Origin: Pseudobutyrivibrio xylanivorans DSM 14809
Lineage (GTDB): Bacteria > Bacillota > Clostridia > Lachnospirales > Lachnospiraceae
DNA length: 64,000 nucleotides
Direction of reading: 5' to 3'
Assembly (NCBI RefSeq): GCF_900141825.1
Contig: NZ_FQYQ01000003.1
Span: forward strand, 1-64,000
The translations under genes were made by a program, and so were the position numbers. Positions 1 to 64,000 of this stretch are shown here, in pieces. The notes beneath the pieces were generated by a model. The model had not been told where the DNA came from. It worked only from the letters and a program-made list of their open reading frames with translations, and made no database searches. Position 1 is the first letter of the stretch. The number at the start of each line of letters is the position of its first letter.

Positions 1-287
1 GCTGGCAGTATCAACATACTTATTATCGTACTGCTTTACAAGAGCATGGCATTATCCAATCTATGTCTCGAAAAGGTAACTGTTATGATAACTGTATAAT
101 GGAGACATTCTTTGGAAGATTAAAGAACGAAATGTACTATGGTTATGAGAAAGACTATTCTTCTTTTGAAGAATTCTCAAAGGCAGTTGAAGAATATATA
201 GATTACTACAATAACAAAAGAATTCAGGCAAAAACAAAATGGATGCCACCTGTACAATACAGGATAGCATCCATGTGTTCAGCCTAG
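1..287 (+). pseudogene. IS3-family transposase OrfB, C-terminal part (cut by window edge)
   Basis: The reading frame is open from the window edge to the stop at 285-287, giving about 94 residues. It is the C-terminal end of an IS3/IS150-type integrase core (rve domain). The segment around NCIMETFFGRLKNEM carries the last Glu of the DDE catalytic triad, and YNNKRIQAK followed by PVQYR is the usual family tail. The N-terminal part lies outside the window, so I cannot tell whether the element is intact. It is followed by a hairpin and marks the mobile-element flank of the first gene. Confidence 0.9.
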
Positions 288-302
288 TTCATAAATATGT
301 GT

Positions 303-348
303 CCAGGATTCTGGGTACATATCATCTGGGCGTCCCCAGAATCGCTGG
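303..348. repeat. Hairpin just outside the transposase stop, possible IS end
   Basis: Positions 303-315 and 335-348 form an imperfect inverted repeat, 13 pairs with one bulge, around a 19-nt loop. No T-run follows on either strand, so it is not a canonical terminator. Its place about 15 nt past the transposase stop suggests a subterminal structure of the IS right end. The matching left end is not in the window. Confidence 0.45.
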
Positions 349-404
349 TCTATGTAAACTAGTCTATTAATAATAGTTATTATTCTAAAACGCTATAATT
401 CTTT

Positions 405-2009
405 TTACTTATCACCAATGCAGAGCGCTGGTATTTCAAATGTAAAACCAGCATATCTAACTTTTTTATGAGTTTTTAAACAATTATCTGGCATATCTAG
501 TTCATATTTGTGATTTTTAATAATACTACAAACCTCCCCCAACGATTTTTTCGATAGTAGATTTATAAGTGTTAATTCATCTATAACCGGAATATTATCA
601 TTCTGTGTTCGAATATTATTCTTTGCAACAACACACGCAATAATATCCACATCTTGTTCTGTTGATTCACCAAATACTTTTTTTATAAAATCTAGCTTAT
701 CTTTCGTCGCATACTCAATTACCATTTCTTGTTGTTCGCAGCCATGTGTAATATCATCTTCCCTAGCAAATATCTCTTTACTAGAATCAGCGGCCATAAA
801 CCACTTTAATTCACATAGTAAGATTACATTCGATTCTTTATCATATATTCCTAAATCAATATCTGGCAATCGTCCACCAAGTCGTTTATGTTTAACTATA
901 AAATAATTCTTACTTAACACTGATTGGATTTTTTCCACCATGAGATTTTCAAGATTATTAACCTCTTTAGAATGTTCATAATCCTTATTTTTCAAACTAA
1001 CTAACGACAAAAGATTTCGTTCTGGATTCGCACCGATAAATAACATCGGAGCAATTAACAATCCTTGTTTTCTCAATGCTATAATAGGCTGATACATTAC
1101 ATCCATATTCTTTATTTTGTAATCATAAATAAGGTATTCAACAATGTTTTCTACAACTTTTCTTTTTAAACCATTGATTGATGCTATTAATGAGACTAAA
1201 TCTTCTTTTGTAATTCTAATTATGCTATTTTCCCATCTTACCTTTGGATCTTTTATAGTAAACAAACTACCAAAATGTATATAACAAAGCGCAGCAATAT
1301 CAATCCAGGTTTGTCTATATTCTTCCAAAGAAAATAAATCAAATTGCCAGTATTCAGGCAATGTCTTTGTAGCATCCCATTGATTACATGCTATTTCTAA
1401 AAATGGTTCTAATATATCATGATTTATTTCATACCATAATTGACCATTATCAACATGAACATGTTCTCTCAGATTTTGTAAAGCTACTGATATCTTTACT
1501 GGATTAAATAATTCAAGAAAATTATTGTCTCCAGTATTCATTCTTTCTCTAAGCATATCATTCCAAGCTGTGTCATTCTCTTTTGACAAATTAAATATAA
1601 CTTTCTTTCTTTTAACATCCGCAGTAAATCGTTTTCGAGAATATGAAATATATCCACTACAAATCACTGAATATGGATAAGCATATTTATCTAGGAATGA
1701 ATAGAGCAATTTATATCTTCTTTCAGATAGCTCAAAACTTAAGTTTTCATCAGTATCATCTAAACTAGCCTGGTTAATCCACATCAAGGCTTGGTTTAAT
1801 GCATCCATATAATCTGTTATCTTCCCCATCGCGAATGGGTTTAACATCATAGCTTTAAAATTTATTACACATAAATCACCATATGTAGCAAGCAATTCAT
1901 ATCTAATTTGTTCTTTAGTTCCCGTTAATGCAGGATGATTTTTGTGATAATCATCAATTATTCTTTCAATTTCTCTAATATCATACGATTTCATTATATT
2001 TTTACTCAT
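405..2009 (-). CDS. Unknown protein with a C-terminal PD-(D/E)XK-type nuclease domain
   Basis: 534 aa. The start is the ATG at 2009, 8 nt after a GGAGG. A longer frame using a GTG three codons upstream would put the start inside the Shine-Dalgarno. I do not recognise a named family. Near residue 385 a helix with a Glu (NLENLMVEKIQ) is followed by RLPDIDLGIYD, then LLCELKWF, then GCEQQEMVIEYA. This E...D...ExK...Q order is typical of PD-(D/E)XK nucleases. The first ~360 residues are mostly helical with no motif I can name. It lies between an IS remnant and a conjugation/replication module, a setting where defence or restriction nucleases are common. The nuclease call is inference from motifs. 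Confidence 0.6.
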   Translation of the reverse strand: MSKNIMKSYDIREIERIIDDYHKNHPALTGTKEQIRYELLATYGDLCVINFKAMMLNPFAMGKITDYMDALNQALMWINQASLDDTDENLSFELSERRYKLLYSFLDKYAYPYSVICSGYISYSRKRFTADVKRKKVIFNLSKENDTAWNDMLRERMNTGDNNFLELFNPVKISVALQNLREHVHVDNGQLWYEINHDILEPFLEIACNQWDATKTLPEYWQFDLFSLEEYRQTWIDIAALCYIHFGSLFTIKDPKVRWENSIIRITKEDLVSLIASINGLKRKVVENIVEYLIYDYKIKNMDVMYQPIIALRKQGLLIAPMLFIGANPERNLLSLVSLKNKDYEHSKEVNNLENLMVEKIQSVLSKNYFIVKHKRLGGRLPDIDLGIYDKESNVILLCELKWFMAADSSKEIFAREDDITHGCEQQEMVIEYATKDKLDFIKKVFGESTEQDVDIIACVVAKNNIRTQNDNIPVIDELTLINLLSKKSLGEVCSIIKNHKYELDMPDNCLKTHKKVRYAGFTFEIPALCIGDK

Positions 2010-2075
2010 AGTAAGCACCTCCGCAAGCCATATTAATCATATCATATAAAGCCAACAAGAAGTGCTTAAATAATT

Positions 2076-3821
2076 TTAAATCCTCACCACATTAAACAAT
2101 TCTCCTCTTTTAACCTTGAATCCACCCTTAAGATACTTCTCAATATCCAAGTTATTCCTAGAATCATATTCTCCAGTCTCATGGTAAAGTGGATGCTGGG
2201 TGACATCATATTTGTCCGACAAAAATGGTCTTACGCCACGAAGCTGCAAGATACATTTATCACCATCAAGCACAGCTAGTTCATCCATAGTCATTAGGTC
2301 TTTACCAGTCTTTTGATAGTTCGTAGAAAAAGAAGGATTGTTACCTCTGCTTTCTCCAGTGTTATACATATCAATAGTTTCTTTACCCAATGCCTGGCTC
2401 AGGTCTTTTAGCGTAGAAGGCTCAGAACCACCTAAGAAAAGCTGTGAGTCCATATTACCTATAATGGTATCACAGTGATCTTTATAGATAGCTTTCAACT
2501 GAGATTTAGCCTGTAAGAATAAGCAAGCACTTATCTCACGACTTCGAATTGTAGCTACCAGTTTCTCTAGGTTTGGAATCTGGCCGATGTTTGCTGTTTC
2601 GTCTATAAGACAACGTACATGCACTGGCAGTCTCCCACCATAAACATCATCAGCTTTCTCACATAGCAGATTAAAAAGCTGTGTATAGATAAGTGAAATG
2701 AGGAAATTGAATGTAGCATCTGTATCACTCATGATTAGAAACAATGCAGTCTTTTGATCACCTAATGTATCAAGCTGCAATTCATCATAAGTTGTAATCT
2801 CGCGAAGCTCTTCAATATCGAATGGAGCCAGTCTAGCGCCGCATGAAATTAAAATACTTTTCATCGTTTTGCCAGCTGCCATTTTGAACTTTTTATATTG
2901 CCTTACTGCAAAGTGATTTGGATTCTTTTTCTCCAGTTCATTAAACATAATATCTACTGGATTCTCATAATCCTCATCATCCTCCCTGACCTCACAGGCA
3001 TTTAAGAAATCAAGCAAGGTATTGAAGTTCTGTTCCTCTTCAGGGGCCTCATAATGGATATATCCAATGAGTGCTGTATAAAGGAGTGTTTCAGCTTTGG
3101 TCCAGAACTGATCTCCTTCTTTACCATCACCTTTTGTATTAGTAATAAGCGCATTAACAAGCTTTAAAATATCCTTCTCAGAGTGAATGTACTCGAAAGG
3201 ATTGTAATGCATACTTTTTGCAAAATTGATGGTATTAAAAATCTTTAATCTATAGCCATGCTTCAAAAGAGTCTTACCACATTTGATAACAACATCTCCC
3301 TTTGGATCAGTGACTACATAACTAGAATGCATCTGTAAAAGGTTTGGCAGTAAGAAGAATCTAGTCTTACCTGATCCAGAACCACCTGTAATTACAACAT
3401 TCTTATTTCTTGCATATTTTGGCTGTTTAGGACGGCTGCTCATCATCAGTCGCTCTGTTTGGGTGAGGATGATATTATCCTCAAACTTTGGTGCCTCGAA
3501 AGGCTCTATATCCTGCTGATTTCCCCATCGTGCTGAACCATATTCTGCACCATGACGATATTTCTTAGCATTCTTTCCCTTCACATAAACAGCAACCTTC
3601 ATCACAACACCAATAACAATACCGACTACCAAATCAAATGGATAAAAGCTTGGTAAGAAATTCGAGAAGGCTATCGGAAGAGACTGAAATAATCCATCAA
3701 TCTTTTCCGATATTCCAATACCTTCTGATATTCTCCAGGCTTCACCTAGATTTGTTGCGAATAATCCCATCAACACATAAGGAACGTTCAGCAGAATTAA
3801 TTTCTTCTGCTGCTTTGTCAT
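2076..3821 (-). CDS. VirD4/TraG-type conjugative coupling ATPase (PcfC-like)
   Basis: 581 aa, a usual length. This is the type IV coupling protein that links the relaxosome to the mating channel and powers DNA export. Two N-terminal membrane segments lie near residues 8-25 and 60-80. The Walker A motif GGSGSGKT is at 146-153, and a Walker B-like CLIDETANIG segment lies near 400 with the family's LFLQAKSQLKAIY region after it. The gene overlaps the upstream pcfB-like gene by 4 nt (ATGA), indicating translational coupling. The pairing matches pcfB-pcfC of enterococcal plasmid pCF10. The relaxase and mating-pore genes are not in view and probably lie left of the window. Confidence 0.93.
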   Translation of the reverse strand: MTKQQKKLILLNVPYVLMGLFATNLGEAWRISEGIGISEKIDGLFQSLPIAFSNFLPSFYPFDLVVGIVIGVVMKVAVYVKGKNAKKYRHGAEYGSARWGNQQDIEPFEAPKFEDNIILTQTERLMMSSRPKQPKYARNKNVVITGGSGSGKTRFFLLPNLLQMHSSYVVTDPKGDVVIKCGKTLLKHGYRLKIFNTINFAKSMHYNPFEYIHSEKDILKLVNALITNTKGDGKEGDQFWTKAETLLYTALIGYIHYEAPEEEQNFNTLLDFLNACEVREDDEDYENPVDIMFNELEKKNPNHFAVRQYKKFKMAAGKTMKSILISCGARLAPFDIEELREITTYDELQLDTLGDQKTALFLIMSDTDATFNFLISLIYTQLFNLLCEKADDVYGGRLPVHVRCLIDETANIGQIPNLEKLVATIRSREISACLFLQAKSQLKAIYKDHCDTIIGNMDSQLFLGGSEPSTLKDLSQALGKETIDMYNTGESRGNNPSFSTNYQKTGKDLMTMDELAVLDGDKCILQLRGVRPFLSDKYDVTQHPLYHETGEYDSRNNLDIEKYLKGGFKVKRGELFNVVRI

Positions 3822-4297
3822 CTAACGTGCTCCTTTTTCTTAGTTCGTGTTTTCTTTGGTTGTGACTTAACCTTCTGAACCAAACGTTTAAGCTTTTCAC
3901 GAACGCTAGGCCTCTGTTCTTTCCTAACCATCTTGGCTCCATATTCATTCATCACAGCTTCTAAAGCGTCTGTATCTCTAGCCTTAAAAAAGGCTGTATA
4001 TACTGGTGGATTTTGATTCTTATCTTTAATTACTGCGAAATCCACTCCATACTTCTTAGCTATTCTTTCAAAGGTTTTAATACCTTTATCACCAATCTCC
4101 ATACTGGTAACACCTTGATTCTGCTTTATAAGCTCATCAATAGATTGTTTTCCTTGGATATGGCTATCAATACTTTCTAGCTTCTTATTAGCTCTATGCC
4201 GCATATAAAGTCTAATACCTGCCATAATTCCATTAATGGTCATTCTAGTACCTGTTATAGCCAGCCGGACCGTTTTCTCTTCTATCTCTTCCTGCAA
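3818..4297 (-). CDS. pcfB: PcfB family protein (DUF3801), conjugation accessory
   Basis: 159 aa. It starts with TTG (4295-4297), supported by a strong AGGAGG 7 nt upstream. PcfB-family proteins are small conjugation factors encoded just ahead of the coupling protein. The central part (GDKGIKTFERIAKKYGVDFAV, then TAFFKARDTDALEAV) is typical of DUF3801. The C-terminus is strongly basic (KSQPKKTRTKKKEHVR), consistent with nucleic acid or relaxosome contact. It overlaps the coupling protein gene by 4 nt. Confidence 0.85.
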   Translation of the reverse strand: MQEEIEEKTVRLAITGTRMTINGIMAGIRLYMRHRANKKLESIDSHIQGKQSIDELIKQNQGVTSMEIGDKGIKTFERIAKKYGVDFAVIKDKNQNPPVYTAFFKARDTDALEAVMNEYGAKMVRKEQRPSVREKLKRLVQKVKSQPKKTRTKKKEHVR

Positions 4298-4336
4298 AAT
4301 CTCACCTCCTCTCCACTAAAAAACAGATACTAAATA

Positions 4337-4459
4337 TTAATTCTTAGCATCTGTTTCTTCTTTATCTTTATCCTGTTTTATTAATTCCTGATACTTTGAA
4401 AGCCTATCAGCTTTCTTTTGATTTTCGTCAAAACTTAAATCTACTTCTACTGGAATCAT
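4337..4459 (-). CDS. Small charged 40-aa protein in the replication/partition operon
   Basis: The frame reads MIPVEVDLSFDENQKKADRL, then a Lys/Asp/Glu-rich tail ending TDAKN. A perfect AGGAGGT lies 4 nt before the ATG. It sits between parB (9-nt gap) and the pcfB-like gene on the same strand. The product is acidic, probably helical, and has no membrane segment. I do not recognise it. The strong ribosome-binding site and tight operon placement are the case that it is translated. Confidence 0.7.
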   Translation of the reverse strand: MIPVEVDLSFDENQKKADRLSKYQELIKQDKDKEETDAKN

Positions 4460-4468
4460 AGTTACCTC

Positions 4469-5401
4469 CTACAAACACATATCTTTATTTCTTTGTTGTT
4501 TCTTCTGCCACTGTTCAAGCAGCTTTATAATGGTATCCTCCATCTGGCGAGGTGTGTAAGACTTAGGAAAGTATTTCTTAAGGACATCATTCTTAAGGGT
4601 GACTCTGTCTACATCCTGCTTTTTTTCTTCTGAAAGAATGATGTTCATTCCTTCCTGAGTGATTCTATTTTCTACGGCTAATGCTTTTATTCGCTGAGCC
4701 TGTGAAAGAGATGGTATGGACTGTGAGTATTCAATAGCCTCTAACAAGTCTTTTTGCTGAGTTGGATTTAGGAACGATAATTCCACAGCTGGATTAAATC
4801 CAATACGTTTTTCATCAACCATATCAAGCAGTTCAGGACAAAGGTTTGTCAGACGAATATATCTCTTAACATTTGTTTTAGAAATACCTGCCTCTTCTCC
4901 AATTATCTCAGTACTCAACTTCGGACCAACTTGGTCCGAAGTTAATTGCGCCATCTTTCCCTGATGTTTTAAAGCATCTAATTTCATTTTAAATGCCCAA
5001 GCTCTCTCACTAGGAAGTATTTCTTCACGTTGCAGATTACTATCTACCATCAAGATGGTCGCAGCATCATCATCCAAATCCCTAACAATACAAGGAATTG
5101 TTTCAAGGCCTGCAATCTCACAAGCATGATGTCTTCTGTGTCCTGATAGAATTTCATAACCATCTCGATCAGGTCTTACAATAGCTGGCTGTAAAACACC
5201 AAACTCCTGAATGGACTCTACTGTTTTTGCCATATCTTCATCGTCTTTTACCTTAAAAGGATGACCTTCAAAAGCATGAAGCTCTGTAAGAGGCAATTGC
5301 ACAACCACATCACCATCAGGTACTTTGGCTGTTTCTTCCTTAGCTGCCCCGCCAAAGATATCATCGTAACTGGTCAATTGAATGTTTGCGCGCTCTTTCA
5401 T
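4469..5401 (-). CDS. parB: ParB/Spo0J-family partition protein
   Basis: 310 aa. It is the centromere-binding CTPase partner of ParA. The ParB N-terminal domain spans about residues 33-130, with the GHRRHHA box at 87-93 and the NLQREEILPSERAWAFKM segment after it. A helix-turn-helix (EEAGISKTNVKRYIRL) follows around 165-185, and the C-terminus is a basic dimerisation region. The ATG has AAGGAGG 8 nt upstream, which supports a 41-nt overlap with the end of parA. Its copy-control role belongs to the mobile element, since it lies in an operon with repA and the conjugation genes. Confidence 0.93.
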   Translation of the reverse strand: MKERANIQLTSYDDIFGGAAKEETAKVPDGDVVVQLPLTELHAFEGHPFKVKDDEDMAKTVESIQEFGVLQPAIVRPDRDGYEILSGHRRHHACEIAGLETIPCIVRDLDDDAATILMVDSNLQREEILPSERAWAFKMKLDALKHQGKMAQLTSDQVGPKLSTEIIGEEAGISKTNVKRYIRLTNLCPELLDMVDEKRIGFNPAVELSFLNPTQQKDLLEAIEYSQSIPSLSQAQRIKALAVENRITQEGMNIILSEEKKQDVDRVTLKNDVLKKYFPKSYTPRQMEDTIIKLLEQWQKKQQRNKDMCL

Positions 5402-6182
5402 TCTTCAATACCTCCTTGGTTAACTCTCTATAAGCCTCTGCAACTTTTCCCTTAGGGTCATGAGCGTAAATACTCTTGCCCTCAGCACTTATTTCAGCTG
5501 CTCTAACTGAATGTGGAATCTCAGTTTTATAAACCTTTAACTTGCTGCCATAAGTCTCACGAATAAGATTACTAATGTCCTTAGCGTAGTTTGTTCTGTT
5601 ATCCACCATTGTTAAGAGGATTCCATCAATCTTAAGCTTGGGATTAATCTGTCGTCTTACTTTGCTAACAGTCTGTAAAAGCTGCTCTAAACCTTTAGCA
5701 GAAAGGTACTGTGCCTGAACTGGTATCACTAACTGATCAGCAGCTGCTAACGCATTTACGGTAAGCATTCCAAGCGAAGGCATACAATCAATTAGCACAT
5801 AGTCATAATTCGTTTTTACGGAATCAATATATTCTTTCAAAACCCTTTCACGACTCATATAGTTGACAAGAGATAATTCCATACCAGAAAGCTCTATGTT
5901 TGCTGGAAGCAAATCGACACCTTCTTTGTGATGAAGAATCCCTTCATCAACAGCTATCCGCTCTTCATTAAGCACCTTTGCCATAATATCCTTTACTGTT
6001 ACCGATATCTCATCTGTTCGTGGATACCCAAGGCTGATGGTAAGTGAACCCTGTGGGTCCAAATCAACCAATAAAACCTTTTTCCCTTCTGCAGCAAGAC
6101 CAATCCCAAGATTTTCAGTACTTTGGGTTTTCCCAGTCCCACCTTTCTGATTTACAAGTGCCATAACAATTGGCTTACTCAT
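5361..6182 (-). CDS. parA: ParA-family partition ATPase
   Basis: 273 aa, a Soj/ParA-type P-loop ATPase that positions or segregates the element together with ParB. The deviant Walker A KGGTGKT is at 13-19 with the signature first Lys. VLLVDLDPQGS is the switch I/A' region, and YVLIDCMPSLGMLTVNALAAAD is Walker B. There is no N-terminal HTH, so it is a short (type Ib/Soj-like) ParA. It overlaps the end of repA by 8 nt and parB by 41 nt, so the three form a tightly coupled cassette. Confidence 0.95.
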   Translation of the reverse strand: MSKPIVMALVNQKGGTGKTQSTENLGIGLAAEGKKVLLVDLDPQGSLTISLGYPRTDEISVTVKDIMAKVLNEERIAVDEGILHHKEGVDLLPANIELSGMELSLVNYMSRERVLKEYIDSVKTNYDYVLIDCMPSLGMLTVNALAAADQLVIPVQAQYLSAKGLEQLLQTVSKVRRQINPKLKIDGILLTMVDNRTNYAKDISNLIRETYGSKLKVYKTEIPHSVRAAEISAEGKSIYAHDPKGKVAEAYRELTKEVLKNERARKHSIDQLR

Positions 6183-7104
6183 TGGTTAGCCCTCCTTCAT
6201 TCCTAAATATTTCATTATTGCAACGAGTTCTGTAGTAAGAAGATGTCGTTAACAGCGAGTTGTACAAAGTCGTTAATAGATACGATTTAATGTTACCTAT
6301 TTTCGGTTTTGTTTCTTCTAGACGTTCCAGCACGAATGCGATATTAAACATATTCAGCTTCATAAACTGTGATCTAACAATACTCATTGGCTTTTTCTCT
6401 CCACAAATAACGATTTCCTTCTTAGATGACGTAACTACATCAACAATCAACTCATAAAGCTCATCAACAAGAGGATTATCTGAATAATCAACTCTCAAAG
6501 CATCCAGGCTTATCTGATTTGCAATATAACATCTGATTGCGGAGTAGTTATCAAAGTCTTGTCTCGTCCTGTCCCGTCCTTCATCTACATAACCTTCATC
6601 ATTAGACAAGACTTGACTAGACTCAGTATCACTAAATTCAGTTTTATTAAACTTAGTATTATTTGTTTGTCTTTCCGACAATTCTTGATTTGACTTATCG
6701 ACATTTCTTGAATTGTCATTTGGACAATTCCAGAAGTGTCCATCCGACACTTCCTCTGAAAAGTCCAATACGTAGATGAGATTTGGCTTATTCAGCCCCT
6801 GCCTTTTTCTTTCAATTAATTCAATTTCCTCAAGCTCTTTGAATACACTGCAGGCCTTTTTCTCTCCACAACCAATAACCTCTTCAGCAGCTTCACTGAT
6901 TGTGCAGTAAACAAAGACTCTACCTTCATCATCAAACCATTCATTTTCTGCAGATAAACTCATCCTATCCAACAGGAAACCATACAGTACCTTAGCCTCA
7001 CAGGAAAGCTTGCGATATCTTTTTCCCGTTAGTAACAACTTTGGAATTCTTATAAATGAAAAAAGGTCAGCTTGCCGCCGACCATAAAAATACTTTTTAG
7101 ACAT
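6175..7104 (-). CDS. repA: RepA_N-family replication initiator
   Basis: 309 aa. The N-terminus (FSFIRIPKLLLTGKRYRKLSCEAKVLYGFLLDRMSLS, residues 16-52) is the winged-helix RepA_N domain of low-copy Gram-positive theta plasmids and some conjugative elements. A Ser/Asn/Thr-rich linker near 135-180 separates it from a helical C-terminal domain that is probably host-specific. RepA_N origins are commonly inside or next to rep. An iteron-like cluster is seen upstream of this operon. Together with ParAB this implies autonomous replication at some stage. Confidence 0.88.
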   Translation of the reverse strand: MSKKYFYGRRQADLFSFIRIPKLLLTGKRYRKLSCEAKVLYGFLLDRMSLSAENEWFDDEGRVFVYCTISEAAEEVIGCGEKKACSVFKELEEIELIERKRQGLNKPNLIYVLDFSEEVSDGHFWNCPNDNSRNVDKSNQELSERQTNNTKFNKTEFSDTESSQVLSNDEGYVDEGRDRTRQDFDNYSAIRCYIANQISLDALRVDYSDNPLVDELYELIVDVVTSSKKEIVICGEKKPMSIVRSQFMKLNMFNIAFVLERLEETKPKIGNIKSYLLTTLYNSLLTTSSYYRTRCNNEIFRNEGGLTNE

Positions 7105-7137
7105 TAAATCCCACCTCGTATATTCACTTTATTTGGC

Positions 7138-8208
7138 TTATATAGCCATTTCACCTTTGTCCTTAGACTTTGGTTTATGCTCCTTCTTTGGAGCTTCCTT
7201 GACCTTATCCTGGGTCTTCTTAAGCTTACCAACCGCAGATTCTTTCTCAGCCTCTTTATCGAGCTCATGCTCCTTTGTAGCTATACGCTCTTTGAAGTTC
7301 TCTGCCAGCTCAAATACCTTTTCCTTTGAATCATAGTGATATAGATTATCCGAAAGGATGTCCTCTGGCTCTAACTCACAAGAATTCACATTGGATATCA
7401 TCTCCTTAAGTGAATCTATATCGTGAGCCATAGACTCAGGTACTAAAAGCACCTCGTGGATTGAACAAGGGATAATATAGAAGTCTTCTCCCATCTTTTT
7501 TGCCTGCTCATCCAAGAAGCCCTCATAAGCAATAACACCAGCTCCATGATGCTTATCCGCCACTGTTCCAACGAGAATCTGATCTTCTGGTCCACCAGCA
7601 GGGAGCATAAATCCTGCATCCGGAATAAGCTCTGCAATTGTTCCAAATAAAGTATTAACCTCCACAGGTCTGATCTCCGGTGATGAAATAAGAGCATCCT
7701 GATGAAGCTGCTCCTTTGTAATATCCATCTTTTCAAGCATCTCATTTGTAACCACAACTGATGCTATTCCATCATCCATCTGTCCAAGCAATACGCGATA
7801 TACAATCGCTATATCCTCCATATCTTTGTGAGGAACCTTCTCTAGAAGTGATGAATTCTTTTCCGCATTTACTGCTTCAAGTACCAGCTTGTCCTTGATG
7901 AAATCATAATCTGTAAGCTGATTTGCATCGTAGCTTGGCATGTTAGAAATAGCGTCATCCATCATCCTTGTCGCGTGGTTCAGGACCAGGTCGTAATCAT
8001 CTGTTTTCTCATATGCTGCAAACAGATTTGAGAAATTACCGCTAGGTCCCATCATGGAATTCTCAAGCTTAACAGAAATTGCATCATAACCATCCTGATT
8101 AAGCTTCTGTGAAGGTGCGATATCTACACTGGCGATATCATGCCCTTTTGCCTCAAGATTACTCTTAAGGTCTTCTTTGAACTGCTCTTTGAACTGTTCG
8201 TAGTCCAT
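7138..8208 (-). CDS. DUF5688 family protein
   Basis: 356 aa. It starts MDYEQFKEQFKEDL with AAGGAGG 9 nt upstream. It matches my recollection of DUF5688 proteins, which are frequent in Lachnospiraceae plasmids and conjugative elements and have no known function. It is soluble, acidic and ends in a Lys/Glu-rich tail (KLKKTQDKVKEAPKKEHKPK). It is the first gene of the leftward replication/transfer operon, 33 nt ahead of repA. That position suggests an element-maintenance role, but nothing in the sequence names a reaction. Confidence 0.75.
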   Translation of the reverse strand: MDYEQFKEQFKEDLKSNLEAKGHDIASVDIAPSQKLNQDGYDAISVKLENSMMGPSGNFSNLFAAYEKTDDYDLVLNHATRMMDDAISNMPSYDANQLTDYDFIKDKLVLEAVNAEKNSSLLEKVPHKDMEDIAIVYRVLLGQMDDGIASVVVTNEMLEKMDITKEQLHQDALISSPEIRPVEVNTLFGTIAELIPDAGFMLPAGGPEDQILVGTVADKHHGAGVIAYEGFLDEQAKKMGEDFYIIPCSIHEVLLVPESMAHDIDSLKEMISNVNSCELEPEDILSDNLYHYDSKEKVFELAENFKERIATKEHELDKEAEKESAVGKLKKTQDKVKEAPKKEHKPKSKDKGEMAI

Positions 8209-8322
8209 ATAACTAACCTCCTTATGAATATTTTATTTTTGTCTATAAGTGAGACAAAAAAAGAGCAGTTATTCAATAAAGAATACCTACTCTATGTAAC
8301 AAAAATATTCAGTTTGGAAGGC

Positions 8323-8444
8323 AAATGGTGTCAAAAAAATTGACACCATTTTGACACCATTTGCTCACGACATACATTTCAAAAATGCTTATTTTACGCC
8401 ATTCTGACACCACAAGTTATGACAACTTACGATACGTTACGATA
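8323..8444. repeat. Iteron-like repeat cluster upstream of the rep/par operon
   Basis: TGACACCATTT occurs as two abutting direct copies (8341-8351 and 8352-8362), with an exact inverted copy at 8323-8333 and a partial copy TGACACCA at 8405-8412. TTACGATA is repeated with 10-bp spacing at 8427-8434 and 8437-8444. Copies spaced by about one helical turn suggest a binding array for RepA, ParB or another regulator. It could be the origin, a partition site or the operon operator. The mobile element probably ends between here and metA. Confidence 0.7.
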
Positions 8445-8488
8445 AGATATAACAGTTTACATAAATAGCAAAAATCCTTATAAATACG

Positions 8489-9412
8489 CTATTTCTCGCT
8501 AATCTTATTCCACTCATAAGGTGTGTTCTGGTACACGTAGTAATTCAACCAATTAGAATACAAAATATTCCCATGACTTCTCCACTGAAGCAATGGCTTC
8601 TGCTCTGGATCATCATTTGGATAATAGTTCTCTGGCAAAGCTATTTCTAATCCTTTGCCAACATCTCGCTTATATTCACTATCAAGAGTAAAGCGGTCGT
8701 ACTCTGGATGTCCCATTACAAAGATATTGCTGCCATCCTTGGACATGCAAAGGAACACGCCAGCTTCATCGCTCTTGGCACATACTACAAGCTCGTCACA
8801 GGCTTCTATATCTTCAGTGCGCACACCTGTATGGCGGCTGTGTGGAGCATAGAAAACATCATCAAATCCACGGACCAGTGGAATCTTTCTGTTCTGAACT
8901 CTGTGTGGGAATATACCAAATTTCTTCTCATCTAAATCATATTTATTAATACCATAGCGGTAATATAATCCTGCCTGGCATCCCCAGCAAAGATGAAGTG
9001 TAGATGTTACATGAGTCTTAGTCCACTCGAACACATGAGTAAGCTCTTTCCAATAATCCACCTCTTCAAAAGGCATCTGTTCTACAGGTGCTCCTGTAAT
9101 AATCAAACCATCAAAATATCTATCGTACACGTCCTCAATGCGCTCATAGAAAGTATCAAGATGAGTCTTGCTTGTGTGTTTGCTCTCGTGACTTCCTACT
9201 GTAAGGAATGTTACATCCACCTGAAGAGGTGTATTAGAAAGTGAACGTAAAAGCTGAAGCTCAGTAGCTTCTTTTAATGGCATTAGATTAAGAATTCCAA
9301 TAGAGATAGGTCTAATATCCTGATGAGTGGACCTATTCTCGTCCATAACAAATATATTCTCTTGCTCAAGTATTGCCTTAGCAGGTAAATCGTTTTGTGT
9401 TCTAATTGGCAT
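8489..9412 (-). CDS. metA: Homoserine O-acetyltransferase (MetA family)
   Basis: 307 aa. It activates homoserine for methionine synthesis. The start is the ATG at 9412 with AAGGAGAGG upstream. An ATG 11 codons earlier lacks this site. With this start, residues fall in the classic E. coli MetA register: catalytic Cys142 in LHLCWGCQAG and the His/Glu pair in GHPEYDR. Residue 111 is Glu (GAPVE), the determinant that favours acetyl-CoA, whereas Gly favours succinyl-CoA. So the acyl donor should be acetyl-CoA despite the usual succinyltransferase label. No SAM riboswitch or T-box is visible in the 61 nt upstream. Confidence 0.95.
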   Translation of the reverse strand: MPIRTQNDLPAKAILEQENIFVMDENRSTHQDIRPISIGILNLMPLKEATELQLLRSLSNTPLQVDVTFLTVGSHESKHTSKTHLDTFYERIEDVYDRYFDGLIITGAPVEQMPFEEVDYWKELTHVFEWTKTHVTSTLHLCWGCQAGLYYRYGINKYDLDEKKFGIFPHRVQNRKIPLVRGFDDVFYAPHSRHTGVRTEDIEACDELVVCAKSDEAGVFLCMSKDGSNIFVMGHPEYDRFTLDSEYKRDVGKGLEIALPENYYPNDDPEQKPLLQWRSHGNILYSNWLNYYVYQNTPYEWNKISEK

Positions 9413-9473
9413 ACTTACCCTCTCCTTATCATCTAGTAAAATCAATAAATAACTTTACTAATGATAACACAAC

Positions 9474-11153
9474 CTATCTTCTTCTGCCATGCAATAATTC
9501 TTTATTCTTGTACATGCGCTGGTCAGCCATAAGATATACTCGATTGGAATCCGCATTTTTAAATTCATGTCTGAAAGCATAGCCAATAGCAGCACTTCTA
9601 TATATGTTAGGGTCAGATTTATTCATATTATCAAGACAACTATTCAGCCTTTCAATAATTTCATCTACTTTTTCCATGCTGCTATCTGTAAGAATACCAA
9701 CGAATTCATCTCCTCCAGTTCTTGCAATGAAGCCAACATGTCCAAAGCTTTCCTTTAAAGCTTCTCCTACATCGGATATGTATTTATCTCCCATCAGATG
9801 TCCCTGATTATCATTGATAGCCTTTAAGCCGTTTAGGTCTATGCTGATAACACAATAATCCTCTTCGCTTTTAGAAATCTTAGCCATATAAGCCTCGTAC
9901 CTAGATCTGTTTGCCAAGCCTGTCAGCTCATCGGCATAAGCAAGATGTGCAAGTGAAGAATACTCTTCATTTCTAGCGAAAGACTCTGAAATAAAGGTTG
10001 AATAATTAAGCATTGTTCCGAAAACCATAAATATAGCAGCCACAGGAACAATCAACTTAGAAAGCATTATCTGTTCACATATACCATATAGTTCTAGATA
10101 ATAAAAGATAACATTAATAACACAAGCTGCAGCCAGACCGATTTGTCCAACCGCCTGAATAAACTGGGACTTGGTAATCAAATTCGCTTTTGCATCCTTA
10201 ATTAGGACCTTAACAAACATAAATACAATCAGTACTAACGCATCCAGCTGATATATTCCCAGTGTCCTATTGATATGAACAAGCCCTGTAAAATGAAGTG
10301 CTATTAATAAGAACGGAATAATCGAACCACATATACTGAAAACCAGGAACGCTTTATTTTTTAGGTAGTCTCTCATACAGCCGATGGTCATATACATAAG
10401 TGGAACCACCATATACAAAGCAATATATTCTATTTCTGTTTGATGTCCGCTGGTTTCAATGAACAAATCCACCAGCTTAAACTGAGCCAAAAACCACACT
10501 CCCAGAGCAACATACATTAACGCAGCATACATCTGCATGTTCACTTCCGGAATGTTGCTTCTAAATCCTAAAGCAACGGCAAAAAACATTATTCCAAAAA
10601 CAACAAGAAACGCACCAACCAAATATATGAACATGCGATTATACACGCTATACATAAGCAGATCCACGTAGCCACCTACAGCCGGAGCCTGATAATATGC
10701 ATAAGCATTATCCTCAGTCACCATAAGAGTAATCTGAATTGTGGATAATATAAGCGCCTTAGGCAAACTCACATAGTTTACTTCGCAGCCAATATACTTT
10801 CCTGTTTTATATTCCTCTAAAAATCTATGCCCTGCTAATTTATCTCCACAATACACCTCCCAAGCACTATGTCTTGAATCAAACATTAATGTTGGAGAAA
10901 TGAAATAGCCCAGATCAACATTATCATTTTTTAAAGTGATAATATCCCCTTTATAAGTACTATTCCCAATCAGCTTTCTAAGCTCAGATAGCTTCACATC
11001 CTCATAAAGATTTCCATTGTAAGTAACATCCCACCCGCTATCCAAAACAACTACATTTGAATAGTTATTTGGTTTAAAGAAATAATGAGCAAAGATGTAT
11101 ATTACTAAGAGGGATATAAAGGAGATTCCCAGATAAAGTATTTTTTTACCCAT
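9474..11153 (-). CDS. Membrane GGDEF protein, probable diguanylate cyclase
   Basis: 559 aa. An N-terminal membrane segment (about 7-24) is followed by an extracytoplasmic region to ~165, then seven or so hydrophobic segments (about 175-390). This layout resembles 7TMR-DISM-like sensors. A C-terminal GGDEF domain has an intact ARTGGDEF (GGDEF at 480-484) and ADELTGLANR. No RxxD inhibitory site precedes the motif, so product feedback at that site is unlikely. The start overlaps the upstream paralogue by 8 nt. The ligand is unknown. Confidence 0.9.
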   Translation of the reverse strand: MGKKILYLGISFISLLVIYIFAHYFFKPNNYSNVVVLDSGWDVTYNGNLYEDVKLSELRKLIGNSTYKGDIITLKNDNVDLGYFISPTLMFDSRHSAWEVYCGDKLAGHRFLEEYKTGKYIGCEVNYVSLPKALILSTIQITLMVTEDNAYAYYQAPAVGGYVDLLMYSVYNRMFIYLVGAFLVVFGIMFFAVALGFRSNIPEVNMQMYAALMYVALGVWFLAQFKLVDLFIETSGHQTEIEYIALYMVVPLMYMTIGCMRDYLKNKAFLVFSICGSIIPFLLIALHFTGLVHINRTLGIYQLDALVLIVFMFVKVLIKDAKANLITKSQFIQAVGQIGLAAACVINVIFYYLELYGICEQIMLSKLIVPVAAIFMVFGTMLNYSTFISESFARNEEYSSLAHLAYADELTGLANRSRYEAYMAKISKSEEDYCVISIDLNGLKAINDNQGHLMGDKYISDVGEALKESFGHVGFIARTGGDEFVGILTDSSMEKVDEIIERLNSCLDNMNKSDPNIYRSAAIGYAFRHEFKNADSNRVYLMADQRMYKNKELLHGRRR

Positions 11154-12858
11154 GATGCACCCCCTTCATTTCGTACATGCGTAAGTCAGCCTTATCGAAT
11201 ACATCCTTATATCTTCCCCCTTGTACCTCGTCACTATAGGCAAAACCAACAGATGCCCCTAGTGTTATATCCTTGCTATATTTATTATATTTGCGCATTT
11301 CTTCCTGCAATTCCTGGGCGCAGGCCTCACAGGCTTCTCTATCGATTTTCTTATATACAACTACAAATTCATCTCCACCAGTCCTTGCAATCATATCCGA
11401 ATCTACATAAACTTCCCTTAGAAGCTTCGTAAATGCGATAATCATCTTATCACCAACAGTATGTCCAAAGGTATCGTTCACCACTTTAAGCTTGTCCAAA
11501 TCAAGGCTGACAATGGTATAGTCTCCTGTCAAAGTAGCAAAGTACTGATTGCAAGCAGCTCGGTTTAAAAGACCTGTTAATGCATCAGTGTATGCCATGC
11601 CCTCCAACTGTTTTTTCACTCTGTCTGCACTCATATGGTTGATGCCATTCATAAAGTAATATACAAAATAGCAAAGCATGAATAACAACATTCCCATTTC
11701 CAACAAATCTAAGGATGGGAATAGTTTTGTATCCGTAAAATTAATATCAGGATTATAAAAAGCCCCAATAATTATTTCAAGAAATGAAAAAATAAGCATT
11801 GTGATAAGGCCAAACACAAGGTAATAATCAGCATCTACCGTATAATATAGCTCTGATTCCTCATTGCTTTTCTGCTTCTTTACAATAGCTCCATAAAGAG
11901 GAGGCATAATAACTATGATTTCAATAAAACATAACACTCCCACAACATTAACCATTCTGTTTATATGAAGGATTCCAATTACGTGAAGTAGAAGTAACAT
12001 TATCGGAAATACGATATTAACAATAATAAAAATACGCTGTTTTCTTTTGAATAAATCTGGATGAGTAGAATACAAAAGAATTGAAAATGCCAAAGGTATA
12101 CAATAGAAGGATAGATACTCCACCATAGAGAAAAATTCATCGTGAGAACCAATGAACCATAAAATATCATTTCTAGCAAAGATATAGCATCCTAATATCA
12201 TAGAAAAATTAGCACCAATATAAATTTGAGAAGCCGTTCTTCGGGTAAAAGCAAGATAAATTGACAGAGCAAACAAAATGCAAGAATAGACAACCAAAAA
12301 GCTACCGATAAACATAGAAATTCTGTTGTAGCTGAAGAATGATTGCATTAATAAACTTCTGTGGCCTAAATAAACCGGTGATAATATTTCAACAGAATTA
12401 TCCTCACCCATGGTATACACAATCATAATATTATGCCTACCAGGTTGAGGGTTCATATCAACCATATTGTATTTTTTAGGAATGTATTTTCCTTTTTCTA
12501 ATTCATCTCTACCATAAGAATACTTAACTTTACCATCCACTAAAAGTTCGACTGCCTGCAAATTGCTTCTAAACATTAGTGTATTGTGCTCTGGTATAAA
12601 AAATGATTTAGAAATGGAAATACGCTCTCCTCTTTTGCTTTTTCCAATATTATATTTGGATAAAGTCACGTCATTACTGGTTATACCCCCACGAAAAACA
12701 GACCAGCCATCATCTATACGGCTGATTGAAAAGTTTGACGATGAGGTAAACCATTTACCCCCAAATGCCAACACTACTACTATCATAAATATCATTAGCA
12801 TTGGGAGTATAAAGTACCTGTTTATTAGTATTTGACGCCTTCTTTCCATCATAAGCAC
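11146..12858 (-). CDS. Membrane GGDEF protein, probable diguanylate cyclase (paralogue)
   Basis: 570 aa with the same architecture as its downstream neighbour: a signal/anchor helix, an extracytoplasmic domain with a jelly-roll-like look (LMFRSNLQAVELLVDGKVKYSYG), about seven membrane helices, and a GGDEF domain with ARTGGDEF at 494-498. It also lacks the RxxD inhibitory site. The start is uncertain. GTG at 12858 and ATGs at 12852 and 12849 are all possible, none with a clear Shine-Dalgarno, and a TATAAT lies almost on top of the start. The pair looks like a local duplication with divergent sensor halves. Confidence 0.88.
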   Translation of the reverse strand: MLMMERRRQILINRYFILPMLMIFMIVVVLAFGGKWFTSSSNFSISRIDDGWSVFRGGITSNDVTLSKYNIGKSKRGERISISKSFFIPEHNTLMFRSNLQAVELLVDGKVKYSYGRDELEKGKYIPKKYNMVDMNPQPGRHNIMIVYTMGEDNSVEILSPVYLGHRSLLMQSFFSYNRISMFIGSFLVVYSCILFALSIYLAFTRRTASQIYIGANFSMILGCYIFARNDILWFIGSHDEFFSMVEYLSFYCIPLAFSILLYSTHPDLFKRKQRIFIIVNIVFPIMLLLLHVIGILHINRMVNVVGVLCFIEIIVIMPPLYGAIVKKQKSNEESELYYTVDADYYLVFGLITMLIFSFLEIIIGAFYNPDINFTDTKLFPSLDLLEMGMLLFMLCYFVYYFMNGINHMSADRVKKQLEGMAYTDALTGLLNRAACNQYFATLTGDYTIVSLDLDKLKVVNDTFGHTVGDKMIIAFTKLLREVYVDSDMIARTGGDEFVVVYKKIDREACEACAQELQEEMRKYNKYSKDITLGASVGFAYSDEVQGGRYKDVFDKADLRMYEMKGVHHG

Positions 12859-12904
12859 ATTATAAAGTATAAATGTGTATTTTTATGTAAAAAAACGTTA
12901 TATT

Positions 12905-15630
<2,726 letters not shown>

Positions 15631-15654
15631 TAAAGCCTCCATTTATATATCAGA

Positions 15655-15680
15655 ATGGAGACCAAGTTCATGGTCTCCAT
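15655..15680 (-). promoter_or_regulatory. Perfect 10-bp hairpin between the SH3 gene and rluF
   Basis: Positions 15655-15664 and 15671-15680 are perfectly complementary around a 6-nt loop. No T-run follows on either strand, so it is at most a weak terminator for the SH3-domain gene. It ends about 24 nt before the rluF start and could instead be an RNA-processing or attenuation structure. Confidence 0.5.
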
Positions 15681-15708
15681 AAAATTCTTAATTTATCAGC
15701 AGATAAGC

Positions 15709-16986
15709 TTATTTAGATAATAAATCTGTTCTGATAAAGCCTTCCTTGTTCTTAAATTTAACCTTTGTCCAACCTTCAGCATAGCTCATGATAACTTCTA
15801 CTTCATCACCATCATATGCAACTGCAACTTTTGATGAAGATGTATCCATCTTTGAGCGAATGTTTGTTGTAGACTTAATTCTAATCTTATCACCCTTATT
15901 AAAGCTCTGTGTAACTGTTGGTGTCTCCTCTGTCTCTTCCTCCTGAGTCTCCTCAGCGGCATCTCCATTAGAAACTGTTACAGCATCCTTAGTGATATAA
16001 GCTTTTGTGCCGTTGTAATCAAACTTGTAGAAATCTCCCTCTTCTCCGTAGATGGTGATTTCTGTACCCTTCTGAACAGAGCCAAGTCTTTCACTATTCT
16101 TATCAGCTTCTGCTCTTACATTAGCCTTAGCATTTGTCTTTCCAGTAAATGAATTAGCTTCCTCTTCTTCTGCCTTGGCAGCTTCCTCAGCAGCCTTTGC
16201 CTCCTCTTCTGCCTTAGCTTTAGCTTCTTCCTCAGCCTTTGCAGCCTCCTCAGCCGCAGCAGCTAACTGAACCTGATAATCCGAATTCCACTGAACGATA
16301 GCAGCTGGAAGTGTCTCTGACATGAATGTTGCAAGGCTGGCATCTTTATCGATTGCATCCTCGTATGCCTCAGTAACCTCTGCTTCCTTGTCTAATTTAT
16401 CCTGCTGACGAATAAATACAGAAATCAGATCAGAAACCTCTGTATCCATCTCGTAGATGTTATTAGTCTGATTGAATGAACCGTAAATATTGTTGATGAA
16501 AAGCTTATCATCCTTTGTCTCAACATAGAAGAAATCAAGACCAGGTGCTTCAGTTTCGATATCCTTATATTTAAGATCTACTCTGACTGAGCAAAGGTAT
16601 GAGCCCTTCTCAAGACCGTCTTTTGTGAAAATCTTAATGTTGTTAAAGCTGTCGATGTACTGGCTGTAAAACTGAATATAACTTACTTCCTGATCTGATA
16701 CAGGATCTGCAAGCTTCTTAAGTGAATCTGTATCGCCAGAAGCATATGCTTTGTAATAATCATTTATTAACTTATCCAGTTCTTCGTTCTTGTTTTCTTT
16801 GTAATTCTTATAAACACCTTCAGCTGTTTTTTCCTGTGTTGCTGATTTTCCAGTACCTAAAAATAAAACACATGCCATGCATATGAAAATGCAACCTGCC
16901 AAAAAGTATCTCTTATGTAAAGCGATGAAATCACCGCAATTTCCTGCTATATATCTAACCTTATCTTTTATCTTTTGAAAATCCAT
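15709..16986 (-). CDS. Membrane-anchored protein with two bacterial SH3 domains
   Basis: 425 aa. A single membrane helix lies near residues 28-45 (FLAGCIFICMACVLFLG), so the rest should be outside the cell. An N-terminal alpha/beta region (~60-230) is followed by an Ala/Glu/Lys coiled coil (~240-285). Two SH3b domains follow, one near 290-340 (NVRAEADKNSERLGSV) and one at the C-terminus (NIRSKMDTSSSKVAV), joined by a Glu/Thr-rich linker. Such domains usually bind peptidoglycan or cell-wall peptides. No hydrolase motif is seen. A structural or sensory wall role is likely but inferred. Confidence 0.8.
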   Translation of the reverse strand: MDFQKIKDKVRYIAGNCGDFIALHKRYFLAGCIFICMACVLFLGTGKSATQEKTAEGVYKNYKENKNEELDKLINDYYKAYASGDTDSLKKLADPVSDQEVSYIQFYSQYIDSFNNIKIFTKDGLEKGSYLCSVRVDLKYKDIETEAPGLDFFYVETKDDKLFINNIYGSFNQTNNIYEMDTEVSDLISVFIRQQDKLDKEAEVTEAYEDAIDKDASLATFMSETLPAAIVQWNSDYQVQLAAAAEEAAKAEEEAKAKAEEEAKAAEEAAKAEEEEANSFTGKTNAKANVRAEADKNSERLGSVQKGTEITIYGEEGDFYKFDYNGTKAYITKDAVTVSNGDAAEETQEEETEETPTVTQSFNKGDKIRIKSTTNIRSKMDTSSSKVAVAYDGDEVEVIMSYAEGWTKVKFKNKEGFIRTDLLSK

Positions 16987-17019
16987 GTGCCCCTCCAGTG
17001 AGTATTGTAGGCTTCGAAC

Positions 17020-17093
17020 TGTAGACGGCCGGATTCGAACCGGCGGTCTTCGGAGTCGGAGTCCGATGCGTTATCCAACTACGCTACGCCTAC
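17020..17093 (-). tRNA. tRNA-Arg (CCG anticodon)
   Basis: A full cloverleaf can be drawn. The acceptor stem is GTAGGCG paired with CGTCTAC and the discriminator is A. The D arm contains AGTTGGATA. The anticodon stem TCGGA/TCCGA carries the loop CTCCGAC with anticodon CCG, reading CGG. The T arm is GCCGG-TTCGAAT-CCGGC. CCA is not encoded. It has its own promoter immediately upstream. Confidence 0.97.
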
Positions 17094-17111
17094 TAATTAA
17101 CTTGCCGATTT

Positions 17112-17140
17112 ATTGTATCACAAGTTAGTACTCACATCAA
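17112..17140 (-). promoter_or_regulatory. Sigma-A promoter of tRNA-Arg
   Basis: On the minus strand TTGATG and TACAAT are separated by 17 nt, with the -10 about 19 nt from the mature tRNA 5' end. Confidence 0.75.
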
Positions 17141-17172
17141 ATAAGAAACCTTAATTTTAGAGAAAACTTTAG

Positions 17173-17201
17173 TTGATAAAAGTGCTAAAGTGTTCTAAAA
17201 T
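17173..17201 (+). promoter_or_regulatory. Sigma-A promoter of aroE-aroF
   Basis: TTGATA, a 17-nt spacer and TAAAAT lie 34 nt upstream of the aroE ATG, which is preceded by AGGAGG. Confidence 0.75.
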
Positions 17202-17234
17202 CATAATAATTTATTTTTAGGAGGTAATGTAAGT

Positions 17235-18095
17235 ATGAATCCAATTGGTTCCACTAGATTATATTGTTTACTCGGAAACCCTGTTTCACATAGTATCTCT
17301 CCCGCCATGCATAATATGGCCTTTGATACTTTAGGGCTTGATAATTCTTACATGGCCTTTAACGTAGAACCAGATGACTTGCCAAGAGTTGTTGATGGAC
17401 TGAAGGCTGTAAATTGCGGTGGCTTTAATTGCACTATGCCATTCAAAACAGCAATCATCCCTCTTTTGGATGAAATAGACGAGATTGCATCATTGGCTCA
17501 TTCCGTAAATACGGTAGTAAATGTTGATGGTAAACTTCGCGGTTATACAACTGATGGAATTGGTTTCCTACAGTCTATGACTGAGTGTGGAATCAAATAT
17601 AAAGGCAAAACCATAACTATGCTCGGAGCTGGTGGTGTTGCTACTTCTATTATCACTCAGGCAGCTTCCGAAGGTGTGTCAAAAATAAATATTTTCAAAC
17701 GTAAAAATTCAACTTTTAAAGATACAGTAGAATATGCCGACAAGATAACAAAAGCAACTGAATGCGATGTTTTTGTTTATGACATGGCAGATATGGACAT
17801 TTTAGAGTTTTCGTTGCAAGAAAGTGATATACTTATTAATTGTACAAACGTTGGTATGGGCGACGATGATTCTACTCTCGTTCCAAAGGAATTCCTTCAT
17901 AAAAATCTGATTGTTTGCGACACCATCTACCATCCTGATATGACAAGGCTTTTAAAGGATGCCGCATCAATTGGTTGTAAAACTATGAACGGAAAATATA
18001 TGCTGCTCTATCAAGGTGCTGCTGCCTTCAAACTTTGGACAGGCCAGGAAATGCCTGTCGAAGTTGAAAATAAAATTAAAAGAATAGAGGAATAA
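17235..18095 (+). CDS. aroE: Shikimate dehydrogenase
   Basis: 286 aa. It reduces 3-dehydroshikimate with NADPH in the aromatic amino acid pathway. The N-terminal substrate domain has NPVSHSISPAMHN, and the catalytic Lys is in FNCTMPFKTAI, followed by AHSVNTVVN. The cofactor domain has MLGAGGVATSI. The C-terminal YQGAAAFKLWTG motif is standard. It starts with ATG behind AGGAGG and lies 2 nt ahead of the DAHP synthase gene, so one transcript supplies the first and a middle step of the shikimate route. Confidence 0.96.
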   Translation: MNPIGSTRLYCLLGNPVSHSISPAMHNMAFDTLGLDNSYMAFNVEPDDLPRVVDGLKAVNCGGFNCTMPFKTAIIPLLDEIDEIASLAHSVNTVVNVDGKLRGYTTDGIGFLQSMTECGIKYKGKTITMLGAGGVATSIITQAASEGVSKINIFKRKNSTFKDTVEYADKITKATECDVFVYDMADMDILEFSLQESDILINCTNVGMGDDDSTLVPKEFLHKNLIVCDTIYHPDMTRLLKDAASIGCKTMNGKYMLLYQGAAAFKLWTGQEMPVEVENKIKRIEE

Positions 18096-18097
18096 AA

Positions 18098-19129
18098 ATG
18101 AGCTTTAATTATCTTAAAAAAATGCCTTCACCAGAAGAAATAAAGGAGATGTTACCTGTACCTGAAAAGGTTCAACAGCTTAAGCTTCAGCGTGATAAGG
18201 AAGTGGCTGATATTATCACAGGAAAAGATGACAGATTCTTATGTATCATCGGACCTTGCTCAGCTGACAACGAAGATGCCGTTTGTGAATACATCAGCAA
18301 GCTTTCAAGAGTTGCCGAAGATATCAAAGACAAAGTATTAGTTGTTCCTCGTATTTATACAAACAAACCTCGTACAACTGGCAGCGGCTATAAAGGAATA
18401 GCTTCTCAGCCTGATCCAAACGAGGCTCCAGATATGCTCGCTGGCCTCATTGCCATGAGAAAGATGCATATTCGTGCAATGACAGAATCTGAACTTACTG
18501 CTGCCGACGAGATGCTCTACCCTGAGAACTGGGGATATGTAGATGATCTTCTTTCTTATGTAGCAATTGGTGCACGTTCTGTTGAAGATCAGCATCACCG
18601 TCTTACTGTATCAGGTTTTGATGTTGCATCTGGTATGAAAAATCCTACATCTGGTGATTTTTCAGTAATGCTTAATTCAGTATATGCTGCACAGCATCCA
18701 CATCACTTTACATTCTCTGGCTACGAGGTAACCACTACAGGTAACCCACTTGCTCACACAATTTTACGTGGTGCGGTTTCAAAGCATGGCAATAGTACAC
18801 AGAATTATCACTACGAAGATCTCATTCGCCTTCATAATATGTATGAAGAAATGGATCTGGTTAATCCAGCTTGTATTATTGATGCAAATCATTCAAATTC
18901 AAATAAACAGTTTAAGGAACAAATTCGAATCGTAAAAGAAGTGATGCATAATCGCAATCACTCAAATGAAATTAAGAAATTAGTTAAAGGTGTAATGATT
19001 GAATCTTACCTTGTGGAAGGCTGCCAGCCTATCTCAGAAAACCAGACCTACGGACAGTCAATCACTGATCCATGTCTTGGTTGGGAAGATACTCGTCATC
19101 TCCTCTATACGATTGCAGAGAGAAATTAG
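18098..19129 (+). CDS. aroF: DAHP synthase, class I (AroF/G/H type)
   Basis: 343 aa. It condenses phosphoenolpyruvate with erythrose 4-phosphate, the entry step of aromatic biosynthesis. IIGPCSADN, VPRIYTNKPRTTGSGYKG, GARSVEDQHHR, SKHGNSTQNYHYEDLIRLH and CIIDANHSNSNKQ give the PEP and metal-binding residues (Cys, His, Glu, Asp) of the AroI-alpha class. The length fits the E. coli type. The feedback effector (Phe, Tyr or Trp) cannot be read safely, so the aroF symbol is nominal. The gene is followed by structured element A, which also provides a terminator. Confidence 0.95.
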   Translation: MSFNYLKKMPSPEEIKEMLPVPEKVQQLKLQRDKEVADIITGKDDRFLCIIGPCSADNEDAVCEYISKLSRVAEDIKDKVLVVPRIYTNKPRTTGSGYKGIASQPDPNEAPDMLAGLIAMRKMHIRAMTESELTAADEMLYPENWGYVDDLLSYVAIGARSVEDQHHRLTVSGFDVASGMKNPTSGDFSVMLNSVYAAQHPHHFTFSGYEVTTTGNPLAHTILRGAVSKHGNSTQNYHYEDLIRLHNMYEEMDLVNPACIIDANHSNSNKQFKEQIRIVKEVMHNRNHSNEIKKLVKGVMIESYLVEGCQPISENQTYGQSITDPCLGWEDTRHLLYTIAERN

Positions 19130-19139
19130 AGAAATAATA

Positions 19140-19241
19140 AAAAGCCCCTTGTAGGCATCAAGCTCTTAGGTTTCTCAAGTGAAGCTTTCTATACTGAACT
19201 GAGAAACACTAATGCTTGTAGCCGTAACAAGGGGTGTTTTT
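19140..19241 (+). ncRNA. Structured ~95-nt intergenic element, copy A
   Basis: P1 pairs CCCCTTG (19145-19151) with CAAGGGG (19228-19234) and is flanked by A and T runs, so it can terminate transcription in both directions between the convergent aroF and cheW. P2 (GGC..CAAGC with GCTTG..GCC) and P3 (TTAGGTTTCTC with GAGAAACACTAA) stack inside. The 24-nt apical loop begins AAGTGAAGCTTTCTAT. It shares sequence and fold with copies at 37282 (reverse strand) and 48996. Whether it is more than a terminator is unknown. Confidence 0.75.
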
Positions 19242-19258
19242 GTAACTAGAGCTTTTCC

Positions 19259-19711
19259 TTATGCTGTAAGTCTACCTACTTCAAAGATGGAGATAAGCTC
19301 ATCATCTTTTCTTCCAACTCCACTAATGAAGCTGTCCTCTTTCTTGAGGAATGGTGAAGGCTCATTAATCTCGCTGTTTGCGATATTCATTACAGCCTTT
19401 ACATCATCAACGATAATTCCCATCATCTCTTCATTCTCAAGGTTAAGTACAATTATGCGGGTATCCTTATTAATATTTTCCTCTACATAATTCATTCTCT
19501 TACGAAGGCTCATTACAGGAACAACATGTCCACGTAAATTAATTACACCTTTCATATACTCTGGAGACTTTGGAATACTTGTTATTTCTGGGACCATGAT
19601 AATAGAGTTAATCACTGAAATATCAATACCGAAAGATTCCTTATCGATATGGAATACAATATACTGCTTATCTTCATTTTCAACTCTATTTAAAACTACT
19701 AAATCGTTCAT
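19259..19711 (-). CDS. cheW: CheW-type chemotaxis coupling protein
   Basis: 150 aa. CheW links chemoreceptors to the CheA kinase. The sequence has the two-subdomain beta fold, with IVFHIDKESFGIDISVINSII near the N-terminus and the signature MKGVINLRGHVVPVMSLRKRM in the middle. It lies 32 nt downstream of a chemoreceptor gene on the same strand, so both are probably expressed together. No cheA is in the window, so the partner kinase is elsewhere. Confidence 0.95.
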   Translation of the reverse strand: MNDLVVLNRVENEDKQYIVFHIDKESFGIDISVINSIIMVPEITSIPKSPEYMKGVINLRGHVVPVMSLRKRMNYVEENINKDTRIIVLNLENEEMMGIIVDDVKAVMNIANSEINEPSPFLKKEDSFISGVGRKDDELISIFEVGRLTA

Positions 19712-19743
19712 TATTATAGAAACCTCCTTTTAAACTACTTATA

Positions 19744-21738
19744 TTAAGCTATTTTGAAGAACTTCATCTCATCGTTTAACTGCTCAGCAATATTTCTAAG
19801 GTATGATGCAGACTCTGCAAGTGTTGAAACTGTTGCAGAAAGCTCCTCTACTGAAGCACCAGTTGTCTCTGAAGATGCTGCATTCTCTTCTGAAATAGCA
19901 GAAAGTGAAGACATAGCATTAGCTACTACTGTGTTTGAAGAAACACATGTATTAGCCTCGCCAGAAATCTTTGTAACACTCTGAACTGTCTCATCGATAT
20001 CCTGAAGCATACCCTGAACTGTATCAAGAGCCTCACCAAGAGCCTTCTGCTGCTCAATATTTCCATTCATTACATGTGTAGCAGCGCTAACTGCCTGTTC
20101 TGCCTCTGCCAAAAGCTCATCCATAAGAACTCTGATTTCCTGTGCAAGGCTTTCTGAATCATCAGCAAGCTTTCTAATCTCCTCAGCTACTACTGCGAAG
20201 CCCTTACCAGCATCACCAGCTCTGGCTGCCTCGATAGAAGCATTAAGTGAAAGAAGGTTTGTCTGAGCTGCGATACCAGAAATACCCTCTACACGCTCAT
20301 TGATGTTTGTTACAGCATTCTGAGTTGAAGAAATCTTTTCAGCAATCTCCTCAATCTTAATAGTCATATCACTGCTTGTATTCTGAAGAACTGCAAGTGA
20401 TGAGCTTGAAGCTTCTGATGCATTCTTCATTCTATCTGCAAGTGTTGTCATCTCATTTGTTGAGCCCTGTACGTTCTCAACAGCATTAGTAATCTGATTT
20501 GTGCTCTGTGCTGCAGACTGGATTTCCTCTGCCTGCTGTACTGCACCGCTTGCAATCTGCTGAACTGCGACTGCAACACTTTCTGCTGTAGCATTAATCT
20601 GATCTGCCATCATTGATAACTCTTCTGAAGACTCACCAACATTAGATGAAGAATCCATGATACTTGCAACAATACGTGAAAGCTTTTCAATAACTGTATT
20701 TGTATAATTTACAATGTGACCAAGTTCGTCATTACGCTTTGTAAACTTGTCAATAGTCTTAAATCTACCCTCTGCAAGAGCCTCAAGTGAATCATTTACT
20801 GCAAGGATCGGCTTTGTAAATCCAAGAGCAATAAAGAACGCAACAACACCACCAATGATAATAAGAATTAATCCAAGTACATTAGTTGTAAGCGCACTCA
20901 TACGAGCTGACATAAGAACCTGATTTACAGGAACATTCATACATACTGTATAACCAGTGATAGGCTCTTTAACGTATGATGTATACATTAATTCACCCAT
21001 AGCACTATTTTCAAAAGTACCAGACTCTTCATCAGAGCCTACGAAAGGTGCATCAGCAATAACGATTGGCTCATCCTCAGCTGATATCTCCATAGTAGAA
21101 GTAGCTGCAATAGTTCCGTTTTGATCAACAATAAAACATGATCCGCCTGCATCTACTAATACATCATGAAGCTGTGCTAAATCATAACTTCTATATAAAA
21201 CACCAACAACATTTTTTGTATTTGGCTGAAAAACAGGAACTGCAATGCAAATACTTCTAACACCTGTAGAAGAGCTTACCATTACTTCTGAAGCTGTTGT
21301 CTCACCCTTTACAGCACCCTGAAAATAATCTCTGGCAGATACATCAGAAAGAGTCTTGTCATCACTTCTAAGAACCATCTGTCCCTGAGTATTTACAAGA
21401 GTGATTGCATTACCGTCGTTAATCTTTGAATTGATGTACTGCATCTGATATTTAACATTCTCAGCCTTCTCTTGATTAAGAAGAAAATCTACTGTATCCT
21501 GAGAAGCAGCAATAGTATTCAACGCAGCTTCTCCTTGTGCGAAAATAGTGTTAAGTGCTGCCTGCAAATACCATGCAGACCACTCATTTTGCTCCTTAGC
21601 GCCATGTATAGCAGACTTGCTAGATGAATTATAATTAATTGATGTTGCTACTAAAAGTGGAATAGCTGCTAAAGCAATCATAGCAACAATAAGCTTTGTC
21701 TTTACACTGGAAAAAAGGGTCTTCTTAGTCTTTTTCAT
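19744..21738 (-). CDS. Methyl-accepting chemotaxis protein with dCache-type sensor
   Basis: 664 aa from the ATG at 21738, which has GGAGG 5 nt upstream. An earlier in-frame start lacks a site. A first membrane helix (~15-37) is followed by a ~250-residue extracellular region with dCache features ([41 protein letters not shown]). A second helix (~290-312), a HAMP domain and a long coiled-coil signalling domain follow, with the tip [20 protein letters not shown]. There is no C-terminal CheR-binding pentapeptide. The ligand is unknown; Cache sensors often bind amino acids. Confidence 0.93.
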
Positions 21739-21827
21739 ATAAACCTCCAAAAAATAAACCAAAAACCATTAACCTAAAACCAAAAAACAAAAATGCATTT
21801 GTGTTATTTTTGTGAACACATTTTGAG

Positions 21828-21836
21828 ATTATAACA
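21828..21836 (-). promoter_or_regulatory. Extended -10 promoter of the chemoreceptor-cheW unit
   Basis: On the minus strand TGTTATAAT is a full TGn plus TATAAT extended -10, 90 nt upstream of the start codon. No good -35 lies at the right distance. The 5' leader is A-rich without a clear fold. Confidence 0.5.
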
Positions 21837-21966
21837 GGTTTTATAACTATTTGTTGTTTTTATTTAAGTACAATATGGTAATATGTCACAAATTCTTATA
21901 GGCTTTATATTGTGATAATGCACAATAAATTTTCCAAATATTAAAAAAAACTCCTGTTTTCAAGGT

Positions 21967-22003
21967 AAAAAAATAGAGATCAAAGAACTATGTCTTCAAT
22001 CTC
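21967..22003 (-). terminator. Terminator of the Nudix gene
   Basis: An 11-bp stem with two wobble pairs (21976-21986 with 21993-22003) and a 6-nt loop is followed on the minus strand by TATTTTTTT. Confidence 0.7.
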
Positions 22004-22034
22004 CATAAACCACTAGTTGATACAGTGCAAATCA

Positions 22035-22577
22035 CTAGTTGCTCGCTTTTACTGCATAAGCCATAATTGCAGCAACTGTTTTTGCATCCTGAAGCTTTCC
22101 TGAATAACACATATCCAGCAAATCCCTTAAATCCCATGCTTCAATATCTATCTCTTCAGATTCATCCAGCTTTTGCTCTCCCACCTTTTCAAGTTCTGTA
22201 GCAAGATAAACATCAATCAGTTCATCACAAAAAGCTACTGTAGATTTAAGTGACAAAAGCTTTTCTAATTTACCGGCTCTGTAACCAGTCTCCTCTTCAA
22301 GCTCTCTTGCTGCACAAATAGCTGTATCTTCATTTACAGAATCTCTTTTACCTGCAGGAATCTCAAGTGTCTCTCTATCAAGTGCATTTCTAAACTGTCT
22401 TACCATAAGAATCTTTCCATCTGGCTTAACTGCAAGCACACAAGCTGCGCCCATTCTATGGCTTATGAAATCCCATTTTTCTGTATTTCCATTTGGAAGG
22501 AGCATGGTGTCCTCATAAAAATCAAGTATAGCACCGCTATGAACTAATTTACGATCTATTCGTTTTATCTGTTCCAT
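22035..22577 (-). CDS. nudF: Nudix hydrolase, probable ADP-ribose pyrophosphatase
   Basis: 180 aa from the ATG at 22577 with GGAGG 8 nt upstream. A longer frame would run through the terminator of rny, which rules it out. The Nudix box is complete (GKRDSVNEDTAICAARELEEETGY): Gx5Ex7REUxEExGU applies with a slightly altered first spacing. LMVRQFRNALDRETLEIPAG upstream is typical of ADP-ribose pyrophosphatases. It probably detoxifies or recycles ADP-ribose. It has its own terminator downstream. Confidence 0.88.
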   Translation of the reverse strand: MEQIKRIDRKLVHSGAILDFYEDTMLLPNGNTEKWDFISHRMGAACVLAVKPDGKILMVRQFRNALDRETLEIPAGKRDSVNEDTAICAARELEEETGYRAGKLEKLLSLKSTVAFCDELIDVYLATELEKVGEQKLDESEEIDIEAWDLRDLLDMCYSGKLQDAKTVAAIMAYAVKASN

Positions 22578-22593
22578 ATTATTTGCCTCCATT

Positions 22594-22619
22594 AAAAAAG
22601 CGGCTGGAAAACCAGCCGC
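22594..22619 (-). terminator. Terminator of rny
   Basis: GCGGCTGG (22600-22607 on the plus strand) pairs with CCAGCCGC (22612-22619) and is followed on the minus strand by six T. It lies 8 nt past the rny stop. Confidence 0.9.
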
Positions 22620-22626
22620 CCAGTAA

Positions 22627-24180
22627 TTACTTCGCGTAATCTGTAACTCGTGATTCACGAATTACGTTAACCTTAATCTGTCCTGGATACTCAAGCTGAT
22701 TCTCAATCTGCTTTGAAATATCCCTCGCCATGATGACCATATCGGCATCTGTAACCTGTTCAGGAACCACCATGATTCGAATCTCTCTACCTGCTTGAAT
22801 AGCAAAAGATTTTTCAACACCCTTAAAACTGTTAGAAATTTCTTCTAATTCTTTTAATCTGTTTGTGTATGTCTCCATAGCCTCTCTACGAGCACCTGGA
22901 CGAGCTGCGCTGATAGTATCAGCCGCCTGTACAATACAAGCTATAAGTGTTTCTGGCTCTACATCGCCATGATGTGCCTCTACAGCATTTACAACTGTCT
23001 GAGACTCTTTGTACTTACGACAAAGATCTGCGCCGAGCTGTACATGAGTACCCTCCTGCTCTCTATCTACTGCCTTTCCAATATCATGGAGCAAACCAGC
23101 ACGCTTAGCTACTCTAACATCAAGCCCAAGCTCTGCAGCAAGGAGTCCTGATAACTGAGCAACCTCGATAGAATGCTTAAGAACATTCTGACCGTAGCTA
23201 GTTCTGAATTTCATCTTTCCAAGTAATCTAAGAAGCTCTGGGTGAATACCCTGAACACCAACCTCGAGAGCGGCTGCATCGCCTTCCTCGCGAATCTGCT
23301 GTTCTACTTCCTTTTTAGCCTTTTCAACTGTCTCTTCAATTCTGGCTGGATGAATACGACCATCTACAATGAGCTTCTCCAATGCAATACGTGCAATCTC
23401 ACGTCTAACTGGATCGAAAGCAGATAAAATAACTGCCTCTGGAGTATCATCGATGATAAGCTCTACACCTGTCATTGTCTCAAGTGTACGGATATTTCTA
23501 CCCTCACGACCAATGATACGTCCCTTCATCTCATCATTAGGAAGCTGTACTACAGAAATAGTAGTCTCTGCAACGTGATCTGCTGAGCACTTCTGGATAG
23601 CGCTAACAACGATTTCACGTGCTTTCTTCTCAGCTTCATCCTTAGCCTGAGTAAGACTTTCCTTAATAAGCTTTGCTGCGTCTAATTTGACGTCTTCTTC
23701 TACAGATTTTAAAAGTTGTTCTTTTGCTTGTTCGGAGGTAAGTCCTGAGATTCTCTCTAGTTCCTGTACACGCTGCTGATTAAGCTTTGCAACCTCTTCT
23801 CGCTGCTTGTTAAGCTGCTGTTCCTGACGAGCGAATTCAGCTTCTCTCTTCTCTGCCGCTTCGAGCTTCTTCTCAAGGTTATCTTCCTTCTGAGAAATTC
23901 TATGCTCACTGCGCTGAATCTCTGCTCGGCGCTCACGGATTTCCTTGTCGAGATCATTCTTCTGTCTCATGGCATCTTCTTTTGCCTCGAGCATAGCTTC
24001 TCTCTTCTTGGCCTCCGCACTCTTTACAGCCTCATCGATAATCTCACGAGCCTTAGCCTCGGCAGAATCTACCTTATTCTTGCCCTGAGTCTCATGATGC
24101 TTATTGGCTACAAAAAGTGTAACAACAGCTGCGACAACTGCAACGATAAGGCAAATTACTATTACCGTTACAACGTTCAC
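22627..24180 (-). CDS. rny: Ribonuclease Y
   Basis: 517 aa, standard length. It is a membrane-anchored endoribonuclease that starts bulk mRNA decay in Firmicutes. An N-terminal membrane helix (3-24) leads into a long charged coiled coil (30-190). A KH domain follows ([17 protein letters not shown]), then an HD domain ([15 protein letters not shown], then EAHHGDV). The start is GTG, supported by AGGAGG 7 nt upstream. It is transcribed from its own promoter and ends at a strong terminator. Confidence 0.97.
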
Positions 24181-24263
24181 AGGAGCACCTCCTTATATAA
24201 TTTTCTAAATTTGAATATAAAATAAAAGCTAAAATGCTCTCATTTATAAACTTCAACACAATT

Positions 24264-24292
24264 AGTTTAACTTTATAATGGGCTCATGTCAA
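24264..24292 (-). promoter_or_regulatory. Sigma-A promoter of rny
   Basis: TTGACA, a 17-nt spacer and TAAACT are read on the minus strand in the recX-rny gap. Confidence 0.7.
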
Positions 24293-24375
24293 GAAAATGT
24301 ATACTATATATAGTAGTCTGGGCATGAATTAGGTTTACTTCAATTCTATTAAATAAAATTAAACTTAATTAAATC

Positions 24376-24969
24376 TCAACTTAATGATTTACCAATTGAT
24401 TCAGATGAAAATCCTCTGCCTGCCAAAAATCGATACATCTTTCCTCGGTCCTCATAAGTGGCATTTTCTTTGTCATATCCCTTCTTTTCAAGGAGTCGAT
24501 TTATCAATTCTTGCTCATCTGCAGTGTATTCTTTCTCTAAAACACGCTCTATAACATCAGATGAAATGCCCTTTCCCATAAGGTCCTGACGAATCCTGTT
24601 TCGGCTACGGGAATCCTGATAAAAGCGAACATAACTGGCCGCCATACGGGCATCATCCAAATATCCATAATCATTAATATAATCTATGGCGATGTCAATG
24701 ATATCCGAAGAATAGCCGCCTTCCTTTAGCTTATCTCTGAGATTCTTCTCGGAACGATCCTGCTTTTCCAAAAGATGAAGTGCACGCTTTTTACATCTGG
24801 GAATAAGAATCTCCCTGCAAATCTCCTCATAATCTGAAAGAGATAAATCTGCACCTTCTTCTATTCCATAGCTTTCGTATTCTTTCTTATATAGAACAAA
24901 ATCTGTCCCGTTATCGAGACAGATTTTTGCTCTTCCCTTGGATAATTTAACAAGAGATGTAATTTCCAT
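24376..24969 (-). CDS. recX: RecX regulatory protein
   Basis: 197 aa. RecX modulates RecA filaments. It shows the three-repeat RecX helical pattern: ALHLLEKQDRSEKNLRDKLKEGGYSSDIIDIAIDY, then DDARMAASYVRFYQDSRSRNRIRQDLMGKGI, then a third copy near the C-terminus. It follows recA with a 2-nt gap, so the two share the LexA-controlled transcript. Confidence 0.93.
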   Translation of the reverse strand: MEITSLVKLSKGRAKICLDNGTDFVLYKKEYESYGIEEGADLSLSDYEEICREILIPRCKKRALHLLEKQDRSEKNLRDKLKEGGYSSDIIDIAIDYINDYGYLDDARMAASYVRFYQDSRSRNRIRQDLMGKGISSDVIERVLEKEYTADEQELINRLLEKKGYDKENATYEDRGKMYRFLAGRGFSSESIGKSLS

Positions 24970-24971
24970 AA

Positions 24972-26027
24972 TTATTCAATAACCTCTGTAGGTATATCTT
25001 CTTTTTCGCCACCAACTAAGCCAACTTCGCTCTCTTCAGTCTCAGCATAGTAATCACGGATAGCATTTGCAATTTCCTCGCAAACTTCTTTATTCTGCTT
25101 AAGGTACATCTTAGCATTCTCACGGCCCTGGCCAATCTTCTCACCAAGATATGCGTACCATGCACCAGACTTCTGAATGATATCAAGATTAGTAGCTACA
25201 TCAAGGATGTCGCCCTCACGTGAGATACCCTCACCGAACATGATATCGAATTCTGCCTCACGGAATGGAGGTGCTACCTTATTCTTAACAATCTTAGCGC
25301 GTGTTCTGTTACCAATTACTTCACCGTTCTGCTTAAGAGCCTCGATACGGCGTACATCGATACGAACAGATGCATAGAACTTAAGAGCACGACCACCTGT
25401 AGTAGTCTCAGGATTTCCAAACATAACACCAACCTTCTCTCGAAGCTGGTTGATAAAGATAACTACGCAATTAGTCTTGGCAACAATACCTGTAAGCTTT
25501 CTCATAGCCTGTGACATAAGACGTGCATGAAGACCAACGTGGCTATCACCCATATCTCCATCGATTTCTGCCTTTGGTACAAGAGCTGCAACTGAATCCA
25601 CTACGATGATGTCCATAGCGCCTGAACGTACCATAGTCTCTGTGATTTCAAGTGCCTGCTCACCATTATCAGGCTGAGAAATGTATAATTCGTCAATATT
25701 AACACCGATAGCCTTTGCATATTTAGGATCAAGTGCGTGCTCAGCATCAATGAAACCAGCGATACCTCCTGCCTTCTGAACCTCTGCAACTGCGTGAAGT
25801 GCAAGTGTAGTCTTACCAGATGATTCTGGTCCATATATCTCAATGATACGGCCCTTAGGGAAACCGCCCTGACCAAGTGCGATATCAAGGCTGATGGAAC
25901 CTGTAGGAACTGTCTCAACCTGGACATTAGCCCCCTCGCCAAGCTTCATTACTGAACCCTTTCCATACTGTTTCTCAATCTGAGAAATTGCCGCATCTAA
26001 TGCTCTAAGCTTATCTTCATTTGCCAT
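24972..26027 (-). CDS. recA: RecA recombinase
   Basis: 351 aa, standard length. It does homologous strand exchange and activates LexA cleavage. Walker A GPESSGKT is at 66-73, Walker B is in [12 protein letters not shown], and loop L2 carries [12 protein letters not shown]. The C-terminus is acidic, as in the family. The transcript begins at a consensus promoter and passes a LexA box before the gene. recX follows. Confidence 0.99.
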
Positions 26028-26045
26028 TTTATAAAACCTCCGTTC

Positions 26046-26059
26046 GGAACAATTGTTCG
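26046..26059 (-). promoter_or_regulatory. LexA (SOS) box upstream of recA
   Basis: The minus strand reads CGAACAATTGTTCC, one base from the perfect Gram-positive LexA palindrome CGAAC-N4-GTTCG. It is just downstream of the -10 and 19 nt before the start codon, so bound repressor would block transcription. Confidence 0.9.
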
Positions 26060-26072
26060 TTCTTTAAATATA

Positions 26073-26101
26073 ATAATAGTGAAATGGGTATTAAATGTCA
26101 A
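26073..26101 (-). promoter_or_regulatory. Sigma-A promoter of recA-recX
   Basis: Consensus TTGACA, a 17-nt spacer and TATTAT on the minus strand, directly upstream of the LexA box. Confidence 0.85.
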
Positions 26102-26137
26102 CAATAAAATGGGATAAAAAATCGAATAAAACAAAAA

Positions 26138-26164
26138 CAAAAAAGACAGTGGCGAACGCCACTG
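26138..26164 (-). terminator. Terminator of prfC
   Basis: CAGTGGCG/CGCCACTG stem with a short loop, followed on the minus strand by TCTTTTTT. Confidence 0.9.
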
Positions 26165-26202
26165 CCCATTAATATACAATCCTAAATTTAATTAGTCAAG
26201 CA

Positions 26203-27792
26203 TTAATTTGTTCCGAACTCTGAAAGAACAAGACCATCATTTCTATCAAGAACCATGCCAACAGACCAAGAGTTAACAAATAAAAGAAGTGGTCTGTCCT
26301 TAAGATCTTTAATCTTCTTCATATCAGAAGTACCAGAAATCTTGTTGATGTCGTAATCTCCTTCAATCCATCTGATATGCTCATATGGAAGGTTCTCAAG
26401 ACCGATTTCTACATTATATTCGTTGTTCAAACGATATTTTAAAACGTCAAACTGAAGAACACCTACAACACCTACGATGATTTCTTCCATACCTGTGTTG
26501 TACTCCTGAAAAATCTGGATAGCACCTTCCTGTGCAATCTGTGTGATTCCCTTCATGAACTGCTTACGCTTCATGGTATCAATCTGACGAACACGTGCGA
26601 AATGCTCTGGTGCGAAAGTAGGAATACCCTCGAACTTGAATGGCTTCTTAGCAGAAGTAAATGTATCACCAATGCTGTAAAGACCTGGATCAAATACACC
26701 GATGATATCTCCGGCATATGCCTTATCTACTATCTTTCGCTCATCAGCCATCATCTGCTGTGGAGCAGAAAGCTTAGCCTTACGGCCGCCCTGAACGTGT
26801 AAATAATCCTTAGAAGCATCGAAAGTACCAGAACAAATACGAAGGAAAGCTACTCTGTCTCGGTGAGCCTTGTTCATATTTGCCTGAATCTTAAATACGA
26901 AAGCTGAGAAATCCTCAGAGAATGGACTAATCTCGCCAGCATCACTCTTACGAGGAAGTGGGCTGTAAGTCATCTGAAGGAAATGCTCAAGGAATGTCTC
27001 AACACCAAAGTTTGTAAGAGCTGAACCAAAGAATACTGGTGAAAGCTCTCCGGCTGTAACTAATTCCTGATCAAATTCAGCACCAGCACCATCAAGAAGC
27101 TCAAGCTCCTCCATAAGCTGATCGTACTTATCCTGTCCGATTTCTTCCTTTAAAGCTGGATCATCAATAGAAACGATACGTTCCTCGCCCTGCTTTGTAC
27201 CCTTCTGAGTGTCAGAGAACATACGAACACACTTTGTATTTCTATCATAAACGCCCTTGAATTCCTTACCTGAACCGATTGGCCAGTTTACAGGAACTGT
27301 AGCGATACCAAGCTCGTTTTCAATATCATCAAGAAGCTCAAATGTATCATTTGCATCTCTATCCATCTTATTAATGAATGTAAAGATAGGGATATGTCTC
27401 ATAACGCAGACCTTGAAAAGCTTTCGTGTCTGTGCCTCAACACCCTTAGATGCATCGATAACCATTACAGCTGAATCTGCTGCCATAAGTGTACGATATG
27501 TATCCTCTGAGAAGTCCTGATGTCCAGGTGTATCAAGGATATTAATGCAATAGCCATCATACTCGAACTGAAGAACTGAAGAAGTAACTGAAATACCTCT
27601 CTCCTTCTCGATTTCCATCCAGTCAGATACTGCATGTCTTGCAGTAGCCTTACCCTTAACAGAACCAGCAAGATTAATCTGTCCTCCATATAAAAGGAAC
27701 TTCTCTGTAAGAGTAGTCTTACCAGCATCGGGATGGGAAATAATCGCAAATGTACGACGACGCTTAATTTCTTCTTCAACTGTAAAAGCCAT
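26203..27792 (-). CDS. prfC: Peptide chain release factor 3
   Basis: 529 aa. RF3 is the GTPase that recycles RF1/RF2 after termination. G1 is SHPDAGKTTL, G2/G3 give GISVTSSVLQFEYDGY and LDTPGHQDFSEDTYR, and G4 is FINKMDRD. The C-terminal domains (GAIQIFQEYN, VVGVLQFDVLKYRLNNEYN) are characteristic of RF3 rather than EF-G. It is a single-gene unit ending in a strong terminator. Confidence 0.98.
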   Translation of the reverse strand: MAFTVEEEIKRRRTFAIISHPDAGKTTLTEKFLLYGGQINLAGSVKGKATARHAVSDWMEIEKERGISVTSSVLQFEYDGYCINILDTPGHQDFSEDTYRTLMAADSAVMVIDASKGVEAQTRKLFKVCVMRHIPIFTFINKMDRDANDTFELLDDIENELGIATVPVNWPIGSGKEFKGVYDRNTKCVRMFSDTQKGTKQGEERIVSIDDPALKEEIGQDKYDQLMEELELLDGAGAEFDQELVTAGELSPVFFGSALTNFGVETFLEHFLQMTYSPLPRKSDAGEISPFSEDFSAFVFKIQANMNKAHRDRVAFLRICSGTFDASKDYLHVQGGRKAKLSAPQQMMADERKIVDKAYAGDIIGVFDPGLYSIGDTFTSAKKPFKFEGIPTFAPEHFARVRQIDTMKRKQFMKGITQIAQEGAIQIFQEYNTGMEEIIVGVVGVLQFDVLKYRLNNEYNVEIGLENLPYEHIRWIEGDYDINKISGTSDMKKIKDLKDRPLLLFVNSWSVGMVLDRNDGLVLSEFGTN

Positions 27793-27817
27793 TTAAAACC
27801 TCCATGTATATAAACCG

Positions 27818-27850
27818 AAAAATAGCCTATACCGCCGTAACGATATAGGC
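27818..27850 (-). terminator. Terminator of rpsU
   Basis: GCCTATA (27825-27831) pairs with TATAGGC (27844-27850). On the minus strand the stem is followed by TATTTTT. Confidence 0.8.
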
Positions 27851-27877
27851 CATAAATTCAAAATTGTAAGCTGTAAA

Positions 27878-28051
27878 TTAGTATTTACGCTTTCTAGCAG
27901 CCTCAGACTTCTTCTTACGCTTTACTGAAGGCTTCTCATAGTGCTCACGCTTACGAATCTCCTGCTGGATACCAGCCTTAGCACAGTTTCTCTTAAATCT
28001 ACGAAGAGCGCTGTCTAATGACTCGTTTTCTTTAACTGTAACATATGACAT
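27878..28051 (-). CDS. rpsU: 30S ribosomal protein S21
   Basis: 57 aa, beginning [20 protein letters not shown] and ending in a basic Lys/Arg tail ([12 protein letters not shown]). It is a component of the small subunit near the mRNA anti-Shine-Dalgarno region. A GGAGG lies upstream of the ATG. It has its own strong promoter and terminator. Confidence 0.98.
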
Positions 28052-28115
28052 AGTCTAATCCTAACCTCCCTCCATTTGGGGACTTGTACTCATTAATCTA
28101 AAAGCACTAACAAGC

Positions 28116-28143
28116 ATTGTAACACAAAATCTATATTTGTCAA
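28116..28143 (-). promoter_or_regulatory. Sigma-A promoter of rpsU
   Basis: TTGACA, a 16-nt spacer and TACAAT with an upstream TG (extended -10), read on the minus strand between alaS and rpsU. Confidence 0.85.
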
Positions 28144-28153
28144 CATTTTTTAA

Positions 28154-30805
28154 TTAAAGCATTGACTCAAGTACACTCTTTGCCTCTGCAAGGCAATCTG
28201 CAATACCTGCTGGGTTCTTGCCGCCGGCCTGAGCCATGTTTGGACGACCGCCGCCGCCACCGCCAACCTTAGGAGCAATAGCCTTAACAAGATTTCCTGC
28301 ATGTGCGCCAGCTGCCTGTGCAGCATCTGTAGCCATAACTACAAGATTTACCTTGCCATCGCAATCAGATGCAAGAACAACAACACCCTCACCAAGCTTT
28401 GTCTTAAGATCATCGCCAAGATCGCGGAGGCCGTTCATATCTACACCTGAAACTGATGTAGCAAGAAGCTTAACTCCCTTAACCTCTACGACTGAATCCA
28501 TAACATCGCCAACTGCTGCCTGTGCAGCCTTAGCCTTTAATGACTCAAGCTCTGAGTTTGTCTCTTTAAGCTGCTTCTGAAGGTGTGCAATCTTCTCTTC
28601 AACCTCTGCTGGCTTACACTTAAGAGCTGCAGCTGCAGCGTTAAGCTTTGCTTCGAGGTCTGCATAATATTCGAATACTGCTGCGCCAGTAATAGCTTCG
28701 ATACGACGTGTACCAGCAGCTACACCAGACTCAGAAAGAATCTTAAATGCTGAAATCTCAGCTGTGTTTGCAACGTGTGTACCACCACAAAGCTCTACAG
28801 AGAAATCTCCCATCTTTACTACACGAACAGTGTCGCCATACTTCTCGCCGAAGAGAGCCATTGCACCGCTCTTCTTAGCCTCATCAATAGACATGATAGC
28901 TGTCTCAACTGCAAGGCCTTCAGCGATTTTCTCATTAACAAGCTTCTCTACCTTAGCAATTTCCTCTGCAGTCATTGCTTCAAAGTGAGAAAAATCGAAA
29001 CGAGTTCTGTCAGCATCCTGATAAGAACCCTTCTGCTCTACGTGTGTACCAAGTACCTCACGAAGCGCCTTCTGCATAAGGTGAGTAGCTGAGTGGTTCT
29101 TGCAAATGCGGGCACGACGCTCAGCATCAACAGTAAGTGTAACCTTCTCGCCTACCTTAATCATACCAGAAGTCATCTCACCAACGTGACCAATCTTTCC
29201 ACCCTTAAGCTTGATTGTATCCTTAACAGTGAACTGTCCGTTAGCTGTAGAAATAACACCTGTATCACCAATCTGACCACCCATTGTAGCGTAGAATGGT
29301 GTCTCTGGAACGATGATTGTACCAATCATTCCCTCAGCAAGTGTATCAACGATTTCTGTCTCCGTAGTAAGTACTGATACTGTAGACTCTGATGTAGTCT
29401 TGTCGTAACCTACGAACTCAGATGTAACAGAAAGATCGATATCATCATAAACAGATGCATCTGCACCCATGTAGTTTGTCTCTTTACGAGCAGCACGAGC
29501 TGTCTGACGCTGCTTCTCCATGCAAGCTTCGAAGCCTGCAGCATCATATGTGAAGCCCTTCTCCTCAAGGATTTCTGCGGTAAGATCTACAGGGAATCCG
29601 TAAGTATCATAAAGCTTGAATGTATCCTCGCCTGAAAGCTCCTTAGAACCAGCAGCAACAAGCTTCTCTTCCATACCAGCAAGAATCTCAAGACCCTTGT
29701 CGATAGTCTTATTGAACTGCTCTTCCTCAGCTGTAAGAGTCTTGAAGATGAACTCTCTCTTCTCCCAAAGCTCTGGATAGCCGTCCTTACACTCATTAAT
29801 AACTGTCTCTGAAAGCTTAGCCATGAATGTGCCCTTGATTCCAAGTGCACGACCATGCTTAGCAGCACGACGAATAAGACGACGAAGAACGTATCCTCTA
29901 CCCTCATTTGAAGGTGTAACACCGTCAGAAATAAGGAATGTAGATGAACGAATATGGTCAGTGATAAGACGGATCGAAACATCATCAAGAGCATCAACCT
30001 GATACTTCTTACCAGACATCTCGCAAATCTTATCACGAATAGCCTTCATTGTATCGATGTCGAATACGGAATCAACGTCCTGCATAACAACTGCAAGTCT
30101 CTCAAGACCCATACCTGTATCGATATTCTTCTGAGAAAGCTCCTCATAACCGCCGTGTCCATCACCGTTGAACTGTGTAAATACGTTGTTCCAAACCTCC
30201 ATGAAGCGGTCGCAATCACAACCAACCTTACAATCAGGCTTTCCACATCCGTATTTCTCTCCACGGTCATAGTAAATCTCTGAGCAAGGACCGCAAGGAC
30301 CTGCGCCGTGCTCCCAGAAGTTGTCGCACTCGCCTGTCTCTGGATCACGATAGAAACGTGTGATACGCTCTGGTGCTACACCAACTTCCTTTGTCCAGAT
30401 TTCGAATGCTTCCTCATCCTCTCCGTAGATAGATGGGTAAAGGCGATCTGCATCAAGCTTAAGAACCTCTGTTAAAAATTCCCAAGACCATGCGATAGCC
30501 TCGTGCTTAAAGTAATCTCCGAATGAGAAGTTACCAAGCATCTCAAAAAAAGTAAGATGGCGAGCCGTCTTACCTACATTATCGATATCACCTGTTCTAA
30601 CACATTTTTGACATGTAGTAACGCGCTTTCTTGGTGGAATCTCCTGACCTGTAAAGTATGGCTTAAGTGGTGCCATACCAGCGTTGATGAGCAACAATGA
30701 GTTGTCATTCTGTGGTACAAGAGAAAAGCTATTGAGGCAAAGATGGTCCTTGCTCTCAAAGAACTCCAAGTAGGCGCGTCGTAAATCATTAACACCGTTA
30801 TTCAA
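28154..30805 (-). CDS. alaS: Alanyl-tRNA synthetase
   Basis: 883 aa. It charges tRNA-Ala and edits mischarged Ser/Gly. I place the start at TTG 30805. The TTG five codons upstream overlaps the GGAGG that gives this start an 8-nt spacing, and the resulting MNNGVNDLRRAYLEFFESK matches the usual AlaS N-terminus. The editing domain has NHSATHLM and CGGTHV, the zinc ligands. The Gly-rich C-Ala domain (KVGGGGGGRPNMAQAGG) ends the protein. No T-box leader is visible. A small membrane protein gene precedes it. Confidence 0.98.
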   Translation of the reverse strand: MNNGVNDLRRAYLEFFESKDHLCLNSFSLVPQNDNSLLLINAGMAPLKPYFTGQEIPPRKRVTTCQKCVRTGDIDNVGKTARHLTFFEMLGNFSFGDYFKHEAIAWSWEFLTEVLKLDADRLYPSIYGEDEEAFEIWTKEVGVAPERITRFYRDPETGECDNFWEHGAGPCGPCSEIYYDRGEKYGCGKPDCKVGCDCDRFMEVWNNVFTQFNGDGHGGYEELSQKNIDTGMGLERLAVVMQDVDSVFDIDTMKAIRDKICEMSGKKYQVDALDDVSIRLITDHIRSSTFLISDGVTPSNEGRGYVLRRLIRRAAKHGRALGIKGTFMAKLSETVINECKDGYPELWEKREFIFKTLTAEEEQFNKTIDKGLEILAGMEEKLVAAGSKELSGEDTFKLYDTYGFPVDLTAEILEEKGFTYDAAGFEACMEKQRQTARAARKETNYMGADASVYDDIDLSVTSEFVGYDKTTSESTVSVLTTETEIVDTLAEGMIGTIIVPETPFYATMGGQIGDTGVISTANGQFTVKDTIKLKGGKIGHVGEMTSGMIKVGEKVTLTVDAERRARICKNHSATHLMQKALREVLGTHVEQKGSYQDADRTRFDFSHFEAMTAEEIAKVEKLVNEKIAEGLAVETAIMSIDEAKKSGAMALFGEKYGDTVRVVKMGDFSVELCGGTHVANTAEISAFKILSESGVAAGTRRIEAITGAAVFEYYADLEAKLNAAAAALKCKPAEVEEKIAHLQKQLKETNSELESLKAKAAQAAVGDVMDSVVEVKGVKLLATSVSGVDMNGLRDLGDDLKTKLGEGVVVLASDCDGKVNLVVMATDAAQAAGAHAGNLVKAIAPKVGGGGGGRPNMAQAGGKNPAGIADCLAEAKSVLESML

Positions 30806-30848
30806 AACAAAGTCCTCCAAAATATATTACTTGGAAGAAGACGAAGAA

Positions 30849-30983
30849 TTACTCCTCAATACCTTCTTTCCTATTTTTAGACTTGCGAAGCTTAACACCA
30901 ATGAAACCTCCGCAGATGCCTAGCGCAACCAGTATGATCATCTTAATCAGATAACTTGCAAAAGTAGATAAAAATGCAGACAT
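30849..30983 (-). CDS. Small single-pass membrane protein, 44 aa
   Basis: The frame begins MSAFLSTFASYLIKMIILVA and continues LGICGGFIGVKLRKSKNRKEGIEE. AGGAGG lies 7 nt before the ATG. One hydrophobic helix (about 10-30) with a Gly-rich end is followed by a basic, then acidic tail, predicting the C-terminus inside. It is 43 nt upstream of alaS on the same strand. I do not recognise a family. It is probably a real gene given the ribosome-binding site and amphipathic design. Confidence 0.7.
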   Translation of the reverse strand: MSAFLSTFASYLIKMIILVALGICGGFIGVKLRKSKNRKEGIEE

Positions 30984-31081
30984 GGCAATTCCTCCTAAAT
31001 CACAATTTTTAATACTAATTAAAGCTGTATTACATACTTAATCAAATTATAATCCAAAGTATTTTTAAATTCCACTGTATT

Positions 31082-31996
31082 TCAGAAAAATAACAATAAA
31101 ATCACTAAAATAACCTGACAAAGTAAATAACTATTTTTTAACAGCCCCACTGCCTTTCTTATATCCTTGGCTTCGATTACCTTATCGCTATCTCCTATCA
31201 GCCCATTTCCCAAGGCAATATCAAGGGCTCCGGCAAAAGCTGAAATGCTTCCTCCTCCATCTCTCATATGGATGTATCTAGCGTTTTTGCCATTGAAACC
31301 ACCGAAGGTATGACGAGCTGCAAATACCACAATAGCGCTGCTGACTCTGGATGGAATCCAATCTACAACTTTATTTACAGACACAATTGGCTGACCGAAA
31401 TAATCATATCTGGAATTTGGGATTCCGATTTTATCCTGAATCAGCATTAAAGATCTGTAAAGAAAACCTCCAACTGGTCCAAACAAGAACATCACAAACA
31501 TAGATGAAAGTACACTGTGGTCTGTCTCTTTTGCTATATAATCGATGGTGTCCCGGGTAACAACATACTCCGTATCTACAGTCTCTTCTTCGTTCATAAG
31601 AAGGCTGGCAGAGTGCTTCATAGCATCAATACCATCGCCATAAAAATCATTCATGACACCTAGGCCACCATAATATAATCGATAATAATCCAAACAAAAA
31701 TATGTGGCTATCGCCTCAAACAAAACTCCAAAGAATGGAGCGATTTCATAGCACAATATAGTAAAGAATGTACTAATCAAAAACACTGGCACCAAAACAA
31801 GGACAATGAGCCATCTTCCAAAGCTTCTTTGCTTAGAACGCTCTAGAAGGATAATTTCATCTCCAAGGAGAGCCCTATCCAAAAACTCAATCAGTCTACT
31901 GATTGAATCCATTGGATTCCACAGACTATAGATTCGCCCGATGACAAACTCTAAAATTGTACCTAATAATAACCCATAAATGTGTAGTTTAAACAT
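31082..31996 (-). CDS. Divergent CobD/CbiB-family membrane protein
   Basis: 304 aa, with a CbiB-like layout: N-terminal LHIYGLLLGTILEFVIG, several membrane helices, VVDWIPSRVSSAIVVFAA (compare VVNFIPARVSAVLMI in the true CbiB at 61525), and a hydrophobic C-terminus. The conserved polar motifs of CbiB are changed. VAENTSDGIIAPL is replaced by IAKETDHSVLSSM, and NHASPNSAQTES is replaced by a RDGGGSISAF-type segment. It lies far from the cobalamin operon. I infer a paralogue with another or lost function, not adenosylcobinamide-phosphate synthase. Confidence 0.75.
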   Translation of the reverse strand: MFKLHIYGLLLGTILEFVIGRIYSLWNPMDSISRLIEFLDRALLGDEIILLERSKQRSFGRWLIVLVLVPVFLISTFFTILCYEIAPFFGVLFEAIATYFCLDYYRLYYGGLGVMNDFYGDGIDAMKHSASLLMNEEETVDTEYVVTRDTIDYIAKETDHSVLSSMFVMFLFGPVGGFLYRSLMLIQDKIGIPNSRYDYFGQPIVSVNKVVDWIPSRVSSAIVVFAARHTFGGFNGKNARYIHMRDGGGSISAFAGALDIALGNGLIGDSDKVIEAKDIRKAVGLLKNSYLLCQVILVILLLFF

Positions 31997-32017
31997 TACT
32001 CTATCCCTTGTATAAAA

Positions 32018-32857
32018 TTATTTTGTCTTACGTTTGTGATAGAACTGTAACTGCTGAACATACCCCTGAAATCCGTCATAGGAGCAATTTATATAATCAA
32101 GATAATCGTTCTTTGAATAGTCTTTGTAATCCTCGCTGATTATCTTTTTCATCCATGTATCAATTGGGTAGCTCTCCATAAAATGGAATCCGTAAAGCAT
32201 AATGCAATTGGCAACTTTGGGGCCAATTCCCTTTATCTCAAGAAGCTTGCTATAAGCCTCTTCATAAGGCAGCTTACTTATTTTTTCTATATCAAGCTCT
32301 CCTGCTACCACCTTTTTAGAAATACCAATAATATAGTCTGCCCTGTACCCAAGAGCCGTTCCATCCATCAGCTCTGTTTCAGGAATATAAGCCAAAGTCT
32401 CGGCCTTTGGAAAATGAATTCCGTCAGAATATCTGTCACATAAAATCTGGATAGATTTTTTAATCTTTGGTATGTTGTTATTTTGAGAAATAACATAGGA
32501 AATAAAGACTTCCCATAAATCCTGTCTGAGAATACGCATCCCAAAGGAATCCTTTAGTGCATCTTTTAAAAATTTGTCTTCGTATTTACGAATTTCATTA
32601 TTGAAAGCAACGTAATCTGTATCAAAATCAAAATATCTCTGCCAGAAATCCCACTGATTTTCGTCGCATACAAAATCCCAGGTATCCTTCTCTGTATTGA
32701 GATAAAAATATATGTCATTGTCACCTGAACATGCACTGTAAGTATCTGGCATGCCATCGGCACCCTTGGTCTCCCTTTTCATTCTGAATACCTGTCCGGA
32801 GTTCATAATGACTTCGGGATTGAATTCCTCAGGAGTAAATTTTTTACTAAAAACCAT
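32018..32857 (-). CDS. ogg: 8-oxoguanine DNA glycosylase (OGG1-like, HhH-GPD)
   Basis: 279 aa. It removes 8-oxoguanine and nicks by beta-elimination. An N-terminal OGG_N-like domain (GQVFRMKR) is followed by the HhH-GPD fold. LLEIKGIGPKVANCIMLYGF carries the catalytic Lys in the position of human OGG1 K249. YPIDTWMKKII carries the conserved Asp. VFISYVISQNNNIPKIKKSI matches the N-terminal helix of the GPD domain. It lies 1 nt downstream of the MBL-fold gene, so they form one unit. Confidence 0.9.
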   Translation of the reverse strand: MVFSKKFTPEEFNPEVIMNSGQVFRMKRETKGADGMPDTYSACSGDNDIYFYLNTEKDTWDFVCDENQWDFWQRYFDFDTDYVAFNNEIRKYEDKFLKDALKDSFGMRILRQDLWEVFISYVISQNNNIPKIKKSIQILCDRYSDGIHFPKAETLAYIPETELMDGTALGYRADYIIGISKKVVAGELDIEKISKLPYEEAYSKLLEIKGIGPKVANCIMLYGFHFMESYPIDTWMKKIISEDYKDYSKNDYLDYINCSYDGFQGYVQQLQFYHKRKTK

Positions 32858-32858
32858 T

Positions 32859-33620
32859 CTAGTCCTCTATTTCAAATACAATATTTTCTCTATTAATATC
32901 CACTACCCTGTCTTTAAGGTTAGCCATGCCAGGCCTTTCCTTAAATCTCTTTATCCACTGGTACTGTCCCCACATATGCATAGGGAAAATATAATCACAT
33001 TCTATATTTTTTACAAAATGCTCCATTCCAAGGAAATAGCCATCTTCTCCCATTCTGGAATCAAGTACAACAAATCCAATATCAAAATGACGATTTTCAA
33101 TTGGCTTTAGAGCTCGTTTATATTCTCTGCCATAAACCTCACCATATAGTTCTCCTCGACCTTCAGCATTCCACCAGTTTAAATCGCCAGCATGATAAAT
33201 ATTCATACCATTTACATTAATAACGAAAGCTACACCAGCATCGGTAGAACGAAGTGTCTCGATTGTCATATCGTCTATACGATATTTCTTAAGTGGTGCC
33301 ACAAAAGTAATTTTCTCTTTTATGGATAACTCAAATCCATTTCTGATTAAGTAATTGCGGCCTAAACGAATATCCTTTGACAGGATGAATTTTACGTTAT
33401 CTCTGCCCTCTGCCAGTCTGAGATTTTCAAGCCACCAATGATCCTTGTGGCTGTGGCTGGCGAACACATAAAGAGCTTTTTCTGTAGAAAGTTCTGGCAA
33501 GGAACCTCTATACTCAACAGCCTCCGCACAAACCTCTTTATTAAAATAATCAAACAGCAAATATCTATCATCAAGCTCAACTAAAAACGAGCTATGCATC
33601 AAATAGTAAACCTTAGTCAT
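32859..33620 (-). CDS. MBL-fold metal-dependent hydrolase
   Basis: 253 aa. The metal-binding motif is ASHSHKDHWW (HxHxDH). A second His lies in NIYHAGDLNWWN, with further ligands in FPMHMWGQYQW. It resembles the YycJ/UlaG-like broad group of beta-lactamase-fold hydrolases. The substrate cannot be read from the sequence. It is paired with the OGG-type glycosylase, so a DNA or nucleotide link is possible but only inferred. Confidence 0.8.
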   Translation of the reverse strand: MTKVYYLMHSSFLVELDDRYLLFDYFNKEVCAEAVEYRGSLPELSTEKALYVFASHSHKDHWWLENLRLAEGRDNVKFILSKDIRLGRNYLIRNGFELSIKEKITFVAPLKKYRIDDMTIETLRSTDAGVAFVINVNGMNIYHAGDLNWWNAEGRGELYGEVYGREYKRALKPIENRHFDIGFVVLDSRMGEDGYFLGMEHFVKNIECDYIFPMHMWGQYQWIKRFKERPGMANLKDRVVDINRENIVFEIED

Positions 33621-33686
33621 TATTCAGGCCCTTCTTTAATTACAATTTCTTATTAACAAAACTCCCCAATTAAAGATAATTATAGC

Positions 33687-33718
33687 AAAAAAGCCCGGAC
33701 AGATAAACTGTCCGGACT
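33687..33718 (-). terminator. Terminator of the DUF5692 gene
   Basis: CCGGACAG/CTGTCCGG stem with a 5-nt loop, followed on the minus strand by a T-run. Confidence 0.9.
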
Positions 33719-33739
33719 TAAAATAATCTGTATAACTAA

Positions 33740-34852
33740 TTACTTAGCTGCACGAGCCATAGCCTCGTCGAAATCCTTTGTTCCTTCAAATACGCAATTA
33801 GAATATGGGTTTCCACCGATTCTGATTGCATTTCTGATGATAACAGAGATGCAGATTACGTTAGCTGCAAGTGCTGCCATAGCTACGAAGCCCTGCATTG
33901 TAGGATCTGCTGTGATACCCATTGCTGCAATAGCCTCACCAGCTGCTGCTGTCTTGCCCTGGCCTGCTGAGTAAAGTGCGATAGCCTTCTCATAAAGATC
34001 CATTGTTGTGATACCAGCCTCTGTAGCGCCACCGTATACACGAGGAAGAACAGCTGCAAATGTACCCTTTAACTGGAAGAGAGGTACTACCTGTGCCCAC
34101 ATGCACCAAATTGCAAGTGTATTAGCACGGTTCTGGATCCAAGCACCCTTATTCCAAAGTGCGTTAGCAAATGTAGGAGCAAGAAGAAGTGCAACACCAC
34201 AGTACCATGTATGTGTAGGAAGATTTAAGTATGTGTACTCGAAGTTCCATACATCATATGCAATAATGAACCAAACTGTCATATCTGGCCAAATCATATC
34301 TGACTGGTTCTTGTCGTTTGATGTGTAAAGCTTTACGCAACCTGTCATACAGAAAATGTTGATCATACCAGCGATAGCGTTAACAACGTTCCACCATCCA
34401 CCGTAGATGAATACACCTTCGTTTGAAGCCCACCAAGCACCAGAAAGTGTACCAGAAATCTGATAAGCAGCAAGAGCTGACTCCATATCTGATACGTTAG
34501 CAATCATGATGTTTGCTGCAACGATAAACCATGGCCACCAAGCGAACCATTTTGCCTTACCAATGCCCCACTTGTACTTGATCATCATGAAGCCGACACA
34601 TCCGATGTCTGCAGCATAAAGTTTAAAGTAGTGGAACCAACCATCCATGTAAGCTACTGTTGGATTAGCAGAACCACCGAACATACCAACATGTGCAAGA
34701 ATAAAGTAAACAGTAAGAATAGCTGGAATGATTACGAAGATAATCATACCGCCGACCTTAGTGCGACGTCCAAGCTCATTCATAATAATTAATCCAGCAA
34801 ATACTAAGCACCAGCCAAGGATCTGCCAAAGATTAGTAATTTGGAAAAGCAT
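33740..34852 (-). CDS. DUF5692 family multi-pass membrane protein
   Basis: 370 aa with eight or more hydrophobic segments and an unusually high Trp content (for example WWPWFIV, GAWWASNEGVFIYGGWWNVVNAI). It matches my memory of DUF5692 membrane proteins of gut and rumen Firmicutes; no function is established. The conserved-looking polar residues inside helices (DMESALAAYQ, DVWNFEYTY) hint at a transporter or membrane enzyme. It is a single-gene unit with a consensus promoter, a strong AGGAGG and a strong terminator, which suggests high expression. Confidence 0.65.
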   Translation of the reverse strand: MLFQITNLWQILGWCLVFAGLIIMNELGRRTKVGGMIIFVIIPAILTVYFILAHVGMFGGSANPTVAYMDGWFHYFKLYAADIGCVGFMMIKYKWGIGKAKWFAWWPWFIVAANIMIANVSDMESALAAYQISGTLSGAWWASNEGVFIYGGWWNVVNAIAGMINIFCMTGCVKLYTSNDKNQSDMIWPDMTVWFIIAYDVWNFEYTYLNLPTHTWYCGVALLLAPTFANALWNKGAWIQNRANTLAIWCMWAQVVPLFQLKGTFAAVLPRVYGGATEAGITTMDLYEKAIALYSAGQGKTAAAGEAIAAMGITADPTMQGFVAMAALAANVICISVIIRNAIRIGGNPYSNCVFEGTKDFDEAMARAAK

Positions 34853-34913
34853 ATTTCCATCCTCCTTAATTATTTATATATACGAGAAACGATTCCCCGT
34901 CACTCCGTTATAT

Positions 34914-34942
34914 ATTATAACCTTATACTACAAAAATAACAA
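34914..34942 (-). promoter_or_regulatory. Sigma-A promoter of the DUF5692 gene
   Basis: TTGTTA, a 17-nt spacer and TATAAT on the minus strand, about 60 nt upstream of the ATG. Confidence 0.75.
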
Positions 34943-34991
34943 TGCGACAGCTGTGGATTATTTAATAGTTTTTTTATAAATTGTATAAGCA

Positions 34992-35918
34992 TCAGCCACG
35001 TATTTTCAGGGCATGGGGCAAACACTCAAAGCGAATTTCCTCAAAAAATCCAACGTGTTCCCCATCTACATGAAGGCACATTGGCGATTTTAATTTGATA
35101 TGGATTTTATCAAAATTTAATAAATTAAAACCAGGCTTACCCTCATGCTTTCCAGCTATTAAAAATGGTAACAGGCACAGACATTTCAGTCTACTTATAT
35201 CATGAGCACAAAAAGCTGTTAGGTATCCTGAGTCTGGTCTGGCATTTGGCGCCATAGGTATTCCACCACCCTCGGCCTTACAGTTCATAGCTGCTGCAAA
35301 GATAGTACCATTAAAATAAAACTCTCTCTTTTCATCTTTAAACCATGTGGTAATTTCACCATCGATAAATGGCATGGTAAAAATATCACCTACAGTAAGG
35401 AGCCCATAGGTGGCAGCGCCAAGGCCAAATCTATTGAGGAATTTCTTTAACCTGCTGGTCAATGCCTGTAAACACACATAGGCATCTACTCCAATCCCAG
35501 AGCTGACCCCAAACAGTCTCTCCCCGCCTTCATATATAACCTTACCTATATCATATGTTTTGTATTCCTCTGTGTTTAATGCTCTATCGAGAATATCAAC
35601 GGCATCCCCCTGAAGGCCAATACCACTCACAAAATCATTTGCAGAACCAGATGGCAAAGGGGTATATAATGTATTTTCAAAATCAGCTATTCCATTCAAA
35701 GCCTCATTTAAAGTGCCATCTCCCCCCATAACAAAAAGACCTACCTTCTCCCCCGAGCTTGTAGCCTGACGGGCAAATTCTGTAGCATCACCTGCTCCTG
35801 CAGTAAAAAAGATCTGGTATTCCACTTTGTTATTTTTCAAATACTCATCTATTCTCGCCCAGGTATCAGCCGCTTTTCCTGTTCTTGATGCTTTGTTTAC
35901 AATAAAAACATTCTTCAT
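34992..35918 (-). CDS. Diacylglycerol/lipid kinase family protein (DagK/YegS-like)
   Basis: 308 aa from the ATG at 35918, giving the family's normal start MKNVFIVNKAS. The frame extends 44 codons upstream but would run into the divergent CLC gene. The catalytic domain has GLFVMGGDGTLNEALNGI (the GGDGT nucleotide loop), then LPSGSANDFV, and a C-terminal beta domain with MCLHVDGE. Such enzymes phosphorylate diacylglycerol or related lipids. The substrate cannot be set from sequence. Confidence 0.9.
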   Translation of the reverse strand: MKNVFIVNKASRTGKAADTWARIDEYLKNNKVEYQIFFTAGAGDATEFARQATSSGEKVGLFVMGGDGTLNEALNGIADFENTLYTPLPSGSANDFVSGIGLQGDAVDILDRALNTEEYKTYDIGKVIYEGGERLFGVSSGIGVDAYVCLQALTSRLKKFLNRFGLGAATYGLLTVGDIFTMPFIDGEITTWFKDEKREFYFNGTIFAAAMNCKAEGGGIPMAPNARPDSGYLTAFCAHDISRLKCLCLLPFLIAGKHEGKPGFNLLNFDKIHIKLKSPMCLHVDGEHVGFFEEIRFECLPHALKIRG

Positions 35919-35993
35919 AATAAAAATACCTTTTCTATAATATGTAATAATGATAGCATATAAACTATCGATAAAAAAGAAAGGTGGAACACC

Positions 35994-37271
35994 ATGATTA
36001 ACGACGAATTTAAGAAAAAAGCCTATCATAAAATAGACCACAACGGCCATCGCGCATTGTCTGTAGTATCCTGGACAATTGCTTCAATACTTGTAGGATT
36101 ATTTGTTGGTGCCTTCGCATCAGCCTTTGGTCTTTCCATGAGATTTGTTATTCAAACAAGAGAAGCCCATCCTTGGATTATATATTTTCTACCTGTTGGT
36201 GCAGTCATTATTACATTTATATACAAAACCGTTCTAAAGGAAAAAGACAGCGGAACAAATACCGTTATTGCTGCCATTCAATCTGATGAAAAGCTTCCAT
36301 TTAGACTTGCTCCACTGATCTTTATTGCCACCTGCATTACACATTTAATCGGTGGTTCTGCCGGACGTGAGGGTGCTGCTCTTCAGATGGGAGGTGCCAT
36401 TGGAAATGGAATTGGACGCGCCTTCAGACTTAATTCTACTGATAAAAAAACAATGATAATGTGCGGTATGAGCGCAGCCTTTTCTGCGCTATTTGGAACA
36501 CCAATGGCTGCCGCAATTTTTTCTATGGAAGTCATTTCTGTAGGAATCATGCACTATGCTGCTTTGGTACCATGTGTGATTTCTTCACTTGTAGCAAGAG
36601 CTATAGCAGCTAAAATGGGATTAGGTGCTGAAGAATATCTCATTCCTGACATTCCTTCATTTGGAGTTAAGAACGCAGTTTTAATATGTGTTTTCGCTGT
36701 AATATGCGGTTTCGTATCAATATTGTTTTGTACCTGTCTGCATAAATATGAAGAGTTCCTTTCAGGAAAGCTCACTAACCCATACATAAAAGCTGTTGTT
36801 GGTGGTACTTCAGTTCTTATACTTACACTTTTAGTCGGAAACCAGACTTACAATAGTACAGGTTCTGCAATCATCGCATCCTGCTTTACAGGTGCAACTA
36901 TTGGATTACAATTCTTTTTACTAAAAATAATTTTCACCACCCTCACATTATCCTGTGGATATAAAGGTGGCGAAATCGTTCCAACATTATTTATAGGTGC
37001 AACTTTAGGAGCTGCCATGGGGCCAATCCTTGGTCTTCCGGCACCACTTATGGCTGCCGTAGGAATGGGTGCTCTTTTCTGCGGAGTTACAAACTGTCCA
37101 ATATCAAGCTTACTTATCTGCTTTGAATTATTCGGCTACGAGCCAATGCCTTACTTCCTTTTAGCTGTTGCATTCAGCTATTGGGTATCTGGATATACAG
37201 GACTCTATAAAGCACAAAAAATCGTATATTCGAAGTACAAAAGTAACTACATAGATAAAAAAGTACAATAA
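35994..37271 (+). CDS. CLC-family anion channel/antiporter, possibly fluoride (CLC-F) type
   Basis: 425 aa with about ten membrane segments. GGSAGREGAALQMGG carries the gating Glu (GREG). GYKGGEIVPTLFIGATLG and TNCPISSLLICFELFGY follow. A canonical GSGIP chloride motif is absent from the N-terminal half. The GREGA and GGE-P patterns look closer to fluoride/proton antiporters of the CLC-F clade than to ClC-ec1, which is an inference. No fluoride riboswitch is visible upstream. AAAGGTGG precedes the ATG. The gene converges with galA across structured element B. Confidence 0.85.
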   Translation: MINDEFKKKAYHKIDHNGHRALSVVSWTIASILVGLFVGAFASAFGLSMRFVIQTREAHPWIIYFLPVGAVIITFIYKTVLKEKDSGTNTVIAAIQSDEKLPFRLAPLIFIATCITHLIGGSAGREGAALQMGGAIGNGIGRAFRLNSTDKKTMIMCGMSAAFSALFGTPMAAAIFSMEVISVGIMHYAALVPCVISSLVARAIAAKMGLGAEEYLIPDIPSFGVKNAVLICVFAVICGFVSILFCTCLHKYEEFLSGKLTNPYIKAVVGGTSVLILTLLVGNQTYNSTGSAIIASCFTGATIGLQFFLLKIIFTTLTLSCGYKGGEIVPTLFIGATLGAAMGPILGLPAPLMAAVGMGALFCGVTNCPISSLLICFELFGYEPMPYFLLAVAFSYWVSGYTGLYKAQKIVYSKYKSNYIDKKVQ

Positions 37272-37281
37272 AAGTCAAAAT

Positions 37282-37386
37282 AAAAAAAGCAACTTGTTAC
37301 GCTCTCAATCCTTAGAATTACTCCGTTCAACATAGAAAGTTTCGCTTGAGTAACTCTAAGAGATTGATAGCTACAAGTTGCTTTTA
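37282..37386 (-). ncRNA. Structured ~95-nt intergenic element, copy B
   Basis: Read on the minus strand, P1 pairs GCAACTTGT with ACAAGTTGC, followed by TTTTTTT. P2 is CTATCAATC with GATTGAGAG. P3 is a 13-bp stem (CTTAGAGTTACTC with GAGTAATTCTAAG). The apical loop starts AAGCGAAACTTTCTAT. Alignment to copy A keeps TTGTAG, ATCAA, CTCTTAG, CTCAAG, CTTTCTAT, TGAAC and GTAACAAG, while the stems change with compensation. It lies between convergent genes and ends directly at the galA stop. Confidence 0.78.
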
Positions 37387-39723
37387 TTATATTTTCTCTG
37401 CAAAGTATAAACGTGCTCCGAAGTCTGGGAAGTAACGAACCTGCTCGTTATATCCTGTTCCTACGAAGGACTGTGCAAGTTTTACACCTACATTGTTAAG
37501 TGTATCACCACTGGCCACAAAATCTTCTGATTCACCTGGCATCTTTACGAACTTCGCAATTACGTTATGAAGTACTCCGTCCTGTTTGATATGAACAGGC
37601 GCTACTGTATTAACTAAATCTCCAAATCCTTTAAGATTATATTCAAGCTTTCTTCCAAAGAAGTGATACTTAGAATCATTATCAAGCCCGGCCTGATCTA
37701 TTCTAAGATACTGCTCTCCTGCCATAATCTCACGCTGCATAAGCATAGTTACAGCAGTATTTTTATTCTTATCTACAATACTCCATTCAACAATATTTCC
37801 ATTCTTAAGACGATAGAAATCTCCGAACTGAAGCGTCTTTCTATATTTCTTATATAACTCAATCTGCGCCTTAACACTGGCAATATCTTCCGCCTTGGCA
37901 TCATTAAGATTAAGCTCGTAACCAAGTACACCAAAGCTTGCTACAGCAAAACGGCTCTCGATTGGTGTAACACGTAATGTCTGATGATTTGGACATGCAG
38001 ATACGTGAGCTGTATAAGTACTCTGTGGATATGCATAAGAATATCCATTCTGAATTGTAAGACGGCTTACTGCGTCTGTATTATCGCTGGCCCAAATCTG
38101 TGGGTAATAGCAAAGTGCACCAAGGTCAAATCTGTTTCCGCCTGAAGCACATCCCTCCATGAGAATATCAGGGAACTTCTCAGCCAATGTTCTAAGCAAA
38201 CGATAGAATCCAAGAACATATCTGTGGCTAACCTCCTGCTGCTTTTCAGCTGGAAGATATTTTGAATAATAATCTGAGAAATTGCGGTTCATATCCCACT
38301 TGATATATGAAAGACCGGGAGTAGCAAATACTTCGCTCATTGCCTCAATCATATAATCGACAACCTCAGGATTGCAAAGGTCAAGAAGACGCTGATTACG
38401 ACCCTCAGCGTGATCCATACCTGGAATATCAATAGCCCAATCTGGATGCTTGCGATAAAGCTCACTGTCCACATTAATCATCTCAGGTTCAACCCAAAGG
38501 CCAAACATAAGACCAAGGTCATTTATCTTTTTAGCGAGACCCTCAAGACCACCTGGTAGTTTCTTTTTATTTACAATATCCCAATCGCCAAGAGCTCTCT
38601 TATCATCATTTCTCTCACCGAACCAGCCATCATCCATAACAAAAAGCTCAACGCCAGTATCCTTTGCTACCTTTGCAAGCTTTACGAGAGATTTATCTGT
38701 GAAATCAAAATAAGATGCTTCCCAGCTATTTATAAGAATAGGACGTTCTTTATATTTCCATGTACCTCTTGTTATATGCTCTCGAACGAAATCGTGCATA
38801 TTAAGACTCATCTGTCTATAGCCATCACCCGAATATGTGATTACAGCCTCTGGAGCCTGAAACTCTTCTCCAGCCTCAAGTGTCCAAGAGAAGTTCTGTG
38901 GATTAATACCATAAGCAACTCTTGTCTTGCCCCATGGCGAAACCTCGCTGGCAGAATAATGATTACCTGAATATACAAGGTTGAAACCCCAAACATCACC
39001 ATCAGTCTCTGTAGTATCAGCTTCTGAAACCATAAAGAATGGATTGCAGCGATTAGAACTTGTGCCTGTAAAAGATGAATTAACAAGCTTTCCTGCTGTA
39101 AGAACCACATCAGCCTTGTTCATCTCTCTTGTCCACGAACCATGGAATGAAGTTATTTTCATGCCCGGTTTATCGTAGTCAAGAACCATTGAAAGCATAC
39201 GTGTAAGCTTTACAGATTCCTCTGAGCTGTTAACAAATCTGGCACTTCGAGTGATAACATCACACTCCTCAAATATCGAATATGAAAGAATAAGTTTAAA
39301 TCCATGATTCTTATCCTTCAATGTAACCTCAAGTGTCTTGGCATTGTCATCCTCATCATATGAACTAGGAAGTCCCTGAAGCTCTGGCTTACAGTTAATT
39401 ACCTGATAGCTGTCATAAACAAAATCAAGTGTGCTGCTGCCATCAGCGCAGATTACCTCTACCATAGGCTCCCTGAAATCACCCTTCCCAATTGCTGAAG
39501 TTTCAAGTCTGACATCCTCCAAAGTAAGCTCAGGATGCTCAGGATTGTAAGTAACAGTATTTCCTGGAGCAAATGCGCGCTTTTCATTAAGCACAGATGG
39601 CTCATCCTCGTGGATGAGCCTTCCATAATACAAATGTTCCAGCTGACCTGTTTCCATTACACGAAATGCGTATGTAGTATTCTTAGTATTTAAAATAAAT
39701 ACCTTACCATCAGCCTTAATCAT
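37387..39723 (-). CDS. galA: Alpha-galactosidase, GH36
   Basis: 778 aa. It cleaves terminal alpha-galactose from raffinose-family sugars and galactomannan fragments. It has an N-terminal beta-sandwich, then a (beta/alpha)8 barrel with VMDDGWFGERNDDKRALGDW. The nucleophile Asp is in YIKWDMNR, the motif EGCASGGNRFD follows, and the acid/base Asp is in WASDNTDAVSRL. There is no signal peptide, so the enzyme is cytoplasmic. It acts on sugars imported by the symporter encoded just upstream. Confidence 0.95.
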   Translation of the reverse strand: MIKADGKVFILNTKNTTYAFRVMETGQLEHLYYGRLIHEDEPSVLNEKRAFAPGNTVTYNPEHPELTLEDVRLETSAIGKGDFREPMVEVICADGSSTLDFVYDSYQVINCKPELQGLPSSYDEDDNAKTLEVTLKDKNHGFKLILSYSIFEECDVITRSARFVNSSEESVKLTRMLSMVLDYDKPGMKITSFHGSWTREMNKADVVLTAGKLVNSSFTGTSSNRCNPFFMVSEADTTETDGDVWGFNLVYSGNHYSASEVSPWGKTRVAYGINPQNFSWTLEAGEEFQAPEAVITYSGDGYRQMSLNMHDFVREHITRGTWKYKERPILINSWEASYFDFTDKSLVKLAKVAKDTGVELFVMDDGWFGERNDDKRALGDWDIVNKKKLPGGLEGLAKKINDLGLMFGLWVEPEMINVDSELYRKHPDWAIDIPGMDHAEGRNQRLLDLCNPEVVDYMIEAMSEVFATPGLSYIKWDMNRNFSDYYSKYLPAEKQQEVSHRYVLGFYRLLRTLAEKFPDILMEGCASGGNRFDLGALCYYPQIWASDNTDAVSRLTIQNGYSYAYPQSTYTAHVSACPNHQTLRVTPIESRFAVASFGVLGYELNLNDAKAEDIASVKAQIELYKKYRKTLQFGDFYRLKNGNIVEWSIVDKNKNTAVTMLMQREIMAGEQYLRIDQAGLDNDSKYHFFGRKLEYNLKGFGDLVNTVAPVHIKQDGVLHNVIAKFVKMPGESEDFVASGDTLNNVGVKLAQSFVGTGYNEQVRYFPDFGARLYFAEKI

Positions 39724-39738
39724 TTTTATTCTCCTATC

Positions 39739-41154
39739 TTATGAAATAGCTTTTCTGCCTTCAATTTCATCAGTAATTTCATCCATCTTTGTATCAAAAA
39801 GAATATAACGCTTTTTGAATACAATAGCGCCAATCGCAAGAACAGCAATTGGAATAAGTGTCATTGTAAATCGAAGACCAAATCTCTGTGAATCAGAAAT
39901 AGCCTTAACTACTTTTGCCTCTTTATCAGGATTAATACTAAATATAGCAAGCACCATTGATGACATGAATCCTGAAATACCAGATGCAAGCTTAACTACA
40001 AAGGTTTGCATAGAAAAAATAACTGATTCATCTCTTCTGTAATTTTTCCACTCGCCATAATCTACTGTATTTGCAAGGAATACTGTAATGATTACATTGA
40101 GAACGCCTACTGCAGCCATAATAAGAGCTGCAGGAATAAGAAGCCATGTAATTTTTCCTGTTCCTGAAAGTGCAATGATAATAATCAAAATATATCCGAA
40201 AACAGCCATTCCAAAGCATGTATAGAATATTTTTACTGTATCCATAAACTTTCTAAGTATTGGGAATAAAAGCATCATTGCTAATATCTGGCAACCGCCA
40301 CCTACAGTATTAAAAAGAGTAAAATCATCACGATATGTAGCAGGGCTAAAATCATACTTTAAGAAAAAGTATACCAACTGCTGAGTAAAATAAAGTGCAG
40401 TGTTAATCATAACAATGGCAATAACAACTGTCATAGCCTGATCATTCTGGATAAGAGCCTTAAACATGTCTTTGATAGAGGCTGACTTCATATCTACTGT
40501 AGATTTTTCTTTAATGAAAAGGCATGTAATTGAAATAAATACAACAAATATTAACGCAATAATAAGTGCAAATTTGCTATATCCAAGTCTGTTGATTTCG
40601 TTATCTGTGTTGCCTCCGCACATCTTGCCAAGAGCACCAACACTCATAACAGTAATAATAGAAACCAGTGCCGAACCAACGCCTGCACATGAACGAGCAA
40701 ATGCGGAAAGGCCTTCTCTTTCCTTACCTGACTCTGTAAAAGCAGGAACCATTGACCAGTATGGAATATCCATCATTGTATATGTAACGCCCCAAAGGAT
40801 ATAAGTGACAGATGCATATGCAACAAGCCCAGCACCATCAAGTGAAGGTGGAATGCTAAACATCATATAAAGAACGATTGCATTAGTAACAGTTCCAATC
40901 ATCAGCCAGGGTCTGAACTTACCCCAACGTGACTTTGTCTTAGCAACCAAAACACCCATTAATGGGTCATTAAAGGCATCGAATACTCTAGCCACCATAA
41001 GAAGAATACCTATTGCTACTGCAGATATTCCCATTACATCCAAAAAGTATATTGAAATGTATGATGCTGAAAGCATATACACCATATCCTTACCTACAGC
41101 TCCCAATCCATAGGCAAATTTCTCAGTACCTGTTAATTTTTTTCGTGTTTCCAT
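39739..41154 (-). CDS. GPH-family sugar:cation symporter (MelB-like)
   Basis: 471 aa from the ATG at 41154, which begins METRKKLTGTEKFAYGLGAVGKD. A longer frame overlaps the upstream gene. It has twelve membrane segments and the MelB/GPH features MVARVFDAFNDPLMGVLVAKTKSRWGKFRPW and TYTMMDIPYWSMVPAF. It should bring in a galactoside or related oligosaccharide with Na+ or H+. It lies between genes for an unknown GT-B-like protein and the GH36 alpha-galactosidase. The exact sugar is not readable. Confidence 0.92.
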   Translation of the reverse strand: METRKKLTGTEKFAYGLGAVGKDMVYMLSASYISIYFLDVMGISAVAIGILLMVARVFDAFNDPLMGVLVAKTKSRWGKFRPWLMIGTVTNAIVLYMMFSIPPSLDGAGLVAYASVTYILWGVTYTMMDIPYWSMVPAFTESGKEREGLSAFARSCAGVGSALVSIITVMSVGALGKMCGGNTDNEINRLGYSKFALIIALIFVVFISITCLFIKEKSTVDMKSASIKDMFKALIQNDQAMTVVIAIVMINTALYFTQQLVYFFLKYDFSPATYRDDFTLFNTVGGGCQILAMMLLFPILRKFMDTVKIFYTCFGMAVFGYILIIIIALSGTGKITWLLIPAALIMAAVGVLNVIITVFLANTVDYGEWKNYRRDESVIFSMQTFVVKLASGISGFMSSMVLAIFSINPDKEAKVVKAISDSQRFGLRFTMTLIPIAVLAIGAIVFKKRYILFDTKMDEITDEIEGRKAIS

Positions 41155-41173
41155 TATAATTACCCTTCCCTTA

Positions 41174-42640
41174 TTACTTATTCTTAAGTCCCATAGCAAG
41201 CTCAACTACCTTGTAAGCTCCATCGTAGAGACCGATTTTCTTATTTACCTTAATACTCTCACACATATCTGATAGAAGACGATCATCCTTCATAAACATA
41301 TCAATCATCTGAATAGTATGTGGGATATCTCTACACTCTAATGTACCATCTCCCATTTCAGCTGAATGAATTGCGCCCCACATTTCATGCTTTCCTACTC
41401 TCTTAATGAAAAGCTTAGGAATTGGGTAGAATGCAAGCTCAGATGGCTTTGTAACAAGAACATCACAGCTTCTCATAAGAAGATTTGTGCAGTAAACAGC
41501 CTCAAAAATATTTTCATGATAGAATCCGTGAATACCTGTGACATCACCTGTAATAGCATCCTCAGCAAACTTTGTTGTGGCATCAAATTCATTGAAATGC
41601 TCAGTAGCTACAGCCTTCATCTCTGGAATCTCAGCCATAAGATCATCCCAAACATTCTTGTAGTCGCCAACATTTACATAAAGCATTGCCTTGTTCTGCT
41701 TAATTGCAGGAAGAAGGTACTTGATGATTGCTGCAAAAATCTCCTTCTGCGCTCCAGCGCCACCAATTGTAAGAAGGAAACGCATAGCCTTTCCATCATG
41801 TTTTCTAGCCATTCTTGCATCACAATCAGATTCAATATTGCTAACAAGCTCATGATCAATATAGTGACCTGTGTAAACCAAGTCATCATTTGGCATAGGG
41901 CTGCAAACAGCATTATTTGGTGCCATTCCATTACAGATACGATATCCCATGTACGCATTTTTGCACTGGATTGTGTGAACACTGCCCTCTGCAAAATGAA
42001 GTGCCATTGGCCAATTGTCTGGAATAGCATTAACAACGTTCTTCATGCCTGCATGGATAGCTGCCTGTGCTGGCCATACATGGGTGCCGATAACAGGAAT
42101 CTCCTTAGGCACATTCCTAAATACTGGTGCCATAAGCTCTGCATTCTTCTGATCTGAAGAATTATATGAAAGCTTTCTGAACCACTCATAGTTAGCTGGC
42201 TCCCAGATAAATTTATTAAAGAGCTTATTCTTAGACATACGTGAGCCCTTTGAATACAAATCATTCTGATGGCTGATAACCTTAGTACATGTAGTCTGTG
42301 GATATCCGTTTAAATCCATCCAGTATGGAGTATAACCAAGTGCTTTTGCTGCTGAGGCCATAGCCATTGAAATACGGTAATGACCGAAGCCCATTCTGAT
42401 ATTTCCAACAATAATCCCCTTCTCTGTGTCAAACTGTTCCTTTGACTGTCCATCCTTCAAGAGAACATCATAAACCCCAAGAGAATCTCCAATATGTGAA
42501 TTCTTCTCAAGGACAATGTTGTAATCAACATTTGAATCGTCGCCAAATCTCTTGGCATACTTCGCTTTTGAATTACAAGCCTTGTTGTAATCTTTATCAG
42601 CGATAACATTTCCAAAAATAACCTTACTCTTGTCTTGCAT
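41174..42640 (-). CDS. Unknown protein with glycosyltransferase-B (GT28-like) features
   Basis: 488 aa. I do not recognise a named, characterised family. The start GIIVGNIRMGFGHYRISMAMASAAKALGY resembles the Gly-rich N-terminal loop of MGDG synthase/MurG-like GT-B enzymes. MRFLLTIGGAGAQKEIF looks like the linker strand of the second Rossmann half. LVTKPSELAFYPIPKLFI resembles the donor-binding region. It has no signal peptide and no membrane helix. It is embedded in a galactoside operon 25 nt after a GH2 gene. A transferase, phosphorylase or carbohydrate-binding enzyme for the imported sugar is possible. Confidence 0.6.
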   Translation of the reverse strand: MQDKSKVIFGNVIADKDYNKACNSKAKYAKRFGDDSNVDYNIVLEKNSHIGDSLGVYDVLLKDGQSKEQFDTEKGIIVGNIRMGFGHYRISMAMASAAKALGYTPYWMDLNGYPQTTCTKVISHQNDLYSKGSRMSKNKLFNKFIWEPANYEWFRKLSYNSSDQKNAELMAPVFRNVPKEIPVIGTHVWPAQAAIHAGMKNVVNAIPDNWPMALHFAEGSVHTIQCKNAYMGYRICNGMAPNNAVCSPMPNDDLVYTGHYIDHELVSNIESDCDARMARKHDGKAMRFLLTIGGAGAQKEIFAAIIKYLLPAIKQNKAMLYVNVGDYKNVWDDLMAEIPEMKAVATEHFNEFDATTKFAEDAITGDVTGIHGFYHENIFEAVYCTNLLMRSCDVLVTKPSELAFYPIPKLFIKRVGKHEMWGAIHSAEMGDGTLECRDIPHTIQMIDMFMKDDRLLSDMCESIKVNKKIGLYDGAYKVVELAMGLKNK

Positions 42641-42665
42641 TATTTATACCTCTTACCCCTTTTAA

Positions 42666-45125
42666 TTATTTTGTTAAACACTCCACTGAAAGGCCAATTG
42701 TAACTGGCTCTAAGCCGTCACATTTGATAGTAAGCTTACCATCTCCATCCTCCCCAATGGATTTTATATATACTCCCGTGCAGCCTCCCATCGGAGCTAC
42801 TGCAGTAGGTCCTATTATTTCAAAAGGACCTTCTATTTCAAAGCTCAATGGCTGAGCAAAATAGAACAATTGATTATCATTCTGATCTACAATTCTTATG
42901 CGAATATTAGCAACATCATAGGTATGAAGCTCTGTTAAAAGTGTATGGCTAGCCTTTGCTTCTATATGAGCCTCTGTAACTGCGGCCTTAGTAACAGTTT
43001 TAACAACCTGCCCATCTTTTATAGCTTCGAACTTGTACTCGCGGGATTCTCCACCCCAGTCACCAATGAACTTGTTGTAAATTGGAACTGCCTTCTTAGG
43101 ACTAACACCATGGAAGGCAACAAGTCTGAATGCGTTCCACGCAAGTGTTGGTGTAGGTCTGAATCCCTTTAAAGTAACTTCATTAAGAATCTTTTTGATG
43201 AGCTTTGCCTGCCCCTTTGTGAATTCGCCGTCCTGCTCAATGGCATCACCTACGAAATCATCAATCAGAATCGGACCATGCTTAATGTTCTCAAATTTGC
43301 TATCCTCTGGAACATACTCTTTAATCAGAACATCATTTTTATACATTCTTACAGAATCAGCATTGCTGATAATATAAGATTTTCCACGATTACATGCTGG
43401 ATGCTCTCCAATATCAAAGCTTGTAGTAACATCCAAAACTGTCTCTGTGTCAGAAAAGGCTGCATAAACTGATGCTGCAAGCTTAGGATTTCTGAACATA
43501 TCCATAACACCGTGATAACAGATTCTATCACCTGAGCCAAAATCCTTGTGGGTGTTATAATCAAACATACACCAGCCAAAGGCACCTGCAATATCAGCTT
43601 CACCAGCAACTGCATCTACCACTGTAGCATGTCTTATAGCGTGCTCCTGTCTATGTTCCTCCCAGTCAAATGGCTTTGTTGGGAACATGTGGCCATTGTA
43701 CTCACTAATTAAGTATGGCTTTTCATCATTAGATGTAATATCGCTCTTCTTAGCACAACCCTTATTTTTTCCTGAGAACGAGAAATCATTATATGTGTAA
43801 ACATCTTCAAGAAGATTACTCTTAGCTATACATCTTACGCCACCTGTAGGTCGTGTAGGATCAAGCTCGTGTGCAACGGCATTCGTTCTTTCATAAAACT
43901 CATCATTATCTGGAGACTCATTAATACGAACGCCCCAAAGTATGATAGAAGGATGATTCCTATACTGACGAACCATATCCTTTGTATTCTCTACTGCAAT
44001 ATCCTGCCACTCCTTACCTCCAATGTGCTGCCAGCCAGGAATCTCTGTAAATACGAGAAGACCTAATCTATCACACTCATCGATAAAGTAATGTGACTGT
44101 GGATAATGGGATGTTCTTACTGCATTTAAAGCCAGCTCTTCTTTAAGAATCTTTGCATCTAATCTCTGCATAGATTCAGGCATTGCATATCCAACATAAG
44201 GATAAGACTGATGTCTGTTTAAACCTCTGAGCTTCACCTTTCTACCGTTGAGATAGTAACCATTCTTTCTGAACTCTGAGCTTCTGAAACCAATAGTTTC
44301 TTTAACCTCATCTACTACCTTGTCATCAAGAATAAGCTGAGTCTTAAGGCTGTAGAGATATGGGCTTTCAATATCCCAAAGCTTTACAGTAGATGGCGCG
44401 CTTGTAAGACTAAGGTAGTAACCGCCATCTTTCTCCTCCAAACCTCCGACAGGCTGTGAGATTAATAAATCTTCGTCCAAATACTGTCTTATGAATAATC
44501 GTTCTTCGCTTGCAAGCTTGTAAACATTCTTTCTGAAGAAGCATTCAGTCTTGATAATTCCCTGAACATTCATCATCTTTATCTGCTTAGGTGATCTCTT
44601 ATTTGTAGAGACCCTTTCTAATAAAGAAGGCTGAACAATAATATCTTTAAAATGAACCTTTTCTCTAACTTCGAAATATACATCTCTGTATATTCCACCA
44701 TAAGTCATGTAATCAATTACGTACCCAAATGGAGGCTGATCGAGTGTCTCTCTAGAATCAACCTTAACAGTGATAAGATTCTCTTCACCGAGCTTTAACA
44801 CCTTTGTAATATCAACAGTAAAAGCTGTATAACCACAATCGTGATGCTTTAAGTGCTTTCCATTCACATATACATCGCAGGAATGTCCAACACCCTCAAA
44901 TACAAGAGATACATACTGATTTTCCCACTGAGTAGGTGCAAAAATACTCTTCTGATATCCACTTACCATCTGGTAAATACTCTCATCAAAATATGAAAGA
45001 GGAGTCACTTTTACTGTATGTGGAATATTGACTAATGTGCTGTTTTCCATTGGCTCATTAATCATCTCCTCAGAGAAGTTTTCGTTAAATCTCCATTTTC
45101 TATCTAAATAAATTCTTTGTGCCAT
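42666..45125 (-). CDS. GH2 glycoside hydrolase, probable beta-galactosidase
   Basis: 819 aa. It has an N-terminal sugar-binding jelly roll (NIPHTVKVTPLSYFDESIYQMVSGYQK), an Ig-like domain, and a TIM barrel with acid/base Glu in IILWGVRINES and nucleophile Glu in PYLISEYNGH. It carries an extra C-terminal region of ~250 residues with beta structure. There is no signal peptide. Its start directly abuts the tetR stop, with no gap. Specificity (beta-galactosidase, glucuronidase or mannosidase) cannot be set with certainty; the GH36 neighbour favours galactosides. Confidence 0.88.
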   Translation of the reverse strand: MAQRIYLDRKWRFNENFSEEMINEPMENSTLVNIPHTVKVTPLSYFDESIYQMVSGYQKSIFAPTQWENQYVSLVFEGVGHSCDVYVNGKHLKHHDCGYTAFTVDITKVLKLGEENLITVKVDSRETLDQPPFGYVIDYMTYGGIYRDVYFEVREKVHFKDIIVQPSLLERVSTNKRSPKQIKMMNVQGIIKTECFFRKNVYKLASEERLFIRQYLDEDLLISQPVGGLEEKDGGYYLSLTSAPSTVKLWDIESPYLYSLKTQLILDDKVVDEVKETIGFRSSEFRKNGYYLNGRKVKLRGLNRHQSYPYVGYAMPESMQRLDAKILKEELALNAVRTSHYPQSHYFIDECDRLGLLVFTEIPGWQHIGGKEWQDIAVENTKDMVRQYRNHPSIILWGVRINESPDNDEFYERTNAVAHELDPTRPTGGVRCIAKSNLLEDVYTYNDFSFSGKNKGCAKKSDITSNDEKPYLISEYNGHMFPTKPFDWEEHRQEHAIRHATVVDAVAGEADIAGAFGWCMFDYNTHKDFGSGDRICYHGVMDMFRNPKLAASVYAAFSDTETVLDVTTSFDIGEHPACNRGKSYIISNADSVRMYKNDVLIKEYVPEDSKFENIKHGPILIDDFVGDAIEQDGEFTKGQAKLIKKILNEVTLKGFRPTPTLAWNAFRLVAFHGVSPKKAVPIYNKFIGDWGGESREYKFEAIKDGQVVKTVTKAAVTEAHIEAKASHTLLTELHTYDVANIRIRIVDQNDNQLFYFAQPLSFEIEGPFEIIGPTAVAPMGGCTGVYIKSIGEDGDGKLTIKCDGLEPVTIGLSVECLTK

Positions 45126-45686
45126 TTACTTTTCCTTTACAAGAATCCCATCAATAAGTACATCAACAACTTCCTTCAAAGCAGTTGGGTAATCCATATT
45201 GCTTCGCTTAAGGAAATCACCCATTAACAAACGTTCTACGCTGGAACCATAAATAAGCTTAAAGATTTCAAGATTGATCTTTCTAATCTTTCCTTCTTCC
45301 ATCCCCTTATTAAGGAGGTCGAAAGTCTTATCCCAACCGCTCTCTAGACGATTATTGAGCTTCTCATGAGCCATTGGATATTTTTCAGCCATTTGCTGCA
45401 TAGCAGCATAATCAAATCCATAGCTATTTTCCGGAAGCACCACAAGAATACCTCTAAGCTTTTCTATAGTGGAAAGCTTATCATTCTTGTATACCCTGTC
45501 TTCTTCTTCCTTAATAATATTGAAGGCGTAATCTACCATCTCACACATTAATTCATTCTTATCATTAAATACTGTGTAGATAGTTTTCTTACTCATCTTC
45601 ATTTCAGATGCAAGGTCGTCCATTGTGAACTTAGGTCCTTTTTTTCTAAATACGTTTAGTGCACCCTCTAAAATTCTTTCATTCAT
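45126..45686 (-). CDS. TetR-family transcriptional regulator
   Basis: 186 aa. The N-terminal helix-turn-helix is ILEGALNVFRKKGPKFTMDDLASEMKMSKKTIYTVF (residues 4-39), a textbook TetR DNA-binding domain. The C-terminal half is the ligand/dimer domain. It is the first gene of a leftward operon with GH2, GT-B-like, GPH and GH36 genes, so it probably controls them in response to the imported sugar. A TATTAT and an imperfect palindrome near 45706-45728 in the upstream gap could be its promoter and operator. Confidence 0.93.
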   Translation of the reverse strand: MNERILEGALNVFRKKGPKFTMDDLASEMKMSKKTIYTVFNDKNELMCEMVDYAFNIIKEEEDRVYKNDKLSTIEKLRGILVVLPENSYGFDYAAMQQMAEKYPMAHEKLNNRLESGWDKTFDLLNKGMEEGKIRKINLEIFKLIYGSSVERLLMGDFLKRSNMDYPTALKEVVDVLIDGILVKEK

Positions 45687-45814
45687 ATGTTTTTACTCCC
45701 AAAAACTATAATTTGTATAACGAGTTTCCTTACACTAATAATAACACATCCATGGAAACTAACTCAACAGAAATAGGTTTGTCCATTTTTCACAATTTAT
45801 TCGCAATGTTTTTG

Positions 45815-45843
45815 TTGACAAAGTACAATCTCGGGTTTATTAT
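45815..45843 (+). promoter_or_regulatory. Strong sigma-A promoter for the 43-aa protein gene
   Basis: Consensus TTGACA, a 17-nt spacer and TATTAT lie 41 nt before the ATG. It is one of the best promoter matches in the window. Confidence 0.85.
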
Positions 45844-45884
45844 GTCCATGTTAAAAAAATAAGAGAATTTAGGAGGAAATAAGA

Positions 45885-46016
45885 ATGTTCGAAGAAGTAT
45901 CATTCCAGATGTACACAATTTATTCAGATTACGAGAAATATTGCAAAAAGCAGCAGAACGCAGGCATGGAGCCGGTTTCATTCTTCAAGTATGCATTTGG
46001 CCAGTACGAAGACTAA
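45885..46016 (+). CDS. Small 43-aa protein of unknown function
   Basis: The frame begins MFEEVSFQMYTIYSDYEKYC and ends FFKYAFGQYED, rich in Tyr, Phe and Glu. AGGAGG lies 8 nt before the ATG. It has a consensus promoter upstream and an intrinsic terminator 12 nt after the stop, so it is a complete monocistronic gene. There is no membrane segment. I do not recognise it. The high-quality signals suggest strong expression. It is flanked by the rod-like structured region at 46187-46561. Confidence 0.82.
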   Translation: MFEEVSFQMYTIYSDYEKYCKKQQNAGMEPVSFFKYAFGQYED

Positions 46017-46028
46017 TATCAAATATAT

Positions 46029-46060
46029 GGCGGTCACCTATTTGGGTGGCCGCTTTTTTT
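46029..46060 (+). terminator. Terminator of the 43-aa protein gene
   Basis: GCGGTCACC (46030-46038) pairs with GGTGGCCGC (46045-46053), followed by seven T. Confidence 0.93.
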
Positions 46061-46186
46061 GTATCCTCCCAAGCTACACTCTTTTTTCTCTCCTGCACAG
46101 GCTCAGGGGACCCGCCCTCCCCGCCACCAACTAAAGCATTTGAGCAGAATTATAGATTTTCTTAATACTGCTGGTTGAGCTTTTCT
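46061..46186. other. Intergenic stretch without a recognised gene
   Basis: It contains a pyrimidine-rich tract, then a GC-rich patch (about 46100-46126) unlike the AT-rich surroundings, then AT-rich DNA running into the rod structure. No open frame with a ribosome-binding site was seen on either strand. Confidence 0.5.
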
Positions 46187-46561
46187 GGATGTCTTTTCAC
46201 TGGTTTTGCACTTCGAAGAGAATGTTGTGCTTTTCACAGACATGTTTTTATCTATAAATATTCTCCAAAGCTATTTGTTGAGGTTGCTTTCATATTCCGT
46301 TTGCAAAGTAGAACATAAAAAGAGATATTTGGTTGTAAGGGCACCGTGGCACATTCAACGTCCTGTTTCAAGTGACCACTGCTGCCGCCGTCCTAGCGGC
46401 AGCTGCCCTTACAATTCAAATATCTCTTTTGTTCTACTAAGCTCACTCCAAATATCCAGCAACCTTCAACAAAAACTTTGGAGAATAATTCCTAAAGTAT
46501 ATTGCATGTCTGTGTTAAGCACACATTCTTGATAGAAGTGCAAAGAATTGAAAAGACATCC
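46187..46561. ncRNA. Large (~375-nt) rod-like self-complementary element, putative ncRNA or MITE
   Basis: Nested complementary blocks run from both ends to the centre: 46187-46199 with 46549-46561 (13 bp perfect); 46205-46214 with 46535-46544 (10 bp); 46235-46244 with 46505-46514 (10 bp); ATTCTCCAAAG with CTTTGGAGAAT (11 bp); TTGTTGAGGTTGCT with its bulged complement; AGTAGAAC with GTTCTACT; AAAGAGATATTTG with CAAATATCTCTTT (13 bp); TTGTAAGGGCA with TGCCCTTACAA (11 bp). The centre holds a GCTGCCGC/GCGGCAGC hairpin and a second arm. It has no coding frame and is terminator-bounded on both sides. The strand is not decidable. Confidence 0.7.
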
Positions 46562-46567
46562 AACAAT

Positions 46568-46601
46568 AAAAAAGCGGCCACTGGAGTTTCCAGAGACCGC
46601 C
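46568..46601 (-). terminator. Terminator of nfnAB
   Basis: On the minus strand GCGG..CTGGA pairs across a short loop with TCCAG..CCGC and is followed by six T. It lies 18 nt past the nfnB stop. Confidence 0.85.
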
Positions 46602-46618
46602 ATATAGTTGATATTAGT

Positions 46619-48007
46619 CTAGTTCTTAGACTTGAAGTACTCGTCGATTGCTGCGGCTGCTGTTTTACCTGCGCCCATAGCGAGGATTACGGTAGCTGCG
46701 CCTGTTACGGCATCACCACCTGCGAATACAGCATCCTTAGTTGTTGCGCCCTGCTCTGTAGCAATGAGGCAACCCTTCTTATTTGTGTCAAGACCAGCTG
46801 TTGTACTAGAGATAAGTGGGTTTGGAGATGTACCAAGTGACATGATGACTGTGTCACACTCGATTTCGTACTCCGAACCTGGAATCTCTACTGGACGACG
46901 ACGACCTGAAGCATCTGGCTCGCCAAGCTCCATCTTGATAACCTTACATCCACGAACTGAGCCTTCCTCATTAACAAGGATTTCAACAGGATTCTGGAGA
47001 AGATCAAAGATAACGCCCTCTTCTTTAGCGTGATGTACTTCTTCTGCTCTTGCAGGAAGCTCTGCCTCAGAACGACGGTATACTACGTGAACCTCTGCTC
47101 CAAGACGAAGTGCTGTACGAGCAGCATCCATAGCTACGTTACCACCACCAACTACTACAACCTTCTTGCCGCGAGCGATTGGTGTATCGTATCCTTCCTT
47201 GAAAGCCTTCATAAGGTTGTTACGTGTAAGGTACTCGTTAGCTGAGAATACTCCGTTAGCCTGCTCACCAGGGATGTGCATGAACATAGGAAGACCAGCA
47301 CCTGATCCGATGAATACAGCCTCGAAGCCTTCGTTTTCCATAAGCTCATCGATTGTGATTGAACGACCGATAATTACATTCTTTTCAAACTTAACGCCGA
47401 GAGCCTTTACGTTCTCAACTTCAGCCTTAACTACCTTGTCCTTTGGAAGACGGAACTCAGGAATACCATAAACAAGTACTCCTCCCATCTCGTGAAGAGC
47501 TTCAAATACAGTAACATCATAACCAAGCTTAGCTAAGTCTCCTGCTGCTGTAAGACCTGAAGGGCCTGAACCAATAACTGCTACCTTGTGACCATTTGGA
47601 GTAGATGTATTCTTTGGCTTGATTCCATTTTCGCGAGCCCAGTCAGCAACGAAACGTTCAAGCTTTCCGATAGCTACTGCCTCTCCCTTGATACCACGGA
47701 TACACTTACCTTCACACTGTGATTCCTGTGGGCAAACACGACCGCAAACAGCTGGAAGAGCTGATGACTCAGAAATGATTTCATATGCTCTCTCAAAATT
47801 GCGTTCCTTAACCTGCTCGATAAATGCAGGGATATTAATAGAAACTGGACAGCCGCCTACACACATAGGCTTCTTACAGTTAAGGCAACGTCCTGCCTCT
47901 TCTACTGCCTCTTCCTCTGTATATCCAAGACAAACCTCTTCGAAGTTTGTAGCACGAACCTTTGGGTCCTGCTCTGAAATAGGTACTCTAACTAAAACGT
48001 CTCCCAT
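46619..48007 (-). CDS. nfnB: NfnB, large subunit of ferredoxin-dependent transhydrogenase (GltD-like)
   Basis: 462 aa. It is often annotated as glutamate synthase small subunit. The N-terminus binds two [4Fe-4S] clusters (C41, C44, C49, C53 and C88, C92, C98, C102). It has FAD (VIGSGPSGLTAAGDLAKLG) and NADPH (VVVGGGNVAMDAART) Rossmann motifs. Its ATG overlaps the stop of the preceding [2Fe-2S]/FAD gene. That pairing is the NfnAB (SudAB) arrangement, which couples NADH and reduced ferredoxin to NADP+ reduction by electron bifurcation. No large GltB subunit is nearby, which argues against glutamate synthase. Confidence 0.88.
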   Translation of the reverse strand: MGDVLVRVPISEQDPKVRATNFEEVCLGYTEEEAVEEAGRCLNCKKPMCVGGCPVSINIPAFIEQVKERNFERAYEIISESSALPAVCGRVCPQESQCEGKCIRGIKGEAVAIGKLERFVADWARENGIKPKNTSTPNGHKVAVIGSGPSGLTAAGDLAKLGYDVTVFEALHEMGGVLVYGIPEFRLPKDKVVKAEVENVKALGVKFEKNVIIGRSITIDELMENEGFEAVFIGSGAGLPMFMHIPGEQANGVFSANEYLTRNNLMKAFKEGYDTPIARGKKVVVVGGGNVAMDAARTALRLGAEVHVVYRRSEAELPARAEEVHHAKEEGVIFDLLQNPVEILVNEEGSVRGCKVIKMELGEPDASGRRRPVEIPGSEYEIECDTVIMSLGTSPNPLISSTTAGLDTNKKGCLIATEQGATTKDAVFAGGDAVTGAATVILAMGAGKTAAAAIDEYFKSKN

Positions 48008-48897
48008 TACTCGTCACCTCCACAATTTCCACATCCGCCGTGGTGTGTATCGCCTTCCTGCTGCTTAAGAAGTGCTCTGCCTTCTTCTGTCTTGTACTGT
48101 TTTGCTCTAGCCATAGCCTGATCAAAATCTACAAGATGACCATCAAACTCTGGTCCATCTACGCATGCAAACTTAACCTCATCACCAACTACAAGACGGC
48201 AAGCTCCACACATACCTGTTCCATCAACCATGATTGGGTTCATAGAAACAACTGTAGGAATGCCAAGCTCCTTTGTAAGGAGACATACAAATTTCATCAT
48301 AATCATAGGACCAATTGCTACGCAGTGGTCGTATTTCTTACCAGAATCTACAAGTGCCTGAAGCTGTTGGCAACCATTTCCATGGAAACCGTAGCTACCA
48401 TCATCTGTTGCAAGATAAAGCTCATCAGCTACTTCACGCATCTCATCCTCATAGAAAAGGATATCCTTAGAACGTGCACCAATGATAACTGTAGTCTTTA
48501 CGCCATGCTCCTTAAGCCACTTAACCTGTGGATATACTGGAGCTGTACCAACACCACCTGCGATGAATACAATGCTCTTCTTTTTTGTCTCTTCTAAATC
48601 TTCTTCAAGACAAAGCTCTGATGGCTGTCCAAGTGGACCTACAAAATCGGCAAAAGCATCGCCTTCATTAAGAAGTGCCATACGCTCTGTAGAAGCGCCA
48701 ACAGTCTGGAAAACAATTGTAATTGTTCCCTCTGCTCTATCATAGTCGCAAATTGTAAGAGGAATACGCTCACCCTCCTCATCAATCTTTACGATAATAA
48801 ACTGACCTGGTAAACAACCGGCAGCAACTCTTGGTGCCTTAACCACCATAAGGAAAATCTTATCAGAAAGCTTTTCCTTTTTTACGATTGGATACAT
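48007..48897 (-). CDS. nfnA: NfnA, FAD/[2Fe-2S] subunit of ferredoxin-dependent transhydrogenase
   Basis: 296 aa from the ATG at 48897 (AAGGAG 8 nt upstream). A TTG two codons earlier is too close to the site. It is a ferredoxin-NADP reductase-like protein of the sulfide/dihydroorotate dehydrogenase-like group. FAD binding is seen in PLTICDY, and NAD(P) binding in IVFIAGGVGTAPVYPQ. A C-terminal [2Fe-2S] site has cysteines in MCGACRLVVG and FACVDGPEFDGH. It is coupled to nfnB by a TAATG overlap. The product is a cytoplasmic redox-balancing complex typical of fermenting anaerobes. Confidence 0.9.
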   Translation of the reverse strand: MYPIVKKEKLSDKIFLMVVKAPRVAAGCLPGQFIIVKIDEEGERIPLTICDYDRAEGTITIVFQTVGASTERMALLNEGDAFADFVGPLGQPSELCLEEDLEETKKKSIVFIAGGVGTAPVYPQVKWLKEHGVKTTVIIGARSKDILFYEDEMREVADELYLATDDGSYGFHGNGCQQLQALVDSGKKYDHCVAIGPMIMMKFVCLLTKELGIPTVVSMNPIMVDGTGMCGACRLVVGDEVKFACVDGPEFDGHLVDFDQAMARAKQYKTEEGRALLKQQEGDTHHGGCGNCGGDE

Positions 48898-48932
48898 AAA
48901 CAAGACTCCTTCCCTTTTAAACGTATTAACGT

Positions 48933-48961
48933 ATTATATCCGTTCACTGTAGTATTGTAAA
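48933..48961 (-). promoter_or_regulatory. Sigma-A promoter of nfnAB
   Basis: TTTACA, a 17-nt spacer and TATAAT on the minus strand, 36 nt upstream of the nfnA ATG. Confidence 0.82.
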
Positions 48962-48995
48962 GTGTTAAAGTGAACAAAATTGTATTTTTGGCATA

Positions 48996-49096
48996 AATTA
49001 AGCCTCTAGTAGCTATCCAGCTCTTGGTGTTACTCAAGGAGCCAATCTCGCGGCGGAGTAATACCAAGGCTTGAGAGTGTGACTAGAGGCGTAAAT
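48996..49096 (+). ncRNA. Structured ~95-nt intergenic element, copy C
   Basis: P1 pairs GCCTCTAGT (49002-49010) with ACTAGAGGC (49082-49090). P3 is a 13-bp stem (CTTGGTGTTACTC with GAGTAATACCAAG). It aligns to copy B over TAGCTATC, CTCTT, GTTACTCAAG and GAGTAAT with compensated stem changes, but the apical loop differs (GGAGCC... rather than CTTTCTAT). The consensus reads on the plus strand, opposite to both flanking genes. Neither side has a T-run, so unlike A and B it is not a good terminator. Confidence 0.7.
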
Positions 49097-49102
49097 TATA
49101 TA

Positions 49103-50059
49103 TTAACTAAAGTATACAAGTTCATCTTCTGGTTTTTCAGCTGGTTCTACAGATACAGGATAGAGAACCGGACCCTTACCCTTATATTCCTTTGCAAACT
49201 CAACCTTAATAGTAGCTGTAATATCAACCCAGCTTCTATGGCTAAGAGATGATGCGTTATCCCATTTACACTTCATGCCAAGGAACTGAATATCCTCAAC
49301 ACAGCATGTCATAGCAAATCGACCTGGAACAAATACATCTCTGCGAAGCTTCTTATCGTTTGGATTATATACGAGGCCTCTGAAGTGAACTGTCTTTCCA
49401 TCATACTTCTTTGGTGTCTCCATACAATCCATAAACCAAAGTGCATAATCAGCATCTGTAATATCGATTACATCTGCATCTAAATCAAATGGAAGCTCCT
49501 CTGGTGTATCATCAATGGAACCATCCGCTCTCTCATATACAATCTGTGCAGGACGATTCATAGATTTAATCTGTCCTCTGAACTTAGTCTTTGGTGTAGC
49601 ATCTGTACAGCGGTTAAAGATAACTACTTCTGCCTTAAAAAGCTGCTCCATCATCATGGTACGCATGTTATTAAGGTAATTTTCAAATGTAGTAGCGTCT
49701 ACTGTAGCAAGACTCTGCGCTGGAACCCATCCTTCTGGAAGAGGCTCATCATAGATCTTATCTACACCCCAAGTACCATTATACTCAAGGAAAATAACAT
49801 CTGGGTCGTACTCCTTAGAGATACGAGTAAGATTCTCAAGATTGAACTCATCCTCAGAATCAATAGTAGCTACTTTTGCATTTATTGTCTTAAGCTTCTC
49901 AATATCATATTCAATATCTCCATCCTCACAAGAAAGGATGAGAATTTTGTCTTCGCCACCCTGTGCGAAGTCATTTTCAAACAATGTTTCCTGAATAAGG
50001 GTAGTTTTTCCACTATCCATAAATCCGGTAAACACATAAACTGGTATATCTTTTGCCAT
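49103..50059 (-). CDS. COG0523-type GTPase fused to a DUF1980/YcgQ-like C-terminal domain
   Basis: 318 aa. The N-terminal P-loop GTPase has GFMDSGKTTL (12-20) and the fold of CobW/COG0523 metallochaperones, but the Cys-x-Cys-Cys metal motif of that family is missing. The C-terminal ~100 residues (YDGKTVHFRGLVYNPNDKKL, RDVFVPGRFAMTCCVEDIQFLG) resemble the TIGR03943/DUF1980 domain usually carried by YcgQ membrane proteins. There is no membrane helix here. It follows a second COG0523 gene with a 9-nt gap. A role in metal (probably zinc) homeostasis is inferred. Confidence 0.75.
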   Translation of the reverse strand: MAKDIPVYVFTGFMDSGKTTLIQETLFENDFAQGGEDKILILSCEDGDIEYDIEKLKTINAKVATIDSEDEFNLENLTRISKEYDPDVIFLEYNGTWGVDKIYDEPLPEGWVPAQSLATVDATTFENYLNNMRTMMMEQLFKAEVVIFNRCTDATPKTKFRGQIKSMNRPAQIVYERADGSIDDTPEELPFDLDADVIDITDADYALWFMDCMETPKKYDGKTVHFRGLVYNPNDKKLRRDVFVPGRFAMTCCVEDIQFLGMKCKWDNASSLSHRSWVDITATIKVEFAKEYKGKGPVLYPVSVEPAEKPEDELVYFS

Positions 50060-50068
50060 AATATCCTC

Positions 50069-51205
50069 TTATAAACCAAATAACTCTTCTATCTTGTGCT
50101 CGTCAATGTCTGCACCGATTACTACAAGACGTCCTGTGTAATCAGGCTCGCCACTTCTAAGCTCGTACTCTCCATCTACGAAATCAAAATAAATCCAGCC
50201 GCCCTCTACAGACTCAACCATACCCTTTGAACGGATAACAGTACCGTAATCTGTAGTATTAGCAAATGCCTTCATAGCCTTCTCGATAGTAGCCTTCTCG
50301 AACTTATGAGGTGTTTCCTTGCCCCAAGTATTAAATACTTCATCTGCATGATGGTGATGATGCTCATGATCATGGTCATGGCAACCACATGTGCAGTTCT
50401 CGCCATGCTCGTGATGATGATGTTCATGCTCGTGGTCATGCTCATCATGGTCGTGATGATGATGCTCATGCTCGTGGTCATGCTCATCATGGTCGTGATG
50501 GTGATGCTCGTGCTCGTGGTCATGCTCATCATGATCGTGGTGATGATGCTCGTGCTCATGTTCCTCGTGAGCTTCCTCAGCAAGATGCTTTAAATCAGCT
50601 GCAAGATTATCCTGTCCTTCCATAACTGAAAGAAGCTTCTCTCCTGTGATTTCTTCCCATGGAGTTGTAATGATAGCAGCCTTTGGATTAAGCTTCTGAA
50701 TCTGCTTAACGCAGAACTCAAGCTGATCCTCTGTAGCTGTCTGTGAACGTGAAAGAACGATTGTAGTAGCAAATTCAATCTGATTATTGAAGAACTCACC
50801 AAAAGCCTTCATCTGCTTAGAAGCCTTAAGTGCGTTAACAACTGTAACAAGACCGCAAAGCTTAACGTCAGCTGTCTCCTCAAGCTTAATAACAGATGTC
50901 ATAACATCTGAAAGCTTACCAACACCAGATGGCTCGATAAGAATACGATCTGGGCTGAACTTCTCAAGTACTTCGTGAAGATTCTTATCGAAATCTCCAA
51001 CAAGTGAACAGCAGATACAACCAGAATTCATCTCTGATATAGTGATACCAGCATCCTTTAAGAAACCGCCGTCGATACCAACCTCGCCGAACTCGTTCTC
51101 AATAAGAACAACCTTTTCACCTTTGTAAGCTTCTTCAAGCATTTTCTTAATGTAAGTAGTCTTTCCTGCGCCCAGGAAACCTGAAATTATATCAATCTTT
51201 GTCAT
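50069..51205 (-). CDS. COG0523 (CobW/ZNG1-like) GTPase with a long His-rich insert
   Basis: 378 aa. Walker A GFLGAGKTT is at 9-17. The metal motif GCICC is at 62-66, and IENEFGEVGIDG is the switch region. Residues 213-286 form a His/Asp/Glu-rich insert made of a 14-residue unit (starting HEHEHHHHDHDEHD) repeated three times plus a partial copy, then a CTCGC motif at 271-275. The C-terminal CobW_C domain (GWIYFDFVDGEYELRSG) follows. Such inserts bind Zn, Ni or Co. It forms an operon with the downstream GTPase. No Zur box was recognised upstream. Confidence 0.9.
   Translation of the reverse strand: MTKIDIISGFLGAGKTTYIKKMLEEAYKGEKVVLIENEFGEVGIDGGFLKDAGITISEMNSGCICCSLVGDFDKNLHEVLEKFSPDRILIEPSGVGKLSDVMTSVIKLEETADVKLCGLVTVVNALKASKQMKAFGEFFNNQIEFATTIVLSRSQTATEDQLEFCVKQIQKLNPKAAIITTPWEEITGEKLLSVMEGQDNLAADLKHLAEEAHEEHEHEHHHHDHDEHDHEHEHHHHDHDEHDHEHEHHHHDHDEHDHEHEHHHHEHGENCTCGCHDHDHEHHHHHADEVFNTWGKETPHKFEKATIEKAMKAFANTTDYGTVIRSKGMVESVEGGWIYFDFVDGEYELRSGEPDYTGRLVVIGADIDEHKIEELFGL
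50421..50548. repeat. 42-bp in-frame tandem repeat encoding the His-rich insert
   Basis: GTCATGCTCATCATG recurs at 50435, 50477 and 50519, exactly 42 bp apart, inside the COG0523 gene. Few third-base differences separate the copies, suggesting recent expansion or ongoing homogenisation. Copy number could vary between strains by slippage. Confidence 0.9.
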
Positions 51206-51320
51206 GATAATTCCTTCCTTTTTGACAAAATTTAAATCTCTACAACAACCATATATATTATCACAAAATTGTTAAAACTTCTACACTTTCCCCCATCTGC
51301 TATCGGGAAAAAATCTCAAC

Positions 51321-51350
51321 AAAAAACCAGCTTATTTTTCAATAAGCTGG
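51321..51350 (-). terminator. Terminator of the PTS-antiterminator operon
   Basis: CCAGCTTATT (51327-51336) pairs with AATAAGCTGG (51341-51350). On the minus strand the stem is followed by six T. Confidence 0.92.
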
Positions 51351-51425
51351 CTATATAAAGTTTCGATTATAAAAAAATCGGGATTATTTAATGTGAACTG
51401 TTTTTAGGGATTTAAAACAACATTA

Positions 51426-52259
51426 TTAATCCATTTCGTCTAATGCAACTCTTTCGATATGCATAGCCAAATATCCAATCTCTGCATCATGGATATCACG
51501 ACCTAAGCTCTTGCTGAGCTCCTTGCAAATCTTTGTGGCTGCCTGAAATGAATTTGCGGCAGAGGCATTGATATAGTCGTTCATATCAAGCTTTATTACC
51601 TCTCCCTTTAAAGTACGTGCAATCATATAACGAATATGATTGAGCAACCTATTATATGACAATGACTGGGTATCTATCTTCTTTCCTGTTTCTTTCTCTA
51701 CCATGCTCACGCACTGTCTCACAGCGTCGGCCATTTGCATAGCCTGAGATACTGCCTGATCCATAATAGATGAATGCACATGAAGTGCAATATATCCAAT
51801 CTCGTCGTCTGTAAGATTGACATCAAGACGATTCGACAAAATCTCCCTTGCTGCTTCTGCTACTTTAAATTCGGAATGAAAAAGAACTCTGATATCGTCT
51901 GTAAGGGGGTTTTTTAGCTGCTCATTGTTCTTACTTCTTTTAACTGCATACTCGATATGGTCTGCCAAAGGAAGCAAAACATCACGATCAATTGTTTTAA
52001 ATGCTTCCTCGGCGCCATCTAAAATCTCGTTTGCAATTTCAAGATATACAGGATCGATACTGGTTGCTAACTCTTTTTTATCGCCTCTCTCTGTAGACTC
52101 CTTAAGAGAATAAATCTTATGCTCGTCAGTAGTCTCAATAATCTCACTGATATGTTTTCCAAACCCTATTCCCTTACCGAGAATAAGATACTCCTGTGTT
52201 GTGTTTTCCAAGATACCTATCAGCGCATTGTGATTGAGGACCTTCTCGACTCTGTACAT
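51426..52259 (-). CDS. glcT: BglG/LicT-family transcriptional antiterminator (GlcT-like)
   Basis: 277 aa. The N-terminal CAT RNA-binding domain (MYRVEKVLNHNALIGILENTTQEYLILGKGIGFGK) is followed by two PRD domains. Regulatory His residues are visible in PLADHIEYAVKR, YIALHVHSS, LLNHIRYMIAR and YLAMHIERV. These are phosphorylated by PTS components to switch activity. It is encoded 16 nt after a glucose-type EIICBA gene, and a RAT-like hairpin overlapping a terminator precedes that gene. It should bind that leader and allow read-through when the PTS sugar is present. The family is certain; GlcT as opposed to LicT is inferred from the PTS type. Confidence 0.9.
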   Translation of the reverse strand: MYRVEKVLNHNALIGILENTTQEYLILGKGIGFGKHISEIIETTDEHKIYSLKESTERGDKKELATSIDPVYLEIANEILDGAEEAFKTIDRDVLLPLADHIEYAVKRSKNNEQLKNPLTDDIRVLFHSEFKVAEAAREILSNRLDVNLTDDEIGYIALHVHSSIMDQAVSQAMQMADAVRQCVSMVEKETGKKIDTQSLSYNRLLNHIRYMIARTLKGEVIKLDMNDYINASAANSFQAATKICKELSKSLGRDIHDAEIGYLAMHIERVALDEMD

Positions 52260-52275
52260 TTTTTCTCCTTAATGA

Positions 52276-54399
52276 TTACTCGTAAAAATCTACTGCAAGT
52301 AAGTCATCACCTGCGTTAACATCGCCATTTGCGATGCGACGAAGCTTCTGATTACCCTTAAGCTCTGTGCAAAGAACTGGTGTAGCAATTGAAGGAGCGT
52401 TCTTAGAGATGTAATCTAAGTCAGCTTCCATAAGTACATCACCCTTCTTTACCTTCTGTCCGTTTGTTACGTGAACGTTGAAACCTTCACCCTTAAGCTT
52501 AACTGTGTCAATACCAAAGTGAAGAAGCATTGCTACATCATCATCTGTCTTGAATCCGATAGCGTGCTTTGTATCAAATACGAATACAACTGTTCCATCA
52601 GCTGGTGCTACAACCTTGCCCTCCTTAGGAGTAACAACTGCACCATCACCCATCATCTTCTGAGCAAAAACATCATCTGGAGTCTCTGCTAAATCAGCAG
52701 CAACACCCGTAAGTGGGCTACCAAGAATAACTGTCTTTACAACCTTACCTGTTGGCTCAACTGTCTCAACTGCCTTTGCTTCCTCAGCAACTGCATCATT
52801 TGCTCCATTATACTCAACATTAGGAGCTGTCTCAAGATAATCTTCAAGATTAGCCTTGATAATTGTAACGTGTGGTCCATAAATAACCTGAACACCGTTA
52901 CCCTTGTGAACTACACCTGAAGCGCCTGTAGCCTTAAGCATAGCATCGTTAACGAGTTCTGACTTGTGTACTGTTACACGAAGTCTTGTTGCACAGCAGT
53001 CAACATCAGAGATGTTTGCCTTACCACCAAGACCGTTACAGATTTTCTCAGAAGTGTTGTCGTTCATAGACTCCTTCTTTGCATTGTAATCAGAACGTCT
53101 GTAAAGCTTAACCTCTTCGTCTGCATCTCTACCAGGAGTCTTAAGATCGAACTTCTTGATAAGGAAGCTGAAAAGGAAATAATAAACTACGAAGTAACCT
53201 ACACCAACAACTGGTACCCATAACCATGATGTCATAGAGTTTCCAGGAAGAACACCAAAGAGGATTAAGTCGATGATACCACCTGAGAATGTCATACCAA
53301 CACCAACGCCGAGCATATGCATGAACATGTAAGATGCACCAGCGAATACACAGTGGATACCGTAAAGAGCTGGAGCTACAAATAAGAATGTGAACTCGAT
53401 TGGCTCTGTGATACCTGTAAGCATTGATGTAAGAGCTGCTGAAAGGAGAAGACCTCCTACTTCCTTCTTCTTCTCAGGAAGTGCGCATCTGTACATAGCA
53501 AGTGCTGCACCTGGAAGACCAAGAATCATGAATGGGAACTTACCAGACATAAATCTTGTAGCTGATACTGCAAAGTGATCAATTGTGTTCTGTGCACCAA
53601 GCTGTGCAAAGAAGATGTTCTGTGCACCTTCGATCATCTGACCATTAACCTCGAGTGTACCACCGAGAGCTGTCTGCCAGAATGGAAGGTAGAATACGTG
53701 GTGAAGACCAAATGGAATAAGAAGTCTTTCCATAAGACCATATACCCATGTTCCTGCATAACCAGAAGCGAGAACAACACCACCTACTGCGTAGATGCCC
53801 TGCTGTACGAATGGCCATACGAAGAACATTAAAATACCAACTGCTGTGTATACCAAACCAGAGATGATAGGAACGAATCTTGTACCACCGAAGAATGATA
53901 ATACCTGTGGAAGCTGGATTTTGTAGAAACGATTGTGAAGTGAAGCAACACCAAGACCAACGATCATACCACCAAATACACCCATCTGTAATGAAGTGAT
54001 ACCGCAAACTGATGTTGTTGCACCATCAAGCATTGCCTCTGTTCCGCCGTTGATTGTGATCATAGCGCCGATTGAAGCATGCATGATAAAGAAAGCGATA
54101 GCTGCTGCTAAAGCTGCTACTTCCTTCTCCTTCTTTGCCATACCGATTGCAACACCGATAGCAAAGATGATTGGTAAGTTCGCAAATACAATGTTACCGG
54201 CCTCGTTCATAACTGTAAGGATAGCATATCCTACTGTACCTGGGCCTAAAACTGATGTGAGGTGGTATGTCTCAAGCATAGTTGCGTTTGTGAATGAACC
54301 ACCAATTCCGAGAAGCAAACCTGCTACTGGAAGGATTGCGATTGGAAGCATGAATGAACGTCCAACTCGCTGCAATACTGCGAAAATTTTGTCTTTCAT
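52276..54399 (-). CDS. ptsG: PTS EIICBA sugar transporter, glucose family
   Basis: 707 aa from the ATG at 54399, with AGGAGAT upstream. Longer frames cross the leader. Domain order is C-B-A. EIIC (about 1-400) has MLPIAILPVAGLLLGIG and TGITEPIEFTFLFVAP. EIIB (about 420-500) has the phosphorylated Cys in VDCCATRLRV. EIIA (about 550-700) has the active His in AMLLHFGIDTVKLKG. It imports and phosphorylates glucose or N-acetylglucosamine-type sugars. The leader contains an antiterminator/terminator switch, and the antiterminator gene follows. Confidence 0.93.
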   Translation of the reverse strand: MKDKIFAVLQRVGRSFMLPIAILPVAGLLLGIGGSFTNATMLETYHLTSVLGPGTVGYAILTVMNEAGNIVFANLPIIFAIGVAIGMAKKEKEVAALAAAIAFFIMHASIGAMITINGGTEAMLDGATTSVCGITSLQMGVFGGMIVGLGVASLHNRFYKIQLPQVLSFFGGTRFVPIISGLVYTAVGILMFFVWPFVQQGIYAVGGVVLASGYAGTWVYGLMERLLIPFGLHHVFYLPFWQTALGGTLEVNGQMIEGAQNIFFAQLGAQNTIDHFAVSATRFMSGKFPFMILGLPGAALAMYRCALPEKKKEVGGLLLSAALTSMLTGITEPIEFTFLFVAPALYGIHCVFAGASYMFMHMLGVGVGMTFSGGIIDLILFGVLPGNSMTSWLWVPVVGVGYFVVYYFLFSFLIKKFDLKTPGRDADEEVKLYRRSDYNAKKESMNDNTSEKICNGLGGKANISDVDCCATRLRVTVHKSELVNDAMLKATGASGVVHKGNGVQVIYGPHVTIIKANLEDYLETAPNVEYNGANDAVAEEAKAVETVEPTGKVVKTVILGSPLTGVAADLAETPDDVFAQKMMGDGAVVTPKEGKVVAPADGTVVFVFDTKHAIGFKTDDDVAMLLHFGIDTVKLKGEGFNVHVTNGQKVKKGDVLMEADLDYISKNAPSIATPVLCTELKGNQKLRRIANGDVNAGDDLLAVDFYE

Positions 54400-54491
54400 T
54401 TTTTTTAATCTCCTATACATGAAAAATTTTTGCGCACCTATATGGGAAAGTATTTGTCTTCTCCTATGCCGGGTGATGGGTAAATGGGCAT

Positions 54492-54546
54492 AAAAAAAGA
54501 CACGAACCCACATAAATACAAAAAGTTATTATGTATAGTTCGTGCC
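54492..54546 (-). terminator. Leader terminator of ptsG (conditional)
   Basis: GGCACGAAC-type sequence (54538-54546) pairs with 54499-54507 (9 bp with one wobble), followed on the minus strand by seven T at 54492-54498. It lies about 90 nt before the ptsG ATG, so by default it stops transcription early. Confidence 0.88.
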
Positions 54547-54572
54547 TTGATTGGTTACAAGTTACACACTAC
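54535..54572 (-). promoter_or_regulatory. RAT-like RNA antiterminator of ptsG
   Basis: On the minus strand GTAGT pairs with ACTAT, GTG with CAC and CTTG with CAAG, separated by two asymmetric internal bulges and closed by TAACCAAT. This is the shape of the ribonucleic antiterminators bound by BglG/LicT/GlcT CAT domains. Its 3' arm includes the 5' arm of the terminator, so the two folds are exclusive. Confidence 0.8.
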
Positions 54573-54579
54573 GCATGAT

Positions 54580-54608
54580 AAATTATCATGGATGTGTCCC
54601 TGTGTCAA
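54580..54608 (-). promoter_or_regulatory. Promoter of ptsG
   Basis: TTGACA, a 17-nt spacer and TAATTT with a TGA extension (extended -10) on the minus strand. About 20 nt further upstream an AAACGTTT palindrome could be a CcpA-type site, but it matches the consensus only in part. Confidence 0.7.
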
Positions 54609-54695
54609 TACTTTTTCGTAATTTTCGTAAACGTTTAAGTATCTTTTTTCTCGTACGTTCACATAAATATTTTAATGTCTATTAATTACCGGGAA

Positions 54696-55790
54696 TTAGG
54701 CCGTTTTTTTCCTTTTAATAAGGCGACCTAACTCAATTGCTCCAATACTAGATATAAGTACAAGCATACCAACAGGAATGATATATGGTACTGTGATTCT
54801 AATATAGCCAAATATATTCAAAAATGACTGTAAATATACAATAATCACCCACTGAACAAGATAAATTACATCTAAGTTCTTTCCAAGATATGCTACTGCT
54901 CCACTAAACGATTTTAGCTTAACCTTTTCTGATAAAACATAATGCAATGGCATTGCTGTAAGAATCACAAATGTCGCAAACACATAATGTAATAAAGACT
55001 GCTTATAAATAACTCGTCCAGAAAGCATGTACATGCTTCTTATATCATACCCAAGTGCTACATATATAATAGAAAATGCTATCGTACAGAATAGAGCTAC
55101 CGGAAAAATACGACGGTAAAATCTGCTCTTATCTTCTGTTCGTTGCAAGAAATAAGCAAATATCATACCAAAAATAGGATAATACAGCCATCTAAATAAA
55201 GGGAACGTCGTTACATCATTAGTATTAAAAAACAATCCCCAAAGATACTGTGTCCAACTGTCAGTCAAATCAATATTTGCAAGTTCCCCTCCAATAATGG
55301 AAAGTACCAAAGATATTCCCATCATAACAGGAAGAGATAAATTGAATTTCTTCATAAGAGCTATTGCAAAGAATGCCATTCCTGCAAATTGAAGAATACT
55401 CACTAAAAACAATGAATCTGCAACAGTCCAGGGCACTGCATAACCTAAATAGATTGCAATAACAGTAGGAATAGTTCCCTTTACAAAACTAAGCAAATAT
55501 CCATTTCTAAGTAATTTAACACCTCTTTTTCCCATGTCTGCAGGTGTGCTATTATGAGAATACATTATTCCTACACCCATGCAGAACATAAATAAGGGAG
55601 CGCCTAAAGGACCTCCAAGAAACTCTAGAACATTTCTAAAAATCCCAGTTGGAACAACCTCTGTATCAACTATACTAATCTGCTCATAGCAATGAATAGT
55701 AACCATAACAAGAATGGTAAAGGCTTTAGCCCAGTCTAATTCTTTTTGTCGTCCCTTATTAACAATATCGCGATTCACTTGCTCCTCCAT
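54696..55790 (-). CDS. Membrane acyltransferase-like protein (HGSNAT/acyltransferase-3 type)
   Basis: 364 aa with about ten membrane segments. The start RQKELDWAKAFTILVMVTIHCYE has the Arg/Asp near the first helix and a conserved His typical of DUF1624/heparan-alpha-glucosaminide acetyltransferase and acyltransferase-3 groups. It ends in a basic tail (GRLIKRKKTA). It probably transfers an acyl group to a cell-envelope sugar or polymer. The acceptor is unknown. It is monocistronic. Confidence 0.78.
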   Translation of the reverse strand: MEEQVNRDIVNKGRQKELDWAKAFTILVMVTIHCYEQISIVDTEVVPTGIFRNVLEFLGGPLGAPLFMFCMGVGIMYSHNSTPADMGKRGVKLLRNGYLLSFVKGTIPTVIAIYLGYAVPWTVADSLFLVSILQFAGMAFFAIALMKKFNLSLPVMMGISLVLSIIGGELANIDLTDSWTQYLWGLFFNTNDVTTFPLFRWLYYPIFGMIFAYFLQRTEDKSRFYRRIFPVALFCTIAFSIIYVALGYDIRSMYMLSGRVIYKQSLLHYVFATFVILTAMPLHYVLSEKVKLKSFSGAVAYLGKNLDVIYLVQWVIIVYLQSFLNIFGYIRITVPYIIPVGMLVLISSIGAIELGRLIKRKKTA

Positions 55791-55838
55791 CTGGTAATAT
55801 CAACATCAAAAAATTCTTAATAATTTCAACAGTTGAGA

Positions 55839-55867
55839 ATCTTATCACAGTATTTATTATGTGACAA
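55839..55867 (-). promoter_or_regulatory. Promoter of the acyltransferase gene
   Basis: TTGTCA, a 17-nt spacer and TAAGAT with a TGA extension on the minus strand. Confidence 0.7.
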
Positions 55868-55961
55868 TTCAATTATAACTTTATGTGTAATTTAACACTG
55901 TTTTCATATTTACGTGGTAGAATGGCATTGCTTTCGTAGTGATGGGATGGAGGTAACTTAT

Positions 55962-56618
55962 ATGGAATTAACTGCTTCCGAGAAAAAAGTATTAAACGGT
56001 ATTTCCTTTAACACAGAAGAAATAGAAAGTGGAAATCTTAGAGAAAGTGATACTGCCCTTCTAAATGAAATGAGGGCAGTTGAAAACTACCTTACAGAAA
56101 AATATCCCAGCTTTTCCTTTGAAATAACCGGCTGTGAACCAAAGTCAGGTACAACAAGAACCTACTCTGAGTGGTATTTCAAATCTGCTGAAATTGACAG
56201 GGAATCCGCTTTCATTGCAATGTCCGAGGAGTCGGGTGATTATTTCACTATAAAAGATGCCTTCTTTGGTCAGCTAATTCGTGCCCCTATAAAAAACTAT
56301 TTGGAAGAATTACTAAATAAAGCTACTCTCCCTGTTATTAATATAGAAGTTTCTTTTTGGGAATATCTTGGAGAGGAATATGGAGAAGAATTATCTCCTG
56401 AGAAGGTTCTAACTGGAGAAATAGATGCAGGAAATGATTTTAAAATATTCCTTGATGATTCCAAACTTACTGACAAAGATTATCGCGCAATCATGGAAAA
56501 GATTAAAACCTGTCTCCAATCCAATAATATAAGTGGCGAAGTATATTTGGTAATACTTTCCAGTGCAGATGGAGACCCAGCTCGAGACAGAGTTTTTTCA
56601 GATAGTATTTTGTTGTGA
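55962..56618 (+). CDS. Unknown 218-aa protein upstream of a DUF2974 hydrolase
   Basis: The start is the ATG at 55962 with GGAGG 8 nt upstream; an earlier frame start lacks a site. The product is acidic and soluble, with no signal or membrane segment. I do not recognise a family. Visible features are a long N-terminal helix-rich region with a TYSEWYFKSAEIDRESAFIA segment and a C-terminal alpha/beta region (SGEVYLVILSS). It is 17 nt ahead of the hydrolase gene on the same strand, so the pair is probably co-translated and functionally linked. Confidence 0.75.
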   Translation: MELTASEKKVLNGISFNTEEIESGNLRESDTALLNEMRAVENYLTEKYPSFSFEITGCEPKSGTTRTYSEWYFKSAEIDRESAFIAMSEESGDYFTIKDAFFGQLIRAPIKNYLEELLNKATLPVINIEVSFWEYLGEEYGEELSPEKVLTGEIDAGNDFKIFLDDSKLTDKDYRAIMEKIKTCLQSNNISGEVYLVILSSADGDPARDRVFSDSILL

Positions 56619-56635
56619 TTTAAAGAGGTATTCAT

Positions 56636-58057
56636 ATGAACAGTTGCTTATCTATAGAAGAAATCGTATTAATCAACTGCTTGCTCTACTGTGAAAATCT
56701 TGGAGGTCCAAGAGGAACTTTCCTATCTATAAGTCAGGAGTCCAGAACTATTGGTGATTTTGTGGATGGTGTACTTCACTATGCCACAAAAATAGAAAAC
56801 GACAAGGAATATAGCACAGGAGTAACTGGTGCTGAATATAAGCAACTTATGTGGGCAATCCGGCCTCTGGAACACCTTAAGAACATCATCATAATGCAGG
56901 TCCACTATGAGAGTGAGGGTGCTGGCGGTGGACGCAGTGCTCTTCTCTTCGACCCATCAGCAAATGAAGCCATCGTTGCTTTTAAGGGAACACAAAGTGA
57001 CGCGGAATGGATAGACAATGTTTCTGGACTTTATCAGGTTCCAACAGCATTTCAGGATAATGCTCTAAACTGGTTCAAATCTCTTGATTTGGATGGATAT
57101 GATACCATCACAGTAACTGGTCATTCAAAAGGTGGCAATAAAGCAAAATTTATCACAATTATGGATGACAGAGTTGATAACTGCTTTTCTTTTGATGGGC
57201 AGGGTTTTTCTGACGAATTCATTCGTAAATATTCTCCTCTTATAGTTAAAAATCAAAGTAAAATTTTGAATATTAGTGCTGAAAGCGATTTTGTAAATAT
57301 CCTACTAAACGATGTGGGTAAGAAGCAGTTCTACTTAGGCACCAATTACGGTCGTCTTGGCTTTGCTGAAAATCATTGCCCAAATGCAATTGCATTCTAT
57401 GATGATATTGGTGAAATGACTATTCATGAAGCACCAGGTCAGGATAAGAAAATGTCAGCACTGGATAAAATGCTTAACAGCTTTATCAGATCTATACGTA
57501 TGTCAACCAAGGAAAAAGTTGCCAATATGCTTGGCAGCGTTATTGTTAATGCCTCTAGTGGTGATACCGATAAGCTTGTTTATTCTTTTTCAGACAGTAC
57601 AAACTCAGATAGTGCAGCAAAACTTATAGCCTACACTTTGCGATATAAAGTTGAAAAACCTAAAATGGTGGATTCTATAAGAGAAATATTGCAACAGAAT
57701 GGTTTTAGTACCAATATGCTTGGCGCTATAGACTTTGTGACTAATTATGACCTGTTAATGGAGCTAATAGGAAAAAAGCCTGAGGCAGTCATCTCTATAT
57801 TAAAGATGAGACATACCTCAGACAATCTAATTCAATTCCTGAGAAAACATATGGAATTATTTGATTTACTTGTATCTGTATCCAGAAAAATGCGTAGAAT
57901 CAATCCTTTGAAATACAACGGTGATGATTTAAAGGCTGAGGATGCAACCATAATCATCAATTCTCAGTTTATGATTTCAAGGAGAACCCTGTCATTTTTA
58001 GTATTTGGTGCAATAGTAATCACTGTCACCTGTATATTTATCTTGTGGCTACGCTAA
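56636..58057 (+). CDS. DUF2974 (Mbeg1-like) alpha/beta hydrolase with C-terminal membrane anchor
   Basis: 473 aa. The lipase-like core has VAFKGTQSDAEWIDNVSGL and the nucleophile elbow VTGHSKGGNKA (Ser in GHSKG). A candidate acid is in ISAESDFVNILL, and a His follows in FAENHCPNA. DUF2974 proteins are common in Firmicutes but poorly characterised. The last ~22 residues (LSFLVFGAIVITVTCIFILW) form one membrane helix with only two residues after it, so it is tail-anchored with the enzyme in the cytosol. It converges with the next gene with a 9-bp overlap. Confidence 0.85.
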   Translation: MNSCLSIEEIVLINCLLYCENLGGPRGTFLSISQESRTIGDFVDGVLHYATKIENDKEYSTGVTGAEYKQLMWAIRPLEHLKNIIIMQVHYESEGAGGGRSALLFDPSANEAIVAFKGTQSDAEWIDNVSGLYQVPTAFQDNALNWFKSLDLDGYDTITVTGHSKGGNKAKFITIMDDRVDNCFSFDGQGFSDEFIRKYSPLIVKNQSKILNISAESDFVNILLNDVGKKQFYLGTNYGRLGFAENHCPNAIAFYDDIGEMTIHEAPGQDKKMSALDKMLNSFIRSIRMSTKEKVANMLGSVIVNASSGDTDKLVYSFSDSTNSDSAAKLIAYTLRYKVEKPKMVDSIREILQQNGFSTNMLGAIDFVTNYDLLMELIGKKPEAVISILKMRHTSDNLIQFLRKHMELFDLLVSVSRKMRRINPLKYNGDDLKAEDATIIINSQFMISRRTLSFLVFGAIVITVTCIFILWLR

Positions 58058-58471
58058 AAGTTTAGCTAAGAACTCATCACCCTTTGGCGAACACATTCCA
58101 CATGTATGGGCTACAATTCTATCAAGCTCAGTCTTCTCGTCTGCTCCGCCCTCTAACATTGTGCCATTATATGCATTACCGACTGCTGACTTAACAGTCT
58201 TATATTTTGTAGTAAACTGAGTTACCTTATCGTATGTACCAAAAACCTGAATGGTAGAAAACAGCTTTTTAATATTTTCATAATCTTTATTCTTAACGTA
58301 CTCTGACATCTTTTCATATAATAATGAATCTTCACACTGACCATCTTCAGAATACTTATCTACAAAATCAATAAAATTCTGTCCTAAGCTGATTATGAAT
58401 GCTTCTTCCTTAGTACCACCAAGCTGCTGCTGCGTCATTCCAATCTTTCTTCTAGTACGAACTGTAATCAT
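58049..58471 (-). CDS. Unknown 140-aa protein
   Basis: Soluble, helical and mixed charge. It starts MITVRTRRKIGMTQQQLGG with AGAGGA upstream. A CGMCSPKGDEF segment near the C-terminus contains two Cys that could bind metal or be redox active. I do not recognise a family. The stop overlaps the end of the convergent DUF2974 gene by 9 bp, with no terminator between them. A promoter match lies upstream. Confidence 0.7.
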   Translation of the reverse strand: MITVRTRRKIGMTQQQLGGTKEEAFIISLGQNFIDFVDKYSEDGQCEDSLLYEKMSEYVKNKDYENIKKLFSTIQVFGTYDKVTQFTTKYKTVKSAVGNAYNGTMLEGGADEKTELDRIVAHTCGMCSPKGDEFLAKLLA

Positions 58472-58507
58472 AATTCCTCTTCCTCAATACAATCAAAAAC
58501 GTTACAA

Positions 58508-58536
58508 TATTAAATCAGTTTCCAAAACCTTGACAA
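58508..58536 (-). promoter_or_regulatory. Promoter of the 140-aa protein gene
   Basis: TTGTCA, a 17-nt spacer and TTAATA on the minus strand, about 37 nt before the ATG. Confidence 0.55.
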
Positions 58537-58627
58537 TTCTATAACATTTCATTTGCCTTGTCAATCACTTTTTTTGTATTTCTTTTTAATGCTTGAAGAA
58601 GTTATTGCAAGGCTATAAAATTGTGTC

Positions 58628-59527
58628 ATGAATTATTTAAGCCTTTCTGATTATTTAAAAGCAAAATACGGCACAAAGGTATATAAGCTTTCCCTCACCA
58701 GCGGTTGCACCTGTCCTAACAGGGATGGAAGCATCAGCATTGGTGGATGTATCTTCTGTTCAGAAGGTGGTTCTGGAGATTTTGCAGCTGAATATGCTGA
58801 TTTAGAGGTTCAAATCAAAGAAGCCAGGGCTCGTGTAGATACAAAAATTTCTGCGAAGATACCTGCAAATGAGAGAAAGTACATTGCATACTTTCAGTCT
58901 TTCACCAATACTTATGGTGATCAGAAAAGATTAATGGATTTGTATTCCAAAGTGTTAGAATACCCTGAGATTGTAGGACTTTCTATTGGCACAAGACCGG
59001 ACTGTCTTTCTGATGAGATGATTAGTTTTCTTGCGGAATTAAATCATACTAAAGAAGTATGGGTTGAACTTGGACTACAGACAATTCATGAAGATACCGC
59101 CTCACTCATAAACCGAGGCTACGAGCTTTCTGTATTTGAAGATGCTTATCGAAGATTGACTGATGCTGGTCTTAAAGTGGTAGTTCATGTAATTCTAGGG
59201 CTTCCTGGTGAATCTGATGAAGATATACTTGAAACTGTAAAATATCTGTCTGACTTGAATCCAACTTTATTTGGAATCAAGCTACAGCTTCTTCATGTTC
59301 TAAAAGGCACAAAGCTTGCTGACATGTACGAAGCCAAACCGTTTCGAATATACGAATTAGACGAATATTGTGTTCTTGTTGGAAAATGTCTTAAACTTCT
59401 TCCAAAGGAAACAGTTATCCATCGCCTCACTGGAGATGGACCAAAAAAGCTCCTTATCGCCCCACTTTGGAGTGGCAATAAGAAGCTTGTAATGAACACT
59501 ATGCGTAAATATATTTCTGAGCTTTAA
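58628..59527 (+). CDS. TIGR01212-family radical SAM protein (YhcC-like)
   Basis: 299 aa. The cluster motif is in SGCTCPNRDGSISIGGCIFC (C27, C29, C41, C44), the CxCPNRDG...GGCxFC pattern of TIGR01212 and related to the Elp3 group. VWVELGLQTIHEDTASLINRGY is the SAM-binding region. The function is unknown; a role in tRNA or protein modification has been suggested for relatives. The ATG has no Shine-Dalgarno at normal distance, and a TATAAA lies only ~10 nt upstream, so the transcript may be nearly leaderless. Confidence 0.92.
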   Translation: MNYLSLSDYLKAKYGTKVYKLSLTSGCTCPNRDGSISIGGCIFCSEGGSGDFAAEYADLEVQIKEARARVDTKISAKIPANERKYIAYFQSFTNTYGDQKRLMDLYSKVLEYPEIVGLSIGTRPDCLSDEMISFLAELNHTKEVWVELGLQTIHEDTASLINRGYELSVFEDAYRRLTDAGLKVVVHVILGLPGESDEDILETVKYLSDLNPTLFGIKLQLLHVLKGTKLADMYEAKPFRIYELDEYCVLVGKCLKLLPKETVIHRLTGDGPKKLLIAPLWSGNKKLVMNTMRKYISEL

Positions 59528-60483
59528 TTTTGAACCATATCTATGATACCAGCCACGGCTTTGCTGTATTCCATCAGCTGCTGCTGTGCGCTAGTATCAT
59601 TTTCTTCAATGATTCTCTTATACTCTACAAATTCAAAATACAATCTATGACTTCCATCAGATAGATCCACCTCTTTTGTATCTGTATTCATATCATTAAA
59701 TAATACATCATATTCTGTCATACCATTTACATGTGGATAGATACATATTGTGGCGTCAACACCCTGTATAGTAGAAGGTCCTGGAGCATTACAATCCTTG
59801 GTGGCTGCGCAAATACATTTAAAGTTGCCATAATCAGCAATTAAAACACCACTTGTATCAACACCTTTTTCCATGTTTGGACTATAGCTGGCTGCCTTTG
59901 GCATTCCAAACAAGCCAACCATTGCAGAAAGATTATAAACATTTAAATCTCTAAGTGCTCCACCCGCATGTGAAGCGTCGAATACTGCTGGAGTAGATGT
60001 TCCCTCATGGAATGCTTTATATCTTCGAGACATCTGGCTGTAATTGAAATTACAAAGCTTAATATCACCCACAAGTTCTACATCCTTCTGTAGCTGCTTG
60101 TAAGCAGGCAGATGATAAATGCTCATAGCTTCAAAAAGCATGACATTATTTTTCTTTGCCAGTTCATCAAGCTGCTTAAGCTCTTCTAAAGTAATAGATA
60201 TAGGCTTTTCACAGATTACATGTTTACCTGCTTCAATTGCACGCTTTGAATAATCAACGTGCATATCGTTTAAAACACCTACGTAAACTACATCAATATC
60301 TGATTTCAAAAGAGCATCATAATCTGTATAAACACCATTAAGATGATACTTTTTTGCTAATTCATTAAGCTTGTCTTCGCTCTGTTTTCTTCCGCTGATG
60401 TATATTTCATCAAATCCTATCTCATCTACAAATGACAAAACTTCCTGAACAATTACACCATTTCCTGCTATACCAAGTTTCAT
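59524..60483 (-). CDS. Gfo/Idh/MocA-family NAD(P)-dependent oxidoreductase
   Basis: 319 aa. An N-terminal Rossmann fold (GIAGNGVIVQEVLSFVDEIG) is followed by DVVYVGVLNDMHVDYSKRAIEAGKHVICEKPISIT, with the conserved EKP Lys. The C-terminal half is the substrate/dimer domain. It probably oxidises or reduces a sugar, inositol or related polyol. The exact substrate is unknown. The stop overlaps the convergent radical SAM gene by 4 bp. It is read from the same strand as the cobalamin operon but separated from it by a 49-nt gap. Confidence 0.9.
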   Translation of the reverse strand: MKLGIAGNGVIVQEVLSFVDEIGFDEIYISGRKQSEDKLNELAKKYHLNGVYTDYDALLKSDIDVVYVGVLNDMHVDYSKRAIEAGKHVICEKPISITLEELKQLDELAKKNNVMLFEAMSIYHLPAYKQLQKDVELVGDIKLCNFNYSQMSRRYKAFHEGTSTPAVFDASHAGGALRDLNVYNLSAMVGLFGMPKAASYSPNMEKGVDTSGVLIADYGNFKCICAATKDCNAPGPSTIQGVDATICIYPHVNGMTEYDVLFNDMNTDTKEVDLSDGSHRLYFEFVEYKRIIEENDTSAQQQLMEYSKAVAGIIDMVQN

Positions 60484-60532
60484 AAGTTTATTCTCCTTAA
60501 TTTATGCAAATATCTGTTTAACCTTTTGTTCA

Positions 60533-61576
60533 TTAATCATTAAGTAAGTCCTCTAGGGCTGACAGCAGCTTTTCGTTATCTTCATGAGATTTGACTGCTA
60601 CTCTATAGAACCCTTTTTCCAACCCATTATAATCTGAGCACTCCCTAATTAAAATACTATGCTTCAATACTTTTTTATCCAGCTCTGAGTCTGCGCATCT
60701 GAACAGGATATAATTTGCATCGCTGGAAAATACTTTTGCACCTAGGTTAGCAAGTCCCTGAGTCAGGTAACTTCTCTCCTTTTCGATCAGCTTGGCTGAG
60801 TCCAGTAAATATTCCTTATGTTTCAGACATTCGGCTCCTGCCATTTGCGCAAATATTGAAAGATTCCATTCAGGAAGATGATTCTTCAAGGATGATGCCA
60901 TTAATTTATCAGCGCAAATGCAGTAACCAATTCTCACGCCCGGTATTGCAAATGTCTTGGTATATGCCCTAAGCACAATCAATGATTTGTGTTTTGTAAT
61001 ATCATAAGCAAGAGAATTCTCCATATCCTTTCCTGTAAGAGCAAGAAAACACTCATCCACAACAAGTACTGTTCCAGCCTTTTCACAGGATATGACTATT
61101 TCATCTAAAAGTGACTTTGATATAAGTCTTCCATTTGGATTATTAGGATTGGTCAGAAACATCAAATCTGCTTTTTCAACTTGAATATGCTCCAAAATAT
61201 CATGATGAATTTCAAAGTCATTATCCTCTGACAACGTGTGATATGAAATACTGCAATCCTGGCATGCACCTTTCACACAAGTCTCATAACCTGAGAAACA
61301 TGGAGCAAGCAGCAATACCTTTTTAGGTGAAATACTATGGCAAATTGCCATTATTATCTCTGATGCGCCATTTCCATATACTATATTTTCATTTGGAGCA
61401 TTAAATAGATTTGCAGTTTCCTCCACAAGTCTCTCGTGATAAATATCTGGATACTTATTAGCGTGTAAAACTGCCTCCGTCAAAACCCACTGAACCTCAG
61501 AGGGCATTCCCAAAGGATTTATGTTTACTGAGAAATCAGTCCGTATGCTATTCCTGTAAATATCACCACCGTGCAT
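60533..61576 (-). CDS. cobD: Threonine-phosphate decarboxylase-type aminotransferase (CobD-like)
   Basis: 347 aa, a PLP-dependent class I/II fold enzyme. The start HGGDIYRNSIRTDFSVNINPLG is characteristic of cobalamin CobD/CobC proteins. The PLP Lys is in LRAYTKTFAIPGVRIGY. It makes (R)-1-amino-2-propanol phosphate for the cobalamin nucleotide loop. The ATG lies 52 nt inside the end of cbiB and has GAGG about 10 nt upstream, so translation is probably coupled. Histidinol-phosphate aminotransferase is the alternative, but context decides. Confidence 0.9.
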   Translation of the reverse strand: MHGGDIYRNSIRTDFSVNINPLGMPSEVQWVLTEAVLHANKYPDIYHERLVEETANLFNAPNENIVYGNGASEIIMAICHSISPKKVLLLAPCFSGYETCVKGACQDCSISYHTLSEDNDFEIHHDILEHIQVEKADLMFLTNPNNPNGRLISKSLLDEIVISCEKAGTVLVVDECFLALTGKDMENSLAYDITKHKSLIVLRAYTKTFAIPGVRIGYCICADKLMASSLKNHLPEWNLSIFAQMAGAECLKHKEYLLDSAKLIEKERSYLTQGLANLGAKVFSSDANYILFRCADSELDKKVLKHSILIRECSDYNGLEKGFYRVAVKSHEDNEKLLSALEDLLND

Positions 61577-62535
61577 ATTAATAAAACCTCACATATTATG
61601 GCTGTAGCCAACATCAAAATGTTAGCCCTTTTTATGTCATCCAGTTCTACAGAACGGATTGGTTCGCCAATATATTTTTTATCTACTATCTTTCCAAAAT
61701 AACTGGCTGGGCCTGCCAGCTGAATTCCAAGTGCACCAGCGCAAACACTTTCAGTCTGTGCCGAATTAGGACTAGCGTGATTAAATCTGTCTCGCTTAAA
61801 AATTCTAAAAGCACCAGTCATGCTATAATCTCTGCCTAAAAACAGACAACCTATAATCATCAACACAGCACTAACTCTTGCTGGAATAAAATTCACCACA
61901 TCATCAAGCTTTGCTGCAGCCCTTCCAAAATCCATATACTTTTCATTTTTATAGCCCACCATGGAATCCATAGTGTTAATGGCTTTGTAAGCAATTCCTA
62001 AAACCGGGCCACCTATGGCAAGATAAATAAGCGGAGCTATTATTCCATCTGAAGTGTTCTCGGCAACAGTCTCCACTGCCGCTTTAATAACTCCCTTTTC
62101 ATCAAGACATGCAGTGTCTCTGCCTACTATCATGGAAACTGCCTTACGACCAACATCCAAACCCTGACTTTTAAGTGCCTTATATACCTTCATACTCTCA
62201 ACATAAAGACTTTTTGTAGCAATACACTGGTACGTAATTACGGTTTCGATTATAACTCCCAATATTGAATTCAAAGTGTAAGCTACGTGAAGAATAGCAA
62301 AACATATCCCGGCTGAAATCGTAATTACGATAATTACCATTATCAGTCCATATCTTCTCTTAAGTTTATTAGTCTTTTCTGGTTCCAGTATCCTCTCAGC
62401 TTTATTCAAAAAGAACTCAGTAAGATAGCTTATAAGATTACCGATCCAGCGAACAGGATGTGGAAACCCTATAGGATCACCTACGAAAAGATCTAGGATA
62501 AAGCCCGCTAAAAATGCCGTCATGTGATAAATCAA
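61525..62535 (-). CDS. cbiB: Adenosylcobinamide-phosphate synthase CbiB
   Basis: 336 aa, polytopic. It joins aminopropanol phosphate to adenosylcobyric acid. Family motifs are intact: LDLFVGDPIGFPHPVRWIG, ETVAENTSDGIIAPLIY, NTMDSMVGYKNEKYMDFG, and RFNHASPNSAQTES. The frame begins with TTG at 62535, for which a GAGG lies about 9 nt upstream. ATG at 62523 is the alternative and gives a more usual N-terminus. It overlaps cobC by up to 59 nt and cobD by 52 nt. Compare the degenerate paralogue at 31082. Confidence 0.95.
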   Translation of the reverse strand: MIYHMTAFLAGFILDLFVGDPIGFPHPVRWIGNLISYLTEFFLNKAERILEPEKTNKLKRRYGLIMVIIVITISAGICFAILHVAYTLNSILGVIIETVITYQCIATKSLYVESMKVYKALKSQGLDVGRKAVSMIVGRDTACLDEKGVIKAAVETVAENTSDGIIAPLIYLAIGGPVLGIAYKAINTMDSMVGYKNEKYMDFGRAAAKLDDVVNFIPARVSAVLMIIGCLFLGRDYSMTGAFRIFKRDRFNHASPNSAQTESVCAGALGIQLAGPASYFGKIVDKKYIGEPIRSVELDDIKRANILMLATAIICEVLLICTVVIFTGIAYGLISQ

Positions 62536-63052
62536 TTGAATATCCCTCGCAGTTCTCTACATGATATGAATAGTATTCTCCCCCAAAGATATGACTTAGA
62601 ATCCCCATGATAGTTCCTCCATGGGCAATCACGGAAATATTATAATAATCCTTACTAATCTCCAATAGCTTATCAAATCCTATTAAAGCTCTGGCAGTGG
62701 CCTCCTGTTTACTCTCTCCACCAGGAAATTGTAAATCTCCACCACTGTCTATCCATAACTGATAATCTGGATTTGATGATAGCTCTTTATAATTCTTCCC
62801 CTCAAAATCACCAAAATTCGTCTCTTTAAGCTCATCAATGATAATAGGCTCAAGGGCTGGATAAATAATCTTGGCAGTTTTTATACAACGAATCAAAGGA
62901 CTTGAAAAAACAATATCTGCCTCAGGATAATTCCTTTCCATAATTTCCTTCTCACCTTCTAAGGTAAGCCCTTCATCAGTGATTCCAATATAACAGTTGG
63001 TAAGATTTCCAGCTGTTTTTCCATGACGAATAAAAGTAATTGTTCTATCCAT
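62477..63052 (-). CDS. cobC: Histidine phosphatase, probable alpha-ribazole phosphatase
   Basis: 191 aa. The RHG motif is ITFIRHGKTAGN (residues 6-17), with the second His in VIAHGGTIMG. The Glu/His core matches the phosphoglycerate-mutase-like superfamily. Location between cobU and cbiB supports alpha-ribazole-5'-phosphate phosphatase. Its start is directly adjacent to the cobU stop, and its end overlaps cbiB. Confidence 0.88.
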   Translation of the reverse strand: MDRTITFIRHGKTAGNLTNCYIGITDEGLTLEGEKEIMERNYPEADIVFSSPLIRCIKTAKIIYPALEPIIIDELKETNFGDFEGKNYKELSSNPDYQLWIDSGGDLQFPGGESKQEATARALIGFDKLLEISKDYYNISVIAHGGTIMGILSHIFGGEYYSYHVENCEGYSIDLSHDGIFSGLYPRSFRR

Positions 63053-63385
63053 TTATTTTATCCTTTGTCCAATTCCGCAAACCACACGGTAAACCTCTGT
63101 TGCATCTTTGGCAAGTTCAATCATGATACGACCACAAATCTCTCTCCAGGTCCTGTCATTCTCATCTAAAGGAACGATTCCATTTCCTATCTCATCCGAA
63201 ATAATTACCCATTCTCCATCATTAACAACCTCTCTTATTTCCGCAAGGATTTCGCTATTGTTCTTCCCCTCTGAAATACGCTTTTTTACAAAAAGATGAA
63301 GTTGATTAAAATACTTGGCCTCAGGGAACTCATTTCTTGCAAATTCAGTCTTGCCCTGATAACTTCCACCAACAATTAAAATCAT
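63053..63385 (-). CDS. cobU: Short CobU-like adenosylcobinamide kinase
   Basis: 110 aa against about 170-180 for the family. The P-loop GGSYQGKTEF and the C-terminal block SDEIGNGIVPLDENDRTWREICGRI...EVYRVVCGIGQRIK match CobU/CobP closely. The middle ~65 residues, which in the classic enzyme carry the guanylylated His and substrate loop, are absent. I see no frameshift or internal stop, so this is a compact natural form. Kinase function is plausible; the guanylyltransferase step may need another protein. It lies 20 nt after cobS and abuts cobC. Confidence 0.8.
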   Translation of the reverse strand: MILIVGGSYQGKTEFARNEFPEAKYFNQLHLFVKKRISEGKNNSEILAEIREVVNDGEWVIISDEIGNGIVPLDENDRTWREICGRIMIELAKDATEVYRVVCGIGQRIK

Positions 63386-63405
63386 AAATCTACCTCTAAT
63401 TTAAT

Positions 63406-64000
63406 CTAGAAAATCAATGCATTACCCATCACAGATAAAACTGCGACTGCCACTGCCATCAAAGTCTCTGCACTACACACAAACCAGCCTGCCAAATCAC
63501 CTGTAATCCCACCAAATTTAGAATATGCTACATAGATATACCTAATCAGTGCAATGACAAGCGCAGCCAAAGAAACTGTCCAATACCACTGTAACAAATA
63601 TCCAGCTGTGAGCGCGCATAAAATAAACTCAATTGCCAGGAATATAATTACCACCTTATCTTTAGCATTTTTAGCTGAAGTGCTAAGTATTCCATCATTT
63701 TTTGCTTTCTTTGAGGAAACAACACAAATCCCACTGACACATCTAGCCGCCACAAATGAAAAGCACCATGCCATAACAGCATTGTCATCCATTAGGAATA
63801 AAGCAGAAAAAAGAATTAAGCCAAGGGCAACAAGTCTTATTACCGCAAACGCACCAATATGAGAATCCTTTAATATCTCATGTCTTTTTTCTTTGTCTCC
63901 CCATGAAGCCAACGCATCACTTGTATCCATATAGCCATCAATATGAAATCCACCTGTAATAACAATAGGAATTACAATTGCAATGGCAGAAAACACTATA
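63406..64000 (-). CDS. cobS: Cobalamin-5-phosphate synthase CobS, N-terminus outside window
   Basis: About 198 residues are visible; the frame stays open to the window edge. It is a polytopic membrane enzyme joining adenosylcobinamide-GDP to alpha-ribazole. The metal/substrate motif HIDGYMDTSDALAS with EILKDSHIGAFAV is diagnostic of CobS. It is the most upstream visible gene of the leftward cobalamin nucleotide-loop operon. Any cobalamin riboswitch would lie beyond the window. Confidence 0.95.
   Translation of the reverse strand, partial: IVFSAIAIVIPIVITGGFHIDGYMDTSDALASWGDKEKRHEILKDSHIGAFAVIRLVALGLILFSALFLMDDNAVMAWCFSFVAARCVSGICVVSSKKAKNDGILSTSAKNAKDKVVIIFLAIEFILCALTAGYLLQWYWTVSLAALVIALIRYIYVAYSKFGGITGDLAGWFVCSAETLMAVAVAVLSVMGNALIF

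Follow-up and report, generated by a model that had tools for sequence, protein, structure and literature searches.

A candidate REP-like hairpin repeat of Pseudobutyrivibrio with an apparently exchangeable core on site-bound terminator stems

Among interspersed repeats, ERIC measures ~127 bp, BOX is modular through repeated box units, and in a MITE conservation is normally highest in the terminal repeats. A REP superfamily, according to the available part of PMC3733652, is defined by GTAG tags, with most members lying 3′ of genes in gaps between co-directional or convergent neighbours; the same portion mentions that REPtrons are possibly missing through deletion. In E. coli, TnpA_REP recognises GTAG together with an irregular hairpin (PMC8266576, available sections). 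Stem-loop sequence families from 40 bacterial genomes are repeated, mostly intergenic and in some cases thought to be terminators; in the accessible portion (PMC2267715), the two clostridia named are Clostridium species, and the string ‘Lachnospir-’ is absent from the text. Small inversions at palindromes are described for chloroplast trnH-psbA spacers (PMC2903610, in excerpt). The repeat described here is best explained, with a probability of about 0.6, as a genus-specific, high-copy REP-like hairpin whose exchangeable core of ~75 nt is carried, where the site is of the terminator type, by a stem (P1) bound to that site.

The window, a stretch of 64,000 nt from Pseudobutyrivibrio xylanivorans DSM 14809 (genome G000), contains three copies of the element, as summarized in Table 1. 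R1, a model of E1–E3, matches all three where the original prediction had placed them, with the P1 sequences it had described. Their alignment holds 54 invariant columns at a mean column identity of 78%, and folding of each of the six strands beats dinucleotide shuffles (z −4.6 to −8.8; 0/200 shuffles as good for each). The pattern TAGSNATCNANCTCTTRG has exact matches in the window only at E1, E2 and E3, its four remaining rows carrying three mismatches (chance level). As a minor correction, E1 reads TTTCTCAAG instead of TTACTCAAG. As predicted, E1 and E2 lie between convergent genes and are built like bidirectional terminators; both have a GC-rich stem followed by a T-run. E3, which has no good T-run, lies between two minus-strand genes. 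Since it admits only loops of 3–8, a terminator scanner reported nothing near E2. The ACTAGAGCTTTTCC next to E1 is possibly what remains of the 3′ arm of an older stem; judged by eye, the orthologous site in L117 has ACTAGAGGTTTTCC as the 3′ arm of its P1 plus tail.

Table 1. Positions of the element copies and an adjoining feature in the window.
Feature	Position	Strand	Stem and tail	Neighbourhood
E1 (copy 1)	19139..19244	+	GCCCCTTGT/ACAAGGGGT; A-run 5′, T-run 3′	Convergent pair: DAHP synthase gene / CheW gene
ACTAGAGCTTTTCC	19245..19258	+		Directly 3′ of E1
E2 (copy 2)	37280..37386	-	GCAACTTGT/ACAAGTTGC, lengthened with A/T pairs, then T-run	Abuts stop codon of melibiase (GH36) gene; faces CLC channel gene (convergent)
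E3 (copy 3)	48994..49099	+	GCCTCTAGT/ACTAGAGGC	3 nt off 3′ end of CobW-domain gene, opposite strand; antisense to both flanking minus-strand genes

The three copies are all real, but they belong to a total of 43 in their own genome (47 R1 rows minus four that are reverse-strand reads of copies already listed), well beyond the three first noticed. A second model listed 44 copies in G000, one of them a 47-base partial, and the relative G003 has 140 model matches; across genus genomes, numbers go down to none in G021. R1 matches 23 of 25 genus genomes and none of 16 genomes from other families of the order. Within the family, matches occur in only one of 249 genera, Pseudobutyrivibrio itself. Among the matches listed, R1 was absent from exact-pattern records with unrelated titles (L102, L110, L114, L125, L132, L133, L135 and L136, and likewise L153, L158, L164, L174 and L178; L187, L201 and L207 left out). 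The suggestion that the element belongs to no known class holds for Rfam 15: at gathering score the window yielded tRNA and TwoAYGGAY alone, neither at an element, and a search of 15 of the 43 G000 loci at E up to 3 gave three matches, none overlapping an element. Carriage by phages or plasmids was rejected, since blastn of E2 against both gave no match and R2, searched at E up to 0.1, had no hit in any of the five viral contigs that contained two short patterns. In the top-ranked open-access literature (subscription journals and preprints lay outside this scope), no paper was found on such a repeat in Pseudobutyrivibrio.

The core runs from GTA(G/A) to GTAAC and comprises an asymmetric loop followed by a long imperfect hairpin; the stem arms stand 70–75 nt apart in most core-bearing copies measured. 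Across 109 copies, 7 columns are invariant and 17 nearly so, GTA occupies the core start (columns 16–18) in 107 and column 19 is G in 90. In this set 89.9% of pair cells are paired, two-sided change is seen in 33 of the 36 pairs and double-change cells number 709 vs 224 when shuffled, which bears out the idea of one structured family with pairing maintained by compensatory change. Evolution in place was tried as an account and rejected on 28 hand-chosen same-site pairs, where, of 179 changed base pairs, pairing survived a two-sided change in 77 and a one-sided change in 40 and was broken in 62, some of the changes possibly being misalignments. Fifty-three of the 55 copies placed lie between unidirectional or convergent genes (40 tandem, of which 35 are sense and 5 antisense; 13 convergent), the other two being divergent. 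Across 560 kb of G003, a copy occupies 10 of the 42 gaps between convergent genes.

Within one genome, sequence comparison shows near-identical cores on unrelated stems, with identity at background right beyond the core. Core identity reaches at least 0.90 in 10 of 903 paralog pairs in G000 and 17 of 2628 in G003, and near-P1 identity in these pairs is 0.31 and 0.44, respectively, vs 0.44 and 0.43 in other paralog pairs; 529 of their 580 near-P1 cells are still paired. An alignment-free reading gave an identity of 0.30 at the first base outside the core on either side. The 27 pairs amount to 9 clusters only, two of which have fairly similar stems (0.70 and 0.80) and were counted against decoupling.

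Same sites were also compared between species, using hand-picked pairs, some of which have a site in common and which include the E2 series. For the 24 pairs with core identity below 0.85, P1 identity was 0.67 vs 0.39 (0/10000 draws). The signal resides in terminator-type pairs with differing cores, at 0.64 vs a background of 0.35 (n = 14; 0/10000 draws), or 0.72 when one pair per site is taken (n = 9). For example, P1 identity is 1.00 in L036/L119 despite a core identity of 0.58, and 0.90 in L047/L101 despite 0.65. Operonic short-stem pairs are at background (0.66 vs 0.65, n = 7; 4835/10000 draws as high), and on this class-split control the claim that stems are site-bound in all copies was dropped. 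Some pairs have lost both stem and core (P1 0.00 in L050/L161, 0.10 in L145/L161 and 0.40 in L097/L179) and count against the preferred reading. Differences in P1 had originally been taken as covariation within one RNA class. Since near-identical cores occur on chance-level stems and the stem is kept at terminator-type sites while the core changes, they appear to be no ordinary covariation there; for short-stem operonic copies that part of the claim is possible. Operonic copies also share motifs outside P1 (TGAG/CGGA, ATAG/CGAG), which a purely local stem fails to explain.

Retention at the three sites is poor. A full core is present in just 3 of 29 genus members examined at the E1 site, 7 of 27 at E2 and 4 of 27 at E3, a turnover that does not show a fixed role at fixed sites. 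At single terminator sites the stem seems to persist even where the core has changed, is inverted or truncated, or is missing. The window's own E3 stem is common to some relatives with and without the core; of 27 genomes, seven have this stem as a short hairpin and two have it with a truncated core. The E3 core points one way in G000 and G003 and is inverted in G010, P1 being identical. Likewise, G010 and G018 retain a relative's stem without core at E1, as does G015 at E2. Stem-only hairpins retain a GT/AC tip, and pieces of the core survive in some of them; such hairpins may therefore have arisen by deletion instead of being targets. The tree gives an ambiguous polarity for gain vs loss at E3, and candidate empty sites, read only by eye, have flanks 82–98% identical and no clear target-site duplication. 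One insertion-like case, L045 vs L157, shows no pre-existing stem and counts against the preferred reading.

Several other explanations share part of this evidence. A cis-regulatory or processing RNA, such as a binding site for a protein or RNase located in 3′ UTRs and in the gaps within operons, selected site by site with P1 free to covary, is a possible reading to which we give less than even odds. It gains from the strong conservation of pairing, the sense orientation of most copies flanked by co-directional genes (35 of 40), the finding that several orthologous cores are 100% identical while their flanks differ by 5–17%, the many operonic copies that finish a few bases 5′ of a likely start codon, and an operonic P1 that is not site-bound. 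It is opposed by the poor retention at E1, E2 and E3, by cores that are inverted or replaced in place, and by adjoining genes that look functionally unrelated (by eye, the downstream ones from their N-termini). Simple terminators converging on similar hairpins would suit the long-stem copies, which resemble terminators, but this reading is refuted by the shared core; many copies between co-directional genes also have no T-run.

We consider it unlikely that the element is a hairpin with a GTAG tag that owes its spread to a tyrosine transposase of the IS200-like kind, one that works on single-stranded DNA in its folded form, with stems incidental. In its favour, the copied unit starts at GTA(G/A), placement resembles that of the GTAG superfamily in the available part of PMC3733652, and TnpA_REP reads a comparable tag and hairpin in that of PMC8266576; the core, however, is ~75 nt rather than 20–40, Y1_Tnp (PF01797) has no match in G000, and it matches only 10 of 29 genus genomes, leaving 19 (G000 counted) without one. 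No R2 match was found in the 12 loci scanned out of 18 with PF01797 matches, and a Y1 transposase was rejected as current driver. A MITE with P1 as its terminal inverted repeats is improbable and disfavoured: high copy number, hairpin shape and presence or absence across species would fit, but P1 varies most among copies and does not accompany the core in copying, and identity just outside the core is at background, where conserved terminal inverted repeats would be expected.

Under the preferred reading of a REP-like repeat with an exchangeable core, P1 at terminator-type sites would stay with the locus as an intrinsic terminator with A/T flanks, frequently where convergent genes meet, and in operons would be a short stem 5′ of the next gene, site-binding being claimed for the former. 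The stem would do the locus-level work of termination, and the core would be a mobile module or one spread by gene conversion, its pairing maintained through recognition of the folded single strand, whether DNA or RNA. No transposase for core exchange was found in these searches, which counts against this reading. More tentatively, the core may be a mobile module that lives in the loops of other hairpins and enters, leaves, flips in or swaps between existing terminator loops, in which case the host stem would become part of the element's structure and shield the host from insertion. If so, the repeat would spread without breaking its host signal, the terminator stem staying while the loop carries a passenger, and copies at different stages per site would offer a tractable system for REP-like movement where no RAYT gene is found. 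A caution would also follow: where one helix of a repeat family shows compensatory changes, these can reflect stems tied to their sites and need not indicate a conserved RNA class.

Set alongside known systems, the element resembles, by description, ERIC and pneumococcal BOX/RUP as an interspersed intergenic palindrome, these often being transcribed; ERIC is not known to be divided into a fixed stem and a core that can be exchanged. Long-stem copies share with intrinsic (Rho-independent) terminators a GC-rich stem, an A-run and T-run, and a position at gene ends, but their loop is a hairpin domain conserved at tens of sites. The in-place flip at a palindrome recalls the trnH-psbA inversions in the excerpt of PMC2903610, although the flipped stretch here is the core of a dispersed repeat within a terminator stem. 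Like the stem-loop families in the accessible portion of PMC2267715, the element is repeated, structured and mostly intergenic. The closest likeness, so far as the available part of PMC3733652 describes it, is to REP/BIME/REPIN: high-copy imperfect palindromes 3′ of genes, with compensatory stem changes and GTA(G) at one end. In Pseudobutyrivibrio, by contrast, the tag is partly paired, the unit exceeds 20–40 bp, the own genome has no RAYT-type gene match, the element turned up in these searches in one Lachnospiraceae genus only, and the core sits on a separate stem and can be inverted or replaced at a site.

The three elements first noticed in the window (E1, E2 and E3; see table) are genuine and homologous to each other. 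Each folds on both strands as a single long imperfect rod (z-scores of -4.6 to -8.8), and an 18-base pattern common to all three has three zero-mismatch matches within the window. Coordinates, folds and pattern together confirm the original prediction of three copies of one structured element. Its statement that no known class shares the consensus also agrees with Rfam, which returned no family matching the element for the window and 15 of the 43 element loci of this genome. A TwoAYGGAY RNA (RF01731; 51.1 bits, above the gathering score) lies about 2.5 kb from E3.

Positions of element copies, a known RNA and a second, GC-rich repeat (R1, model built from the three window copies; L-numbers, single loci compared)
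Feature	Record	Position	Strand	Basis
E1	window	19139-19244	+	R1 match
E2	window	37280-37386	-	R1 match
E3	window	48994-49099	+	R1 match
TwoAYGGAY RNA	window	46292-46452	-	Rfam
Second repeat	L105	6812-6881		by eye
Second repeat	L130	4239-4308		by eye
Second repeat	L202	about 7091-7383		by eye
Second repeat	L348 (G003, E2 site)			by eye
Second repeat	L379 (G014, E3 site)			by eye

These copies are members of a large repeat family. The search of this genome (G000) proposed beforehand gave 47 R1 rows, four of which repeat a listed copy on the reverse strand, leaving 43 places and not just three; a second model from 109 copies (R2) gave 44 matches, including one 47-base partial. The related genome G003 yielded 140 R1 rows. 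Of 41 genomes, R1 matched 23, every one of them among the 25 Pseudobutyrivibrio members; the remaining 16, which represent other families of the order, gave no match. In a search of 250 genomes covering 249 genera of the family, Pseudobutyrivibrio was the only genus matching, with the best 15 candidates per genome scored, so that weak matches may escape. R2 found one copy in G007, six in G004, and none in G021 or in five genomes of other genera. Among the matches listed, named records carrying the element are Pseudobutyrivibrio, among them FP929036.1, which is deposited under the name Butyrivibrio fibrisolvens 16/4.

The family structure is well supported. Across 109 distinct copies and 36 column pairs, 89.9% of cells pair (71.1% in shuffles), 33 of the 36 pairs show two-sided change, and double-change cells number 709 compared with 224 when shuffled. 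Sliding partners by 1-3 columns lowers pairing to 28-41%. All four Watson-Crick pairs occur at column pair 15/98, where just one of the 109 copies is an exception. The GT/AC pairs closing the core, the A facing GTA and several pairs in the helix that follows are nearly invariant; by eye, the tip frequently resembles tandem G.A pairs.

Placement was read from 560 kb of G003 and the window's 240-kb contig, with genes called by a simple ORF script. The 55 placed copies, which include one whose loop is deleted and two that carry long inserts, lie between co-directional (40; 35 sense, 5 antisense), convergent (13) or divergent (2) genes. The binomial probability of this sense bias is about 7e-7, and a copy is present in 10 of the 42 convergent gaps within the 560 kb of G003. 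Long-stem copies carry A-runs and T-runs and are read as putative terminators. In operonic copies the stem is frequently short, with TGAG/CGGA or ATAG/CGAG on its flanks (strict patterns match 8/55 and 4/55).

The original prediction took differences in P1, the base stem carrying the core, for covariation. Pairing is indeed kept (529 of 580 cells of the five P1 pairs next to the core, over 116 aligned matches), but near-identical cores sit on dissimilar stems. In 27 same-genome pairs with core identity of at least 90% (10 of 903 in G000, 17 of 2628 in G003), identity over these five P1 pairs is 31% and 44%, respectively, compared with 44% and 43% in all other pairs of copies. These pairs form nine clusters, two with fairly similar stems (0.70, 0.80). 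When the flanks are compared unaligned, the base bordering the core on each side has an identity of 0.30, and values remain close to background across 40 bases. Near-identical cores within a genome thus do not, on the whole, share their stems.

Between species, we compared 42 same-orientation orthologous-site pairs, picked by hand, some of them from the E2 series, with several sharing a site. Where core identity is below 0.85 (24 of 42), mean P1 identity is 0.67 versus 0.39 in other pairs, a value reached by none of 10000 random draws. The excess is found in terminator-type pairs (0.64 versus 0.35, n=14; 0.72 with one pair per site, n=9; 0/10000 draws) and mixed pairs (0.80 versus 0.37, n=3), and is absent from short-stem operonic pairs (0.66 versus 0.65, n=7). 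On this split, the stem belongs to the site only where the copies are of terminator type. P1 identity is 1.00 despite a core identity of 0.58 in L036/L119, and 0.90 with 0.65 in L047/L101; L050/L161, L145/L161 and L097/L179 are counter-examples. For operonic copies (e.g. L067/L095, L146/L168), an orthologous site brings no more P1 similarity than any other pairing of operonic copies, and such copies may follow rules different from those of the terminator type. Some orthologous pairs (L049/L162, L063/L169, L105/L130, L103/L167) have 100% identical cores with flanks 5-17% different, the opposite of the turnover at other sites.

At the E3 site, 4 of 27 genomes have a full core (G000, G003, G010, G001), and in seven the same GCCTCTAGT stem forms just a short hairpin, exact in G289, G006, G019 and G016 and with G-U changes in G008, G023 and G022. 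In two (G015, G018) the stem is nearly identical and the core truncated, and 14 have other sequence. The core lies in one orientation in G000 and G003 and in reverse in G010, on identical P1 (core identity 0.82-0.88), which is most simply read as at least one in-place flip. A full core occupies the E1 site in 3 of 29 genomes (G000, G009, G003); G010 and G018 retain, without it, the stems of G009 and G003, respectively. Neither of these retained stems is that of E1 in the window, and the stretch 3' of E1 resembles an arm of an older stem. Several species (L331, L333, L338, L339) have another hairpin-like stretch there by eye, GGCTTCCCCCTCTGGGG ... TGTCACCGCAGGTGACTGATGAGGG. The E2 site has a full core in 7 of 27 genomes, and G015 retains the G006 stem without one.

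Opposite orientations with changed stems or cores also occur at L033 versus L078/L098, L053/L076, L054/L173 and L043/L190. Candidate empty sites are L045/L157, L113/L108 and L143/L138; by eye, the L045 site in other species carries remnants as well as reversed or doubled copies. Nested copies and half copies occur at L128, L191 and in G003 near 1.566 Mb. In L128 (around 2421-2525) a whole element sits inside an older element's stem (outer GTCGGTAGTTCACAAA ... TTTGTGAACGTAACCGAC); in L191 (about 3660-3850, minus strand) at least two tandem 5' halves precede one whole copy, which suggests slippage or repeated partial insertion. The second interspersed repeat (GCGCGAG ... GGGCCC ... GCTCCCGCAGG-like, by eye) shares some intergenic sites with the hairpin element, to which it is joined in L202.

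The sequences show that pairing is conserved, that near-identical cores occupy differing stems, and that at terminator-type sites a retained stem can bear an inverted, shortened or altered core, or none at all. The stem would perform termination; the core would either be a passenger or have an RNA function for which selection at individual sites is weak, with exchange through gene conversion or through an enzyme whose substrate is the folded strand. Stem-only hairpins retain the GT/AC tip and may be either targets or leftovers, the tree leaving the direction of change ambiguous.

In the GTAG-tagged palindromic repeats (REPs), according to two papers (PMC3733652, PMC8266576), the transposase reads GTAG and an irregular hairpin. 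The unit copied here, a core of about 75 nt, likewise has a GTA(G) edge. It is, however, about twice as long as a REP unit, and the window's own genome has no match to PF01797 (Y1_Tnp, the RAYT-type transposase domain). Three equal-scoring PF01797 matches occur in G003 (C1:587618, 2118809 and 2219133), the relative with the most element copies seen. By analogy, the element, while missing two defining features of REPs, would work like a REP family.
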